Part shown: one piece after another, positions 1 to 64,000 of the stretch
How positions within the stretch are numbered: position 1 is the first letter of the stretch
How the letters are laid out: every line of letters begins with the position of its first letter
DNA from: Clusia tigrina
Taxonomy: Eukaryota; Arthropoda; Insecta; Diptera; Clusiidae
Assembly (NCBI GenBank): GCA_920105625.2
Contig: OV050030.1
Span: 184,454,315-184,518,314 of the forward strand
Reading direction: 5' to 3'
Length of the DNA: 64,000 nt
Notes under the pieces: model-generated
What the model was told of the DNA's origin: nothing
The model's database searches: none
Seen by the model: the letters and a program-made list of their open reading frames with translations, nothing else
Translations under genes and position numbers: made by a program

Positions 1-2173
1 GGTACTTAAAATAGCTGTGTCGTCAGCAAAAGTGGAAGTAACTAGGCTGTTATTTATTGGTAGGTCATACGTATATATTCGGTAGAGAATAGGATCAAGC
101 ACATTCCCTTGTGGTACTCCAGCAAATATTTGAAATTCGCGGGTTACAAATTGCCTGTATTTCACTTTGTACTTCCTATTCGCTAAGTAAGATTCCAGCA
201 CTCTGTGTTTGTTATATGGCAGAAACTTTTTAATCTTGTACACTAGCCCCTCATGCCAGACTTTATCGAAGGCTTGGGCAATGTTCGAAAGCTCTTCTAA
301 CGGTGCACCTGCTCTATTGTACCGTGCTTTTTTCAAAATCCGAATTGATGAGTAGGAATGTTGGCATTTTGATTTAGATAGGGCATAATTTTCCCTAGTA
401 ACATTTTTTCAAATATTTTTGAGAGAGTGGGTAGAAGGCTTATGGACCGATATGAGGACACCTGCGTTGGATCTTTTCCTGGTTTAGGAATCATTGTAAT
501 TTGCGATATCTTCCATATACGAGTATGCGGGAAATGACCCATGCGAAGGATAGCATTGAACAATTTCGTTAGGTGTATTAACGCTATGTGTGGTGATTTC
601 ATGACCATTTTATTTGTGATTAGGTCAAATATTTTTGAGAGGGTGGGTAGAAGGCTTATGGACCGATATGAGGACACCTGCGTTGGATCTTTTCCTGGTT
701 TAGGAATCATTGTAATTTGCGATATCTTCCATATACGAGTATGCGGGAAATGACCCATGCGAAGGATAGCATTGAACAATTTCGTTAGGTGTATTAACGC
801 TATATGTGGTGATTTCATGACCATTTTATTTGTGATTAGGTCATATCCAGGGGACTTTTTCGCATTAAGACCTATTTTAATGACACACTCTAAGTCTTTG
901 ATTTTTAGTTGAAGCGGCTGAGTCACTTTGGTTCTAGGTAAAGTAGGGACCTCGAAGTTATTGCACGGAGAATTAGGACAAAAAACTGTTTGTAGATGTG
1001 CAGCAAACGCTGCTCCTCTTTCTTTGTCACTTTTGGCCCAATTTCCATTTCCAAGCCTTACTGGTGGCTCACTTTACTTTGGGCTTTTTACAACCATTTT
1101 AGCTATCCAAAGTGAGTAGTTGGTGTATTTATTTCTAGCGGGCCTAGATCTTTAATATAGGTGTGAATACTTGCTTCAGCTTCCTTTTGAAGTATATCTC
1201 TAAGGTGATTTTGTGACAATTTTAATTTCCTCTTTAGGGCAGGTGACCTATATTTCTGCCATTCTCGCCATAGCGAGACACTGCACATGGGTTGAAGTTA
1301 TATAACGGATAGCAACCGGCATCTTTTTTATTGCTGGTGTTGCGCACTCAGCCGCTGATGCTAACATGGAATTAAACTCGTGGAGCGCTCTCTCTAAGTC
1401 ATCTTTGTTTTTAGGAGGAGATTCCAGGCAAATATGTGTACTCTCGTATTTCTTATACTTGAGCCAGTTCGTTTTGTTGGTGGTCAATTTGGGCGCTTTA
1501 TGTACAAGTTCAGGAGTTTTTTTAAAGTATATAATGACAGGTGAGTGATCGGAGGACAAGTCGAAAATTGCTTCAGAGCTTCAGAGTTTATATTTTTGAT
1601 CACAGCGAAATCAATAAGATCAGGGATTTTACGCTGGTCCGCTGGCCAGTACGTGGTATGGCCACTTGAGACAAAATCTAGATGATTTCGATTATCAATT
1701 AACACATCGTACCACTGTTTGCCTTTAGGGTTTACCAGACGAGAGCCCCAGTAGGTATGATTATAGTCTCCAGCTGCTATAAATTTTCTTCCGAGTTTTT
1801 GAAAAAACTGCAGGAATATTTCTGACGTTACTTGGAATCTAGGTGGACAGTATACTGCAGAAATTGTTATACTTTCGCCCCAGCACTAAAGGGAGATTGA
1901 AGTGGCTTGGATGTGTCTTTCGGCATATTTGTCACGTAGGAAATGTTTTATACGGGCATTAATTAGAATTCCTGTGCTTCCGTGTGCTTTACCGTCTGGA
2001 TGATTGGTTTTGTAGAAATTGAAACCGGCAATACTGAAGTTGTACTTATCTGTTAAATGGGTTTCTGAGATAAGCATTATGTCAATTTCGCTGTTGTACA
2101 AAAAATTCTTGATTTATTTTTTGTGTTGGGTAATACCGTTGGCATTCCAGTAGCATAACTTTAATTGATTCAT
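1..2173 (-). pseudogene. J1-left ORF2: endonuclease and reverse transcriptase, broken
   Basis: ORF2 would start at the ATG at 2171-2173. The N-terminal part (about 2101-1560) is an AP-type endonuclease with an ISETHLT motif and an SSDHSP motif. RT motifs follow at about 900-1, including an IPKPGKD and SYRSISLLPTLSKIF stretch that occurs twice because of the 216-bp duplication at 411-842. The catalytic motif at the window edge reads FADD on the minus strand, whereas the plus copy has FADN. There are in-frame stops and frameshifts, for example the stop after the endonuclease block near 1886 and another near 333. It cannot make a full protein. Confidence 0.8.
411..842 (-). repeat. 216-bp tandem duplication inside J1-left RT
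   Basis: Two adjacent 216-bp units (411-626 and 627-842) each encode the same 72 residues, from the LITNKMVMKSP region to the TLSKIF region of the RT. The period is a multiple of three, so the reading frame survives. The plus-strand copy has the same duplication at 7255-7686. Confidence 0.95.
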
Positions 2174-3474
2174 TATTTTTGAGAAAGCAGTGTTTTCATC
2201 AGTAGATTCTGATTTTGTATAAGTTCACGAATCATTGTTTGCATGGTTGACATAAATTGGGTCATACAATATGTTAGGTTACAAATCATTGCTTCCAGGC
2301 AATTTCGTATGCTCATCATAGGATTTCGTATGCTCATATTTCTGGCAATTTGAGCATTGTACCGGACCTTTGCGCTTGTGGCGCTCCTCAATTGAAATTC
2401 TACGATGTATTAAGCACCGTAGGCTATAAACAGGGTGGGTTTCATTTTTTCAGATTTCTCGTCTCTGGAACGGGCTCCATCTTAAATAATGGTTGAGGTA
2501 TTTTATTCCTGTTTTTTATGTTAAATGTTGTTTTTGCTTTGAATTCGGGGTCTGCCAGCGCTTCCATTATTTCATCTGGTTCAACTTCTGGTTCTATTCC
2601 TTTTATTACAAAAGTAAGGCCTTTGCTACTTTTCAATTGGTACGTGTAATTGTTTTTTTTTTTTTTGTTATCGTCGAGGTAATTAGAAATAGAGCGATAA
2701 TTTTTTTCGCTATATATTTGGATTTTAGTCTCTTGTATGTTACCTTTTTTGGCCGAGATTATATGAAAATTATTCTTGCCTATTAGGCGAGCAATATTTT
2801 CAACCAGAACGTTTGAACTTTTTTCACGCAAGTATATTGGCGGCGGTTTAATGATTTACTCAAATGAATTTACTTTACTTGAAATTATTTCATTTTCTTT
2901 GGTTGGCTCATGATTAAGTGCGGCAAACCTGTTGTGGTACATTGAGTTAGTAAGTTGATAAATTTAATTTCTTTTATATATTTTTGCTGATTTATTATTT
3001 TTTTGGGGGCTTAGTTTCCGTTTAATTTGAATATACCGATCCATGCCTGTTTGTATAGTTGCAGACTGAGCGGAAATTGTTGTATTTGTTGTATTTGTTG
3101 TTTTTGAATGTTTATCAGACGATATTGAGCTTAGCAAGAGTGTGTTAGCTGCATTTGCATGAGAATGCATTTGTGTGTTTGGGTAGGTGCGAGAGCGGCT
3201 GCTTTCTACTCTTTGTTCTTTAGCTTCTTGCGCGGAATTATCATTGAGAGAGTTTTGTTCACTTACCGTCTGATTTGACAAAGGTGTCGTTTGCTCTAGT
3301 TGAGCAGTAGTTTGTTGTTCCGTGTTTTCTGCACGGGCGCCTGCTGATAACTTTTCCTCAGTTGGTATGCTTAAATACGCATGCGCTGTTAACTCATGAG
3401 AGGACAACTCCGTTGGTTTCAGTGGTTTTTGGTATACTGCTTATTGGCGATGCAGGAGGACGCGCGGAGGACAT
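2174..3474 (-). pseudogene. J1-left ORF1 (gag-like RNA-binding protein), broken
   Basis: The start ATG is at 3472-3474 (MSSARPP in the plus copy), but the frame is already broken near the start. A Gln/Ser/Thr-rich low-complexity N-terminal region (2964-3407) is followed by a basic block and then a segment at 2442-2831 with a gag-like fold region (RIGKNNFHIIS, VIKGIEPEVEPDEIMEAL). A partial zinc-knuckle sequence follows at about 2330-2400. In Jockey-clade LINEs ORF1 packages element RNA. Several frame changes separate the blocks. Compared with the plus copy, five residues differ in the 147-residue N-terminal block. Confidence 0.65.
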
Positions 3475-3750
3475 CGATCTCTAGCTAGAGGTGGAGAGCG
3501 CAAAACGCTCATGTATAATTTGTTTTTGGTTTATGTGTGGTTATTACCACTATTTGGACTTTTGCCTATTATTAATTTTTATTTTTAGTTTACACATTAA
3601 TTTAAACAAAGGTGCAATCCCACACCAGTGGTAGAGTCACTATCTCGGCGATTTGCCTGATCACTTTAGGTGTTTATAATTTGTATTATTTTTTTTTATA
3701 TCCCTTTTTTTATGAAATTATGTGGAACGTTTTAAAAACACATCCGCACA

Positions 3751-4287
3751 ACTAAAAAGAACGGTTACAGTGAACGTGGCCAAATCATGCGGAGACCACT
3801 TCATAAACAACATCAACCATAGGAACTCATTCCCTAAACTCCAAAGGATCACAGCCTATGTAGCTTTATTCAACACAGTCGCAATCCTAATCACAAGAAG
3901 GGTTCCTGATTAACCTGCGAAGAGCTCGAAGAGGGATTGCGCACCATAATTCGAGCCATGCAGCAAGGTGAATTTGCAACAGAGTGGAAGCATCTAAAAT
4001 CCTTTAAAGAACTTCACAAATACAGTGATCTTTTAAGTCTATCACCATTTCTCGACGAAAACTACATAATACGAGTAGGTGGCCAACTGGAAGCCTCATC
4101 ACTTTCATACAATGCAAAACACCCAATGTTATTACCCGCATCTCATCCATTCACGAAACTTTTGATGGAGAACATTAATCGAAAAAACCTGCATATCGGA
4201 CCACAAGGAATTTTAGTGACTACACGGGAACGTTTCTGGCCGGTAAAAGGGAAAACTCTGGCACGAATAACTGTGCGAAATTGCATC
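3751..4287 (+). pseudogene. BEL/Pao pol: linker and integrase zinc-binding region
   Basis: The fragment carries the region just before and including the integrase H2C2 zinc-binding domain of Pao-type elements. Visible motifs are FLDENYIIRVGGQL, then HPMLLPASHPFTKLLMENIN, then CITC at the LINE junction. In the family this domain supports binding of element DNA ends before integration. A stop near 3911 splits it into two readable blocks (3722-3913 and 3937-4290). The core domain resumes at 8972, on the far side of the LINE. Confidence 0.8.
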
Positions 4288-4298
4288 ACATGCTACAA
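4288..4298 (+). repeat. Left target-site duplication of LINE J1-right (ACATGCTACAA)
   Basis: The 11-bp sequence ACATGCTACAA occurs here and again at 8972-8982, exactly flanking the LINE. Both copies lie in the BEL integrase CYN codon run. This fixes both ends of the insertion. Confidence 0.92.
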
Positions 4299-4595
4299 TT
4301 TGAATTGTGATTTCATACTGTGCGGATGTGTTTTTAAAACGTTCCACATAATTTCATAAAAAAGGGATATAAAAAAAAAAATAATACAAATTATAAACAC
4401 CTAAAGTGATCAGGCAAATCGCCGAGATAGTGACTCTACCACTGGTTTGGGATTGCACCTTTGTTTAAATTAATGTGTAAACTTAAAATAAAAATTAATA
4501 ATAGGCAAAAGTCCAAATAGTGGTAATAACCACACATAAACCAAAAACAAATTATACATGAGCGTTTTGCGCTCTCCACCTCTAGCTAGATATCG

Positions 4596-5895
4596 ATGTC
4601 CTCCGCGCGTCCTCCTGCATCGCCAATAAGCAGTATACCAAAAACTTCACTGAAACCAACGGACTTGTCCTCTCATGAGTTAACAGCGCATGCGTATTTA
4701 AGCATACCAACTGAGGAAAAGTTATCAGCAGGCGCCCGTGCAGAAAACACGGAACAACAAACTACTGCTCAACTAGAGCAAACGACACCTTTGTCAAATC
4801 AGACGGTAAGTGAACAAAACTCTCTCAATAATAATTACGCGCAAGAAGCTAAAGAACAAAGAGTAGAAAGCAGCCGCTCTCGCACCTACCCAAACACACA
4901 AATGCATTCTCATGCAAATGCAGCTAACACACGCTTGCTAAGCTCAATATCGTCTGATAAACATTCAAAAACAACAAATACAACAAATACAACAATTTCC
5001 GCTCAGTCTGCAATTATACAAACAGGCATGGATCGGTATATTCAAATTAAACGGAAACTAAGCCCCCTAAAAAATAATAAATCAGCAAAAATATATAAAA
5101 GAAATGAAATTTATCAACCTACTAACTCAATGTAACACAACAGGTTTGCCGCACTTAATCATGAGCCAACCAAAGAAAATGAAATAATTTCAAGTAAAGT
5201 AAATTCATTTGAGTAAATCATTAAACCGCCGCCAATATACTTGCGTGAAAAAAGTTCAAACGTTCTGGTTGAAAATATTGCTCGCCTAATAGGCAAGAAT
5301 AATTTTCATATAATCTCGCTCAAAAAAGGTAACATACAAGAGACTAAAATCCAAATATATAGCGAAAAAAATTATCGCTCTATTTCTAATTACCTCGACA
5401 ATAACAAAAAAAAAAAAAACAATTACAAGTACCAATTGAAAAGTAGCAAAGGCCTTACTTTTGTAATAAAAGGAATAGAACCAGAAGTTGAACCAGATGA
5501 AATAATGGAAGCGCTGGCAGACGCCGAATTCAAAGCAAAAACAACATTTAACATAAAAAACAGGAATAAAATACCTCAACCATTATTTAAGATGGAGCCC
5601 GTTCCAGAGACGAAAAATCTGAAAAAATGAAACCCACCCTGTTTATAGCCTACGGTGCTTAATACATCGTAGAATTTCAATTGAGGAGCGCCACAAGCGC
5701 AAAGGTCCGGTACAATGCTCAAATTGCCAGGAATATGAGCATACGAAATCCTATGATGAGCATACGAAATTGCCTGGAAGCAATGATTTGTAACCTAACA
5801 TATTGTATGACCCAATTTATGTCAACCATGCAAACAATGATTCGTGAACTTATACAAAATCATAATCTACTGATGAAAACACTGCTCTCTCAAAA
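4596..5895 (+). pseudogene. J1-right ORF1 (gag-like), frameshifted
   Basis: Starts at ATG 4596. Blocks in order: a Ser/Thr/Gln-rich N-terminal region (4596-5135, 179 residues), a gag-like region at 5241-5630 with IARLIGKNNFHIIS and FVIKGIEPEVEPDEIM, and at about 5690-5740 a reading with VQCSNCQEYEHTKSY, the first half of a CCHC zinc knuckle. Near 5745-5775 a short tandem repeat of GAGCATACGAAAT interrupts the knuckle array. In Jockey-clade elements ORF1 binds element RNA. Frame changes lie between the blocks. Confidence 0.7.
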
Positions 5896-5900
5896 ATAAA

Positions 5901-8742
5901 TGAATCAATTAAAGTTATGCTACTGGAATGCCAACGGTATTACCCAACACAAAAAATAAATCAAGAATTGTTTGTACAACAGCGAAATTGACATAATGCT
6001 TATCTCAGAAACCCATTTAACAGATAAGTACAACTTCAGTATTGCCGGTTTCAATTTCTACAAAACCAATCATCCAGACGGTAAAGCACACGGAGGCACA
6101 GGAATTCTAATTAATGCCCGTATAAAACATTTCCTACGTGACAAATATGCCGAAAGACACATCCAAGCCACTTCAATCTCCCTTTAGTGCTGGGGCGAAA
6201 GTATAACAATTTCTGCAGTATACTGTCCACCTAGATTCCAAGTAACGTCAGAAATATTCCTGCAGTTTTTTCAAAAACTCGGAAGAAAATTTATAGCAGC
6301 TGGAGACTATAATCATACCTACTGGGGCTCTCGTCTGGTAAACCCTAAAGGCAAACAGTGGTACGATGTGTTAATTGATAATCGAAATCATCTAGATTTT
6401 GTCTCAAGTGGCCATACCACGTACTGGCCAGCGGACCAGCGTAAAATCCCTGATCTTATTGATTTCGCTGTGATCAAAAATATAAACAGGGCACCGTTCT
6501 CCTCTGAAGCAATTTTCGACTTGTCCTCCGATCACTCACCTGTCATTATATACTTTAAAAAAACTCCTGAACTTGTACATAAAGCGCCCAAATTGACCAC
6601 CAACAAAACGAACTGGCTCAAGTATAAGAAATACGAGAGTACACATATTTGCCTGGAATCTCCTCCTAAAAACAAAGATGACTTAGAGAGAGCGCTCCAC
6701 GAGTTTAATTCCATGTTAGCATCAGCGGCTGAGTGCGCAACACCAGCAATAAAAAAGATGCCGGTTGCTATCCGTTATATAACTTCAACCCATGTGCAGT
6801 GTCTCGCTAAGGAGAAAAGACGCCTAAGACGAGAATGGCAGAAATATAGGTCACCTGCCCTAAAGAGGAAATTAAAATTGTCACAAAATCACCTTAGAGA
6901 TATACTTCAAAAGGAAGCTGAAGCAAGTATTCACACCTATATTAAAGATCTAGGCCCGCTAGAAATAAATACACCAACTACTCACTTTGGATAGCTAAAA
7001 TGGTTGTAAAAAGCCCAAAGTAAAGTGAGCCACCAGTAAGGCTTGGAAATGGAAATTGGGCCAAAAGTGACAAAGAAAGAGGAGCAGCGTTTGCTGCACA
7101 TCTACAAACAGTTTTTTGTCCTAATGCTCCGTGCAATAACTTCGAGGTCCCTACTTTACCTAGAACCAAGGTGACTCAGCCGCTTCAACTAAAAATCAAA
7201 GACTTAGAGTGTGTCATTAAAACAGGTCTTAATGCGAAAAAGTCCCCTGGATATGAACTAATCACAAATAAAATGGTCATGAAATCACCACACATAGCGT
7301 TAATACACCTAACGAAATTGTTCAATGCTATCCTTCGCTTGGGTCATTTCCCGCATACTCGTATATGGAAGATATCGCAAATTACAATGATTCCTAAACC
7401 AGGAAAAGATCCAACGCAGGTGTCCTCATATCGGTCCATAAGCCTTCTACACACCCTCTCAAAAATATTTGACCTAATCACAAATAAAATGGTCATGAAA
7501 TCACCACACATAGCGTTAATACACCTAACGAAATTGTTCAATGCTATCCTTCGCTTGGGTCATTTCCCGCATACTCGTATATGGAAGATATCGCAAATTA
7601 CAATGATTCCTAAACCAGGAAAAGATCCAACGCAGGTGTCCTCATATCGGTCCATAAGCCTTCTACCCACTCTCTCAAAAATATTTGAAAAAATGTTACT
7701 TGGGAAAATTATGCCCTATCTAAATCAAAATGCCAACATTCCTACTCATCAATTCGGATTTTGAAAAAAGCACGGTACAATAGAGCAGGTGCACCGTATA
7801 ACAAGCGAAATTAGAAGAGCTTTCGAACATTGCCCAAGCCTTCGATAAAGTCTGGCATGAGGGGCTAGTGTACAAGATTAAAAAGTTTCTGCCATATAAC
7901 AAACACAGAGTGCTGGAATCTTACTTAGCGAATAGGAAGTACAAAGTGAAATACAGGCAATTTGTAACCCGCGAATTTCAAATATTTGCTGGAGTACCAC
8001 AAGGGAGTGTGCTTGATCCTATTCTCTACCGAATATATACGTCTGACCTACCAATAAATAACAGCCTAGTTACTTCCACTTTTGCTGACAACACAGCTAT
8101 TTTAAGTACCCATCAAAATCCGCATATCGCTTCTCGTGACCTAAACGAGCACCTTAAAGATGTAGAAATTTATCTGGCAAACTGGCGTATTACAGTTAGC
8201 GAAGCGAAATGTACTCACATAACGTTCTCCTACAGAACCAGCACCTGTCCAGCTGTGTCACTAAATGACATAAAAATACCGCAAGCAACAGAAGTGAAGT
8301 ATTTAGGAATCCATCTTGACCGTAGATTAACTTGGAGGAAGCACATAGAATCAAAAAAACTCAAATGAAACTAAAAGCTAACTCTCTGAATTGGTTAATC
8401 AACAAAAAATCAAAGATGCGCTTGGAATACAAAGTCCTTCTATACAAAGCTTTAATAAAGCTCGTATGGACATTTGGGGTGCATCTTTGGGGTAGTGCGA
8501 GCACCTCAAATCTAGAACTTATCCAAAGTGCACAGTCGAAAATCCTAAGAACAATTACCGGCACACCATGGTTTATCAAGAATAAAAAAATTCACAAGGA
8601 TATACATATATCCACTATAAAAGAAGAAATAATGGAATTAAGGCAGAAATACCTGAATCGCTTGCAAAATCATCCGAGCATACTTGCAAGAAGTCTACTC
8701 CTGCAGAATTCTACTTCACGTCTAAAGAAACCATGTTTCTAA
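5901..8742 (+). pseudogene. J1-right ORF2: endonuclease and reverse transcriptase, broken
   Basis: ATG at 5901 (MNQLKLCYWNANG). The endonuclease motifs WNANG, ISETHL, AAGDYN and SSDHSP are visible between 5901 and 6550. A stop near 5959 and another near 6185 interrupt the domain. RT motifs follow: KSPGYELITNK, IPKPGKDPTQVSSYRSISLL (duplicated), GVPQGSVLDP, and FADN where family members have FADD, at about 8084-8095. The C-terminal thumb region (8332-8742) contains WTFGVHLWGSAS. Stops also occur at 7762 and at the frame change near 8360. The Asp-to-Asn change is private to this copy; the left copy still has FADD. Confidence 0.85.
7255..7686 (+). repeat. 216-bp in-frame tandem duplication inside J1-right RT
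   Basis: Units 7255-7470 and 7471-7686 match almost base for base and encode the same 72 residues of the RT fingers/palm entry region. The second unit joins smoothly to the rest of RT at EKMLLGK. The same duplication in the minus copy shows it predates the split of the two copies. Confidence 0.95.
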
Positions 8743-8971
8743 ACTTATTTACAAACTAATCTGTAATATGTATTTATATAAAATTTTGTTTCCCTCTTCT
8801 TTTTAAAAATATAATTAATTAATATACGAGTATATGAACTAGTAGAACCCAAATAGCTCCATGCAATAGGCAAAGAGCATATTTAATACATTAGTTTTAA
8901 GATTTGATAACTTATTGTTAGTTTCCAATGGAGTAAGATACAATAAAAAATAAATGGTTTAATAAAAAAAA
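8743..8971 (+). other. J1-right 3' UTR and A-rich tail
   Basis: AT-rich sequence without an ORF between the ORF2 stop and the target duplication. It contains AATAAA-like signals near 8941-8953 and ends in a short A run directly before ACATGCTACAA, as expected for target-primed insertion. Confidence 0.75.
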
Positions 8972-8982
8972 ACATGCTACAA
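8972..8982 (+). repeat. Right target-site duplication of LINE J1-right
   Basis: Second copy of ACATGCTACAA, directly after the A-rich tail. BEL integrase coding resumes here. Confidence 0.92.
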
Positions 8983-9975
8983 CAACCAGCCTAAACTCCT
9001 AACTCAAATCATGGGCAATCTACCTGCGGATTGCGTAGAACCTGCTAGGCTATTCATCAATTCTGGCGTAGACTTCTGGGGACCCGTCTGGATACACTAT
9101 CGCCTAAGAGGAAAACGTCCTCAGAAAAGCTATGTTGCGGTATTTATCGCTTCACTACGAAAGCAGTACACTTAGAAATGGTAACTGACTTAACTACCGA
9201 AGCCTTCATTGGAGCTCTGAAGCGATTCTTATTGCGACAACGCCACAAACTTTTTAGTTGCAAAGAACATACTTTCAGAGCTCACCGAGTCCATATTCTC
9301 GACAGGGGCCAAGAAAAAATAAAAAATTCCTGTAACTACAAAGGAATCAACTTCCACTTCATTCCTCCCCGCGCTCCTCATTTCGGAGGCTTATGGGATG
9401 CAGCTGCCAAATCGGCCAAACACCTTCTTCAATACCGCGTCCCTCACATATGAAGAACTGGAGACACGCATAATTCATGTCGAAGCCATACTCAAGTCCC
9501 GGCCTATCACCCCCATTTCAACTGACTCCAGAAACCTGGCGGCATTAACTCCGGGACACTTCCTAATCGGAGAACCCATGACTGCCTACATCGACACCGC
9601 GGCAGTAGCTTGCAAAGTTTCTTTGGGCAAACGCTGGCAACTAATCAACAGCATCAAGCAGGAATTCTGGCACAGATGGACTAAGGAATACCTGAGTGAA
9701 TTGCAACAGAAAACAAAATGGAAACAACCCCAGAAGAATATTGAACTTGGAAGGCTGGTCTTAATTAAGGAAGACAACACACCCGTTCGTCAGTGGCCTC
9801 AGGGACGTTTAACTAAGGTATATAATGGAGAAGATGGCTATGTTCGTGTTGCAGACATCCGTACTATGAACAACACGTTAAAGAGGCCGATACATCGTCT
9901 TGCCCCACTCCCAATAGAACCCACTTCCGAAGCCCAGCAGGAATCCACGCCTGCAGCACCGCCGAAAAACTGCCG
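8983..9975 (+). pseudogene. BEL/Pao integrase core and C-terminal domain
   Basis: Continuation of the integrase of BEL copy 1. The first Asp region is near VDFWGPVW (about 9065-9095), followed by YVAVF and VTDLTTEAFIGALKRF (9178 on). Then come FIPPRAPHFGGLWDAAAKSAK and the Pao-specific C-terminal region with LTPGHFLIGEP, WQLINSIKQEFWHRW, LGRLVLIKEDNTP and NGEDGYVRVADI. The frame changes near 9175 and near 9400, so it is inactive. Integrase would insert the reverse-transcribed copy into the genome. Confidence 0.85.
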
Positions 9976-11612
9976 ACTTAGTAATATAGGCACCGTAATC
10001 ACAGGTCTACTACTCTGCTTGGCAATAAAGCCATGTGCCGGAAGAATTAAGCAAGAAAAATTTAATAACAAACTCTGCCTCTATTTTGAGAACATAGGAA
10101 CCACCAACATAATAACCAATGAATGGAATTTAGTCATATTTTATGATCTCGATCCCTACTGGCAAGAATGGCGAATCATAAAAAATATGATGTTAATGGT
10201 AGACAAATTTGTGGTCAGCTACTCCAAAAATCTTGTCAGCGAATTCGTTTATTACACAACCACAGGCTGAGGGACATGAGCAAAGAAAACAATCTGCTGT
10301 CGGCACCATCAAACATCCGGCAGAAAAGAGACGCCTTGGATCTTATCGGCAATGTTGTTAATAGTCTTTTCGGAGTATTAGGCTCAAATATGCAGCCGAC
10401 ATGTCAAACATTATCGATGGAATATATAGAAACGAGAACCACGTGGTGAAACTATTGAAAAATCAGACATCCATTATCGATTCCACACTAAATGTTCTGA
10501 AAAAGGACCAAATAGCAGTCGGAGAGGGTTTCCGTGATTTCCAAGCACAACTGCAAACGGTGGTTGCTCAATTTAATAATATCACAGAGCAACTCCATCA
10601 AGAAGAGCTTTCCAAGCTGTACTATGCGCTAGCTATGGAACTAGATATAACCATGCAAGGATTTCAACAAATGCAGATGGCCATAATTGAGTGCATTACT
10701 GACACACATAATGGCAAGATAAATCCATTACTGGTGTCGCCTCCACAAATTCGACAGGAACTCGCAACGATCAAGACACATCTACACGAAGGTCTTCGGT
10801 TGCCACTGGCTCAAGGCTCTGGAATTATACAAGACAATGGAAATCGAAAGCACATTTCACAAAAACTATGGGCTCTTTCGGCTCCGATTGCCACTAGTGG
10901 ATACTGAAAAGTATGACCTGTACAAACTAACCTCAATTCCTACATCCATAAATTCAACTCTAATTCTCATCGAACCAGTTATGAAAATCTTGGCTATAAG
11001 CCTTCACAGGGATCAACGATGAGGTATCACCTTGTATGAAGGTGGAACGAACCAACTATCTACGCCACCATCGTCATCGCATTTATAAATCGGACGCTGA
11101 ATTCGGAAGATGCCGAGAGCTGTCATCTCCACCAAGCTGGTTCGGATTCCGTTTGATATCAGTTGCAGAACGGAAACCAGTGGATTTATGGGATGAACAA
11201 GATGTCCTCAATAAACGTGATATGTGACAACAACATCTCAATATATCACAACTATCATTAGACGGCGCAGGACTCTTGGAGCTTGACGACACCTGCTTTA
11301 TCAAGGACGGCAAAATATTTATTCAAGGCCACAAAAGCTATGAAAGTACGCGTAAAATGGCTTATACACGACTACTAGAACCTATTTTAATACAGCATCT
11401 AACGCCTTTATCAAATAAGCCAACACATTTCATATCCAACTTGGAAGAAACAACGCGATTGCAGAATCAGTTGGCATAACTCAAACCCAATGACATAAGC
11501 TACCACCATATTCATCATTATACCGTCAGTTATCTTTGCGTCCTTGGAATCGTAATAATTGCAATTGTAATCGCATGGCGAACATAAAAACAAGGAAATC
11601 GAAACCAGCACC
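9975..11612 (+). pseudogene. Env-like membrane glycoprotein gene of BEL copy 1, degenerate
   Basis: Downstream of integrase are broken blocks that resemble an insect retroelement envelope of the fusion-protein type. They are: a hydrophobic signal-like segment (about 9985-10035) followed by a Cys-containing region; a basic RQKR cleavage-like site at about 10320-10331 followed by a hydrophobic stretch typical of a fusion peptide; a helical, heptad-like region at 10401-10800; and a predicted membrane segment near 11525-11585 close to the 3' end. At least four frame changes or stops break it. Env genes are known from some BEL/Pao elements, possibly acquired from viruses. The assignment is by layout and local motifs, not by overall similarity. 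Confidence 0.6.
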
Positions 11613-11681
11613 ACGGAGACTGACACAAATTCTGTCGACACCCGGCGAACCAATCTTTACTGTAAATGTTGAACCGCTGTT

Positions 11682-11696
11682 CAACGAGGGGGAGAA
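11682..11696 (+). other. Polypurine tract before the 3' LTR
   Basis: The purine-rich run CGAGGGGGAGAA lies directly before the TGTTGC start of the LTR. It is the expected priming site for plus-strand DNA synthesis. Confidence 0.75.
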
Positions 11697-12219
11697 TGTT
11701 GCATTCTAAGCGAAGTCAACAACCGCTGCAAATCACGCCCTTGACTGCGGCCAACAACAGCGCAAATCGCTGACAACGAATTTTCACGTTCATCAGCACT
11801 TTGTGTACTTTAATTGCAGGTTTTTTCGCATTACCTTTTTATTACTTTTTTCTGTTTTATTTTATATGTAAAATATCTAAGTAAGCAATAATGGCTCAAT
11901 TATAATAGTATAAATTAAGTGAAATTATTAAATATGTATCAGTTCTTTGAAACCTATCAACGAGTGTTTTATTTAATTGGTCATACCGGATGTCTGGTTA
12001 TATGCACTAGTACCTTCACTCAACAATAGACTTGGTTTTATATCTGGGCTACTTCCCACATAATTATGGAAGATCTGGTTATAAGCACCAGTATCTTCAT
12101 TCAATATTAGTCTTGGTTTTGCACATATGCTATTTCATAACCATAAAACAAGGGTCTGGTGTATCTACCAGGACCCAGCATAAGTAAGGTGGAATAAAAG
12201 AATTCCCACTATTAACACA
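11697..12219 (+). repeat. 3' LTR of BEL/Pao copy 1
   Basis: 523 bp, starts TGTTGCATTC and ends ACACA, so it has TG...CA ends. It is nearly the same as the 5' LTR of BEL copy 2 at 43554-44074 and its mirror at 49467-49987. The last part contains the AATAAA-like motif GGAATAAAAG (12191-12200). The flank after it is GACAA; the matching 5' flank is outside the window. Confidence 0.9.
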
Positions 12220-12417
12220 GACAAAGCGGGCCAAGAGGGATTTGACCACACAACGGTACACCCACAACAACACGATGCACTGGTCCCGGTGTCAGCTTTG
12301 GCTTTATAAGCGGAGTGGCCCGGGCCGTGGTTCTCTTTGATCCAGCATCGTTCAACAAGTATATAACGCACCAAGCTTCTAGAGACACCAGTAGTGCCTA
12401 CGAGTAGTACTGACGTA
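12220..12417. other. Unassigned stretch after the BEL 3' LTR
   Basis: About 200 bp between the LTR and the minisatellite. It is more GC-rich than its neighbours, with a GGCCCGGGCC palindrome near 12320. No ORF or known motif is recognised. Confidence 0.4.
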
Positions 12418-12712
12418 TAAAACAAACATAGACAGAGCCAGGAGTTTATGGTTTTAATCGACTCTACTTGGAACATATAAACAAACGTAGACAGAAACAG
12501 GAGTTTATGGTTTTAACCGACTCTCCTTGGAACACACAAACGAACGTAGTCAACACCAGGAGTTTACGGTTTTAACTGACTCTCCTGGGAACACATAAAC
12601 GAACGTAGACAGAACCAGAAGTTTATGGTTTTAACCGACTCTACTTTGAACATGTAAACAATCGTAGATAGAACCAGGAGTTTATGCTTTTAACCGACTT
12701 TCCCTAGAGACT
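12418..12712 (+). repeat. 59-bp minisatellite, five units
   Basis: Five units with an exact 59-bp spacing. The shared core GGAGTTTA starts at 12441, 12500, 12559, 12618 (varied) and 12677. Each unit contains AACGTAGACAGAACCAG, the core, and CCGACTCTCCTTGGAACA-like sequence. The fifth unit degrades after CCGACTT. The units differ at several positions, so the array is not newly amplified. Confidence 0.93.
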
Positions 12713-12942
12713 AGCACAAAACTACGGACACTACCACGAACACACAAACATAGTAGGGTAGTAGTGAAATATATTTATATATATGAATAGGTAATAGCTA
12801 ATAAGAAAACTACATGATACAATTTGAAATTAAAAAGGACATTTAATAAAACTAATACAAAAGGCGAATAAATTTGTGTAAGCGACCCTGGAACCCGCTG
12901 AGTTTTTACCCCAACGAAATTGATTCCTACCAACATATACTT
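12713..12942. other. AT-rich stretch without a recognised feature
   Basis: No coding potential or repeat structure beyond simple AT-rich sequence is visible between the minisatellite and the microsatellite. Confidence 0.4.
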
Positions 12943-13036
12943 ACACGTACATATCCATATAGATAAACATATACATAAACATAAACATATACATAGATAT
13001 ATAGATATGGATATAGATATAGATATACATATACAG
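12943..13036. repeat. ACATAT/GATATA microsatellite at the 5' end of R1 copy 1
   Basis: Interrupted hexamer/dimer repeat of ACATAT, ACATAA and GATATA types. It directly abuts the 5' UTR of the R1-clade LINE. A second microsatellite of like sequence follows that element at 19290-19435. Confidence 0.9.
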
Positions 13037-13818
13037 GGGACTGGGAGGAAAGTCGTAGGTAAAGTTGCTGACTGCCTCTAGGAAGGGGCCAGGGCGATCC
13101 TTACAGAGAACTTCTCCAAGAAGAATCACTGCCTCCTCGTGGCGACCCCGGGCAATAGTATACCAGCATCAGGTGAATATTAGCCAGAGTGAGCGACAAT
13201 TCATTCAGCGATGACCCCGGAGGGTCGGCTGTTTGAGCACCGGTGGACAACGAGGGATCATCGATGGTCCGACGTGGGATATCATTCTTCATTGAGATTG
13301 AGAGACATCCTGGGACAAACATTGTCCACAACCACGATCTGAGCCCAGTAGGGTCTTGGTGATAATGGCACTGGAACACATTTCTGAGATGATGATATGA
13401 GTTGGTGGCTGCTGTGACTGGCCTCTTAGTAGGTGTGGACTGAAATCCCAGTGAAATGGCGGTCCAGATATTGCAGCAGTTGCCCCCATTCCGGTAAATA
13501 CTTGGCAGGCCTGGAAGTACGTTCTTGATCCGTCACCATTGGGTTGGTGGGCAGTTTAGGTTGAGCCTACTCCCTATTCACGCGAACCCGGCTCTGTACC
13601 CCTAAGGTCTTGCGTTAACCCTCGCGTTGGCCTCCCTGCTTTAATTAGCATAGATGACCACAGGGATATTAACGCGACTCCACATTCGGATAAGTACTCG
13701 TATAGCGGCTTCGAGGGGGACCCAATCGCAATGAATAATTTTGTAAAATCAAAGACGACTGAAGCAAAGGAAAAATTGATAATGAGAATACCAAGTTACA
13801 TTTCCAAGTGCAAGGATC
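13037..13818 (+). other. 5' UTR of R1 copy 1
   Basis: No sustained ORF. The segment 13087-13225 is clearly related to 19436-19580 (both contain GGCCAGG-CGATCCTT, CACTGCCTC and GCGATGACCCC-like blocks). That identifies the second site as the 5' UTR of another copy. Confidence 0.75.
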
Positions 13819-14904
13819 ATGCGCTCCCAGTTTAATACGGCTGACTGCCAAACAGATCGCGATACGGGAATCCCGAATTCTACAAATGGGAGAGGCCACA
13901 TGACACCATGCAGGCTGACCCCACTAGCCAGCAATGTGCTGACGGAGACAACAACTAGGTGGTTGGAATCGGAGGTACAGGAGAAGCGGACAGTAGATAC
14001 TGTCAGCAAAGAGATGCCGGTAACAAAATCTAGTTCTATGGAGTACGGAAAAGGCAAGTCACCAGCAGCAAAAAAACAGAGGGCTTTGGAAGTGCTGGTT
14101 ATCCCAAAACTAGCAGAATTTGCAGCTGATAAAGAAGCATGGACAAAGGTGGTAAGAAAGCCAAGTAGGCAGAAGCATAAGGTAATTAAATCAAGGGCAT
14201 ATACAATTATTATTGCCACAAAAGGAGAAAATGCTTCGTATGCAAATATTCTTCGGGCGGTGAAGACTAGTACGGAACTAGAGGCGCGGGGAAAAGAGGT
14301 ACGGACGATACGACGGACGCAGAAAAGAGAGTTATTTCTAGAGCTCAACCGTATGAAGGAGGTAACCACAGTCGCACTCCAAGCAGCCATCGAGGGAGTC
14401 CTGAAAGGTGTAGCGAGAGTGCAAGTGAGAACTCACATGATCACTGTACAGTGCAAAGGTCTGGTCACTGAAATCAGCACTAAAGAGGAGCTGCTGGACG
14501 CACTAGAAGAACAGGCGAGAGTTCCTAGGCCAGATGAAACCGCAAGAAGGAGTATGAGGAACACATACGGTGAGACACAGATTGCTTATATAACGTTACC
14601 AGCCGAGGACTCTAATAAGGTAATAGAGTTGAAGCACCTGCAAATCGGATGGGTTAGCTGCCGAGTCCATTGCTCCCACTAGATTGCTCCCACTAGATGC
14701 TTCAGGTGCTGGGGATTCGGTCATGTTGCAGCATCTTGCAAGCAGACGGACCAAAGGGGAATATGCAAAAGGTGTGGCGAAAGTGGCCACATTGCAACCT
14801 CATGCAAAAATCCAGATATGTGTGTACTTTGTAAAGGAGTACACGCTGCAGGTAGTGCAAGGTGCCCACAGTACCAGGAGGCAATAAATAAGAAACGAGC
14901 ATGA
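13819..14904 (+). pseudogene. R1 copy 1 ORF1 (gag-like, CCHC), one in-frame stop
   Basis: The frame runs from about 13819 to the TGA at 14902-14904. The N-terminal half is basic and low-complexity, with a conserved middle region containing SYANILRAVKTSTEL and TKEELLDALEEQ. CCHC zinc knuckles lie at about 14698-14860 (CFRCWGFGHVAASC, CKRCGESGHIATSC, then CVLCKGVHAAGSARC). The only interruption late in the frame is a TAG at 14680-14682. It lies in a 14-bp tandem duplication of ATTGCTCCCACTAG (14669-14696). ORF1 binds element RNA in this clade. The ATG choice is uncertain. Confidence 0.8.
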
Positions 14905-17120
14905 GAACTATTCAGCTCAACCTCAGTCATTTTGCGGCCGCTCAAGACCTCTTGCGGGAAACCATGCAGGAGCACAGCGTAGATATTGCGCTAGTATCAG
15001 AACCATACGAAAGCATCGACGAATACTCCTGGACGTCTGATGTCTCGAAGAAGTCGGCGATATGGACAATGAGCAATTCAACTACGCAGAGTAAAATGAC
15101 GGGAGCAGCACGTGGTTTCGCCTGGGTCAAAGCGAGAGGCAACTATCTTTTTAGTTGCTATGCCCCACCCAGTATGAACGTGTAAGAGTACGAAATAATG
15201 TTGGCAGCACTAGTAGCAGAAGCGCGGGGCAAACACCCACTTCTGATTGCTGGTGACTTTAACGTGTGGTCTACTACTTGGGGAAGCACGTGCACCAACA
15301 GACGTGGCACAGCGCTGCTGGAGAGCATGGCTCTGCTTGATATCAAGCTGCTCAATGTGCCTGGCCAATGCACCTTTGAAAATTGAAGAAACAGCTCCAT
15401 CGTGGACCTAATCTTCGCCCAGAATGACATAGCTCGCACAGCAAGGTGGACTGTAAGCTCCATCTACACACATAGCGAACATAATGCCATCATCATGGAC
15501 ATATGGCAATATACTCAACAGATCGCATACCGGGTGCAGAAAGTTCAGCAAAGAGGCTGAAAAAGCAGTCATTTGACGCCGAAATCTTTGACATGGCTTG
15601 GCAATATGGCACCGCTCAAGAAAGCCATTTAGAGATGAAAGCAGAAAGCATAACGGCGAGCATCATAGCCTGCCTCGGTAAAGCATGCGACACAAACATG
15701 CCTAGGTTATCACGAAGACCTGACGGAAAGCCAGTCTACTGGTGGAATGAGGAGACTGTGACCGCTAGAAAAAATTGCCGTCAGGCACGAAGAAAACTTA
15801 AGAGATCCCGCGCTGCGCAAGCGACAGACGCGCTATTGGCAGACTACAAGATTGGTAAAGCAGTACTCAAAAAAGCCATACAAGATAGCAAAAACCGATG
15901 CTTTAGGGAGTCGCGACAGCGTAGACCTTGATCCCTGGGGAAATGGTTATAAAACAGTTATGAGTAAGCTCAAAGGCCCAAGAGCACCACAGCCCTCAAG
16001 CCCGACACTCATGCGAGAGGTGGTATCCACTCTATTCCCTCGCCAAGAAGAAGCCACTCTTTACCAGGGACAGCAAATGCGGCTGGATGATATCCCTGAA
16101 GTTACTACACAGGAAGTACTTCTCATCACGCAACGCATCGCAGATAACAAAGCACCTGGTTTGGACGGCTTTCCAAACATCACATTGAAAGCAGCGATTA
16201 AGGCGACGCCGGAGCTTTTCGCTAAACTCTACGACGCATGTCTCAAGGAAGGCGCTTTCCCAAAATCCTGGAAACAACAGAGGCTGGTGTTGCTACTTAA
16301 ACCAGGGTATGCTGGATACGCTGGGCAAAGTATTGGAGCGCATCGTATGCGATCGACTATAGGAGCATCTGGATCAACGCTGGACGCTATTCAAACCGTC
16401 ATGAGTATTGCTCGTTAAGCCACTAGCGGCAGACAATGGAGAGTTGGTACAAGGAAGTACTGTGCGGTGGTGACGTTGGATATTAAAAACGCATTCAACT
16501 CCGCATGCTGGCCCCAAATTATGAGCGCACTTAAAAGTTTCGCGGTGCCGGTATATCTGCAGCGAATTATAGCGAGCTACTCCGACAACAGAGTCCTGTT
16601 TTATGACACGGACGATGGCGAGAAAACGTACAAAATAACTGGCGGCGTCCCCCAGGGTTCGGTGCTGGGCCCAACACTCTGGAATGCAATGTATGACGGC
16701 ATCCTTAAACTTGACCTCCCGGCAGACACAACACTCGTTGGATACGCAGATGACATCGCGATGGTTTCAGTGGCAAAGCACCTTGACACACTGCAGGCGT
16801 TATGTAACGACGCTATCACGAGAGTAAGAAGATGGCTGGGAAAAGCAAAGCTCGAGCTGGCAGCACAAAAAACGGAGGTGGTGCTGCTGAGCACAAGACG
16901 CGTGCTGGAAGAAATAAAAATAACGGTGGGTGATCACATCATCACTTCTCAACCGTATCTAAAATATTTGGGAGTGGTAATTGATACCCGGATGACGTGC
17001 AGGCAACACTTACAAATAGTCAGCGATAAAGCCGCATGAATAAATAGCGGGTTAACGAGACTAATGCCTAACGTTGGTGGCCCCCGGGCAAGCAGACGGC
17101 AACTCTTATCAACTGTGACG
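14901..17120 (+). pseudogene. R1 copy 1 ORF2, first part: endonuclease and RT
   Basis: The start ATG at 14901 overlaps the ORF1 stop as ATGA. The endonuclease block has MRTIQLNL, VSEPYES, LLIAGDFNVWS and, near 15470-15500, SEHNAII. RT follows with KAPGLDGFPN (about 16150), VTLDIKNAFNSA (16467 on), GGVPQGSVLGP and GYADDIAMV (about 16740). The sequence breaks off near RRQLLSTV (about 17120), in the region after RT. Stops at 15183 and 15384 and frame changes near 15500, 15850 and 16300-16460 inactivate it. In R1-clade elements this protein nicks the target DNA and copies the RNA at that nick. Confidence 0.85.
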
Positions 17121-19105
17121 ATCTAAGCCACATTTGTGATCGACCTTACGTTCCTCGGGCCTATGGTGGAAACCATAAATCCGTTTATTGGTGGACTGAC
17201 GAGATAACCGGCCTACGCAAGGAATGCCACGCAGCAAGGCGAAGGCACCAGCGTGCAATAGGCCACCCAGACTGCCTGCAACTGCGCCAGTTGTACAAAG
17301 AGGCTAAAAGAAGGCTGAAGACGGCCATAAAGGCGAGCAAGCGCAGGAGTTTCACCGAGGTATGTGCACAAGTTGAAGACAACCCGCGCGTAATGAAAAT
17401 TTCGGGACCAGAAGGCCCAGATGAAATTCCCAACCGAGTGCTGAAAACCGCAGCTGCACTACACCCAGAAACACTGAGGTCACTTGACGAGGCCTGTCTT
17501 AGGGAAGGAGTCTTCCCGAAACGGTGGAAAAGGCAGCGGTGGGTATTGATACCTAAATCCGATAAGCCAGCAGAGGAGAGTCCTGGAGCGGATTTTCGGC
17601 GACCGGATCGACGAGGCGATAGTGGATGCTGGAGGACTGGCGAGGCGCCAATATGGCTTCCGAAAGGCCAGATCCACCGTGGACGCCATTGACGAATTCG
17701 TCCAAACGGCGAAGGAGGCGATTCAGGGCCAGAGATGGAAGGGGGGGTGCCAAGAGGTATTGCCTCGTGGTCATCCTCAACGTCAAGAACGCTTTTAACT
17801 CGGCCAGCTGGGCGCGCATAGCAGAAGCGCTGGCAGAGTTCAAAGTTCCCATCTATCTAAGGCGAATCATCACCAGTTATTTTAGCGACAGGATGCTATT
17901 ATACGAGTCCGATAGAGGTTTAGAAACGTACAAGATCACCGGAGGAGTTCCCCAGGTGTCTGTACTGGGGCCACTTCTCTGGAACGGTTTGTACGATGGC
18001 ATTCTCCGCATACGGGTGCCCGATTACGTTAAAATAATCGGATATGCGGACGACATAGCGCTAGTGATCACGGCGAAACACCTGGAGGAGGTAATAGCAG
18101 AGGCCAATCACACAGTGGCCACTGTTGGAAGATGGCTGGCGGATGTTGGACTGAAGCTGGCAGAGCACAAAACGGAGGCTATCCTTGTGTCTGGTCGAAA
18201 GGTACAGGAGGTGGTGGAGATAAGAGTTGGTGACTGCACCATTACCACGATCCCACATCTAAAATACCTAGGCGTCTGGATTGACTCAAGACTGACGTTC
18301 AAGGAGCACTTTCGGCGATTAGGTGAGAAGGTAGCGCAGACCTGTTCCCTGCTCTGCCGGATAATGCCAAATCTCGGAGGGCCACGGCACTGGAACAGAC
18401 GGCTCATCTCAGGGGTCGTCAAATCCATAATCCTGTATGGAGCGCCCATATGGGCTGAAAAGTCGAGCGTAAAGGCCTACGTTCGCACCATAGAGGCGGC
18501 GTTTAGGAGATGTGCGCACGATCTCAGCACACCGTACTGTGTCTGCAGACGCCGCGCTGGTGATAGCCGGTATGATCCCGCTGGACCTGCTGGCCAAGGA
18601 GGCGTGGAGCCTATACTACGGCGAAAGTACGCACCAGCTGAGTGCGGCAGATCGCGTAGCAGGCATTAGGCAAAGCACCATACAGGAGTGGCAAGCCCGA
18701 TGGGATACATCCGAAAAGGGCCGTTGGACGAGGAGGTTGATCCCTGATCTCCAACGCTCGATAGATAGGTCACATGGCGAGGTGAACTATTACGTCACAC
18801 AGCTGCTGACCGGGCACGGAGGTTTCCGGGCGTACCTACACAGATTCCGGCTGGAGGAATCCCCCTGCTGCGATAATTGTGGAGGCACGGAGCCCGAGGA
18901 CGTGGAACATGTCATTTTTTCATGTCCACGAAACAGCGGTGCCAGAGCGGTACTGCAAAGAGTCTGCGGAGAACCTGTAACACCGGACAACCTCGTGCAC
19001 TATATGCTCGGGTGCCCGGAGAAATGGGACGTGGTGTATGACACCTCGGCCGCAATTATGCGAGACCTCCGCTACTTGGAGTGGTGGCGACGTTCGGGGA
19101 ATTAA
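17121..19105 (+). pseudogene. Second R1-clade ORF2 segment: linker, RT and C-terminal Cys/His domain
   Basis: Begins upstream of RT in the linker after the endonuclease (WWTDEITGLRKECHAARR) and passes a deletion near 17395. Motifs after that: IPNRVLKTAAALHPETL, NVKNAFNSASW, GGVPQVSVLGP (where GGVPQGSVLGP is usual) and GYADDIALV at about 18040. The C-terminal domain shows HGGFRAYLHRF and Cys/His residues in CCDNCGGTEPEDVEHVIFSC (about 18867-18926). The stop is at 19103-19105. A frame change lies near 18510. Residues match the R1 copy 2 ORF2 at 41561-43415 more closely than the first part of this element. Confidence 0.82.
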
Positions 19106-19310
19106 TAGGAGGGGTCCGTTGACCAACCCACTCCCAGACGAAGTATTGCTTAGCGGCTAATGTACCGTCTGGGAGGCGTCTGAGGAGGTGGTTTTAGTGG
19201 GTAAGAGCCCCACACTACTGGTGCGAGAGCGCTCAGTGTCTGTTTGCAGATTTCCACCTCCAAACCAATCAAAAAAAATAAATAAAAAATAAATAAATAA
19301 ATAAATATAC
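19106..19310 (+). other. 3' UTR and TAAA-rich tail of R1 copy 1
   Basis: GC-balanced 3' UTR containing the inverted pair CCCAGACGAAG / CCGTCTGGGAGG (19133-19175), which could form a hairpin. It ends in A-rich and AAATA repeats at 19269-19305. It joins directly to the microsatellite. Confidence 0.7.
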
Positions 19311-19435
19311 ATACACATATACACATACATATACATATACATATACATAGAGATGAACATATACTTAGGTATATAGATATAGATACATACACATATACAT
19401 ATACATATACATATACGTATATACGTATATATAGA
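19306..19435. repeat. ACATAT/TACACA microsatellite between two R1 copies
   Basis: TACACATA, ACATAT and GATATA-type repeats continue from the tail of R1 copy 1 to the truncated 5' end of R1 copy 2 at about 19436. Confidence 0.9.
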
Positions 19436-19690
19436 GGCCAGGACGATCCTTTCAGACAATTCCCTCAAGAAGTCTCACTGCCTCGACGTGGCGGCCCTGG
19501 GCAATGGTGCGCCAGCACTCGCTGGACACTAGCTAAAGTGAGAAACAAACCAGTCTGCAATGACCCCGATGGGGCAGTTCAATCGCGTTTCCATCAGTCT
19601 CGAAATTTGGCTCCTTAGTCAGCCACATCGAATCGTTGTACCAACGGGGGGAAGTTAAGTTCCAGCCTCTTCGCGCGGAAAACTAAAAAA
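19436..19690 (+). other. 5' UTR fragment of an R1-clade element
   Basis: Related to 13087-13330 in sequence. It starts about 50 bp further in than copy 1, directly on the microsatellite, and ends where AT-rich Gypsy-associated sequence begins. Confidence 0.7.
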
Positions 19691-20798
19691 ATTTAACTTT
19701 ACTAAAAAAGTATATGAAATTGGCGCATATTAACAATAACAACGTAAAAGAATAAATACGAGACAATTACTTAATAAGTGATAAGTTAAAATATTGACTA
19801 TCAAAAAAACCATATAAAAGAAAAAAATGAAATACAAATGCTGATAGACAAAAAAAAAGAATATAATAAAAAGAATCACAATCTGGTTTCTTTGCTACAA
19901 ATTCAAAAAAACAACAATACAGAAAGAAGAACTGTGTAACTGTAAAAGAACAAATTCAATGTAAAGCAACATAAAAGTACAAAGAATCAGCAAAATAGAA
20001 TTGAAATCGAGTGAAGAAATTGAGTGACTTTAATAAGAACAGAAGCTGACAATAAATGAGTAACACACTAAATGAAAAATGTTAATGAACAGCGAAAAAT
20101 AGCAGAATAGGGAAAAAAGTCATAATAATTACACTGAATGGACTAATAAAAAGTAAAACATAAATAAAAAACCCAACAAATTCAAAAAGAACAAATTCAA
20201 AAATAAAAATATAAAAATTATTAAAACAACATATGAACATTTTATAACGAATTTCTGCGTTGATAATATCGAAGAGTGACTACAGAGTTGACTACTGATG
20301 ATGTTCGTGATTTTGTGAGCAGCCGAAGAATCAGACGAAGCGGCCACCGTGGTTTTCATTAAATAATACGCAAGCTTAATCATATTGCAGCTTAATCATA
20401 TTGCATGAAATTTTATGTTCATAGCTTCCGTTAACTGGAAGTGACATCGAGCATCGGAGTACGGAAGCCGATCGCAAAGAGAGCAGCACATCATCATCAT
20501 CAGTACAAGCAGTCCTATTCAACAGCAACAGTTCAACACAGCAACAGTCGCTGCAACACTTATTGTAAGAATTTTCTATTATTGTTTAAGATATCTCTTA
20601 GCTTCTATAAACTTTGATCATAAAAAATTATTTCAATTATTTTCAGTGCTTCAATTAATTTTATAGTTAAGATATAAGAGTTTATATGTTAATATTATAA
20701 GTCAACCAAATTTGTTAATAGTTAAAAAAATTAATTGATTATTTAAATATAAAAAAAAAAAAAACTTCACAACAATAATTGTAAAATACTGTTTAAAA
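19691..20798 (+). other. AT-rich leader region of Gypsy element D
   Basis: A 1.1-kb A-rich stretch without a sustained ORF before the gag start. It contains a 16-bp tandem repeat AGCTTAATCATATTGC (about 20371-20405). No counterpart of the 3' LTR at 25737-25999 can be seen here, so a 5' LTR is either lost or too diverged to recognise by eye. CATCATCATCATCA (20491-20502 area) and CAACAGCAACAG runs lie near 20520-20560. Confidence 0.5.
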
Positions 20799-22308
20799 AT
20801 GTCAGACGATGAAGATTTAGCAAACCGTTTGAGAAGTGTATCTTTCACTAATAATAATCGTTCAGTCACTTCTACTTCGGCACTCCCACTTATAACTACT
20901 GCATCGACATCTAACATGTCACAAAACTCTCAGACATTTAATGAACATCAAAAAGATGAATTATCTCAGAAACTATAGCCAATGTTTTAAATCCGTGTAG
21001 CGAGCAGGTAGAACAGGAGGCACAAATTGACTTGAGTAGAAATATTTATGATGTTGAATAAATTCCAGATATCGTTTAAGAAAGTTTTCAGGCAAGCAAG
21101 GGGAGTTCAGCTCATGGCGAAAATCAGTTGATCGAATTTTTAGAATTTACGAGAGCTACAAAAATACGCCTAAGTACTTTGCGATTCTCCATACAGTGAG
21201 ACATAAGATAGTAGAGGAAGCTGATACCGCTTTGGAGTCATATCGTACTCCGCTTGATTGGCCTAAGATTAAAAAATGCCTGATGCTCCATTATTAGGAC
21301 AAAAGGGACATAACTACTTTAGAATATCAAATGACAACTTTACTTCAACGAAACAGCTCAATTTCAAAATTTTACCAAAAAGTCTATGAACATCTATCAC
21401 TAATTTTAGACAAGATAGATTGTTTGGAGTTAGGAGAAGAAGCATTAAAGACTCTTGCCAATACCTACAGGGATAAAGCGTTAGACACCTTTGTAAGAGG
21501 TCTTAATGGCGACTTACCTAGTCTGCTAAGTGTTAAAGGTTCCACTAGCTTACCTCAAGCTCTGAACATTTGTCTAAAATTATCAAATCTCAATTTCAGG
21601 TCCAACTATGCAAACAATATCGTTCGAAATTCACACTCCAAGCCTGCACAACACCAACAACTTAGACAACCTTTTTTCCCACAATTAGCAAATTTTTTGA
21701 ATACCAACAACTTCAGTAAACAACGTACACCAGCTCCGCAATTTAATCGTGATTTTTCCCATAACAATAATTATAATAGATTCAATAGTCAGCATACTCG
21801 TATGTTAACTCCGCAATTTAATCGAGATTTTTCTAATAACAATAGTTTAAGCAGATTTAATAATCACCATACTCCAGTTCCGCTTTTTACTCAAAACCAA
21901 AATTATCGTCCACAACTACCCCCCAAACCGATGGAAGTTGATCCATCACTTCGAACAAGACAGGTTGACTACCAAAATAGACCACTACAAATACACCAAC
22001 AACCGTATTTCAACAGACCTCAAATCAACAACCAACCATTTTCAAATAGACCAGTAGCTCAGGATAATAATTTCAAACGACCACATTCACAGAGTTTCCA
22101 ACAACCAAACAAACAGCAAAGGGTTTTCAACACAGAAACTTCTCCATATGATGAGACCAATGATAGCTCCAATAGTACCGAGTGCGAACTTCAAAACTAT
22201 GAACCCCAAAATGATCAGGAATTCATGGAAAATCAAAATTATTATCAATATTCTCCTGAATCTCAAGATGATCCTTTAATTAACGATGACATAAATTTCT
22301 TAGACTAG
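20799..22308 (+). pseudogene. Gypsy D gag
   Basis: ATG at 20799 (MSDDEDLANRLRSVSF). The frame stops near 20980, and the next 350 bp contain several stops. A long intact block follows at 21331-22308: the capsid-like part (LILDKIDCLELGEEALKTL, FVRGLNGDLPSLL) and then an Asn/Gln/Pro-rich tail with repeated FNRDFSNNN-like units (about 21740-21880), PKPMEVDPSLR and an acidic end. No CCHC knuckle is seen, as in 17.6/297-type gag. Gag would form the particle core. Confidence 0.8.
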
Positions 22309-22340
22309 CCTCGTCTTCATTACCATACTTTCCATTTAAA

Positions 22341-24030
22341 ATGAAAAATGGTAATGAATGGAAATTTTTATTGGATACTGGCTCAAATAAAAATTATGTA
22401 AAAAAAGAATTTATCCGAAACCCCATAATAAACAATAAAAATTTTTCAGGAAACTCGGTAGGTGGAAAAGTAAAGATCACCCACCATGCAAACATAGAAA
22501 TATTTAACACAGCAATAGGTAAACTCAAATTTTTTATACTTCCTGGACTTGAAACTTTTGATGGAATAATCGGAAATGACAGTCTCAAGCAACTTGGTGC
22601 AGTTATCTTCGCAAAACAAAATTATTTTACATTACTAAATAAATTCAATTTTCCTCTAAAACAACAAAAAATAGAATCAGTAAATACTATTCAGTTACGT
22701 TTAGACCATTTGAATCATCTTGACGAAACCATCATTAAATCTATAATTCACCGATGCCCCACATTATTCTCAGATCCAGATATGAAATTGACCAATGTAA
22801 AAGGCGAAATTAAGACAAAAGAATCAAGTCCTATTTATTCAAAATCATAGCCGTACCCAATGGCTCTGAAATCAGAAATTGACACTCAAATAAACGATTT
22901 GTTGAGAGATGGCATCATTCGTCCATCAACTCTCCAGTATGGATTGTACCCAAAAAAGAAGACGGTATTAAAAAATTTCGTATTGTCATTGATTATTGGA
23001 ACTTAATCAAAATACTATTCCCGACACCTATCCTATTCCGGACATAAACGCCATTCTAGCCAACTTAGGAAACAATAGATTTCTCACTACTAACGACCTT
23101 AAAACCGGTTTCCATCAAATTTCTCTAAATGAAGCCGACATCTAAAAAACAGCCTTCTCCATCAATAATGGAAAATTTGAATTTACTCGACTTCCATTCG
23201 GGCTACGAAATGCGCCTGCCATATTTCAGAGAGCTCTTGACGATATTTTGCGTGACCATATCGGAACAAAATGTTACGTTTACATAGACGATATTGTTAT
23301 CTACGGTAAAACAAGAGAAGAACATTTGGACAGCCTGAAAATAATATTCAAAACACTCGAAGACGCAAATATCAAAGTACAGTTAGACAAGTGCGAGTTC
23401 ATGAAGAACGAGTTGGAATTCTTAGGATTTATCATCAGCGAAGATGGGATAAAAACTAAAAGGTTGAACCTATCATGAAATTCCCTGGACCGAAAACTCT
23501 TCACGATCTCAGATCATTCCTTGGAATGACAGGTCACTACAGAAGGTTCATAAAAGGATACGCCGAAATAGCCAAACCTCTGACTTCAATACTCCGTGGT
23601 GATTTGGGAAGAGTGAATAAGAATATGTCAAAGAAAACTCGTATTAACTTCGATGCATCAAACTATGCATTCAGAGCCGTGCTCTCGCAGAATAATAATA
23701 CAATTGTTTTCCTTTCAAGGACCTTAAATAAACGGGAGGAAACTTATGCGACGAATGAGAAAGAGATGTTGACAATTATTTGAGCTCTAGGACATCTTCG
23801 TTGTTTTTTGTATGGTAGCAGTAAAGTCAAAATTTCCACAGACCATCAGCCACTAACTTGCGCTCTCAGCAATAAAAATAATAACTCAAAACTAAAGCGT
23901 TGGAAGGCTCAGCTGGAAGAATATAATTACGAGCTTCTTTATAAACTATAGTACTAGTGTTGTAGCAGATTTACTTTCAAGACCATCAGAATCTAATATC
24001 AATTCTTGAACGGCCAGAGTTCATTCCAGT
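22341..24030 (+). pseudogene. Gypsy D protease, reverse transcriptase and RNase H
   Basis: The protease motif LLDTGSNKNYV lies near 22371 and the flap/IIGND region near 22560. RT from about 22850: RDGIIRPS, FRIVIDYWNL (RIVIDYR usual), TTNDLKTGFHQI, FEFTRLPFGLRNAPAIFQR, and YIDDIVIYGKT at about 23281-23313 with both catalytic Asp. RNase H starts at INFDASNYAF (about 23645), with NEKEMLTII and STDHQPLT (about 23838). Stops at 23476 (frame change), 23781 and 23950 break it. Confidence 0.85.
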
Positions 24031-24184
24031 GATAGTTCATCAGAAAACCTCATTCTGTCAATAGAAGTTCCCGTTAATGTTTTCAAAAATCAGTTATTTT
24101 TTAACGTGTCAACTGACACTCCACCGTATCAACTGAAAATAGTTTTTCCAACCTATCACCGCCACGTTTTTAACGAACCTGATT

Positions 24185-25282
24185 ATGACTCCAATTAATG
24201 AATCAAACTCTTATCTTAACCACTTAGTAATTAATTGCATCAAAACACCTGAACCCATAATGTTAAAAATTCAACAAATTTATCCAGACCACTTTAGTAA
24301 TTACAAAATCCGATTCTCCCAAATAGTAGTACAAGACATAATTAACGAAGACGACCAAAATAATATTATAACAGCCACACATAGTCGAGCTCACAGAAAT
24401 GCAATAGAAAACAAAACCCACATACTTGAAAAATATTACTTCCCACAAATGATGCAAAAAATAAAAAAATAGTAAATGTTTGTCAAACTTGTAAGGTGAG
24501 CAATGTGAAAGGCATCCTAATAACCCAAAACTAGGAAATTCTCCGATACCCACATATCCATTACATACAATACACATTGATATTTTCTCCACAGATAAAT
24601 TTAAGGTATTAACATCAATTGATAAGTTCACAAAATTTGCAGTAGTGAAACTACTTGACGGAAAATCTATTGAAAATGTTCGTAAGCCACTTAGAGAAAT
24701 TTTATTTTATTATGGCGTTCCTAAGTCTATAGTTTTTGATAACGAAAAAACGTTCAATTCTCAATCAATAAAATTCATGATAGAAAATGAACTAGGAATC
24801 CAATTTTACACCACACCACCCTACAAAAGCGAGGTAAATGGCCAAATAGAGAGATTCCATTCGACTCTTTCTGAAATAATGATATGTTTAAAACAAGACA
24901 ACCCAGCAAAAACATTTGAAGAATTACTAGAGTCAGCTGTTAACGAATATAATTATTCGGTGCATTCTACATTGGAAAAAATCCAGTCGACCTTTTCTTC
25001 AGAAGACCCACAACATTTGGTCCTGAAGAATACTAGAAAACTAGGCTAAATAATTACGAAAAACTTGTGAAGCAACAGGAAAAAGACATTACCTATCATA
25101 ACAAAAACAGGGACCCTATAAAACAATATAATCCAGGAGATGAAATTTACGTTAAAGAAAACAAAATACTGGGCACAAAAATGTCAAAAAGATATAAAAA
25201 GGAAATAGTGAAGGAAAACAAAAATACAGTTGTTCATACAGAATCCGGAATAGAAGTACACAAAAGCAATATCCGAAACTAA
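24185..25282 (+). pseudogene. Gypsy D integrase
   Basis: The HHCC zinc domain has HSRAHRN (about 24380) and CQTCK (24482-24496), with a stop between them. The core domain has the D,D,E residues in HIDIFS (about 24577), VFDNEKTFNS (about 24737) and GQIERFHS (about 24840). The C-terminal basic region is at 25067-25282. One frame change lies near 25045. It would insert the element DNA, usually at short AT-rich targets in this lineage. Confidence 0.85.
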
Positions 25283-25736
25283 ATCGTTAAGACATAAATC
25301 TCATTTTCAGCAGCCAAATACTGCATGATTTAAAAATCATCCAATAATTTCATTATTTCTGAAAATAAACTTATACGTTTGCTAAATTTCAAAAAAATAA
25401 ATAAATAAATAAATAAATAAAAAACAAAAACAAAAAAATACCTAAAAACAAGAAAATAATTAATAATAGTATAACGTAATATAATGTAAATTATGTTAAT
25501 GTAATAGTAATATTGTGTATTGAATTAAAAAAAAAAATAATAAATAAATAAATATTATGACAAAAATATTATTAAATTTGGATAAGCTTATTAGAAATTA
25601 AGAATTTATTATTTTGATTTCTGAAACTTAATTGACTTACATTAAAATTAAAATTAACTCTATTTAAGGAAGAAGAAATGTAACTAATATTGTAATTTGT
25701 TTAACGAGCGAGGACGCTCGATATTAAGAAGGGAGG
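25283..25736 (+). other. AT-rich region with hairpin and polypurine tract
   Basis: No env or other ORF. AAATA repeats occur at 25396-25420 and 25530-25550. A perfect 6-bp stem with a 4-base loop, CGAGCGAGGACGCTCG, lies at 25705-25720. It is followed by the purine tract AAGAAGGGAGG at 25726-25736. Confidence 0.65.
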
Positions 25737-25999
25737 AGTTAATACTCAAATATGCTAGCTTCATAATAAGAGTCATAAAACTACCACAAGCTGTAATCGA
25801 GTTTATAGATTCCAGTTTCTTTCTTCTCCTACTTAGATCTTACTTTCTACTTATAGTTGTTCTCTTTTATATGAGTTAGTTTAAAAACAATACTCAATCC
25901 AGCAAGGTGCGTAAGCTCCGCATAATTTAAAACGATTTTTAGGTGCATAGCACCGTCAAATAAATTTATAATTAAAATAAATAATTTATCGTTTTAATT
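25737..25999 (+). repeat. 3' LTR of Gypsy D
   Basis: Starts AGTTAATACTC after the polypurine tract and ends near TTTTAATT, ending types common in 17.6/297/gypsy-lineage LTRs. It directly precedes R1 copy 2 ORF1. The length of about 263 bp depends on the inferred 3' end. Confidence 0.65.
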
Positions 26000-26003
26000 A
26001 TTT

Positions 26004-26975
26004 AGATAGCGGCCATGAGCGGGGACCAAATTAAAACAAAATGTACAACATACAAACACAACAGGGAAAGAACAATGGTGCGGAGAAGGATCCCTTCAGT
26101 AAGAGATCCGCTCTTCCAAGGAGTCCGGAATGAACGAAGGATGTGGTGCGGAGAATCTGACTGGCAGACACCAGTGAGCTCCGACCTACATCGGCTACAA
26201 AAACCGATGCAATGGCGCTTCATGCCCTAGACGGAGTCGTTGCTAAAGGCAAGATGGCGGTGTTGGAGTGGCACGTCGAGGCTTTAATTGCCTTCGTGGG
26301 GCCACGGCATATTGTCCACGCGGATATCAAGCGGAAGACGGCCAAAATCCAGGACATTTGCCTCCAGATCCATCAGGAGTAGGACGCGGTGATAATTGAA
26401 AAGCCATCACAATCGGATCGAGTCGGTAATGGGACCCAGACTGACAACAAAATGTTGAACAAAGAAGTTCAGGTAGGTAGTCGCTTGGTGGACAAGAAGG
26501 TCCAAGTTGGTGCGCGACTACGGGAAACTCCTGCCCTGGTGAAGAGCTTCGCGGCCACGGTTACAACACCGAAGCGACCCCTCGAGATGGGGGAGGTGGA
26601 ACCGGCGAGTCCTAACAGCCTATTGGTAACCAAAAAGCGGAAAGGAGAGGAACGGAAGGAGACGACCGAATCAGCGGTAGCCCAGCCGAATCCACCGTCC
26701 TTGGCGATTAAACCCAAAGCGGACAGACCAGAGGTGGCAAAAGCGGGGTGGATCACGGTCGGTACTCGCGCCCGTGCCAAGCCTAAGGACCTGTAGCCCA
26801 GACAAGTGCGCCCAGATGCTATAATGATAAAGGAAACTGGGATGGCGAATTATGGGGAAATCCTCCGGAAGCTCAAGACGGATCCACAGCTCTCTGAACT
26901 GGGAGAGAGCGTGCGGCGAATTCGCAAAACGGCAAAAGGTGAATTGCTGCTGGAGCTGAGCGCAGCGGCAGACCC
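26004..26975 (+). pseudogene. R1 copy 2 ORF1, first part
   Basis: Gag-like N-terminal region in changing frames (26015-26230, 26389-26796, 26806-26975). Visible blocks are IVHADIKRKTAKIQDICLQI, a basic KKRKGEERKETTES region, GWITVGTRARAKPK, and NYGEILRKLKTDPQLSEL with RIRKTAKGELLLELS, which parallels RRTQKRELFLELN of copy 1. The frame is cut at ADP by the solo LTR and resumes exactly in frame at 28259. Confidence 0.75.
26972..26975 (+). repeat. Target-site duplication ACCC, left
   Basis: ACCC directly before TGTGAGG. The second copy is at 28259-28262, after GTTACA. Removing the insert and one ACCC gives a continuous ORF1 reading through ADPKTLQYSKAVV. Confidence 0.9.
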
Positions 26976-28258
26976 TGTGAGGAGCAAATTTTAGACGTAA
27001 ATTTGCTTCTACATTTTTATTTTTGCCATAACGTGTATATTTAACATAGGGGGCTAAGTGCTTAAACAACCAACCCTAAAATATATACGTAAATAGTCCT
27101 AAGACTTTGGCACTTCCCACTTTCATTGCTGAAACCACACACACAACCGCCATTATATTTAGTGCAGCAGCCATCATACAAGTGACTCTAAAACATATCC
27201 CACCATAGTAATGCTACCAACAATAAGTGTTATACTTTGCGTTGGGAGGACAGAAGACACAGCCACAATTAAGTCAGACAGTGGAACCCTGTGATAAGCG
27301 ACGAAAAACATGCAACGAAGTTAACAACGCAAGATAACACAGGAGAATACTACATAAACAATTGTGCAACCGGCTGACCACAGTTAAAATAATATGAATG
27401 TACAACCACAGTGCCCAACGCACTGAAATGAATTCACAGCAACAGTGACTAACGCACTGATATGAATTTACAACAACAGTGCCCAATGCACTGATATGAA
27501 TTTACAACAACAGTACCTAACGCAAAGTTAGAAATTTACAAGAGATACCGAAAGAAGTTGCCGACTGCATTAGTTCGGAAAATAACCCACTAACAACACC
27601 CAAAAACGAAGGCCAAGCAGAAAGTGGAACACGACAGACCGATCGCTAAGCACACCAACAGGGCGGACAAAGCATAAAGAGGAGAAGCAGAATTAAATAT
27701 CCAATATTTAATATTTTTAAATATTTTATGCCATCGATATAAAATATCACCAAAGTGCTGAAGGTGGCCGAAGGACAAATAGCAACAACAACAAACAAGA
27801 CAATGAACAACAACAAGGTAAATCATCACAACAACAACTATTGGATGATCTACACTGAAGCTGGAGCATAAAAGCAGGAGCAACTGGCAACTCAGCCTCT
27901 TTCTTTCTTTCGGCATCAGGCAGACAAGACGCATCGTACTAAACAGAGTTAAACCACCTGACAAATGCTACAGAATCTAGAAAAGATTATGGTTTATAAT
28001 CGATACTCTGCTAGAAACCCAAATTTACTAACGCTACCGAACAACATTCTCGTAGAATTAACTTGACAGATATTTAGGGGGACATTATAATTCAACTGTG
28101 TCCGTATTTAAGTAAAATAATTGTTACACGTAGTTAAGCCTTTTTTAAAATTAATAAATAAATAAAATAATTAAATCCACGTTAATAAGTTTTGAGGTTT
28201 TTTGTAAACGTCTCCTGGCAATCCGGCGAGCTTACCCCGGCGAAAACGAGTCGTTACA
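26976..28258. repeat. 1,283-bp solo LTR inserted in R1 ORF1
   Basis: Begins TGTGAGGAGC and ends GTTACA, with TG...CA ends and a 4-bp ACCC duplication on both sides, as for Ty3/Gypsy insertions. It holds no RT, gag or integrase reading, so it is best read as a solo LTR left by recombination between two LTRs. It contains several ~30-45-bp imperfect repeats around ACAGTGCCCAACGCACTGATATGAATTT-like units at 27405-27525 (core CAACAGTG). Its orientation is unknown. A related short fragment lies at 43430-43553. Confidence 0.8.
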
Positions 28259-28758
28259 ACCCAAAGACCCTGCAGTACAGCAAGGCAGTGGTGAGTGTCC
28301 TAGGTTCCAGTGCGGAGGTGCGTAAACTCACACAGGAGACACTGGTGGAGGTAAAGGATCTAGATGAGGTTACCATGGTTGAAGATGTTCATGAGGCGCT
28401 ATGTAAGTAGCTGAATGTTTCAGAGAGACTTCCCGTGGGTGCAGTCAGGTCCCTCCGGGAACGCAGACGGCGACCATCAGCTTACCGCCCGAGGTAGCCG
28501 CAACCTTTGTAAAAATCGGCAGGCTTGTAGTTGGATGGACTTCTTGCCGTGTGCGTGAGAGGGTGACACCAGTGCGCTGCTACAAGTGTATGTCGTTTGG
28601 TCACACCTCACAGAAGTGCACTACCAAAGAGGACTGGCGCCACAAGTGCTACAGATGTGGTGGACAAGGACACAGCGCCCGTGAGTGCGACAGGACGCCT
28701 GCGTGCGCACTCTGAACAGCCAAGGGTCATAATATGCACGCATGCATGGGGCACAGCA
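28259..28758 (+). pseudogene. R1 copy 2 ORF1, second part with zinc knuckles
   Basis: Resumes the ORF1 frame after the solo LTR (KTLQYSKAVVSVLGSSAEV, then VEVKDLDEVTMVEDVHEAL). A stop follows at 28408. In another frame come CYKCMSFGHTSQKC, CYRCGGQGHSAREC and the start of a third knuckle (CALC, GHNMHAC) at 28577-28750. The sequence ends at the LINE tail near 28759. ORF2 would follow soon after; its start is found at 40940, on the far side of the insertions. Confidence 0.78.
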
Positions 28759-30226
28759 GATATATTTTTTATTTTTATTTTTTTTACATTCATTTATTTC
28801 ATACATCTGTCACCATTATATTGACACCTAGTACATGATTTGACAATTTCCAGTCAAATTGATCAAATTGATCAAATTAATATTAAAACCACATTTTGGC
28901 CACTGCCAAGAAGTGATACAACAAAAATTATTTACATTAAATATAATAATTCACTATAATTATATTATAACAATTTATGATCAAAATTATGTTTACGATA
29001 ATTATTTACATTTACATTTATAATACTATTACTAATATGTGTAGTCTGGATTTCCTAGTTCATTAGGTCGTTTGGTCGAGTTCTCTTTAAACGGCGCATG
29101 GTGGTTTCTTCTAGATGTAGCAACTTGTTTATTTCTTCGTTATTATGCCCATGCAGTGTATCGTAGTGTTTTGTGGATATCTTTTTTATTTCTTCGTCAA
29201 TTCTTGTCATATTTAGTTTGCGGTGTATGTTTTCATGTGTTGTGTACCAACCAGACTTTATGAAAACTCTTAATATTCTCGATTGCTGTCTTTGAATTTT
29301 TTGTATGTGTGACCGCTTTGCCATTCCCCATACTTGGAGTCCATACGTCCAAATTGGCTTTATAGTACACTTGTATAACAGCAACTTGTTGTTAATTGTG
29401 AGTTTAGATTGCTTACCCATTAACCAATGAAGTTGCCTAAATTTTTCTTTTATTTGTTTCGTTTTTTGTTTGATGTGGTAGTGCCAATTTAGCTTTGAGT
29501 CCATGTGTATACCAAGGTATTTAGTAGTAGACCCTCTTTTTATATATTTATTGTTTATTTTATTAATAGGTATTGGGTTAAATTTTCTTTTAGTTGTAAA
29601 AATTATTTGTACAGTCTTATCTTCATTAATTTTCAAGCACCATTTATTAAACCATTCCTTAACATTATCTGTGTATATCTACAGATTTGCAGTCGCAGTA
29701 TTTAGATTTTTGTCAGATGCTAAGAGGATTGTGTCGTCAGCAAAGGTAGCAATAGTGGTATTCAGTTCTTTTGGAAGTGGCATATCTGAGGTAAATATGA
29801 CATATAGTAGTGGTCCTAAAACACTCCCTTGAGGAACTCCAGCTGTTGTAAGATTAATAGACGAACACTCTTCATTATATTTGACGTAAAAGTAACGATC
29901 ACTAAGATAACTTTCAACAATTACCACTTATATTCTATGTCTGTTTCAATTTTGTTTGTTTTACGGTGTATCTGTTTAATTGTTGAATGTCGTTTTCTTT
30001 CGCCGAATTGATGATTTGGTATAATGTTTTTATTGTCAAGGATCCGGCTAAGTCTATCATGTAATAGTTCTTCAGCAACTTTACAGATTATGGGAAGTAG
30101 GCTAATTGGTCTATACGACGAAGCAGTTGTAGCATCTTTTCCCTGCTTCGGTAGCAACTTTCCATACTTTGCGAAAAAATTGTAGTCGGAACATTGAGTT
30201 GATAACATTCCTTAAGTAGTTATACT
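28759..30226 (-). mobile_element. 5'-truncated Jockey-type LINE copy J2
   Basis: The minus-strand poly(A) tail appears as T-rich sequence at 28764-28787. A 3' UTR (28788-29054) and the C-terminal two-thirds of RT follow. The 5' break is at about 30210-30226, directly against Gypsy A integrase. No clear target duplication is visible. It is related to J1 in type but not the same family by sequence. Confidence 0.8.
29055..30208 (-). pseudogene. LINE J2 reverse transcriptase, C-terminal part
   Basis: On the minus strand: KQGKDATTASSYRPISLLP (about 30140), NHQFGERKRHST (about 30005), SYLSDRYFYVKYN, GVPQGSVLGPLLY and FADDTILLAS (about 29730) with both catalytic Asp. The thumb region is at 29055-29636 with TKYLGIHMDSKLNWHYHI and WTYGLQVWGMAKRS. 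Frame changes near 29930 and near 29660 split the gene into three. It would be an RNA-dependent DNA polymerase. The endonuclease and ORF1 are missing. Confidence 0.85.
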
Positions 30227-31209
30227 GAGGAGGGAGTCGTATTGTAACAATACGTGAAATCTTTGATCCATTCATCCCAGTCAGACTAGTCGGGTGCTAA
30301 ATACGATCTTATGTACTCATTAAAGGTTCTGTGACTTCTTTCGACCATACCAAGTGTTTTATGGTGGTAAGAATTGGAAATGAAATGTTTTATAGTCAAT
30401 AACTGGCACAATTCCAGAAAAATATTATTTTTATATTCACTACCCATATCTGTGAGTATTTCCTTAACGGGGCCGTAGTTCAAAATGAAATTGTCGACCA
30501 TTGCTTGTGCTACTGTTTTTGCAGATTTATTTGGAATTGCAATTGTTATTAGATATTTTGTCAACTCACACATAATTGTGATTGCGTATTCATTTCCTAA
30601 AACTGATACTGGAAACGGGCCGATTGTGTCGATCTGAATCATCTCAAAAAGTTTTTCGGGTCTTGGTGTTTTATGCATAGGTTCTTTAAACTTTTTACCA
30701 GCCTTGTTTATTTTGCAAAGTTCACAGTTTTTGACGAGTTTACGTACGTCATAATTTAAGTTTTTCCAAGAACAGAGTTTTCTTATTTTGCTTCGTAATC
30801 GACTAATTCCTGAATGTCCGCTAAGGATTGGATCATTATGCAATTTCGAAAGGATTTCAATTTTTTTTTTCGGATCCGTAATAATTTCAAGGGTTGGTGT
30901 TAGTGCTATTTTCATACTTTTTAGATATTTATTTCCTATTAGCTTGAATTCGTGTATACTTATATATTTAAAGAGCTCATCAATTAATGACATTCGAAGA
31001 TCATTCAGTTCTAAATTGCTGACTAATTTTTCAAATCGAGGAAAGAATTTTTCTAGAAAAAGTTTTCCTTGAACAATTAGATCTCTAATGTCCATTTTTA
31101 AAAATTTTATTTTTCCTTTTTGGATATTCAAGCTATGCGCACTATCATTAGATTTAAGGTAAGGTATTTTTTCAAACGACTGTGTATAATATAATAGTTT
31201 CGTACACAT
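30227..31209 (-). pseudogene. Gypsy A/C integrase
   Basis: The minus-strand reading has the HHCC zinc domain (HNDPILSGHSG ... CELCK), then D,D,E core residues in QIDTIGPFP, LTDMGSEYKN and GMVERSHRTFNEYI. The 307-residue block ends at a TAG (30286-30288) where a Gln codon is expected. Recognisable reading (SDWDEWIKDF, YNTTPSS) continues to about 30230 before the junction with LINE J2. All three catalytic residues are present in the intact block. Confidence 0.88.
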
Positions 31210-31791
31210 TTGGTGTTAATGTTGGCAATTTGGTGATTGGTTGTTTAGGTATTGGCGTTTTCTTTGATTTTTAACGTGTTGTATCTTGGAAAATTTTAGC
31301 ATTTTCATCTCCTATTGTTTTGATTTGTCAAAATAGATTATAGATAGAGCGTCTGCTCCACAGTTATCTTTCCCTTCTATGTATTCTACCTGAAAATCGT
31401 ACTCCTCTAGATCTAATCGGATTCTGGTTAATTTTGATGAAGGATTATTCATAGAAAAGAGATATGTGAGAGGTTTGTGGTCACTTTTGACCAGAATTTT
31501 CTTTCCAAAAATATAGGGTCTGAAAATAGTTATAGGGATTTTTTTAGATCATTAAACGCGATTTCACAATCGTCTGACCAAATAAATGGTACATTTTTCC
31601 TAGTTAAACGAGTAATATGTATTGAGTGGTGTGCGAAATTAGGTATGAATTGCCTATAACAGTTTACGAATGCTTCCCATCGACGCGCTTCGTCAGAAAT
31701 TACTGTGACTTGGGTATTTTTTTATTTTCTCATATTTAGTTTCGTCTGATACCTTTATCTGTGTATCTATGCCCTAGAAATGTTACACCTT
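31210..31791 (-). pseudogene. Gypsy A/C RNase H and RT end
   Basis: Minus-strand readings include VTFLGHRYTDKGI at the RT/RNase H border (31740-31785) and HKPLTYLFSMNNPSSKL (about 31430-31480). The RNase H tail has EYDFQVEYIEGKDNCGADALS (about 31345-31410). Several stops break the frame. The upstream part of RT is on the other side of Gypsy B at 36596. Confidence 0.75.
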
Positions 31792-32020
31792 GTAGCAATA
31801 TATGTAAATATGTATATAACCATTTCTTTTCATATGTAATTCTTTAAGTTATTGTGAACTGATCATTGATATAAAATCTATTACAAATTGGATCATCTCA
31901 TTTGCGAAGATTTTAAAGAAGAAGAACGAATTCAGTTCGTGTTTGGCGGTCGTAGTTGAAAGACGCAAATAAAGACGAAATAAAGTAACAAAGTCTTTTA
32001 ATTTTGCCAAAGCTTGCTAA
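31792..32020 (+). repeat. 5' LTR of Gypsy B
   Basis: Starts TGTAGCAATATATG and matches 36366-36595 apart from an 8-bp insertion TTTTGCCA-like near 32002 and small changes. The 3' end is estimated where the two LTRs stop matching. Confidence 0.85.
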
Positions 32021-32023
32021 AAA

Positions 32024-32037
32024 ATCAGAAGTGGGAT
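32024..32037 (+). other. Primer-binding site of Gypsy B (tRNA-Leu-like)
   Basis: TCAGAAGTGGGAT just inside the 5' LTR matches the complement of a tRNA-Leu 3' region, starting inside the CCA end. Such offset tRNA-Leu primer sites are known in the mdg3/Micropia group. The tRNA identity is from memory. Confidence 0.55.
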
Positions 32038-32091
32038 CGCGCTTCGCTAAAACTAAAGAAATTTTTTTTTCTTTAAAAAAAAAAGCTAAAT

Positions 32092-33300
32092 ATGAATGAA
32101 ATCTGTACAGACGACTACACAATTCAACAATTGCGAGAGTGGTGTCAAAAACTTAAATTACCTTCGCACGGTACAAAAAGTGCACTGGTTGTACGCTTGA
32201 ATACTGAAGTTCCAGATTTAAGAGAAAAATGTCCAATGATTGATGAAACTGTACTTAAAACGGGCGGCACAGTGTCGAACAAGAAAAATGAAAAAAACAA
32301 ATTTAGTGAAAAACGAACCAAAAGTAAAGGCCAATGATGAAACAAATTTAGTGAAACAAAAATGCAAATGTATTGGCAAATTTCGTCGAACATTTAAACA
32401 TAACGGCAAAAGACAAGACAAACGTTAAACCAATGCAGCAACAAATAACGGCGAACATTTAAACATAACGACAAAATATAAGACAAACGCAGAAACCAAT
32501 GCAGCAACAAATGACGGCAAATATTTAAGCATCACGGCAAAAGATAAGGTAAGCGCAGAAACCAAGATGAAGAATCTAATGCGTGCACAAGGTGATCTTT
32601 TCGATGAAAACAAGTTATCGTTCGGCATTTGGAAAGAGTTTCTGCCGCACTATGAAGTTGGTGAAGGTTTTCAAGTGTGGATTACACAAATGAAGTCAAT
32701 AAAAGAAGTGAATAAAATGAGTGACAATGAAGTTCGCGCGCTGTTAGTAACTAAGTTGCGTGGAAAGGAACGAATGTAGTTGCATTCAAAACCAAACTTT
32801 GTGACTGAAAGAGCATACCAACTTTTGTCACAAATGGAGATGTTTTTTTTGGCAAAAATGAAACTAAACTAGCGCTACGGAAAAAATTGGAAGCCAGAAA
32901 ATGGAAGTTTGGTGATCCATTCGCCGACTACTTCACTGAAAAATGCATACTGGCAAGTAATATTTTAATCGACGAAGCAGAAATGGTCGACTATCTCATT
33001 GAAGGAATTCCCGTTTTTTGAACAAAGGCGACGTTTTACGGGCGTTTAACAAAGTTGAGCTAACAAGGCAGAATGTAGTTGTTGCACCTATGTCAGAGGA
33101 TTTAAAAACAAATTCAAGATGCTTCAATTGCAACTGCTTATGACATTATGCGGCTGAGTGCAAGAAGACAAAACGTCTTCCAGGTTCGTGCTACGGTTGT
33201 GGAGCTATGCACCATTTTGTTTCGGAAAGCCCCCAAAACAAGAAGAAGGTTGCCAGTCAGCAGAATAATTATGTAAGGTCTTATATATTACCTATTTTAG
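32092..33300 (+). pseudogene. Gypsy B gag with N-terminal SAP-like motif
   Basis: ATG at 32092. Residues 8-45 (TIQQLREWCQKLKLPSHGTK, then ALVVRLN) fit a SAP motif, a short helix-helix DNA-binding fold that is unusual for a gag N-terminus. A Lys/Asn-rich segment follows, with repeated units around CAGCAACAAATAACGGC (32430-32550). The capsid-like part is at 32567-33050. Zinc-knuckle-like sequences lie at 33115-33240 (CFNCNC, then CYGCGAMHHF). Stops at 32335, 32425, 32777 and 33019 break it. The mirrored copy at 62800-63993 shares most of the stops. Confidence 0.7.
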
Positions 33301-34480
33301 ATAAAACAAATATTAATTTGGTTGCAGAATATTAATTTGGTTGCAGATAGACTACGGAAGCCCTATAAGTTCAATTCAAAGGTCAATGGTGCCGAAAAAT
33401 ATTTGGGTTAAATAAAAGTGTACTAAAAATTTTTGGGTCAATTAAATACTATTTTAGTACTAAAAAAATATGTATAGATTTAATTGTGGTGGCGAACGAG
33501 TCCTGGGCCATGGATCTGTTGTCCTTCGGAGAGATTTTGTGGAAATTACTGGATCTAAAATACTAATTGGTAACGAAGCTAATTTTGAAGAAAATGTAAG
33601 CAACACTGCAGGCCAAAATATAAAAGAGCAATATGATGAAACAAATTTTGATAGGCAAATTTTTAAAATAGATGTTTTTGATGAAGAGCTATACAAAATT
33701 ATTGATGTGATAGCTTACAAAGCCAAATTTTATTTGACCAAATATTTGAAAAATTATGTAAAACCTTTGCGATCAAATGAACCAAAGATAAAGAGCAAAA
33801 TGGAGCTAGTTTTAGAAAATCCTAAGCCTTTTAATTGTCCTCCTCGAAGGTTATCATACTCTGAAAAATCAGAGTTACAAAAAACGATAGATGAGTATTT
33901 AGGGAAAGGTTTTATACAACCAAGTGAATCAGAATTTGTATCGCCGATTGTACTGGTAAGGAAAAAGACGGGGGAACTGAAAATGTGTGTGGATTACCGG
34001 GCACTTAACAAAGTTACAGCAAAAGATAACTATCCAAATCCCTTAATAGATGACTTATTAGACAGGTTGGCGAATAGAAACTTTTTCACAAAATTAGAGT
34101 TGAAAAATTGTTTCTTCCACGTTTTTATGGATGAAGATTCGGTTAAGTATACATCTTTTATTACGCCATTAGGTCAGTTTGAGTTTCTAAGAATGCCGTT
34201 TGGGCTAAGAAATGCGCCGTCTGTTTTCCAGAGATTTGTTAACAAAATTTTTTCAGGTATGATTAGGGAAGGAAAAGGCATTATATATTTGGATGATATC
34301 ATGATTGCAACAAAGGACATTTTACAATACTAAGGGAAGTTTTTAAGAAATTAGTAGAAAACAATTTATAGTTAAGGATTGATAAGTGCAAGTTCTTAAG
34401 TACAAAGGGAAAGTATTTACGATGCACGATTTCTAGAAGTAGAATCAAGGCCGATGAAAAAGGAACAGAGGCTATAAAAA
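33301..34480 (+). pseudogene. Gypsy B protease remnant and reverse transcriptase
   Basis: RT block 33470-34333: PPRRLSYSEKSELQKTIDEY, KGFIQPSESEFVSPIVLVRKK, MCVDYRALNK, RMPFGLRNAPSVFQRF, and YLDDIMIATKD with both Asp at about 34288-34320. The first catalytic motif reads TKLELKNCFFHV, where TKLDLKNGFFHV is expected, so the first Asp is Glu here; the mirrored copy has the same change. The frame breaks at 34331. Both copies were therefore already inactive before the palindrome formed. Confidence 0.85.
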
Positions 34481-35275
34481 TAATATAACAATAATGTAAC
34501 AATTATTCCAATCCCCAGAAAGGTTCAAAATGGTTCAAAGTTTCTTAGAAGTATGTTCATATTTTAGACATTTTATAAAAGATTTTTCAATTTTAGCAAA
34601 ACCTTTACATGATTTAACAAAAAAATAAAAAATTAAAAATTTCAGTTTAAACACGTTTGAATTATTGAAGCAAAAATTAGCAGAAACACCAGTTTTAGCA
34701 CTCTATGACCCAACTGCTGAAACTAAGTTACATTGCGATGCCAGCTCAATAGGTTTTGGAGCAATTCTGTTACAAAGAAAAGAAGATAATAAACTACATC
34801 CAATTTTCTATTTTTCAAAAAGAACAACAGAAACTGAATCAAAATATCATAGTTATGAATTAGAAACGTTGGCTATAATTATTGCTCTGAAAAGGTTTAG
34901 AATATACTTACAAGGTAAGAGATTCAAAATTATTACTTACTGTAATTCGTTGACAATGACGTTAAATAAAAAGGAATTAAATCCAAGGATCGCCAGATGG
35001 GCCTTGGAACTTCAAAATTACGATTACATTTTAGAGCACCGCGAAGGAAAACGAATGCAACATGTTGATGCGCTGAGTAGAAATACAAATATATTAGTAG
35101 TAGAAACAAAGACATTTGAAGATAATTTAATCATTTGTCAAGGGAAAGACAACAATTTAACTAAGTTACGAGAAGATTTACAAACGAAAGAAAATAGTTT
35201 CTATGAAATGCGTATTGGGTTAAAATATAAAAAAAGACAATTTGCTCTTATTCTACGTACTTGAAGCCATGGAAG
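34481..35275 (+). pseudogene. Gypsy B RNase H
   Basis: Block 34665-35264: KLHCDASSIGFGAILLQ (first Asp), SKYHSYELETLAIIIALKRF (Glu), ITYCNSL where TDCNSL is usual, so one catalytic Asp is Tyr, and HVDALSRN (last Asp). The same Tyr occurs in the mirrored copy (56386-56985). It degrades the RNA strand during reverse transcription in active elements. Confidence 0.82.
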
Positions 35276-36330
35276 AACATGTTTTGTACAAATACCATTA
35301 TGAAATGGGACTTGTAGGTATTGATAAGATGACCGAGTTAATTACAAAAAGTTATTGGTTTAGCAATATTCGACAAAATAAGCTGAAAAGCCTAAGAATA
35401 ACTGTTTAAGTTCTATCGCATTTTCGGCTAAAAATGGTAAACAGGAAGGTTATTTGCATAACATCCCTAAAGGTAATATTCCATTCGAAACATTACAAAT
35501 TAATCACTATAGACCAATTAATGACACAGGTAACACAAAAAAACATCTCCTAGCAATAATCGACGGATTTACAAAATTTGTTAGATTATACACAGCAAAA
35601 ACTACAAAGTCGAAAGAAGCCATTGGGGTATTAAAATATTATTTTAGAGCATATAGCAGGCCTATAGTGCCCGATAGAGGAACTTGTTTTAACTCAAATG
35701 AATTTGCAGAATTTTTAGAAGCAAATAACATACTCGTACACCTCATAAAGATAGCAACAGCTTCTCCGCAAGCAAACGGACAGGTGGAAAGGGTGAATAG
35801 AACAATAGGAATGATAGCGAAATTGTCAGACAATAAGAAGGATGGAGCGAAATTGTCAGACAATAAGAAAAATGGACAGTGGGATAAAACTTTACAAACA
35901 GTTGAACATACAATGAATAACACGTGCCATCGGTCAACTAATCAACACCCAAGTGTTTTGCTTTTCGGAGTTCCACAGAAAGGAAAAGTTGTAGATACTC
36001 TCAAAGAAAATTTAATAGAAAGAGAGCAAGGTGCATTTACAAGGAATTTAGAAACTATACGTCAAATAGCCAAAGCAAAACAAGAGAAATTAACTTTGAT
36101 TCACACATAGGCGTATCAAAAAAGTTTATTCCCAAGTTTAACGGACCCTATAGAATAGCAAACAGTTTCCGAAACGATTGCTATTTACTGGATGATGTAG
36201 GCGGTTTTCAACAGTCCCGTACCCCTTACAATGGATTTTGGGCGATAGCAAATTTAAAACCATGGTTCAATGGTCGTGACAGGATAGTAGATGAAAATAA
36301 TATTAATAAAACTCCAAAATAACAATGTTA
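35276..36330 (+). pseudogene. Gypsy B integrase
   Basis: The HHCC region is degraded near 35290-35420. Core block 35454-36110: FETLQINHYRPI (first Asp changed to Asn in ..INHY.. where IDH-type is expected), VPDRGTCFNSNEF (second Asp) and QANGQVERVNRTI (Glu). A 30-bp tandem duplication gives AKLSDNKKDGAKLSDNKKNG (35815-35878). Both arms share it. The C-terminal tail is at 36100-36320 and the stop follows before the 3' LTR. Confidence 0.8.
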
Positions 36331-36365
36331 AGATCAGGTGATCATAAATGTCAGGATGGCCGTTT

Positions 36366-36595
36366 TGTAGCAATATATGTAAAAATGTATATAACCATTT
36401 CTTATCATATGTATGTATTTTTTAGGTTATTGTGAACTGATCATTGATATAAAATCTATTACAAATTGGATCATGTCATATTCGAAGATTTTAAAGAAGA
36501 CGAACGAATTCAGTTCGTGTTTGGCGGTCGTAGTTGAAAGACGCAAATAAAGAAAAAGTAAAGTAATAAACAAAGTCTTTTAAAGCTTGCTAAAA
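36366..36595 (+). repeat. 3' LTR of Gypsy B
   Basis: Starts TGTAGCAATATATG after GGATGGCCGTT; no clear polypurine tract is seen. It matches the 5' LTR through AAAGCTTGCTAAAA. The mirrored LTR is at 55055-55284. Confidence 0.87.
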
Positions 36596-37330
36596 TCTGA
36601 TTTAAAAAAAATACATTTCTTCGGATGGAGTTTTAAGTTTGTTTTTCGACAAATTTCGAAAACAGATCTTAAATTGGCAAGCATATGTGCTTCAGAGCAT
36701 CCGACTATTAAAAGGTCGTCCATATAGACAAAAGCTTTATTTGGACTTAAACCTGAGAATGCTAACGACATTATACTCTGAAACGAATTAAGGGCTATTT
36801 TTAATCCGTCTTTATCTAGTTCTATTTGGTGGAATTCGTTCATAAGATCTAACTAAAGTATTTGTCTCTACCCAATTGGTCCACGATATCGTCAATTCTT
36901 GTGGAGTATACTATAGTTTTTAATGTAAACTGGAATTTTATTATTGACACGTAATGTTTGTCTATAGAAATTGTTATACGTTATGTTATCTGATTCAATT
37001 GCAAATATATCGGTAAATGACGATCAAAGTTCCAAAAGTTTTCTCTGGCCTGAAGTGGACAATTTTTTTATATTTTGTCGAGTATCTCTTGTCTTTCAGG
37101 AGAGTCATTTGAGCAGTTAAAATTTATAACATAATAAGAGTCAAGGCTTTCAGTTTCCACAGAAATGTTTTCTATTAATAAATTTTTATCTGTAGTGTTA
37201 TCGATGCGAACAAAAGTGTTATTTTTGTTAACAATAGTATTTTCAACAAAGACACCATTAGCTATCTCCTGTGTTGGGATTAATAATTCATTTTCTGTAG
37301 AGGCTATAAATACTCTCTTTATCACTTCGG
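36596..37330 (-). pseudogene. Gypsy A/C protease-RT region, internally deleted
   Basis: Minus-strand block 37325-37068 (MIKRVFIASTENELLIPTQE, VFVENTIVNKNN) is the protease/RT linker. A block with YNNFYRQTLRVNNKIPVYIK (about 36970-36910) leads, after loss of most of the RT fingers, to FHQIELDKDGLKIALNSFQ (about 36840). Then come MSLAFSGLSPNKAFVYMDDL (YMDD box, about 36730) and NLKLHPKKCIFF. The reading stops at Gypsy B. The right arm mirror is 54325-55054. Confidence 0.8.
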
Positions 37331-37994
37331 CTCTTGCGGGGAGCGAATGGTGTGTCTAAAATTTGTAAATGAGCAAAAGGTCGTAAAAGATTTGATCTAA
37401 TTATAAAATAATTTGTTTCATGCCAATAGTAATCAAAACACAATTATTTTTTTTTATAAAATCAAGTCCTATAATGCCATCGCATAGTATAGGAAAGGCA
37501 TTATTTACGATATGAAAATTATGAGATATTTTAAATTCTTTAAAAAAAAAATTGTGTTTGCAACACAGCCTACTGTTGAGATAATACCTTCATGAATATT
37601 GTGAGTATTTTGAAAGTCATTTAATGGGGAGCATTCTTGTTTTCCGGAATGGCTTCAATTTTTCGGATACTACTCGCTTGTCTGCCAATTTTATGGTATC
37701 TAGTATTATTTTGGTAATTGTTTGGGGTCTATAGTTTCGGTTACGATTTTGATTGTTGATATTGTTGTAACCTGAGTTAGAATAGTTTTGGTTGTAATAA
37801 CCACCTCTACTTCTATTATTATATCCTCTTCTACCTCTGTATCTTTGATTGTATTAGTTTATGCTCTCTGTTAATTTAGTTTATGCTCACTGTATTATCA
37901 GTGTCGGCATTTAGATCGATGAACTTTGTAAATACAATGTTGAGATTAGTAAAGTTACCTGCTTTCATTAAGAGTTTTACTTCTGGCGACCGAG
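37331..37994 (-). pseudogene. Gypsy A/C gag C-terminal region and protease start
   Basis: Minus-strand reading SPEVKLLMKAGNFTNLNIVF leads into an Asn/Arg/Gly/Tyr-rich RNA-binding-type tail (NRSRGGYYNQNYSNSGYNN region, about 37720-37860). Degraded protease-like sequence follows near 37440-37560 (PILCDGIIGLDFI). It is separated from the gag N-terminal part by the element at 38000-39462. Without that insert and one CGTTT copy, the frame is continuous as KSIVNARSPEVK. Confidence 0.75.
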
Positions 37995-37999
37995 CGTTT

Positions 38000-39462
38000 T
38001 TATACCCTTTACCTTTAAAAAAGGTAAATAGGGTATACTAGCTTTGTGCTTTTGAGAGGTGTTGCAATTTCGAGAAGGAGGCGTGGTAGGTATGGACATA
38101 CTCGTATATATACAGATATGATCAGAGCTATCTTAGAGCTATCTTAATGACTAGCTTCGTTAGAGCTATCTTAATGAAATTTTGCAAAAGTATAGTCTGG
38201 AAAAAGATACAGAACCAGATTGCTATATGGGCCGATTTGGGCAAAGACCACGCCTACCTCCCATATAAGGAACTTTTTCACCCTTTTTAAAATGCCTATA
38301 ACTTCGGTCCGATTGATGGAATCGTGTCGCAATGTGGCAGTTATGGAGATGTGGGTCCTACTAAACACTATGCAGAAAGTGGGCGGTATATATTAAGTGC
38401 CACGCCCACTATTAACAAATATTAATAACTTAAGTTCTGGTGGAGATTTACGAACGAAATTTTACTTGAAGGAATATGTGGACATTATAAAGCTATCTGC
38501 AATAAATGGGGCTGATCAGGGAAAAGACACGCCCACTTTTGATATAAGGAACTTTCGGGTGGCCTACCTATGCTCGTATTGATTCCAGCGGAATAAAAAT
38601 TGGCAGAAATATGCATGGGGTTCATAATAGTGTGTATGCAGAATATGGAGATCATAATACAACTGCCACGCCCACAATTAGCCAAAAATCATTACTAGGT
38701 TCCTATTAAAGATTTATCAACGAAATTTTGCAGGAATATTGCGGGAAATAACAGTAAACACCACACAAAAAATGGGCGTGTTATTTTTCCAGCCACGCCC
38801 ACAATTGACATATTATTATAACTTACGACCTATACAATATTTTTGGACGAAATTATATATTAGTACATATATGGACCCTACAGAGCCATATGCAAGAATG
38901 GGGGTCGTTCTGATGAAGGATACGCCTCCCTCCCATATAATTAACTTTGGCAACCCTACTTTAAAGCAATTACCCTATCTATGCTTCTAGTGATGATATA
39001 TTAATACAAATTGGTAGATGTATACATTGAATCTGTTCTAGGATGCATTCCAAATATGGGCAGATTATTGCTACTGCCACGCCCACAATTAACCAAAAAT
39101 CATTACTAGGTTCCTATTAAAGATTTATCTACGAAATTTCACAGGAGTGTTGCGGGTACTAACATTAAACGCCACAAAAAAAATGGGCGTGTTATTTCTA
39201 CAGCCACGCCCAATATTGACATATTAGTATAACTTACGACCTATACAATATTTTTGGACGAAATTTTACATTAGGGGTTATATTGACACTACAAAGCCAT
39301 AGACAAGAAATGGCGCCGATATAATCATTTCAAGGTACCCTGTCAAAAATTACCGTTAGTATGCTCCTAATGATGATTTATGAAGAAAATATCCCCATTG
39401 TTGAACTTGCACGCACAAGGGTATTTCGTAGTCGGTCTAACCCGACTTCAGACTTCTTTACT
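38000..39462. mobile_element. 1.46-kb non-coding element with 5-bp target duplication
   Basis: Flanked by CGTTT at 37995-37999 and 39463-39467, and inserted in Gypsy A/C gag. It has no ORF of note. Two imperfect copies of a ~410-bp unit (about 38670-39075 and 39078-39480) share CACGCCCACAATTA and AATCATTACTAGGTTCC blocks. CCACGCCCAC recurs through the element. The left end reads TTATACCCTTTACC with a short inverted pair. The right end has the hairpin AGTCGG-TCTAAC-CCGACT (39429-39446) before CTTCTTTACT. There are no terminal inverted repeats, LTRs or poly(A). Its class is unknown. The mirror is at 52181-53657. Confidence 0.7.
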
Positions 39463-39467
39463 CGTTT

Positions 39468-39969
39468 ACAATGGACTTAACGGCCGTTTGTGTAGCATAG
39501 TTTTGAGCTACTTGTGGACTAAGTCCGTCTGACAGGTAAGCGTTTTGCAATTGTGAGGTTAATTGCTCTATTTCTTTTGCATACTCTGTTGTTTTTTTTG
39601 AAGTTTGTTTTGTATTAAGCAACTTTGCGGATGCTGATTGTGCTGACTCACGTTTGATTTCCTGTTTTAATGTAGCCTTTAGTGCTGAGATTGTTTGTCT
39701 GTTATCTTCTTCGTCTGTATCTGTTTCTAATTATTCTTGCTCGCTATCATCCGTCTCAGTTCCTCTGCTTCTTTTTTATGAAACGATGTGTATTTTTCAT
39801 ATTGCCTATGTAATGTTGCTCTAATATTGTTAAAAGTTTCAATTAGTATTTTAACGTGTTTATTCAATGTAGCAGATTTAATTTTTCTATTTTGACTTAC
39901 GCTTTTATAAGATTGTTTAAACTTAGTTTCTAATGGCTTTAAAGTTTGCAGAATGGACTCCAATTGCAT
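39468..39969 (-). pseudogene. Gypsy A/C gag N-terminal region
   Basis: Starts at ATG 39967-39969 (MQLESILQTLKPLETKFKQ). Lys-rich helical sequence runs to a stop at 39727. The reading resumes with ETDTDEEDNRQTISALKATL and then LSDGLSPQVAQNYATQTAVKSIVN up to the inserted element. Such coiled-coil-rich gag N-termini occur in mdg1/412-type elements. In the mirror at 51674-52175 the same stop is present. Confidence 0.75.
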
Positions 39970-40588
39970 ATTTAATTATTATTAGCACTTAAAATCATAC
40001 CTTATATATTATATATCTACTACTTTTGCTGCTGAATTTTGTTGTCATCTTCATTATTTGACTCAGTGTGTTCCGATTGTAGATCGATGTTTAGTTCGTT
40101 GTTGTTGCTACAATTGTAGATTGATGTTAAATTCTGTTTTGCCCACGTGCAATGCCATTGAAACCCTTCTTTATCGCCGCTCGTATCCATTTAATAATGT
40201 ATATAATTAATATCATTATTGATATTAATATTAGTATGACTTCCACCAAGTTAATTTCGTCAGACTTAATTAAAGTTTGTTCATTGTTTATTTAGCTTTT
40301 TCAATGTTGAATGTTTTTATGATTTCGTTATTGTCTTTTTCTTCCACCGTTTTGCCTACTTCGTATCCGTCGAAGATTAATGGGACAGTGGACAGTATTT
40401 TTTTCCACTACGACATTTTTAAATATGTATATTACTTCAATTAACAATACACATGTTTCGCAATTCCTTGCGTTGACGGTTTTCTTAATTGTTTAAATTT
40501 TATTATTATTTTTTCGTACTCGATGAGACACTTCTCTTTTTATTTCATTTTTATTACTTTATATATATAACTCTTTATATATAACATC
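39970..40588 (-). other. Gypsy A/C 5' leader
   Basis: Leader between the primer site and gag, without a long ORF. It is rich in ATT and AT repeats (TATATATAACTCTTTATATATAAC at 40560-40583). Only its gag-proximal 250 bp survive in the right arm (51426-51673). Confidence 0.6.
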
Positions 40589-40605
40589 TCCTGGCAGGAT
40601 CGCCA
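40589..40605 (-). other. Primer-binding site of Gypsy A/C
   Basis: On the minus strand TGGCGATCCTGCCAGGA begins directly after the LTR end. It starts with TGG, complementary to the tRNA CCA end. It resembles, with mismatches, the tRNA-Arg site of 412/mdg1-type elements. The tRNA identity is unsure. Confidence 0.55.
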
Positions 40606-40939
40606 TGTTATAAAAAGACGAACCACTTGGTTTGAATGTCCGTCCAAAACTGACTTTATTGAACCCACTCTTTCTTACAATAATTCATAATTATAATTTA
40701 CATACATTCTTAACGCTAAACAAATTGCAAAGTAAGTGAAAATACACCGTTAGGTGAATCATATTTGGTATTCTATTTAAACGCAACTTGATATTAGCAA
40801 TTGTGCAGGGTTACTCAAGTGCATAGAAATATTTATGGTATGACTAATCAGCTTGACACTTTGGCAATATCAAAGTGTCAAGTGCTGAGTGTTTCGGTTA
40901 TTGACTTGTATTAGTCACAAACGTTGCATTTTCACTACA
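40606..40939 (-). repeat. 5' LTR of Gypsy A/C
   Basis: 334 bp. On the minus strand it starts TGTAGTGAAAATGCAACG and ends TTATAACA (TG...CA ends), followed by the primer site. A TTCAATAAAGTC polyadenylation-like signal lies at about 40655-40665. No second LTR is present in the window. It is deleted from the right arm. Confidence 0.82.
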
Positions 40940-43415
40940 ATGGAATGAAGTTACTCCAGCTTAACCTCAATCACTGCACAGCTGCACAAGACCTACTTGA
41001 GTAGACGGCGAGAGAGCACAAGATCGACGCCGCTGTGCTCAGTGAACCATATTGTCGGAAGCACCAAGGAGTCTGGGTCGAGAAAATGCTTGCCGAGCTG
41101 CATTATGGGTGTGTGGAGTCAAGCCACCTCAACTCGGGGACGTCAGGAGGGATGAAAACTACGTCAAAGCAACCATAAGAGGAACCACGGTGTACAGTTG
41201 CTACAGGGCACCAAGCCTAACTACGGATTAGTTTGAGTCGGCAGTAGACAGACTTGTCCTAGATACACACGGCAGGAACCCTGTAGTAATTGCTGACGAT
41301 TTCAACTCATGAGCATCTGAATGGGGCTGCGGCCGTACTAAGCCAAAGGGTCATATCCTCATGGATGCACTCGCAACACTTTACGTGATCCTCTTGAATA
41401 CCGGCGAGATGACTTTTGCAAAGCATGGCATGCTGCGAGGAGAAGGTATCAATGTTCTATACGGAAACCAGATTCCCTGCAGAAACACCAGGCCTTCAAG
41501 GTAGCCAGAAATGTACAAAAGAAGGCAATTAAGCAGAGCAAGAGCACCAGATTCGCTGAATTGTGCGCACAGGTTGAGGATGACTCATGGGGCATGGCAC
41601 ATAGACGTTGTCATGCGAAAATTGCCTGCTATAGGCAGCCGCTCCCAACCTGTCGAATGTTGCTCAGACGCATAGTGGCACAGCTCTTTCCAGTACATAA
41701 TTATGTCCCATACGAGCTCCCTCTCGAGCAAACGAAGGAATCCATACCCAGTGTGATTATAGATGAGGTGTTCCGGGCGGTTGGGAAGTTTGGAGACCAG
41801 AAAGCACCTGGCTCAGAGAGAATTCCCAACCGAGTGCTCAAGACCGCACCTGCACTGAACCCAGAGCCACTGATGAATATGTACGACGCCTGCCTGAGAG
41901 AAGGCATTTTCCGAAAGAGATGGAAGAGGCAATGACTGGTCCTGGCGCTGAAAGCCAACAAACCAACAGTGGACCCTTCAGAGTAATGCCCGTTGTGCAT
42001 GTTAGATGCGGCGGGAAAAATTTTGGATCGGATAATCTGTGACAGGATTGATGAGGCCATTGCAAATTCTGGAGGGCTCTCAAAACGGCATTATGGCTTC
42101 CGGAAGGCGAGATCCACCGTGGACGCCATCAACGAACTTGTCCAGACGGCCAAAACAGCGATCCAGGGGAAACGATGGAGGGGTGGAACCAAGAGGTATT
42201 GCCTTGTGGTCACCCTAGATGTCAAAAACACTTTCAACTCAGCTAGCTGGGAACGCATAGCCAGAGCGTTAGCCGAGTTTGCGGTACCCATCTACCTGAG
42301 GCGAATGATTGCCAGTTACTTCAGCGACAGGATCCTGCTCTACCAGTCCGAAAAAGGTGTGAAGTTGCACAAGATTATCGGAGGAGTTCCCCAGGAATAG
42401 GTGCTTGGACCGTTACTCTGGAATGCTATGTACGACGGCATCCTTCGTGTACAGGTCCCTGATGGTATCAAAATCATCAGATACGCGGACGACCTAGCAT
42501 TGGTAATCACAGCTAAATACTTGGAGGAAGTAGTAGCAGAGGCCAACCGAACTTTGGCTACACCATCTGAAGATGGCTTGCAAACGTTGCACTTAGCTTG
42601 GCTGAACATAAAACCGAGACAATCCTGGTTTCGAGCAGCAGGGATTGGAGGTAGTGGAAATAAGAATACTTTTGCTTACCTTCAAAGAACATCTACGGCG
42701 CGTGGGAGATAAGGCAGCACACACATGTTCTCTCCTATGTAGAATAATGCCCAATATGGGAGGACCCAGTCAGCGGAAAAGGCAACTCATCGCCGGGGTT
42801 GTCAGATCCATTATTCTCTATGCAGCGCCAATAAGGGCCGAAAATGCGGATGTGAAGGCTTACGTCGGCACCATTGAAACAGCATACAGGACAAGTGCAC
42901 TACGAGTGATCTGCGCATACTGCACCGTATCCACAGATGCCACCTTGGTAATAGCCGGCAAGACTCCCGTGAACCTGCTAGCGAGAGAAGCGATGAACCT
43001 CTACCACGCCAAAGGGACACACGCGACAAATGTAGAAGAGCTCTTGGCAATTGTAAAGCGGAGGACCCTTCAAGAGTGGCAAGCCCAGTGGGACACTTCT
43101 ACAAGTGGCCGCTGGACAAGAAGGTTGATCTCGAACATTCAGCAATGGGTAAGCAGGTCGCATGGTGAGGCAAATTACTACGTCACACAATTGCTGACAG
43201 GCCATGGAGGTTTTCGGGCATATTTGCACAGATTCCACTTGGAGGAATCCCGCGGCTGTGCAAACTGTAGAGGCACAGAGATAGAAGATCCCAAACATAG
43301 CTTCTTCTATTGCCCCCGTTATAAAAGTGCTAGAGAGGTACTAGAAGGAGTGTGTGGAGAGCTCGTGATGCCCGATAACATAGACATAACATGCCCCCCC
43401 CCGGAGAAGTATTAA
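40940..43415 (+). pseudogene. R1 copy 2 ORF2: endonuclease, RT, C-terminal Cys/His domain
   Basis: Starts near ATG 40945 (MKLLQLNLNHC, the usual R1-clade ORF2 start). The endonuclease is degraded to about 41440, with IADDFNS where AGDFN is usual (about 41293). RT: KAPGSERIPNRVLKTAPALNPE (about 41801), YGFRKARSTVDAINELVQTA (42091 on), VTLDVKNTFNSASW (about 42211), GGVPQE then a stop at 42398, and RYADDLALVITAK (about 42480). The C-terminal domain has HGGFRAYLHRF and CANCRGTEIEDPKH with a final Cys (43255-43315). Stops at 41934 and 42398 and frame changes near 42560-42645 inactivate it. Confidence 0.83.
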
Positions 43416-43553
43416 AAAAAAAACAAAAAAAGGCGCCCTGACTGCAGGCAACAACTCTGCTGGACAACTAGAAGTATTACACCGAAGTGGTTGACCAGCA
43501 AAAGCTGAAGGTGGCCCAAGGACAATTGGACGACAATAACAACAAGCACAGAC
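43416..43553. repeat. Short fragment related to the solo LTR
   Basis: After an A-rich run (43414-43431), the segment with CTGAAGGTGGCC-AAGGACAA and AACAACAAGCAC resembles 27758-27810 of the solo LTR. The BEL copy 2 LTR starts directly after it. The fragment is mirrored at 49988-50125. Confidence 0.55.
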
Positions 43554-44074
43554 TGTTGCATTCTAAGCGAAGTCAACAACCGCTGTAATGCACGCCCTTG
43601 ACTGCGGCCAACAACAGCGCAAATCGCTGACAACGAATTTTCACGTGCATCAGCACTTTGTGCACATTAATTGCAGGTTTTTTCGCATTACCTTTTTATT
43701 ACTTTTTTCTGTTTTATTTTATATGTAAAATATCTAAGTAAGCAATAATGGCTCAATTGTAATAGTATAAATTAAGTGAAATTATTAAATATGTATCAGT
43801 TCTTTGAAACCTATCAACGAGTGCTTTATTTAATTGGTCATTCCGGAGATCTGGTTATATGCACTAGTATCTTCACTCAACAATAGACTTGGTTTTATAC
43901 CTAGGCTACTTCCCACATAATTATGGAAGATCTGGTTATAAGCACCAGTAACTTCATCCAATATTAGTCTTGGTTTTGCACCTAGGCTATTTCATAACCA
44001 TAAAACAAGTGTCTGGAGTATCTACCAGGACTCAGCATAAGTAAGGTGGAATAAAAAAATTCCCACTCTCCACA
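43554..44074 (+). repeat. 5' LTR of BEL copy 2
   Basis: 521 bp, starts TGTTGCATTC and ends CTCCACA. Nearly the same as 11697-12219. It mirrors 49467-49987 with no length change. Confidence 0.93.
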
Positions 44075-44075
44075 T

Positions 44076-44093
44076 TGGTGACCCCGACGTGAT
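44076..44093 (+). other. Primer-binding site of BEL copy 2 (tRNA-Trp)
   Basis: TGGTGACCCCGACGTGAT is the complement of the 3' end of a eukaryotic tRNA-Trp including CCA, over 18 bases. It lies one base after the LTR. The tRNA sequence is recalled, not searched. Confidence 0.8.
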
Positions 44094-44128
44094 CCTGTGC
44101 CTGATCACAATCATCGTAGAAGCTTAAT

Positions 44129-45365
44129 ATGGAGACTCTTGCGAAGCACCAGGAGCGGATTTGGCAGCATATCGAAGCGCTCATAAGCAACTTCAAAAAG
44201 GACTCCGAACAGCGTAAAACGATAATCTATTACGAGGAACGCAGAAGACGACTGGATGAATACTGGACAACCTTTGAGCATGCATATTTTCAAAACGATT
44301 ATTAAGCCAAAATTACAGCTATTTCATCAACATATCGGGATATGTTTGAGAGACGCCTCGCGGAGCTGAATCAACACCCAGAAACTTCAATTGAGGAGAA
44401 GTTAGATAGTTCTCCTGCGGCCACAACAGATAATCAAGGTCACACGGCATATTCAGCAGATACCAAACCGCAGCAAGACTCATCAACCAATCGTCGACTA
44501 AGTGAGTCTACGCGGCTAATTTGACGCCAAGTCGAAGTGATAATAACACTACGGCGGCAACTAAATTCAATTATGGATGAAACGGATAGACGCTCGAAAC
44601 AGTTCCTTTCATTCAAGAAAGGCAACATACTACAACATTGGAACCATATCGAAGACATCAACAATCAGCTATGGGAATTGGAGGCTGATCCAACTCTTGT
44701 GGGTTATGATACTGCGAACTGCCAGAACTCGTTCTACCTAAAGTCCAACTTAGTAGGAGAAGCCGAGCGCCTGATAAAACACCTCCCAGCCACTGAAGAA
44801 AACTACTTGGCAGCTTGGAGCATTCTAAAGGAGCGCTATGAGAATACTAGGCTGCTGGTAAACGCACTGCTAGGTAAACTTGTCAAACAACCCAATGTTG
44901 TAGAAGAAGGAGCCGACAGTTTAAAGCGTTTCCATGACACAACCCAAGAATGTATATTGGGATTACAAAACATCGGAATTGCCACTGGCACCTGGGATCC
45001 AATGCTGATGTTCATATGTATAAGGAAGTTGGACAAGGCTTCACACACACTGTATGAACAATCGCTAGCTAAGCAACGGGAACTCCAATCATTCAAGGAT
45101 TTCCTAAGGTTCCTGCAATCACGCTTCCAAGCTCAAGAGGCTTTTGGAGGCAAAGCAATCAGCAAAGCAAGTACACTACTTCCAACAAATACCGTCAATT
45201 GTCCGCTTTGTGGAAGTAACCATTATCTCTACGCATGTAAGGACTTTGGCAAGTTGAACCCTGACAAGCGGCTGTAACAAGTGAACCGTTATAATCTCTG
45301 CGTCAATTGTCTCAAATCAGGGCACTCGCTCTCGAACTGCGTTTCAAGTGGATGCCGGAAGCCAT
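44129..45365 (+). pseudogene. BEL/Pao copy 2 gag
   Basis: ATG at 44129 (METLAKHQERIWQHIEALI). Blocks in order: a helical N-terminal region (stop at 44303-44305), a linker (44342-44524), then the Pao gag domain (44537-45277) with KGNILQHWNHIEDINNQLWE and LVNALLGKLVKQPNV. Zinc knuckles follow in CPLCGSNHYLYAC (about 45195) and, after a stop at 45275-45277, CVNCLKSGHSLSNC. The mirrored copy shares the stops. Six of 246 residues differ between arms in the main block. Confidence 0.85.
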
Positions 45366-46746
45366 AACCCAACCCTCTCCAGCTTTAAATACTAATAATT
45401 CAAGAATTCAACCTGGTCATACGAAAGATAAGACGTCAACTGCAAGTATCCACCAACACAGCGTATTAGCTACTTATGCTATTGCAACAACAAAGTATGT
45501 AGCACTGGGTACAGCAGTAGTGAAATTAATCGACCACTCAGGAGCCACTATCGAATGCAGAGCCTTACTAGATTCAAGCTCCCAACTGAATCTCATCACG
45601 GTAAAGCTAGCTAATAGACTAGGATTCAAATGAAAGGCTGATATGTTAACAGTAAAGGGCATCGGGTATGCTAATCAACAGTCACAAACGCGTGTCAACA
45701 CAAAAATGGCATCCCGAATATGTAATTTCTCGGCCAATTTCGAAGCCTTCTTCCTACCACAAATAACTCTACCGCAACCATCGATAGACATAGATACCAC
45801 CAGCTGGGAAATACCAAACAACATTAAGTTGGCAGACGCAGCATTCAAGTCCTATTGACTTTCTGTTGGGAGCGGATTTGTATCACGACATCCTTAGCAT
45901 CGGACAAATTCGTTTGGGAAAGAGTTTGCCAACATTACAAAACACCGTTTTTGGATGGATTGTGGCAGAGTGCTGACCAATACAGAATTCGACCTACAAA
46001 AATTTTAGATACTAGAGGAAGCAGATGCCAAGGTTCCCACATAAACACAGGAAGAAAGGATGGACACTCTAAGGATCTGGATCATTGGAACGCAAGCTCA
46101 CCAAGGATCCCACATTGAAAGGAATGTATGCCGACTTTGTGGCCGAATATCATCAACTTTGCCATATGAGTCTCATTAAGGAAGAAGAGATAATATCCCC
46201 ATCATACTTCCTACCACATCATGGTATCCTTAAGCCATCAAGCACAACCACCAAATTGAGAGTTGTTTTTGACGCATCAGCGAAGTCATCAACGAACCTT
46301 GCACTAATTGACGTGCCAGCTACTGGTCCAACAATTCAAGACGATATATTCACCATATTACTGCGCTTTCGGTTGCCCAGATTCGGTTTCACCGCAGATA
46401 TAGAAAATATGTACCATCAGATCCTAATCAACGACCAGGATCGAAATCTTCAATTAATTGCCTGGAGAACTGAACCTACCTTACCAATTCAGTTCTATAA
46501 GCTAAACACAGTAACATATGAAACAACATCAGCACCTTATTTGGCTACAAAATGCTTGCAACAACTCGCTCAAGATGAAAATATCAACCATCCAGTCGCT
46601 GCCGCAATCCTTCAAAGGGATTTCTATGTGGATGATGTCATGACAGGATGCAATAGCCTAACAGAAGCCATTTTTGCTCAAGCTCAACTTCAGCAACTAC
46701 TCGCCAAAGGTGGCTTCAGACTGAAAAAATGGTGCGCCAATCATCA
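45366..46746 (+). pseudogene. BEL/Pao copy 2 protease and reverse transcriptase, truncated
   Basis: The protease region (45307-45858) shows ECRALLDSSSQLNLIT, where Pao proteases usually have a Gly after DS, and a downstream region with FFLPQITLP. The RT block 46085-46746 has ISPSYFLPHHGILKPSS, TTKLRVVFDASAKSS, FGFTADIENMYHQILI (first Asp) and QRDFYVDDVMTG (VDD box at about 46624). The reading runs into the spacer as CANHHKLLQEIQMADR. Frames break near 45630 and 45855-46085. Thumb, RNase H and integrase are missing because the sequence folds back. Confidence 0.86.
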
Positions 46747-46794
46747 CAAACTGCTGCAGGAGATACAAATGGCAGATCGATACAAACTGCTCGA
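46747..46794. other. 48-bp spacer at the palindrome axis
   Basis: The left arm ends GCGCCAATCATCA (46746) and the right arm starts TGATGATTGGCGC (46795). The spacer is still readable as BEL pol in the left-arm frame (KLLQEIQMADRYKLLD). It holds a 9-bp direct repeat CAAACTGCT at 46747-46755 and at 46783-46791. Confidence 0.95.
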
Positions 46795-48170
46795 TGATGA
46801 TTGGCGCACCATTTTTTCAGTCTGAAGCCACCTTTGGCGAGTAGTTGCTGAAGTTGAGCTTGAGCAAAAATGGCTTCTGTTAGGCTATTGCATCCTGTCA
46901 TGACATCATCCACATAGAAATCCCTTTGAAGGATTGCGGCAGCGACTGGATGGTTGATATTTTCATCTTGAGCGAGTTGTTGCAAGCATTTTGTAGCCAA
47001 ATAAGGTGCTGATGTTGTTTCATATGTTACTGTGTTTAGCTTATAGAACTGAATTGGTAAGGTAGGTTCAGTTCTCCAGGCAATTAATTGAAGATTTCGA
47101 TCCTGGTCGTTGATTAGGATCTGATGGTACATATTTTCTATATCTGCGGTGAAACCGAATCTGGGCAACCGAAAGCGCAGTAATATGGTGAATATATCGT
47201 CTTGAATTGTTGGACCAGTAGCTGGCACGTCAATTAGTGCAAGGTTCGTTGATGACTTCGCTGATGCGTCAAAAACAACTCTCAATTTGGTGGTTGTGCT
47301 TGATGGCTTAAGGATACCATGATGTGGTAGGAAGTATGATGGGGATATTATCTCTTCTTCCTTAATGAGACTCATATGGCAAAGCTGATGATATTCGGCC
47401 ACAAAGTCGGCATACATTCCTTTCAATGTGGGATCCTTGGTGAGCTTGCGTTCCAATGATCCAGATCCTTAGAGTGTCCATCCTTTCTTCCTGTGTTTAT
47501 GTGGGAACCTTGGCATCTACTTCCTCTAGTATCTAAAATTTTTGTAGGTCGAATTCTGTATGGGTCAGCACTCTGCCACAATCCATCCAAAAACGGTGTT
47601 TTGTAATGTTGGCAAACTCTTTCCCAAACGAATTTGTCCGATGCTAAGGATGTCGTGATACAAATCCGCTCCCAACAGAAAGTCAATAGGACTTGAATGC
47701 TGCGTCTGCCAACTTAATGTTGTTTGGTATTTCCCAGCTGGTGGTATCTATGTCTATCGATGGTTGCGGTAGAGTTATTTGTGGTAGGAAGAAGGCTTCG
47801 AAATTGGCCGAGAAATTACATATTCGGGATGCCATTTTTGTGTTGACACGCGTTTGTGACTGTTGATTAGCATACCCGATGCCCTTTACTGTTAACATCT
47901 CAGCCTTTCATTTGAATCCTAGTCTATTAGCTAGCTTTACCGTGATGAGATTCAGTTGGGAGCTTGAATCTAGTAAGGCTCTGCATTCGATAGTGGCTCC
48001 TGAGTGGTCGATTAATTTCACTACTGCTGTACCCAGTGCTACATACTTTGTTGTTGCAATAGCATAAGTAGCTAATACGCTGTGTTGGTGGATACTTGCA
48101 CTTGACGTCTTATCTTTCGTATGACCAGGTTGAATTCTTGAATTATTAGTATTTAAAGCTGGAGAGGGTT
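46795..48170 (-). pseudogene. Mirrored BEL/Pao protease and RT
   Basis: Minus-strand copy of 45366-46746. Block 47456-46795 carries the same RT motifs (FDASAKSS, FGFTADIENMY, DFYVDD). Block 48234-47908 carries ALLDSSSQ. The small residue differences from the left arm include AGCAG/Q-to-P type changes near 47560. It ends at the same axis point. Confidence 0.85.
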
Positions 48171-49412
48171 GGGTTATGGCTTCCGGCATCCACTTGAAAC
48201 GCAGTTCGAGAGCGAGTGCCCTGATTTGAGACAATTGATGCAGAGATTATAACGGTTCACTTGTTACAGCCGCTTGTCAGGGTTCAACTTGCCAAAGTCC
48301 TTACATGCGTAGAGATAATGGTTACTTCCACAAAGCGGACAATTGACGGTATTTGTTGGAAGTAGTGTACTTGCTTTGCTGATTGATTTGCCTCCAAAAG
48401 CCTCTTGAGCTTGGAAGCGTGATTGCAGGAACCTTAGGAAATCCTTGAATGATTGGAGTTTCCGTTGCTTAGCTAGCGATTGTTCATACAGTGTGTGTGA
48501 AGCCTTGTCCAACTTCCATATACATATGAACATCAGCATTGGATCCCAGGTGCCAGTGTCAATTCCGATGTTTTGTAATCCCAATATACATTCTTGGGTT
48601 GTGTCATGGAAACGCTTTAAAATGTCGGCTCCTTCTTCTACAACATTGGGTTGTTTGACAAGTTTACCTAGCAGTGCGTTTACCAGCAGCCTAGTATTCT
48701 CATAGCGCTCCTTTAGAATGCTCCAAGCTGCCAAGTAGTTTTCTTCAGTGGCTGGGAGGTGTTTTATCAGGCGCTCGGCTTCTCCTACTAAGTTGGACTT
48801 TAGGTAGAACGAGTTCTGGCAGTTCGCAGTATCATAACCCACAAGAGTTGGATCAGCCTCCAATTCCCATAGCTGATTGTTGATGTCTTCGATATGGTTC
48901 CAATGTTGTAGTATGTTGCCTTTCTTGAATGAAAGGAACTGTTTCGAGCGTCTATCCGTTTCATCCATAATTGAATTTAGTTGCCGCCGTAGTGTCATTA
49001 TCACTTCGACTTGGCGTCAAATTAGCCGCGTAGACTCACTTAGTCGACGATTGGTTGATGAGTCTTGCTGCGGTTTGGTATCTGCTGAATATGCCGTGTG
49101 GCCTTGATTATCTGTTGTGGCCACAGGAGAACTATCTAACTTCTCCTCAATTGAAGTTTCTGGGTGTTGATTCAGCTCCGCGAGGCGTCTCTCAAACATA
49201 TCCCGATATGTTGATGAAGTAGCTGTAACTTTGGCTTAATAATCGTTTTGAAAATATGCATGCTCAAAGGTTGTCCAGTATTCATCCAGTCGTCTTATGA
49301 GTTCCTCGTAATAGATTATCGTTTTACGCTGTTCGGAGTCCTTTTTGAAGTTGCTTATGAGCGCTTCGATATGCTGCCAAATCCGCTCCTGGTGCTTCGC
49401 AAGAGTCTCCAT
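48171..49412 (-). pseudogene. Mirrored BEL/Pao gag
   Basis: Minus-strand copy of 44129-45365, starting at ATG 49412-49410. The main block 49004-48264 differs from the left arm in six residues (for example S to I after EEGAD, A to D before TGTWDP, and R to W before KLDKAS). The shared stops lie at the mirrored sites. Confidence 0.85.
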
Positions 49413-49447
49413 ATTAAGCTTCTACGATGATTGTGATCAGGCACAGG

Positions 49448-49465
49448 ATCACGTCGGGGTCACCA
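49448..49465 (-). other. Mirrored tRNA-Trp primer-binding site
   Basis: Exact reverse complement of 44076-44093. Confidence 0.8.
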
Positions 49466-49466
49466 A

Positions 49467-49987
49467 TGTGGAGAGTGGGAATTTTTTTATTCCACCTTAC
49501 TTATGCTGAGTCCTGGCAGATACTCCAGACCCTTGTTTTATGGTTATGAAATAGCCTAGGTGCAAAACCAAGACTAATATTGAATGAAGTTACTGGTGCT
49601 TATAACCAGATCTTCCATAATTATGTGGGAAGTAGCCTAGGTATAAAACCAAGTATATTGTTGAGTGAAGATACTAGTGCATATAACCAGATCTCCGGAA
49701 TGACCAATTAAATAAAGCACTCGTTGATAGGTTTCAAAGAACTGATACATATTTAATAATTTCACTTAATTTATACTATTACAATTGAGCCATTATTGCT
49801 TACTTAGATATTTTACATATAAAATAAAACAGAAAAAAGTAATAAAAAGGTAATGCGAAAAAACCTGCAATTAATGTGCACAAAGTGCTGATGCACGTGA
49901 AAATTCGTTGTCAGCGATTTGCGCTGTTGTTGGCCGCAGTCAAGGGCGTGCATTACAGCGGTTGTTGACTTCGCTTAGAAAGCAACA
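49467..49987 (-). repeat. Mirrored BEL 5' LTR
   Basis: 521 bp, reverse complement of 43554-44074 with a few substitutions, for example TTAGAAAGCAACA at its outer end where TTAGAATGCAACA is expected. Confidence 0.93.
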
Positions 49988-50125
49988 GTCTGTGCTTGTT
50001 GTTATTGTCGTCCAATTGTCCTTGGGCCACCTTCAGCTTTTGCTGGTCAACCACTTCGGTTTAATACCTCTAGTTGTCCAGCAGAGTTGTTGCCTGCAGT
50101 CAGGGCGCCTTTTTTTGTTTTTTTT

Positions 50126-51425
50126 TAATACTTCTCCGGGGGGGGCATGTTATGTCTATGTTATCGGGCATCACGAGCTTGTCGTGGTAGAGGTTCATCG
50201 CTTCTCTCGCTAGCAGGTTCACGGGAGTCTTGCCGGCTATTACCAAGGTGGCATCTGTAGATACGGTGCAGTATGCGCAGATCACTCGTAGTGCACTTGT
50301 CCTGTATGCTGTTTCAATGGTGCCGACGTAAGCCTTCACATCCGCATTTTCGGCCCATATTGGCGCTGCATAGAGAATAATGGATCTGACAACCACGGCG
50401 ATGAGTTGCCTTTTCCGCTGACTGGGTCCTCCCACGTTGGGCATTATTCTACATAGGAGAGAACATGTGTGTGCTGCCTTATCTCCCACGCGCCGTAGAT
50501 GTTCTTTGAAGGTAAGCCGCGCGTCTATCCCCTCGCCTAGGTATTCTTATTTCCACTACCTCCAATCCCTGCTGCTCGAAACCAGGATTGTCTCGGTTTT
50601 ATGTTCAGCCAAGCTAAGTGCAACGTTTGCAAGCCATCTTCAGATGGTGTAGCCAAAGTTCGGTTGGCCTCTGCTACTACTTCCTCCAAGTATTTAGCTG
50701 TGATTACCAATGCTAGGTCGTCCGCGTATCTGATGATTTTGATACCATCAGGGACCTGTACACGAAGGATGCCGTCGTACATAGCATTCCAGAGTAACGG
50801 TCCAAGCACCTATTCCTGGGGAACTCCTCCGATAATCTTGTGCAACTTCACACCTTTTTCGGACTGATAGAGCAGGATCCTGTCGCTGAAGTAACTGGCA
50901 ATCATTCGCCTCAGGTAGATGGGTACCGCAAACTCGGCTAACGCTCTGGCTATGCGTTCCCAGCTAGCTGAGTTGAAAGTGTTTTTGACATCTAGGGTGA
51001 CCACAAGGCAATACCTCTTGGTTCCACCCCTCCATCGTTTCCCCTGGATCGCTGTTTTGGCCGTCTGGACAAGTTCGTTGATGGCGTCCACGGTGGATCT
51101 CGCCTTCCGGAAGCCATAATGCCGTTTTGAGAGCCCTCCAGAATTTGCAATGGCCTCATCAATCCTGTCACAGATTATCCGATCCAAAATTTTTCCCGCC
51201 GCATCTAACATGCACAACGGGCATTACTCTGAAGGGTCCACTGTTGGTTTGTTGGCTTTCAGCGCCAGGACCAGTCATTGCCTCTTCCATCTCTTTCGGA
51301 AAATGCCTTCTCTCAGGCAGGCGTCGTACATATTCATCAGTGGCTCTGGGTTCAGTACAGGTGCGGTCTTGAGCACTCGGTTGGGAATTCTCTCTGAGCC
51401 AGGTGCTTTCTGGTCTCCAAACTTC
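50126..51425 (-). pseudogene. Mirrored R1 copy 2 ORF2, two deletions
   Basis: Minus-strand copy of 41785-43415. The same RT blocks are seen (VTLDVKNTFNSASW, stop in GGVPQE, RYADDLALV), so the stop is shared. The C-terminal Cys/His domain is gone through loss of the sequence that matches 43009-43360. The endonuclease and RT start are lost at 51425/51426. An extra stretch near 50515-50535, GCGTCTATCCCCTCGCCTAGG, is absent from the left arm. Confidence 0.83.
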
Positions 51426-54400
51426 AAATGATATTAATTATATACATTATTAAATGGATACGAGCGGCGATAAAGAAGGGTTTCAATGGCATTGCACGTG
51501 AGCAAACAGAATTTAACATCAATCTACAATTGTAGCAACAACAACGAACTAAACATCGATCTACAATCGGAACACACTGAGTCAAATACTGAAGATGACA
51601 ACAAAATTCAGCAGCAAAAGTAGTAGATATATAATATATAAGGTATGATTTTAAGTGCTAATAATAATTAAATATGCAATTGGAGTCCATTCTGCAAACT
51701 TTAAAGCCATTAGAAACTAAGTTTAAACAATCTTATAAAAGCGTAAGTCAAAATAGAAAAATTAAATCTGCTACATTGAATAAACACGTTAAAATACTAA
51801 TTGAAACTTTTAACAATATTAGAGCAACATTACATAGGCAATATGAAAAATACACATCGTTTCATAAAAAGGAAGCAGAGGAACTGAGACGGATGATAGC
51901 GAGCAAGAATTATTAGAAACAGATACAGACGAAGAAGATAACAGACAAACAATCTCAGCACTAAAGGCTACATTAAAACAGGAAATCAAACGTGAGTCAG
52001 CACAATCAGCATCCGCAAAGTTGCTTAATACAAAACAAACTTCAAAAAAAACAACAGAGTATGCAAAAGAAATAGAGCAATTAACCTCACAATTGCAAAA
52101 CGCTTACCTGTCAGACGGACTTAGTCCACAAGTAGCTCAAAACTATGCTACACAAACGGCCGTTAAGTCCATTGTAAACGAGTAAAGAAGTCTGAAGTCG
52201 GGTTAGACCGACTACGAAATACCCTTGTGCGTGCAAGTTCAACAATGGGGATATTTTCTTCATAAATCATCATTAGGAGCATACTAACGGTAATTTTTGA
52301 CAGGGTACCTTGAAATGATTATATCGGCCCCATTTCTTGTCTATGGCTTTGTAGTGGCAATATAACCCCTAATGTAAAATTTTGTCCAAAAATATTGTAT
52401 AGGTCGTAAGTTATACTAATATGTCAATATTGCGCGTGGCTGTAGAAATAACACGCCCATTTTTTTTGTGGCGTTTAATGTTAGTACCCGCAACACTCCT
52501 GTGAAATTTCGTAGATAAATCTTTAATAGGAACCTAGTAATGATTTTTGGTTAATTGTGGGCGTGGCAGTAGCAATAATCTGCCCATATTTGGAATGCAT
52601 CCTAGAACAGATTCAATGTATACATCTACCAATTTGTATTAATATATCATCACTAGAAGCATAGATAGGGTAATGCTTTTAAGTAGGGTTGCCAAAGTTA
52701 ATTATATGGGAGGGAGGCGTATCCTTCATCAGATCGACCCCCATTCTTGCATATGGCTCTGTAGGGTCCATATATGTACTAATATATAATTTCGTCCAAA
52801 AATATTGTATAGGTCGAAAGTTATAATAATATGTCAATTGTGGGCGTGGCTGGAAAAATAACACGCCCATTTTTTGTGTGGTGTTTACTGTTATTTCCCG
52901 CAATATTCCTGCAAAATTTCGTTGATAAATCTTTAATAGGAACCTAGTAATGATTTTTGGCTAATTGTGGGCGTGGCAGTTGTATTATGATCTCCATATT
53001 CTGCGCACACACTATTATGGACCCCATGCATATTTCTGCCAATTTTTATTCCGCTGGAATCAATACGAGCATAGGTAGGCCACTTTTAATTTGAGACCCG
53101 AAAGTTCCTTATATCAAAAGTGGGCGTGTCTTTTCCCTGATCAGCCCCATTTATTGCAGATAGCTTTATAATGTCCACATGTTCCTTCAAGTAAAATTTC
53201 GTTCGTAAATCTCCACCAGAACTTAAGTTATTAATATTTGTTAATAGTGGGCGTGGCACTTAATATATACCGCCCACTTTGTGCATAGTGTTTAGTATTA
53301 CCCACATCTCCATAACTGCCAAATTGCGACACGATTCCATCAATCGGACCGAAGTTATAGGCATTTTAAAAAGGGTGAAAAAAGTTCCTTATATGGGAGG
53401 TAGGAGTGGTCTTTGTCCAAATCGGCCCATATAGCAATCTGGTTCTGTATCTTTTTCCAGACTATACTTTTGCAAAATTTCATTAAGATAGCTCTAACGA
53501 AGCTAGTCATTAAGATAGCTCTAAGATAGCTCTGATCATATCTGTATATATACGAGTATGTCCATACCTACCACGCCTCCTTCTCGAAATTGCAACACCT
53601 CTCAAAAGCACAAAGCTAGTATACCCTATTTACATTTTTTAAAGGTAAAGGGTATAAAAACGCTCGGTCGCCAGAAGTAAAACTCTTAATGAAAGCAGGT
53701 AACTTTACTAATCTCAACATTGTATTTACAAAGTTCATCGATCTAAATGCCGACACTGATAATACAGTGAGCATAAACTAAATTAACAGAGGGGGATACA
53801 ATCAAAGATACAGAGGTAGAAGAGGATATAATAATAGAAGTAGAGGTGGTTATTACAACCAAAACTATTCTAACTCAGGTTACAACAATATCAACAATCA
53901 AAATCGTAACCGAAACTATAGACCCCAAACAATTACCAAAATAATACTAGATACCATAAAATTGGCAGACAAGCGAGTAGTATCCGAAAAATTGAAGCCA
54001 TTCCGGAAAACAAGAATGCTCCCCATTAAATGACTTTCAAAATACTCACAATATTCATGAAGGTATTATCTCAACAGTAGGCTGTGTTGCAAACACAATT
54101 TTTTTTTTAAAGAATTTAAAATATCTCATAATTTTCATATCGTAAATAATGCCTTTCCTATACTATGCGATGGCATTATAGGACTTGATTTTATAAAAAA
54201 AAATAATTGTGTTTTGATTACTATTGGCATGAAACAAATTATTTTATAATTAGATCAAATCTTTTACGACCTTTTGCTCATTTACAAATTTTAGACACAC
54301 CATTCGCTCCCCGCAAGAGCCGAAGTGATAAAGAGAGTATTTATAGCCTCTACAGAAAATGAATTATTAATCACAACACAGGAGATAGCTAATGGTGTCT

Positions 54401-55054
54401 TTGTTGAAAATACTATTGTTAACAAAAATAACACTTTTGTTCGCATCGATAACACTACAGATAAAAATTTATTAATAGAAAACATTTCTGTGGAAACTGA
54501 AAGCCTTGACTCTTATTATGTTATAAATTTTAACTGCTCAAATGACTCTCCTGAAAGACAAGAGATACTCGACAAAATATAAAAAAATTGTCCACTTGAG
54601 GCCAGAGAAAACTTTTGGAACTTTGATCGTCATTTACCGATATATTTGCAATTGAATCAGATAACATAACGTATAACAATTTCTATAGACAAACATTACG
54701 TGTCAATAATAAAATTCCAGTTTACATTAAAAACTATAGTATACTCCACAAGAATTGACGATATCGTGGACCAATTGGGTAGAGACAAATAGTTTAGTTA
54801 GATCTTATGAACGAATTCCACCAAATAGAACTAGATAAAGACGGATTAAAAATAGCCCTTAATTCGTTTCAGAGTATAATGTCGTTAGCATTCTCAGGTT
54901 TAAGTCCAAATAAAGCTTTTGTCTATATGGACGACCTTTTAATAGTCGGATGCTCTGAAGCACATATGCTTGCCAATTTAAAATCTGTTTTCGAAATTTG
55001 TCGAAAAACAAACTTAAAACTCCATCCGAAGAAATGTATTTTTTTTAAATCAGA
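51426..55054 (+). mobile_element. Mirrored Gypsy A/C fragment (gag to RT)
   Basis: Plus-strand copy of 36596-40217: leader remnant, gag N-terminus (51674-52175), the 1.48-kb non-coding element, gag tail (53663-54010), protease/RT linker (54325-54582) and RT with VYMDDL (54807-55054). The 5' LTR and primer site are missing because of the right-arm deletion. All parts carry the left-arm lesions. Confidence 0.85.
52181..53657. mobile_element. Mirrored non-coding element with AAACG duplication
   Basis: Flanked by AAACG at 52176-52180 and 53658-53662. It matches 38000-39462 in reverse with small indels. It was inserted before the palindrome formed, since both arms carry it at the same point. Confidence 0.75.
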
Positions 55055-55284
55055 TTTTAGCAAGCTTTAAAAGACTTTGTTTATTACTTTACTTTTTCTT
55101 TATTTGCGTCTTTCAACTACGACCGCCAAACACGAACTGAATTCGTTCATCTTCTTTAAAATCTTCGAATATGACATGATCCAATTTGTAATAGATTTTA
55201 TATCAATGATCAGTTCACAATAACCTAAAGAATACATACATATGATAAGAAATGGTTATATACATTTTTACATATATTGCTACA
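55055..55284 (-). repeat. Mirrored 3' LTR of Gypsy B
   Basis: Reverse complement of 36366-36595. It ends at TTGCTACA (55277-55284). Confidence 0.87.
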
Positions 55285-57553
55285 AAACGGCCATCCTGAC
55301 ATTTATGCTCACCTGATCTTAACATTGTTATTTTGGAGTTTTGTTAATATTATTTTCATCTACTATCCTATCACGACCATTGAACCATGGTTTTAAATTT
55401 GCTATCGCCCAAACTCCATTGTAAGGGGTACGGGACTGTTGAAAACCGCCTACATCATCCAGTAAATAGCAATCGTTTCGGAAACTGTTTGCTATTCTAT
55501 AGGGTCCGTTAAACTTGGGAATAAACTTTTTTGATACGCCTATGTGTGAATCAAAGTTAATTTCTCTTGTTTTGCTTTGGCTATTTGACGTATAGTTTCT
55601 AAATTCCTTGTAAATGCACCTTGCTCTCTTTCTATTAAATTTTCTTTGAGAGTATCTACAACTTTTCCTTTCTGTGGAACTCCGAAAAGCAAAACACTTG
55701 GGTGTTGATTAGTTGACCGATGGCACGTGTTATTCATTGTATGTTCAACTGTTTGTAAAGTTTTATCCCACTGTCCATTTTTCTTATTGTCTGACAATTT
55801 CGCTCCATCCTTCCTATTGTCTGACAATTTCGCTATCATTCCTATTGTTCTATTCACCCTTTCCACCTGTCCGTTTGCTTGCGGAGAAGCTGTTGCTATC
55901 TTTATGAGGTGTACGAGTATGTTATTTGCTTCTAAAAATTCTGCAAATTCATTTGAGTTAAAACAAGTTCCTCTATCGGGCACTATAGGCCTGCTATATG
56001 CTCTAAAATAATATTTTAATACCCCAATGGCTTCTTTCGACTTTGTAGTTTTTGCTGTGTATAATCTAACAAATTTTGTAAATCCGTCGATTATTGCTAG
56101 GACATGTTTTTTTGTGTTACCTGTGTCATTAATTGGTCTATAGTGATTAATTTGTAATGTTTCGAATGGAATATTACCTTTAGGGATGTTATGCAAATAA
56201 CCTTCCTGTTTACCATTTTTAGCCGAAAATGCGATAGAACTTAAACAGTTATTCTTAGGCTTTTCAGCTTATTTTGTCGAATATTGCTAAACCAATAACT
56301 TTTTGTAATTAACTCGGTCATCTTATCAATACCTACAAGTCCCATTTCATAATGGTATTTGTACAAAACATGTTCTTCCATGGCTTCAAGTACGTAGAAT
56401 AAGAGCAAATTGTCTTTTTTTATATTTTAACCCAATACGCATTTCATAGAAACTATTTTCTTTCGTTTGTAAATCTTCTCGTAACTTAGTTAAATTGTTG
56501 TCTTTCCCTTGACAAATGATTAAATTATCTTCAAATGTCTTTGTTTCTACTACTAATATATTTGTATTTCTACTCAGCGCATCAACATGTTGCATTCGTT
56601 TTCCTTCGCGGTGCTCTAAAATGTAATCGTAATTTTGAAGTTCCAAGGCCCATCTGGCGATCCTTGGATTTAATTCCTTTTTATTTAACGTCATTGTCAA
56701 CGAATTACAGTAAGTAATAATTTTGAATCTCTTACCTTGTAAGTATATTCTAAACCTTTTCAGAGCAATAATTATAGCCAACGTTTCTAATTCATAACTA
56801 TGATATTTTGATTCAGTTTCTGTTGTTCTTTTTGAAAAATAGAAAATTGGATGTAGTTTATTATCTTCTTTTCTTTGTAACAGAATTGCTCCAAAACCTA
56901 TTGAGCTGGCATCGCAATGTAACTTAGTTTCAGCAGTTGGGTCATAGAGTGCTAAAACTGGTGTTTCTGCTAATTTTTGCTTCAATAATTCAAACGTGTT
57001 TAAACTGAAATTTTTAATTTTTTATTTTTTTGTTAAATCATGTAAAGGTTTTGCTAAAATCGAAAAATCTTTTATAAAATGTCTAAAATATGAACATACT
57101 TCTAAGAAACTTTGAACCTCTTGAACCTTTCTGGGGATTGGAATAATTGTTACATTATTGTTATATTATATTTATAGCCTCTGTTCCTTTTTCATCGGCC
57201 TTGATTCTACTTCTAGAAATCGTGTATCGTAAATACTTTCCCTTTGTACTTAAAAATATATAAAGATAGCTGTCACGCTCTTTGGTTTACTATCAAGCTG
57301 TCGGGTAAAATATATTTTTCAAGTAAAACTAAGCAATTGAAATTATCAAAAGCTGTAAAAGATTGCTAATAAAATCTGGAACTATCACCTGAACAAAAAA
57401 TGAATATATATCAGGCTTGATTATTGCTCAAAACAACATTTTAAATTGTGTAGAGAACTTTCAACAGTAGCAAAAACAAAAAAAAATAGATAAGGTGTGA
57501 ACAAAGCAGCGTACCTCCTCACTCACAGCAATTCAGCGATTTGAGTGGATCGA

Positions 57554-58710
57554 ATGGCGGAGGATGAAATGGAAAGCGAAAAAAATAGAGCTTATTGTAA
57601 AAAATGCAAAAAAAAAGTGGATACAAGAGGTATTAAATGTGAAGGTCTATGCCAAACATGGTGGCATATTGACTGTATTAATTACACCGACGATGATTAT
57701 AATGCTATCATTTCTTTGAAAAACAAATGTTTTTGGGTCTGTGAAACAGACAAGAAAAAATTTAAGCAATGGTTGAAAGGGGAATCAAATTTAGAAAAAA
57801 TTTGCGCGGCAAACGAAGAAATAAAAAAAATCAAAGACAGTATAAGCGAAATAAAAACAGTTCTAAATACTATGGAAAAAAACAATAACAACAAACAACA
57901 AAAAATTCAAACATATGCAGAAGTGTTGACATCCAACGTAAACAAACCACAACCCAGCAAACCAATGAGCCAAAACAGGATTATAATTATACCAACACTA
58001 AACGGGCAAAACAGTATGGACACTGAAAAACAAATTAAAGCAAAAATTTTACCAGCAAAAATAAAAGTGGGAATTTCATCAATTAAACACATAAATAAAG
58101 GTGGAATCATGGTCACAACGGATGACACTAACGGAAGAGACAAGCTAGAAAATGAAATTAAACAGCAATTTACAGAAGGCTACATAATATCTGCTCCGAA
58201 AACAAAACTACCTAAAATATTCTTTTCGAACATAGATCACGAATACAATCAGGATGATCTCGTGGAAGAACTGGTGGCAACAAACCACTTCATAGAATCA
58301 AATGATACTATGAAGCTGGTACATAAATATCTGAATAAAAAACAAAATTGTGGAATTATATAGTTGAAGTCACTGGAGAGACACTGTCAAAAATGAACAA
58401 TAGATATATAATGCTCAACTACCGTGCGCGGTACGTAAAGGAATATGTGTCTGTGTTGCGATGCTTTAAATGCCAAAAATACCACCATCTTAGTAGCAAG
58501 TGCATGGGAGAGGAGGAATGCGGCTTATGTACAGAAAAACATGCAACAAAAACATGCAAAGTTACATGTAATTTTAAATGCATCAACTGCCTAAGGGCAA
58601 ATGAACATGGCGCAAACTTTCTGAGTGGTCATAAAGCTGGCGCAAACAATTGCAGCGTACATATTGCAAAGATAAGAGGCGAAAAAGAACAAATAAACTA
58701 CTCATCATGA
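57554..58710 (+). pseudogene. LINE P ORF1: PHD-type zinc finger, coiled coil, zinc knuckles; one frameshift
   Basis: ATG at 57554 (MAEDEMESEK). Residues about 14-60 form a PHD-like Cys/His cluster: CKKCKKK, CEGLCQTWWHIDC, and a distant CFWVC pair. A coiled-coil-like Lys/Glu-rich region follows (NEEIKKIKDSISEIKTVL), then a basic/neutral domain with IIIIPTLNGQN. Near 58345 the frame shifts by one base, apparently loss of one T in AAAATTGTGG. The next frame carries knuckles CFKCQKYHHLSSKC, CGLCTEKHATKTC and CINCLRANEHG with a last Cys near 58655. The stop TGA is at 58708-58710. The PHD and knuckles suggest nucleic-acid or chromatin binding. Confidence 0.85.
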
Positions 58711-61475
58711 TCGATAGTGCGCTATTAAAAATACTTTATGTCAATATCTGTAGTGTTCGTAACAAATTATTTGAACTAGAGCTCATGGTTAACAACCACA
58801 AAAATACAGATGTCGTAATTGTTGCAGAAACATGGCTCTACGAAAATGAAATTGGATCTTACAATCTACCAAATTATACGTCGATTCACAATTGCAGAAA
58901 CGGAAATCGTGGGGGTGGCACGGCGATTTTCATCAAGAATAACCTAAGCTACAATGAAATAAATAAAGAGGAGAAGTACAATCTTACAATCATTGAAATT
59001 ACGAATCTCAAGAAACCGCTTGTAATCGGCACGTTTTATAAAGCACCTAATGAAAATTGCAACGTATTTATTGATTTCATAGAAGACAAATTTCAAAACA
59101 ACAAAAGTTCCATATTCTTTGCAGACGTCAACATTAACCTTTTAGAACAGAATAACACAGTCACCAGGTATTCAGACTTAGTTCATAATAACGGTTATAC
59201 TTTTGTCAACAACACAATACCAACAAGACAAACAGACAGCTCAAACACACTGATTGACCACATTATCACAAACATTGACACCACACACAAAATATGTTAC
59301 GAACTAGAGGATACAGACATCACTGATCACAAATACACAACAGCAACAATAACTAATATATTACAAAAATAGGAGCCGATGAAATATCAGTTTATTCCTA
59401 GCATCAATTATGCAAAAATGTCAGAGTTAGTTGAAAGAAAATTAAACAGAACCGGAGCTACTGAGCTGGAGGATCTAGCAGAAATAATAAAAACAGCGAA
59501 GAATACTTGTACGAAATACATAAAAATAAGATCTCGAAGCAACAATTGGATCACGCCAGAACTCCAAAAAAAACTAAAGCTGAGACAAAAACTATACAAA
59601 GCATCGAAATCTAATCTTACGGATCAAAATAAAAAGGCAGAATATAAAAAAATAAAGCAGGAAGTGGATATTCTTATTAAAAAAACCAAAGAGCGACATA
59701 TAAACGTACAAATAGAAAAAGCTGGCAACAACTCAAGAAAACTCTGGAAGACAATAAACACAACTTTAAAAAATAAGACAAAAACAGCAACTACGTCAAG
59801 TGGCAATCATGAGCAGACATATCAGCACAAAAAACAAATAGCGAACAAATTCAACAAATACTTCAACGAGGCTGCAACAAACTTAGCAAAAAATAACATA
59901 GCAGCAAATACAACAATACCTAACGTAGTCAATCATAAATCTATTTTTGTAAAACCGGTTACACAAGAAGAAATACAAGAAATAATTACAAATCTTAACA
60001 GTAATGCAGCAAAAGGAATAGACGGAATATCTGTAAAGGATCTTCAGATACTTCAGCCAACAATAAACTCAATCTTGGTAAATATGATAAACAAGTGCTT
60101 CACAACAGGCGAATTCCCTACATACCTAAAAAAAGCCATCATAACACCGATATACAAAAAAGGAGCGAAAGATAAATGCGAAAACTACAGGCCAATTGCA
60201 GTACTCAATGCAATCAGCAAAGTTTTTGAAAAAGCTATTGATATAAGAATACAAAACTTTATTGATACAACAATAAAATTCGACAGTAATCAATTTGGTT
60301 TCCTAGCTAGCAGCGGTACAGAATCAGCAATTACGGCAACTATGGAAAAGATCTACGACGCTCTGGACGAAAAAAAAATTGTGGCGGCCACTTTCATAGA
60401 CCTGTCAAAAGCATTCGACCTTGTGGATCACGAAAAACTCCTTAATATCTTGAACGATATAGGTATACGTGGAGTGGCAAACAATTTGATACAATCATAT
60501 TTAAGCAATCGGCCTCATGCAGTAAAAAGAGATGGAGAGTACAGTGACGAACTAATAACCAAAATTGGTGTACCACAGGGTTCGATCCTTGGACCAAAAC
60601 TTTATCTACTGTACATAAACAACATTAGAAAATGCAGTTTTAATTCGGCGTACAATATCTACGCTGATGATACAAGTTTTCTAACAACAGCTATATCTAA
60701 AAAAGGTTTGGAGGATAAAGTAAACCAGGATATGAAGACTTATCATGAATGGGCTTGCGCAAATGGGCTCAGCATAAACATTGAGAAAACAAACTACATC
60801 GTCTCTCAACGACATAACAATACGGAAATAAACATAAAAGTAAAAATCAACGACACAGAAATAAAAAGAGTTCAGCACACGAAATACCTAGGAATGGTGA
60901 TAGACGAAAAACTAAACTATGAAGACCACATAAAGGGAATAAAAAATCACATAATTCCAATCATACGAGCGATCAAAAGACTTGGATCTATACCAGAAAA
61001 GGCAGCCAAGCTGATATACAACGGACATATTTTATCAAAAATAACATATAACATATGTAGCTGGAGTCAGTGCAGTAAATTCCAAATAGAACAAATCGGA
61101 AGGCTAATGAACAAAACAATCCGAATCCTCTTCAATAAAAACACATTTACATCAACAAAAGACCTGTACAAAATCACTAAACTAATGGACATCAACCAAC
61201 TTATATACACCGAAAAATGTAAATACATCTATAAAATAAAAAACAATCTACTCAAATCAAACATGATACTCACTACAAGAAACGCGATACATCAACATAA
61301 TACACGACAGAAAAATAACTTCAACATCCCAAAAGCAAGAACAACACAGCAAGTCAACAGCCTGAAACATAGCGCAATAAAACCATTCAACAACTTACCA
61401 GAAGAAATAAAAAATGCAGGAAACATCAATATCTTTAAGCAAAAACTTAAAAACTATGTTATGAATTTAAGATGA
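58707..61475 (+). pseudogene. LINE P ORF2: endonuclease and reverse transcriptase, one in-frame stop
   Basis: ATG at 58707 overlaps the ORF1 stop (ATGA). The whole 922-codon frame is open to 61473-61475 except one TAG at 59370-59372. Endonuclease: LYVNICSVRNK, VVIVAETWLYE (Glu), FFADVNINLL (the GDFN site, here ADVN), TLIDHIITN and DITDHKYT. RT: AAKGIDGISVKDLQ, YRPIAVLNAISKVFEKAI, ATFIDLSKAFDLVDHEKLL, GVPQGSILGPKLYLLY and IYADDTSFLTTA (about 60658) with both Asp. The thumb has TKYLGMVIDEKLNYEDHI. With one repair-size lesion this is the least decayed gene of the window. Confidence 0.92.
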
Positions 61476-61730
61476 ACAACTCAATGATTTAATCAATATG
61501 AAGTGATATCTCGCAATTTTATAGCTAAGAAAATTATTTACTAGTTTTAAATTATTTTTAATATTTTCTAACATCCTCTTATACACGGGTATTAATCCGT
61601 CTGAGGATTCCAGTAACTTCAATTTTATATTTATATTTAAAATCCAAAGATTAATTTTTGTTTTCTTTAAATTTAATCAGCTAAATATAAACATAAAACA
61701 ACTAAAAAAAAAACAAAAAAAAAAAAAAAA
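61476..61730 (+). other. LINE P 3' UTR and poly(A) tail
   Basis: AT-rich, no ORF. A compact GC-richer stretch at 61570-61612 (CCTCTTATACACGGG and CCGTCTGAGGATTCC) is the only distinct block. It ends in A runs at 61705-61730, directly before the Gypsy B target sequence. Confidence 0.8.
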
Positions 61731-62655
61731 ACTTGCACTTATCAATCCTTAACTATAAATTGTTTTCTACTAATTTCTTAAAAACTTCCCTTAGTATTGT
61801 AAAATGTCCTTTGTTGCAATCATGATATCATCCAAATATATAATGCCTTTTCCTTCCCTAATCATACCTGAAAAAATTTTGTTAACAAATCTCTGGAAAA
61901 CAGACGGCGCATTTCTTAGCCCAAACGGCATTCTTAGAAACTCAAACTGTCCTAATGGCGTAATAAAAGATGTATACTTAACCGAATCTTCATCCATAAA
62001 AACGTGGAAGAAACAATTTTTCAACTCTAATTTTGTGAAAAAGTTTCTATTCGCCAACCTGTCTAATAAGTCATCTATTAAGGGATTTGGATAGTTATCT
62101 TTTGCTGTAACTTTGTTAAGTGCCCGGTAATCCACACACATTTTCAGTTCCCCCGTCTTTTTCCTTACCAGTACAATCGGCGATACAAATTCTGATTCAC
62201 TTGGTTGTATAAAACCTTTCCCTAAATACTCATCTATCGTTTTTTGTAACTCTGATTTTTCAGAGTATGATAACCTTCGAGGAGGACAATTAAAAGGCTT
62301 AGGATTTTCTAAAACTAGCTCCATTTTGCTCTTTATCTTTGGTTCATTTGATCGTAAAGGTTTTACATAATTTTTCAAATATTTGGTCAAATAAAATTTT
62401 GTCTTTGTAAGCTATCACATCATTAATTTTGTATAGCTCTTCATCAAAAACATCTATTTTAAAAATTTGCCTATCAAAATTTGTTTCATCATATTGCTCT
62501 TTTATATTTTGGCCTTCAGTGTTGCTTACATTTTCTTCAAAATTAGCTTCGTTACCAATTAGTATTTTAGATCCAGTAATTTCCACAAAATCTCTCCGAA
62601 GGACAACAGATCCATGGCCCAGGACTCGTTCGCCACCACAATTAAATCTATACAT
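61731..62655 (-). pseudogene. Mirrored Gypsy B reverse transcriptase
   Basis: Minus-strand copy of the left RT, with KLELKNCFFHV and YLDDIMIATKD as in the left arm. A one-base change of frame near 62390 (TTTGTCTTTGTAAGC where the left arm reads through AAAGCCAAATTT) is private to this arm. LINE P sits just downstream in the RT/RNase H spacer. Confidence 0.83.
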
Positions 62656-64000
62656 ATTTTTTTAGTACTAAAATAGTATTTAATTGACCCAAAAATTTTT
62701 AGTACACTTTTATTTAACCCAAATATTTTTCGGCACCATTGACCTTTGAATTAAACTTATAGGGCTTCCGTAGTCTATCTGCAACCAAATTAATATTCTG
62801 CAACCAAATTAATATTTGTTTTATCTAAAATAGGTAATATATAAGACCTTACATAACTATTCTGCTGACTGGCAACCTTCTTCTTGTTTTGGGGGCTTTC
62901 CGAAACAAAATGGTGCATAGCTCCACAACCATAGCACGAACCTGGAAGACGTTTTGTCTTCTTGCACTCAGCCGCATAATGTCATAAGCAGTTGCAATTG
63001 AAGCATCTTGATTTTGTTTTTAAATCCTCTGACATAGGTGCAACAACTACATTCTGCCTTGTTAGCTCAACTTTGTTAAACGCCCGTAAAACGTCGCCTT
63101 TGTTCAAAAAACGGGAAGTCCTTCAATGAGATAGTCGACCATTTCTGCTTCGTCGATTAAAATATTACTTGCCAGTATGCATTTTTCAGTGAAGTAGTCG
63201 GCGAATGGATCACCAAACTTCCATTTTCTAGCTTCCAATTTTTTCCGTAGCGCTAGTTTAGTTTCATTTTTGCCAAAAAAACATCTCCATTTGTGACAAA
63301 AGTTGGTATGCTCTTTCGGTCACAAAGTTTGGTTTTGAATGCAACTACATTCGTTCCTTTCCACGCAACTTAGTTACTAACAGCGCGCGAACTTCATTGT
63401 CACTCATTTTGTTCACTTCTTTTATTGACTTCATTTGTGTAATCCACACTTGAAAACCTTCACCAACTTCATAGTGCGGCAGAAACTCTTTCCAAATGCC
63501 GAACGATAACTTGTTTTCATCGAAAAGATCACCTTGTGCACGCATTAGATTCTTCATCTTGGTTTCTGCGCTTACCTTATCTTTTGCCGTGATGCTTAAA
63601 TATTTGCCGTCATTTGTTGCTGCATTGGTTTCTGCGTTTGTCTTATCTTTTGTCGTTATGTTTAAATGTTCGCCGTTATTTGTTGCTGCATTGGTTTAGC
63701 GTTTGTCTTGTCTTTTGCCGTTATGTTTAAATGTTCGACGAAATTTGCCAATATATTTGCATTTTTGTTTCACTAAATTTGTTTCATCATTGGCCTTTAC
63801 TTTTGGTTCGTTTTTCACTAAATTTGTTGTTTTCATTTTTCTTGTTCGACACTGTGCCGCCCGTTTTAAGTACAGTTTCATCAATCATTGGACATTTTTC
63901 TCTTAAATCTGGAACTTCAGTATTCAAGCGTACAACCAGTGCACTTTTTGTACCGTGCGAAGGTAATTTAAGTTTTTGACACCACTCTCGCAATTGTTGA
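62656..64000 (-). pseudogene. Mirrored Gypsy B gag, runs off the window
   Basis: Minus-strand copy of 32124-33470. Knuckle region at about 62880-63010 (CYGCGAMHHF), capsid-like block 63557-63345, and the SAP-like start at 63993-63787. The ATG and 5' LTR are beyond 64000. Gag differs from the left arm at several positions, for example KNENNKF against KNEKNKF. Confidence 0.78.

Follow-up and report, generated by a model that had tools for sequence, protein, structure and literature searches.

Inverted palindromes centred in BEL retrotransposon sequence and repeated in a tandem array in Clusia tigrina

Much of the literature that we found on the centres of large palindromes concerns reporters, transgenes and primate Y chromosomes. 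The closest described systems are related to the locus studied here to a different extent. Fold-back inverted duplications of yeast and human, as described in PMC10622511 and PMC3907307, have inverted arms that flank a short loop present only once, at a short inverted repeat native to the site, as does the palindrome considered below (P2), but here the product is interstitial and tandem-amplified, and the spacer is 10 or 48 bp, compared to 766–70,466 bp in 21 of 21 human fold-back junctions reported. The ODIRA model in yeast, as given in PMC10766183, shares with our locus two inverted junctions per amplified unit, one of them at a short interrupted inverted repeat; it differs in that here the stretch lying between the junctions is not native, and the unduplicated segment U has not been found in inverted form. 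Primate Y palindromes also have long arms, and arm-to-arm inversion has been observed in them (PMC3723533), but the arms of human P6 are reported to differ by approximately 0.02% due to gene conversion, whereas here the difference is approximately 0.8–1.1% and groups by side. Palindromic transgene concatemers and centre-break products have small asymmetric central deletions similar to ours (mouse 15.4-kb palindrome, covered in the review PMC8701086), while the present palindromes are natural, old, and exist as five sister copies that differ in the state of their centres. The literature searched, which excluded most subscription journals, contained no description of an array of this kind.

Two palindromes in one BEL-containing unit

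The window, i.e., the whole analyzed stretch of 64,000 nt (C1:184454315–184518314 in a 1.214-Gb genome of 666 contigs), belongs to unit 4 of an array described in the next section. The main features, in window coordinates, are as follows.

1–3750, minus strand: left arm of the second palindrome, P1 (X'), extending left of the window and complete in the next unit
3751–4318, plus strand: 568-bp spacer of P1, BEL integrase region and the first bases of a LINE, in one orientation in five of five units
4319–23333, plus strand: right arm of P1 (X), comprising the LINE, the BEL 3' part and the Gypsy 5' part
11697–12217, plus strand: BEL 3' LTR, ending with TTAACA and followed by CAGAC at 12218–12222
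23334–30223, plus strand: U, unduplicated, natively continuing X
30224–46746, plus strand: left arm of P2 (Y), which stops within the BEL 5' half, at the reverse transcriptase
43554–44074, plus strand: BEL 5' LTR, starting with TGTTGC, its end set by comparison with other copies; CAGAC precedes it at 43549–43553
46747–46794, plus strand: spacer of P2 (48 bp), found in inverted form in the next unit; it is the same as unit 1's 78-bp centre with 30 bp removed from the right
46795–64000, minus strand: right arm of P2 (Y'), going on to approximately 65996 from the window start
50179–50180: site of a 348-bp deletion in the right arm (left arm 43012–43359); unit 5 keeps the 348 bp
51425–51427: site of a 1566-bp deletion in the right arm (left arm 40218–41783), common to units 4 and 5
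57257–61731, plus strand: LINE inserted in the right arm only, in both unit 4 and unit 5

An inverted palindrome had been reported in a preliminary description of this DNA, and we observe the same: self-BLAST pairs the region from 32124 to the axis with the region from the axis to base 64000, and an inverted match of this length is not due to chance. Mirrored positions indeed sum to 93541, with no length change from the axis out to approximately 43470, that is, for more than 3 kb. The arm size given there, 14.6 kb, corresponds to a real inverted match, but is a window-edge effect and hence a lower bound, as the match stops only at the window end; with the next 200 kb added, the arms reach out to 30224 on one side and to 65996 (in window numbering) on the other, the latter approximately 2 kb past the window end. 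Similarly, the 48-bp spacer is present, but is probably not the original centre.

In a global alignment the P2 arms share 12,696 paired columns, of which 96 (0.756%) are substitutions, transitions and transversions numbering 48 each. The small indels comprise eight of one base and one each of 7, 14, and 19 bp. The large differences are the 4475-bp LINE, present in the right arm only, and segments of 1566 and 348 bp, present in the left arm only; as a related element copy within the window retains the 348 bp, the latter difference is a loss on the right arm. The difference rate by arm quarter is 0.69–0.91%. The innermost 590 bp are identical up to the first difference (permutation p 0.009–0.011). 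The arms thus have both shared older lesions and private ones, as already noted in the preliminary description. Its reading of the structure as a fold-back duplication, and not a set of insertions, is supported by two near-identical inverted arms running through several unrelated elements (Gypsy, LINE, and BEL), by the presence of the centre in five units, and by side-specific differences common to the units. A 66-bp short tandem repeat in the P2 arm (32387–32565) recurs inverted at 63559–63737; other short tandem repeats in the window are those of 59 bp at 12420–12703 and 34/68 bp at 27392–27541.

The inverted pair at 1–8110 is the middle of P1, whose arms are approximately 17–19 kb long. Its centre has a 568-bp asymmetry and about 1 bp of microhomology, not a short pre-existing inverted repeat. 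The LINE in its right arm has an 11-bp target duplication (4288–4298 and 8972–8982). Since the Gypsy reverse transcriptase runs across 23333, U is the native continuation of X; the joint between U and Y at 30223/30224 is novel. A 216-bp tandem pair is found inside the LINE of both P1 arms (409–846, 7251–7688), and in unit 5 one of the P1 arms is 216 bp shorter, having one repeat copy less.

Both centres lie in BEL sequence, the 5' half of the element being in one palindrome and the 3' half in the other, and the same 5-bp target duplication, CAGAC, is found outside both LTRs. The element has DUF1759, a Pao-type reverse transcriptase, DUF5641, and LTRs, characteristic of BEL/Pao (PF03564, RVT_1 and PF18701, with PF05380 carried by homologues, and LTR ends), with the integrase region assigned by homologous BEL copies only. 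Its reverse transcriptase has 797 relatives, and among the 120 listed (42–58% identical) those with a species name are from arthropods. The earlier placement of the axis inside BEL pol holds: eight aligned homologues, as well as all eight genomic BEL copies fetched (from 35 one-sided places listed), reach up to the centre.

A five-unit array and the age of the palindromes

When the assembly was searched for the P2 centre (best 40 of 195 candidates scored), five places, all on scaffold C1, matched all 701 bases round the axis (starting at 184096522, 184226156, 184361549, 184500714, which is the window copy, and 184626672), and the other 35 scored matched one side only. The P1 centre (40 of 361 candidates scored) has full matches at 184053898, 184183331, 184318767, 184457954, and 184583884, five of five in the same orientation, and the between-unit marker (40 of 961 scored) is found at five places on the same strand, one of them ahead of unit 1. 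As the P2 centres, the P1 centres and the marker are each present at five places, the array consists of at least five direct units on one scaffold, with a spacing of 126–139 kb. For units 1–3 we considered 10 kb round each P2 centre and the loci of the P2 and P1 centre matches. No genes were found in the frames scanned. The array, the flips of the centre and the connection of P2 with the second palindrome become visible only beyond the window.

Several further observations concern the array and its surroundings. The Z-end marker copy before unit 1 (C1:183992937–183993636) is 61 kb from the P1 centre of that unit, compared to 19.5–28.5 kb in the other units, either because of an insertion or because the array ends differently on the left. 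An LTR-retrotransposon insertion approximately 1740 bp to the right of the unit 2 P2 centre (C1 near 184228240), private to the right arm of unit 2 among the arms seen and 99.0–99.6% identical to copies right of the array, may account for part of the extra length of this unit. To the right of the array, C1:184666416–184688126 (212102–233812 from the window start) contains near-identical direct repeats (99.1–99.9%), namely BEL-like and gag/protease-bearing pieces of LTR retrotransposons that have long open frames, constituting a second stretch of young duplications.

Comparison of the P2 arms of units 4 and 5 reveals 161 variable sites, of which 98 split left from right in both units and just 2 split the units, the rest being private (60), crossed (none), or other (one). 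The same-side divergence between these units is 0.17–0.25%, and the left–right divergence is 0.78–0.86% for P2 and 1.08–1.15% for P1; in P1, where three arms were compared at their 240 variable sites, the two right arms group together at 190, the two arms from unit 5 at 28, and 22 are the rest. As the side-specific differences are common to the units, the fold-back predates the array, and both fold-backs had taken place before units 4 and 5 were duplicated. Homogenization of arms within each palindrome, as on the Y chromosome, is not what we observe (98 side-specific versus 2 unit-specific sites), while short-range repair near the P2 centre is possible.

The same data bear on whether the palindrome could have arisen in assembly or amplification, as a chimeric palindromic read joining two haplotypes end to end. 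Palindromic artefacts are described as common after whole-genome amplification (PMC1855051, PMC6218980, PMC13265396), assembled palindromes can be false or include misassemblies according to PMC7953838, the 0.76% divergence with few large indels resembles that of alleles, and the identity of the innermost 590 bp points in the same direction. However, instead of a single palindrome at a read-like junction we see the same centre at five regularly spaced places, in a longer form at three of them, with side-specific variants common to units, and we consider such an artefact very unlikely.

The P2 centre and its dynamics in sister units

The centre of P2 in units 1–3 is GATCGA, 10 nt, and TCGATC, with symmetric arms beyond it, save small differences in unit 2, and 78 bp between the motifs TCATCA and TGATGA. 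The 48-bp spacer of the window is the first 48 of these 78 bases in unit 1; in both units 4 and 5, 30 bp beside the loop are absent on one side, which leaves the 48-bp spacer with TCATCA and TGATGA at its edges. The left arm is matched up to GATCGA by the eight homologues and by eight of eight fetched genomic copies, and in native BEL GATCGA is followed by 16 nt and then TCGATA, so that a natural inverted repeat, ATCGA/TCGAT, is situated exactly at the P2 centre in all eight. Hence the short pre-existing inverted repeat typical of fold-backs is found at P2. As unit 1 is the most diverged, and given the native BEL sequence, the form of units 1–3 is probably the older one, and TCATCA/TGATGA would be the edges of a later one-sided 30-bp deletion.

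The preliminary description had suggested pairing of TCATCA with TGATGA, and a fold-back primed directly by them with a 48-bp loop would require the 78-bp centres of units 1–3 to result from later templated extension. The 6-bp inverted pair does stand at the spacer edges, and ODIRA junctions are reported to use inverted repeats within approximately 100 bp (PMC10766183). Yet TGATGA does not follow the spacer in native BEL (eight of eight copies), and the 78-bp form with its 10-nt loop at the natural inverted repeat is seen in the most diverged unit as well as in units 2 and 3, making this priming highly improbable.

The loop orientation in units 1 to 5 is + – – + –, the minus form continuing the native BEL sense. 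A 38-bp deletion lies on the left side in unit 1 and on the right side in units 2 and 3, and therefore the deletion and the loop flipped together. Within 4.9 kb of the axis, 28 sites separate the left arms of units 2–5 from the right arms of units 3–5; unit 1 is exchanged at 7 of them, unexchanged at 2, and has a single state on both sides at 19. This unit carries an inversion reaching at least 3.27 kb per side, although an unexchanged patch at 1592–1765 does not fit it. In unit 4 the spacer orientation is opposite to that of units 3 and 5, yet not one of 31 side-marking sites, which begin at 725 bp, has been exchanged: 27 are on their usual side and 4 have a mixed state. Here the flip is confined to the inner 0.73 kb. 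Thus two units have inverted centres, with the arms exchanged as well in one. In units 4 and 5 the 38-bp deletion is found on neither side, due to repair from the other arm or to its absence in their ancestor.

These dynamics fit the known behaviour of palindromes: small asymmetric central deletions stabilize the mouse palindrome (review PMC8701086), frequent fork stalling in eukaryotic cells is abolished by a 52-bp but not a 12-bp spacer (PMC7999016), and arm crossovers invert human Y palindrome P6 at a low rate (PMC3723533).

Possible origin and significance

The reading that we favour, with a probability of roughly 0.6, is a single break inside one BEL copy, probably healed by fold-back, after which both broken ends would have become inverted dimers (P1 and P2), these would have been joined to each other, and the composite would have been amplified into five tandem units. 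The fold-back may have begun either with a template switch at a fork or at a break capped by a hairpin. Both palindromes could instead be sister-chromatid fusions made by end joining after replication of a broken chromosome (breakage–fusion–bridge), with no hairpin priming; the 1-bp microhomology and 568-bp asymmetry of P1 are what unequally trimmed sisters would leave, but the natural inverted repeat exactly at the P2 centre in eight of eight BEL copies fetched argues against it, and we regard this scenario as rather doubtful. An ODIRA-like or other extrachromosomal route, in which an X-U-Y molecule capped by a hairpin is copied into an inverted dimer that then re-inserts, would explain why each unit has a pair of inverted junctions, one or both of them at a short interrupted inverted repeat, as in the model of PMC10766183. 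It is unlikely, since that model has a native segment between the junctions, its inverted central copy, and undisturbed flanks, whereas the joint of U and Y is novel, and Z (of which a part is unreadable in unit 4) yielded no copy of U in inverted orientation.

A single break in a retrotransposon making palindromes of both ends would also link the two ends of one break to two palindromes. With five sister copies, side markers and the native sequence at hand, the order of centre deletions, flips, and repairs becomes directly readable, so that the array forms a natural replicate series for palindrome centre instability. It seems that the arms accumulated approximately 1% divergence around a 10-nt loop without loss of the palindrome. 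A palindrome resembling a read artefact in one window can prove real after a whole-assembly search. Taken as a whole, at about even odds in our estimate, a single retrotransposon break turned both ends into palindromes, the composite was kept and tandem-amplified, and the five centres record asymmetric deletions, short-range arm-to-arm repair and at least two inversions, of which one extends at least 3.3 kb on each side, all the other events lying within approximately 0.7 kb of the axis; the array would then be a long-term assay, set up by nature, of how unstable palindrome centres are in the germ line of an animal.
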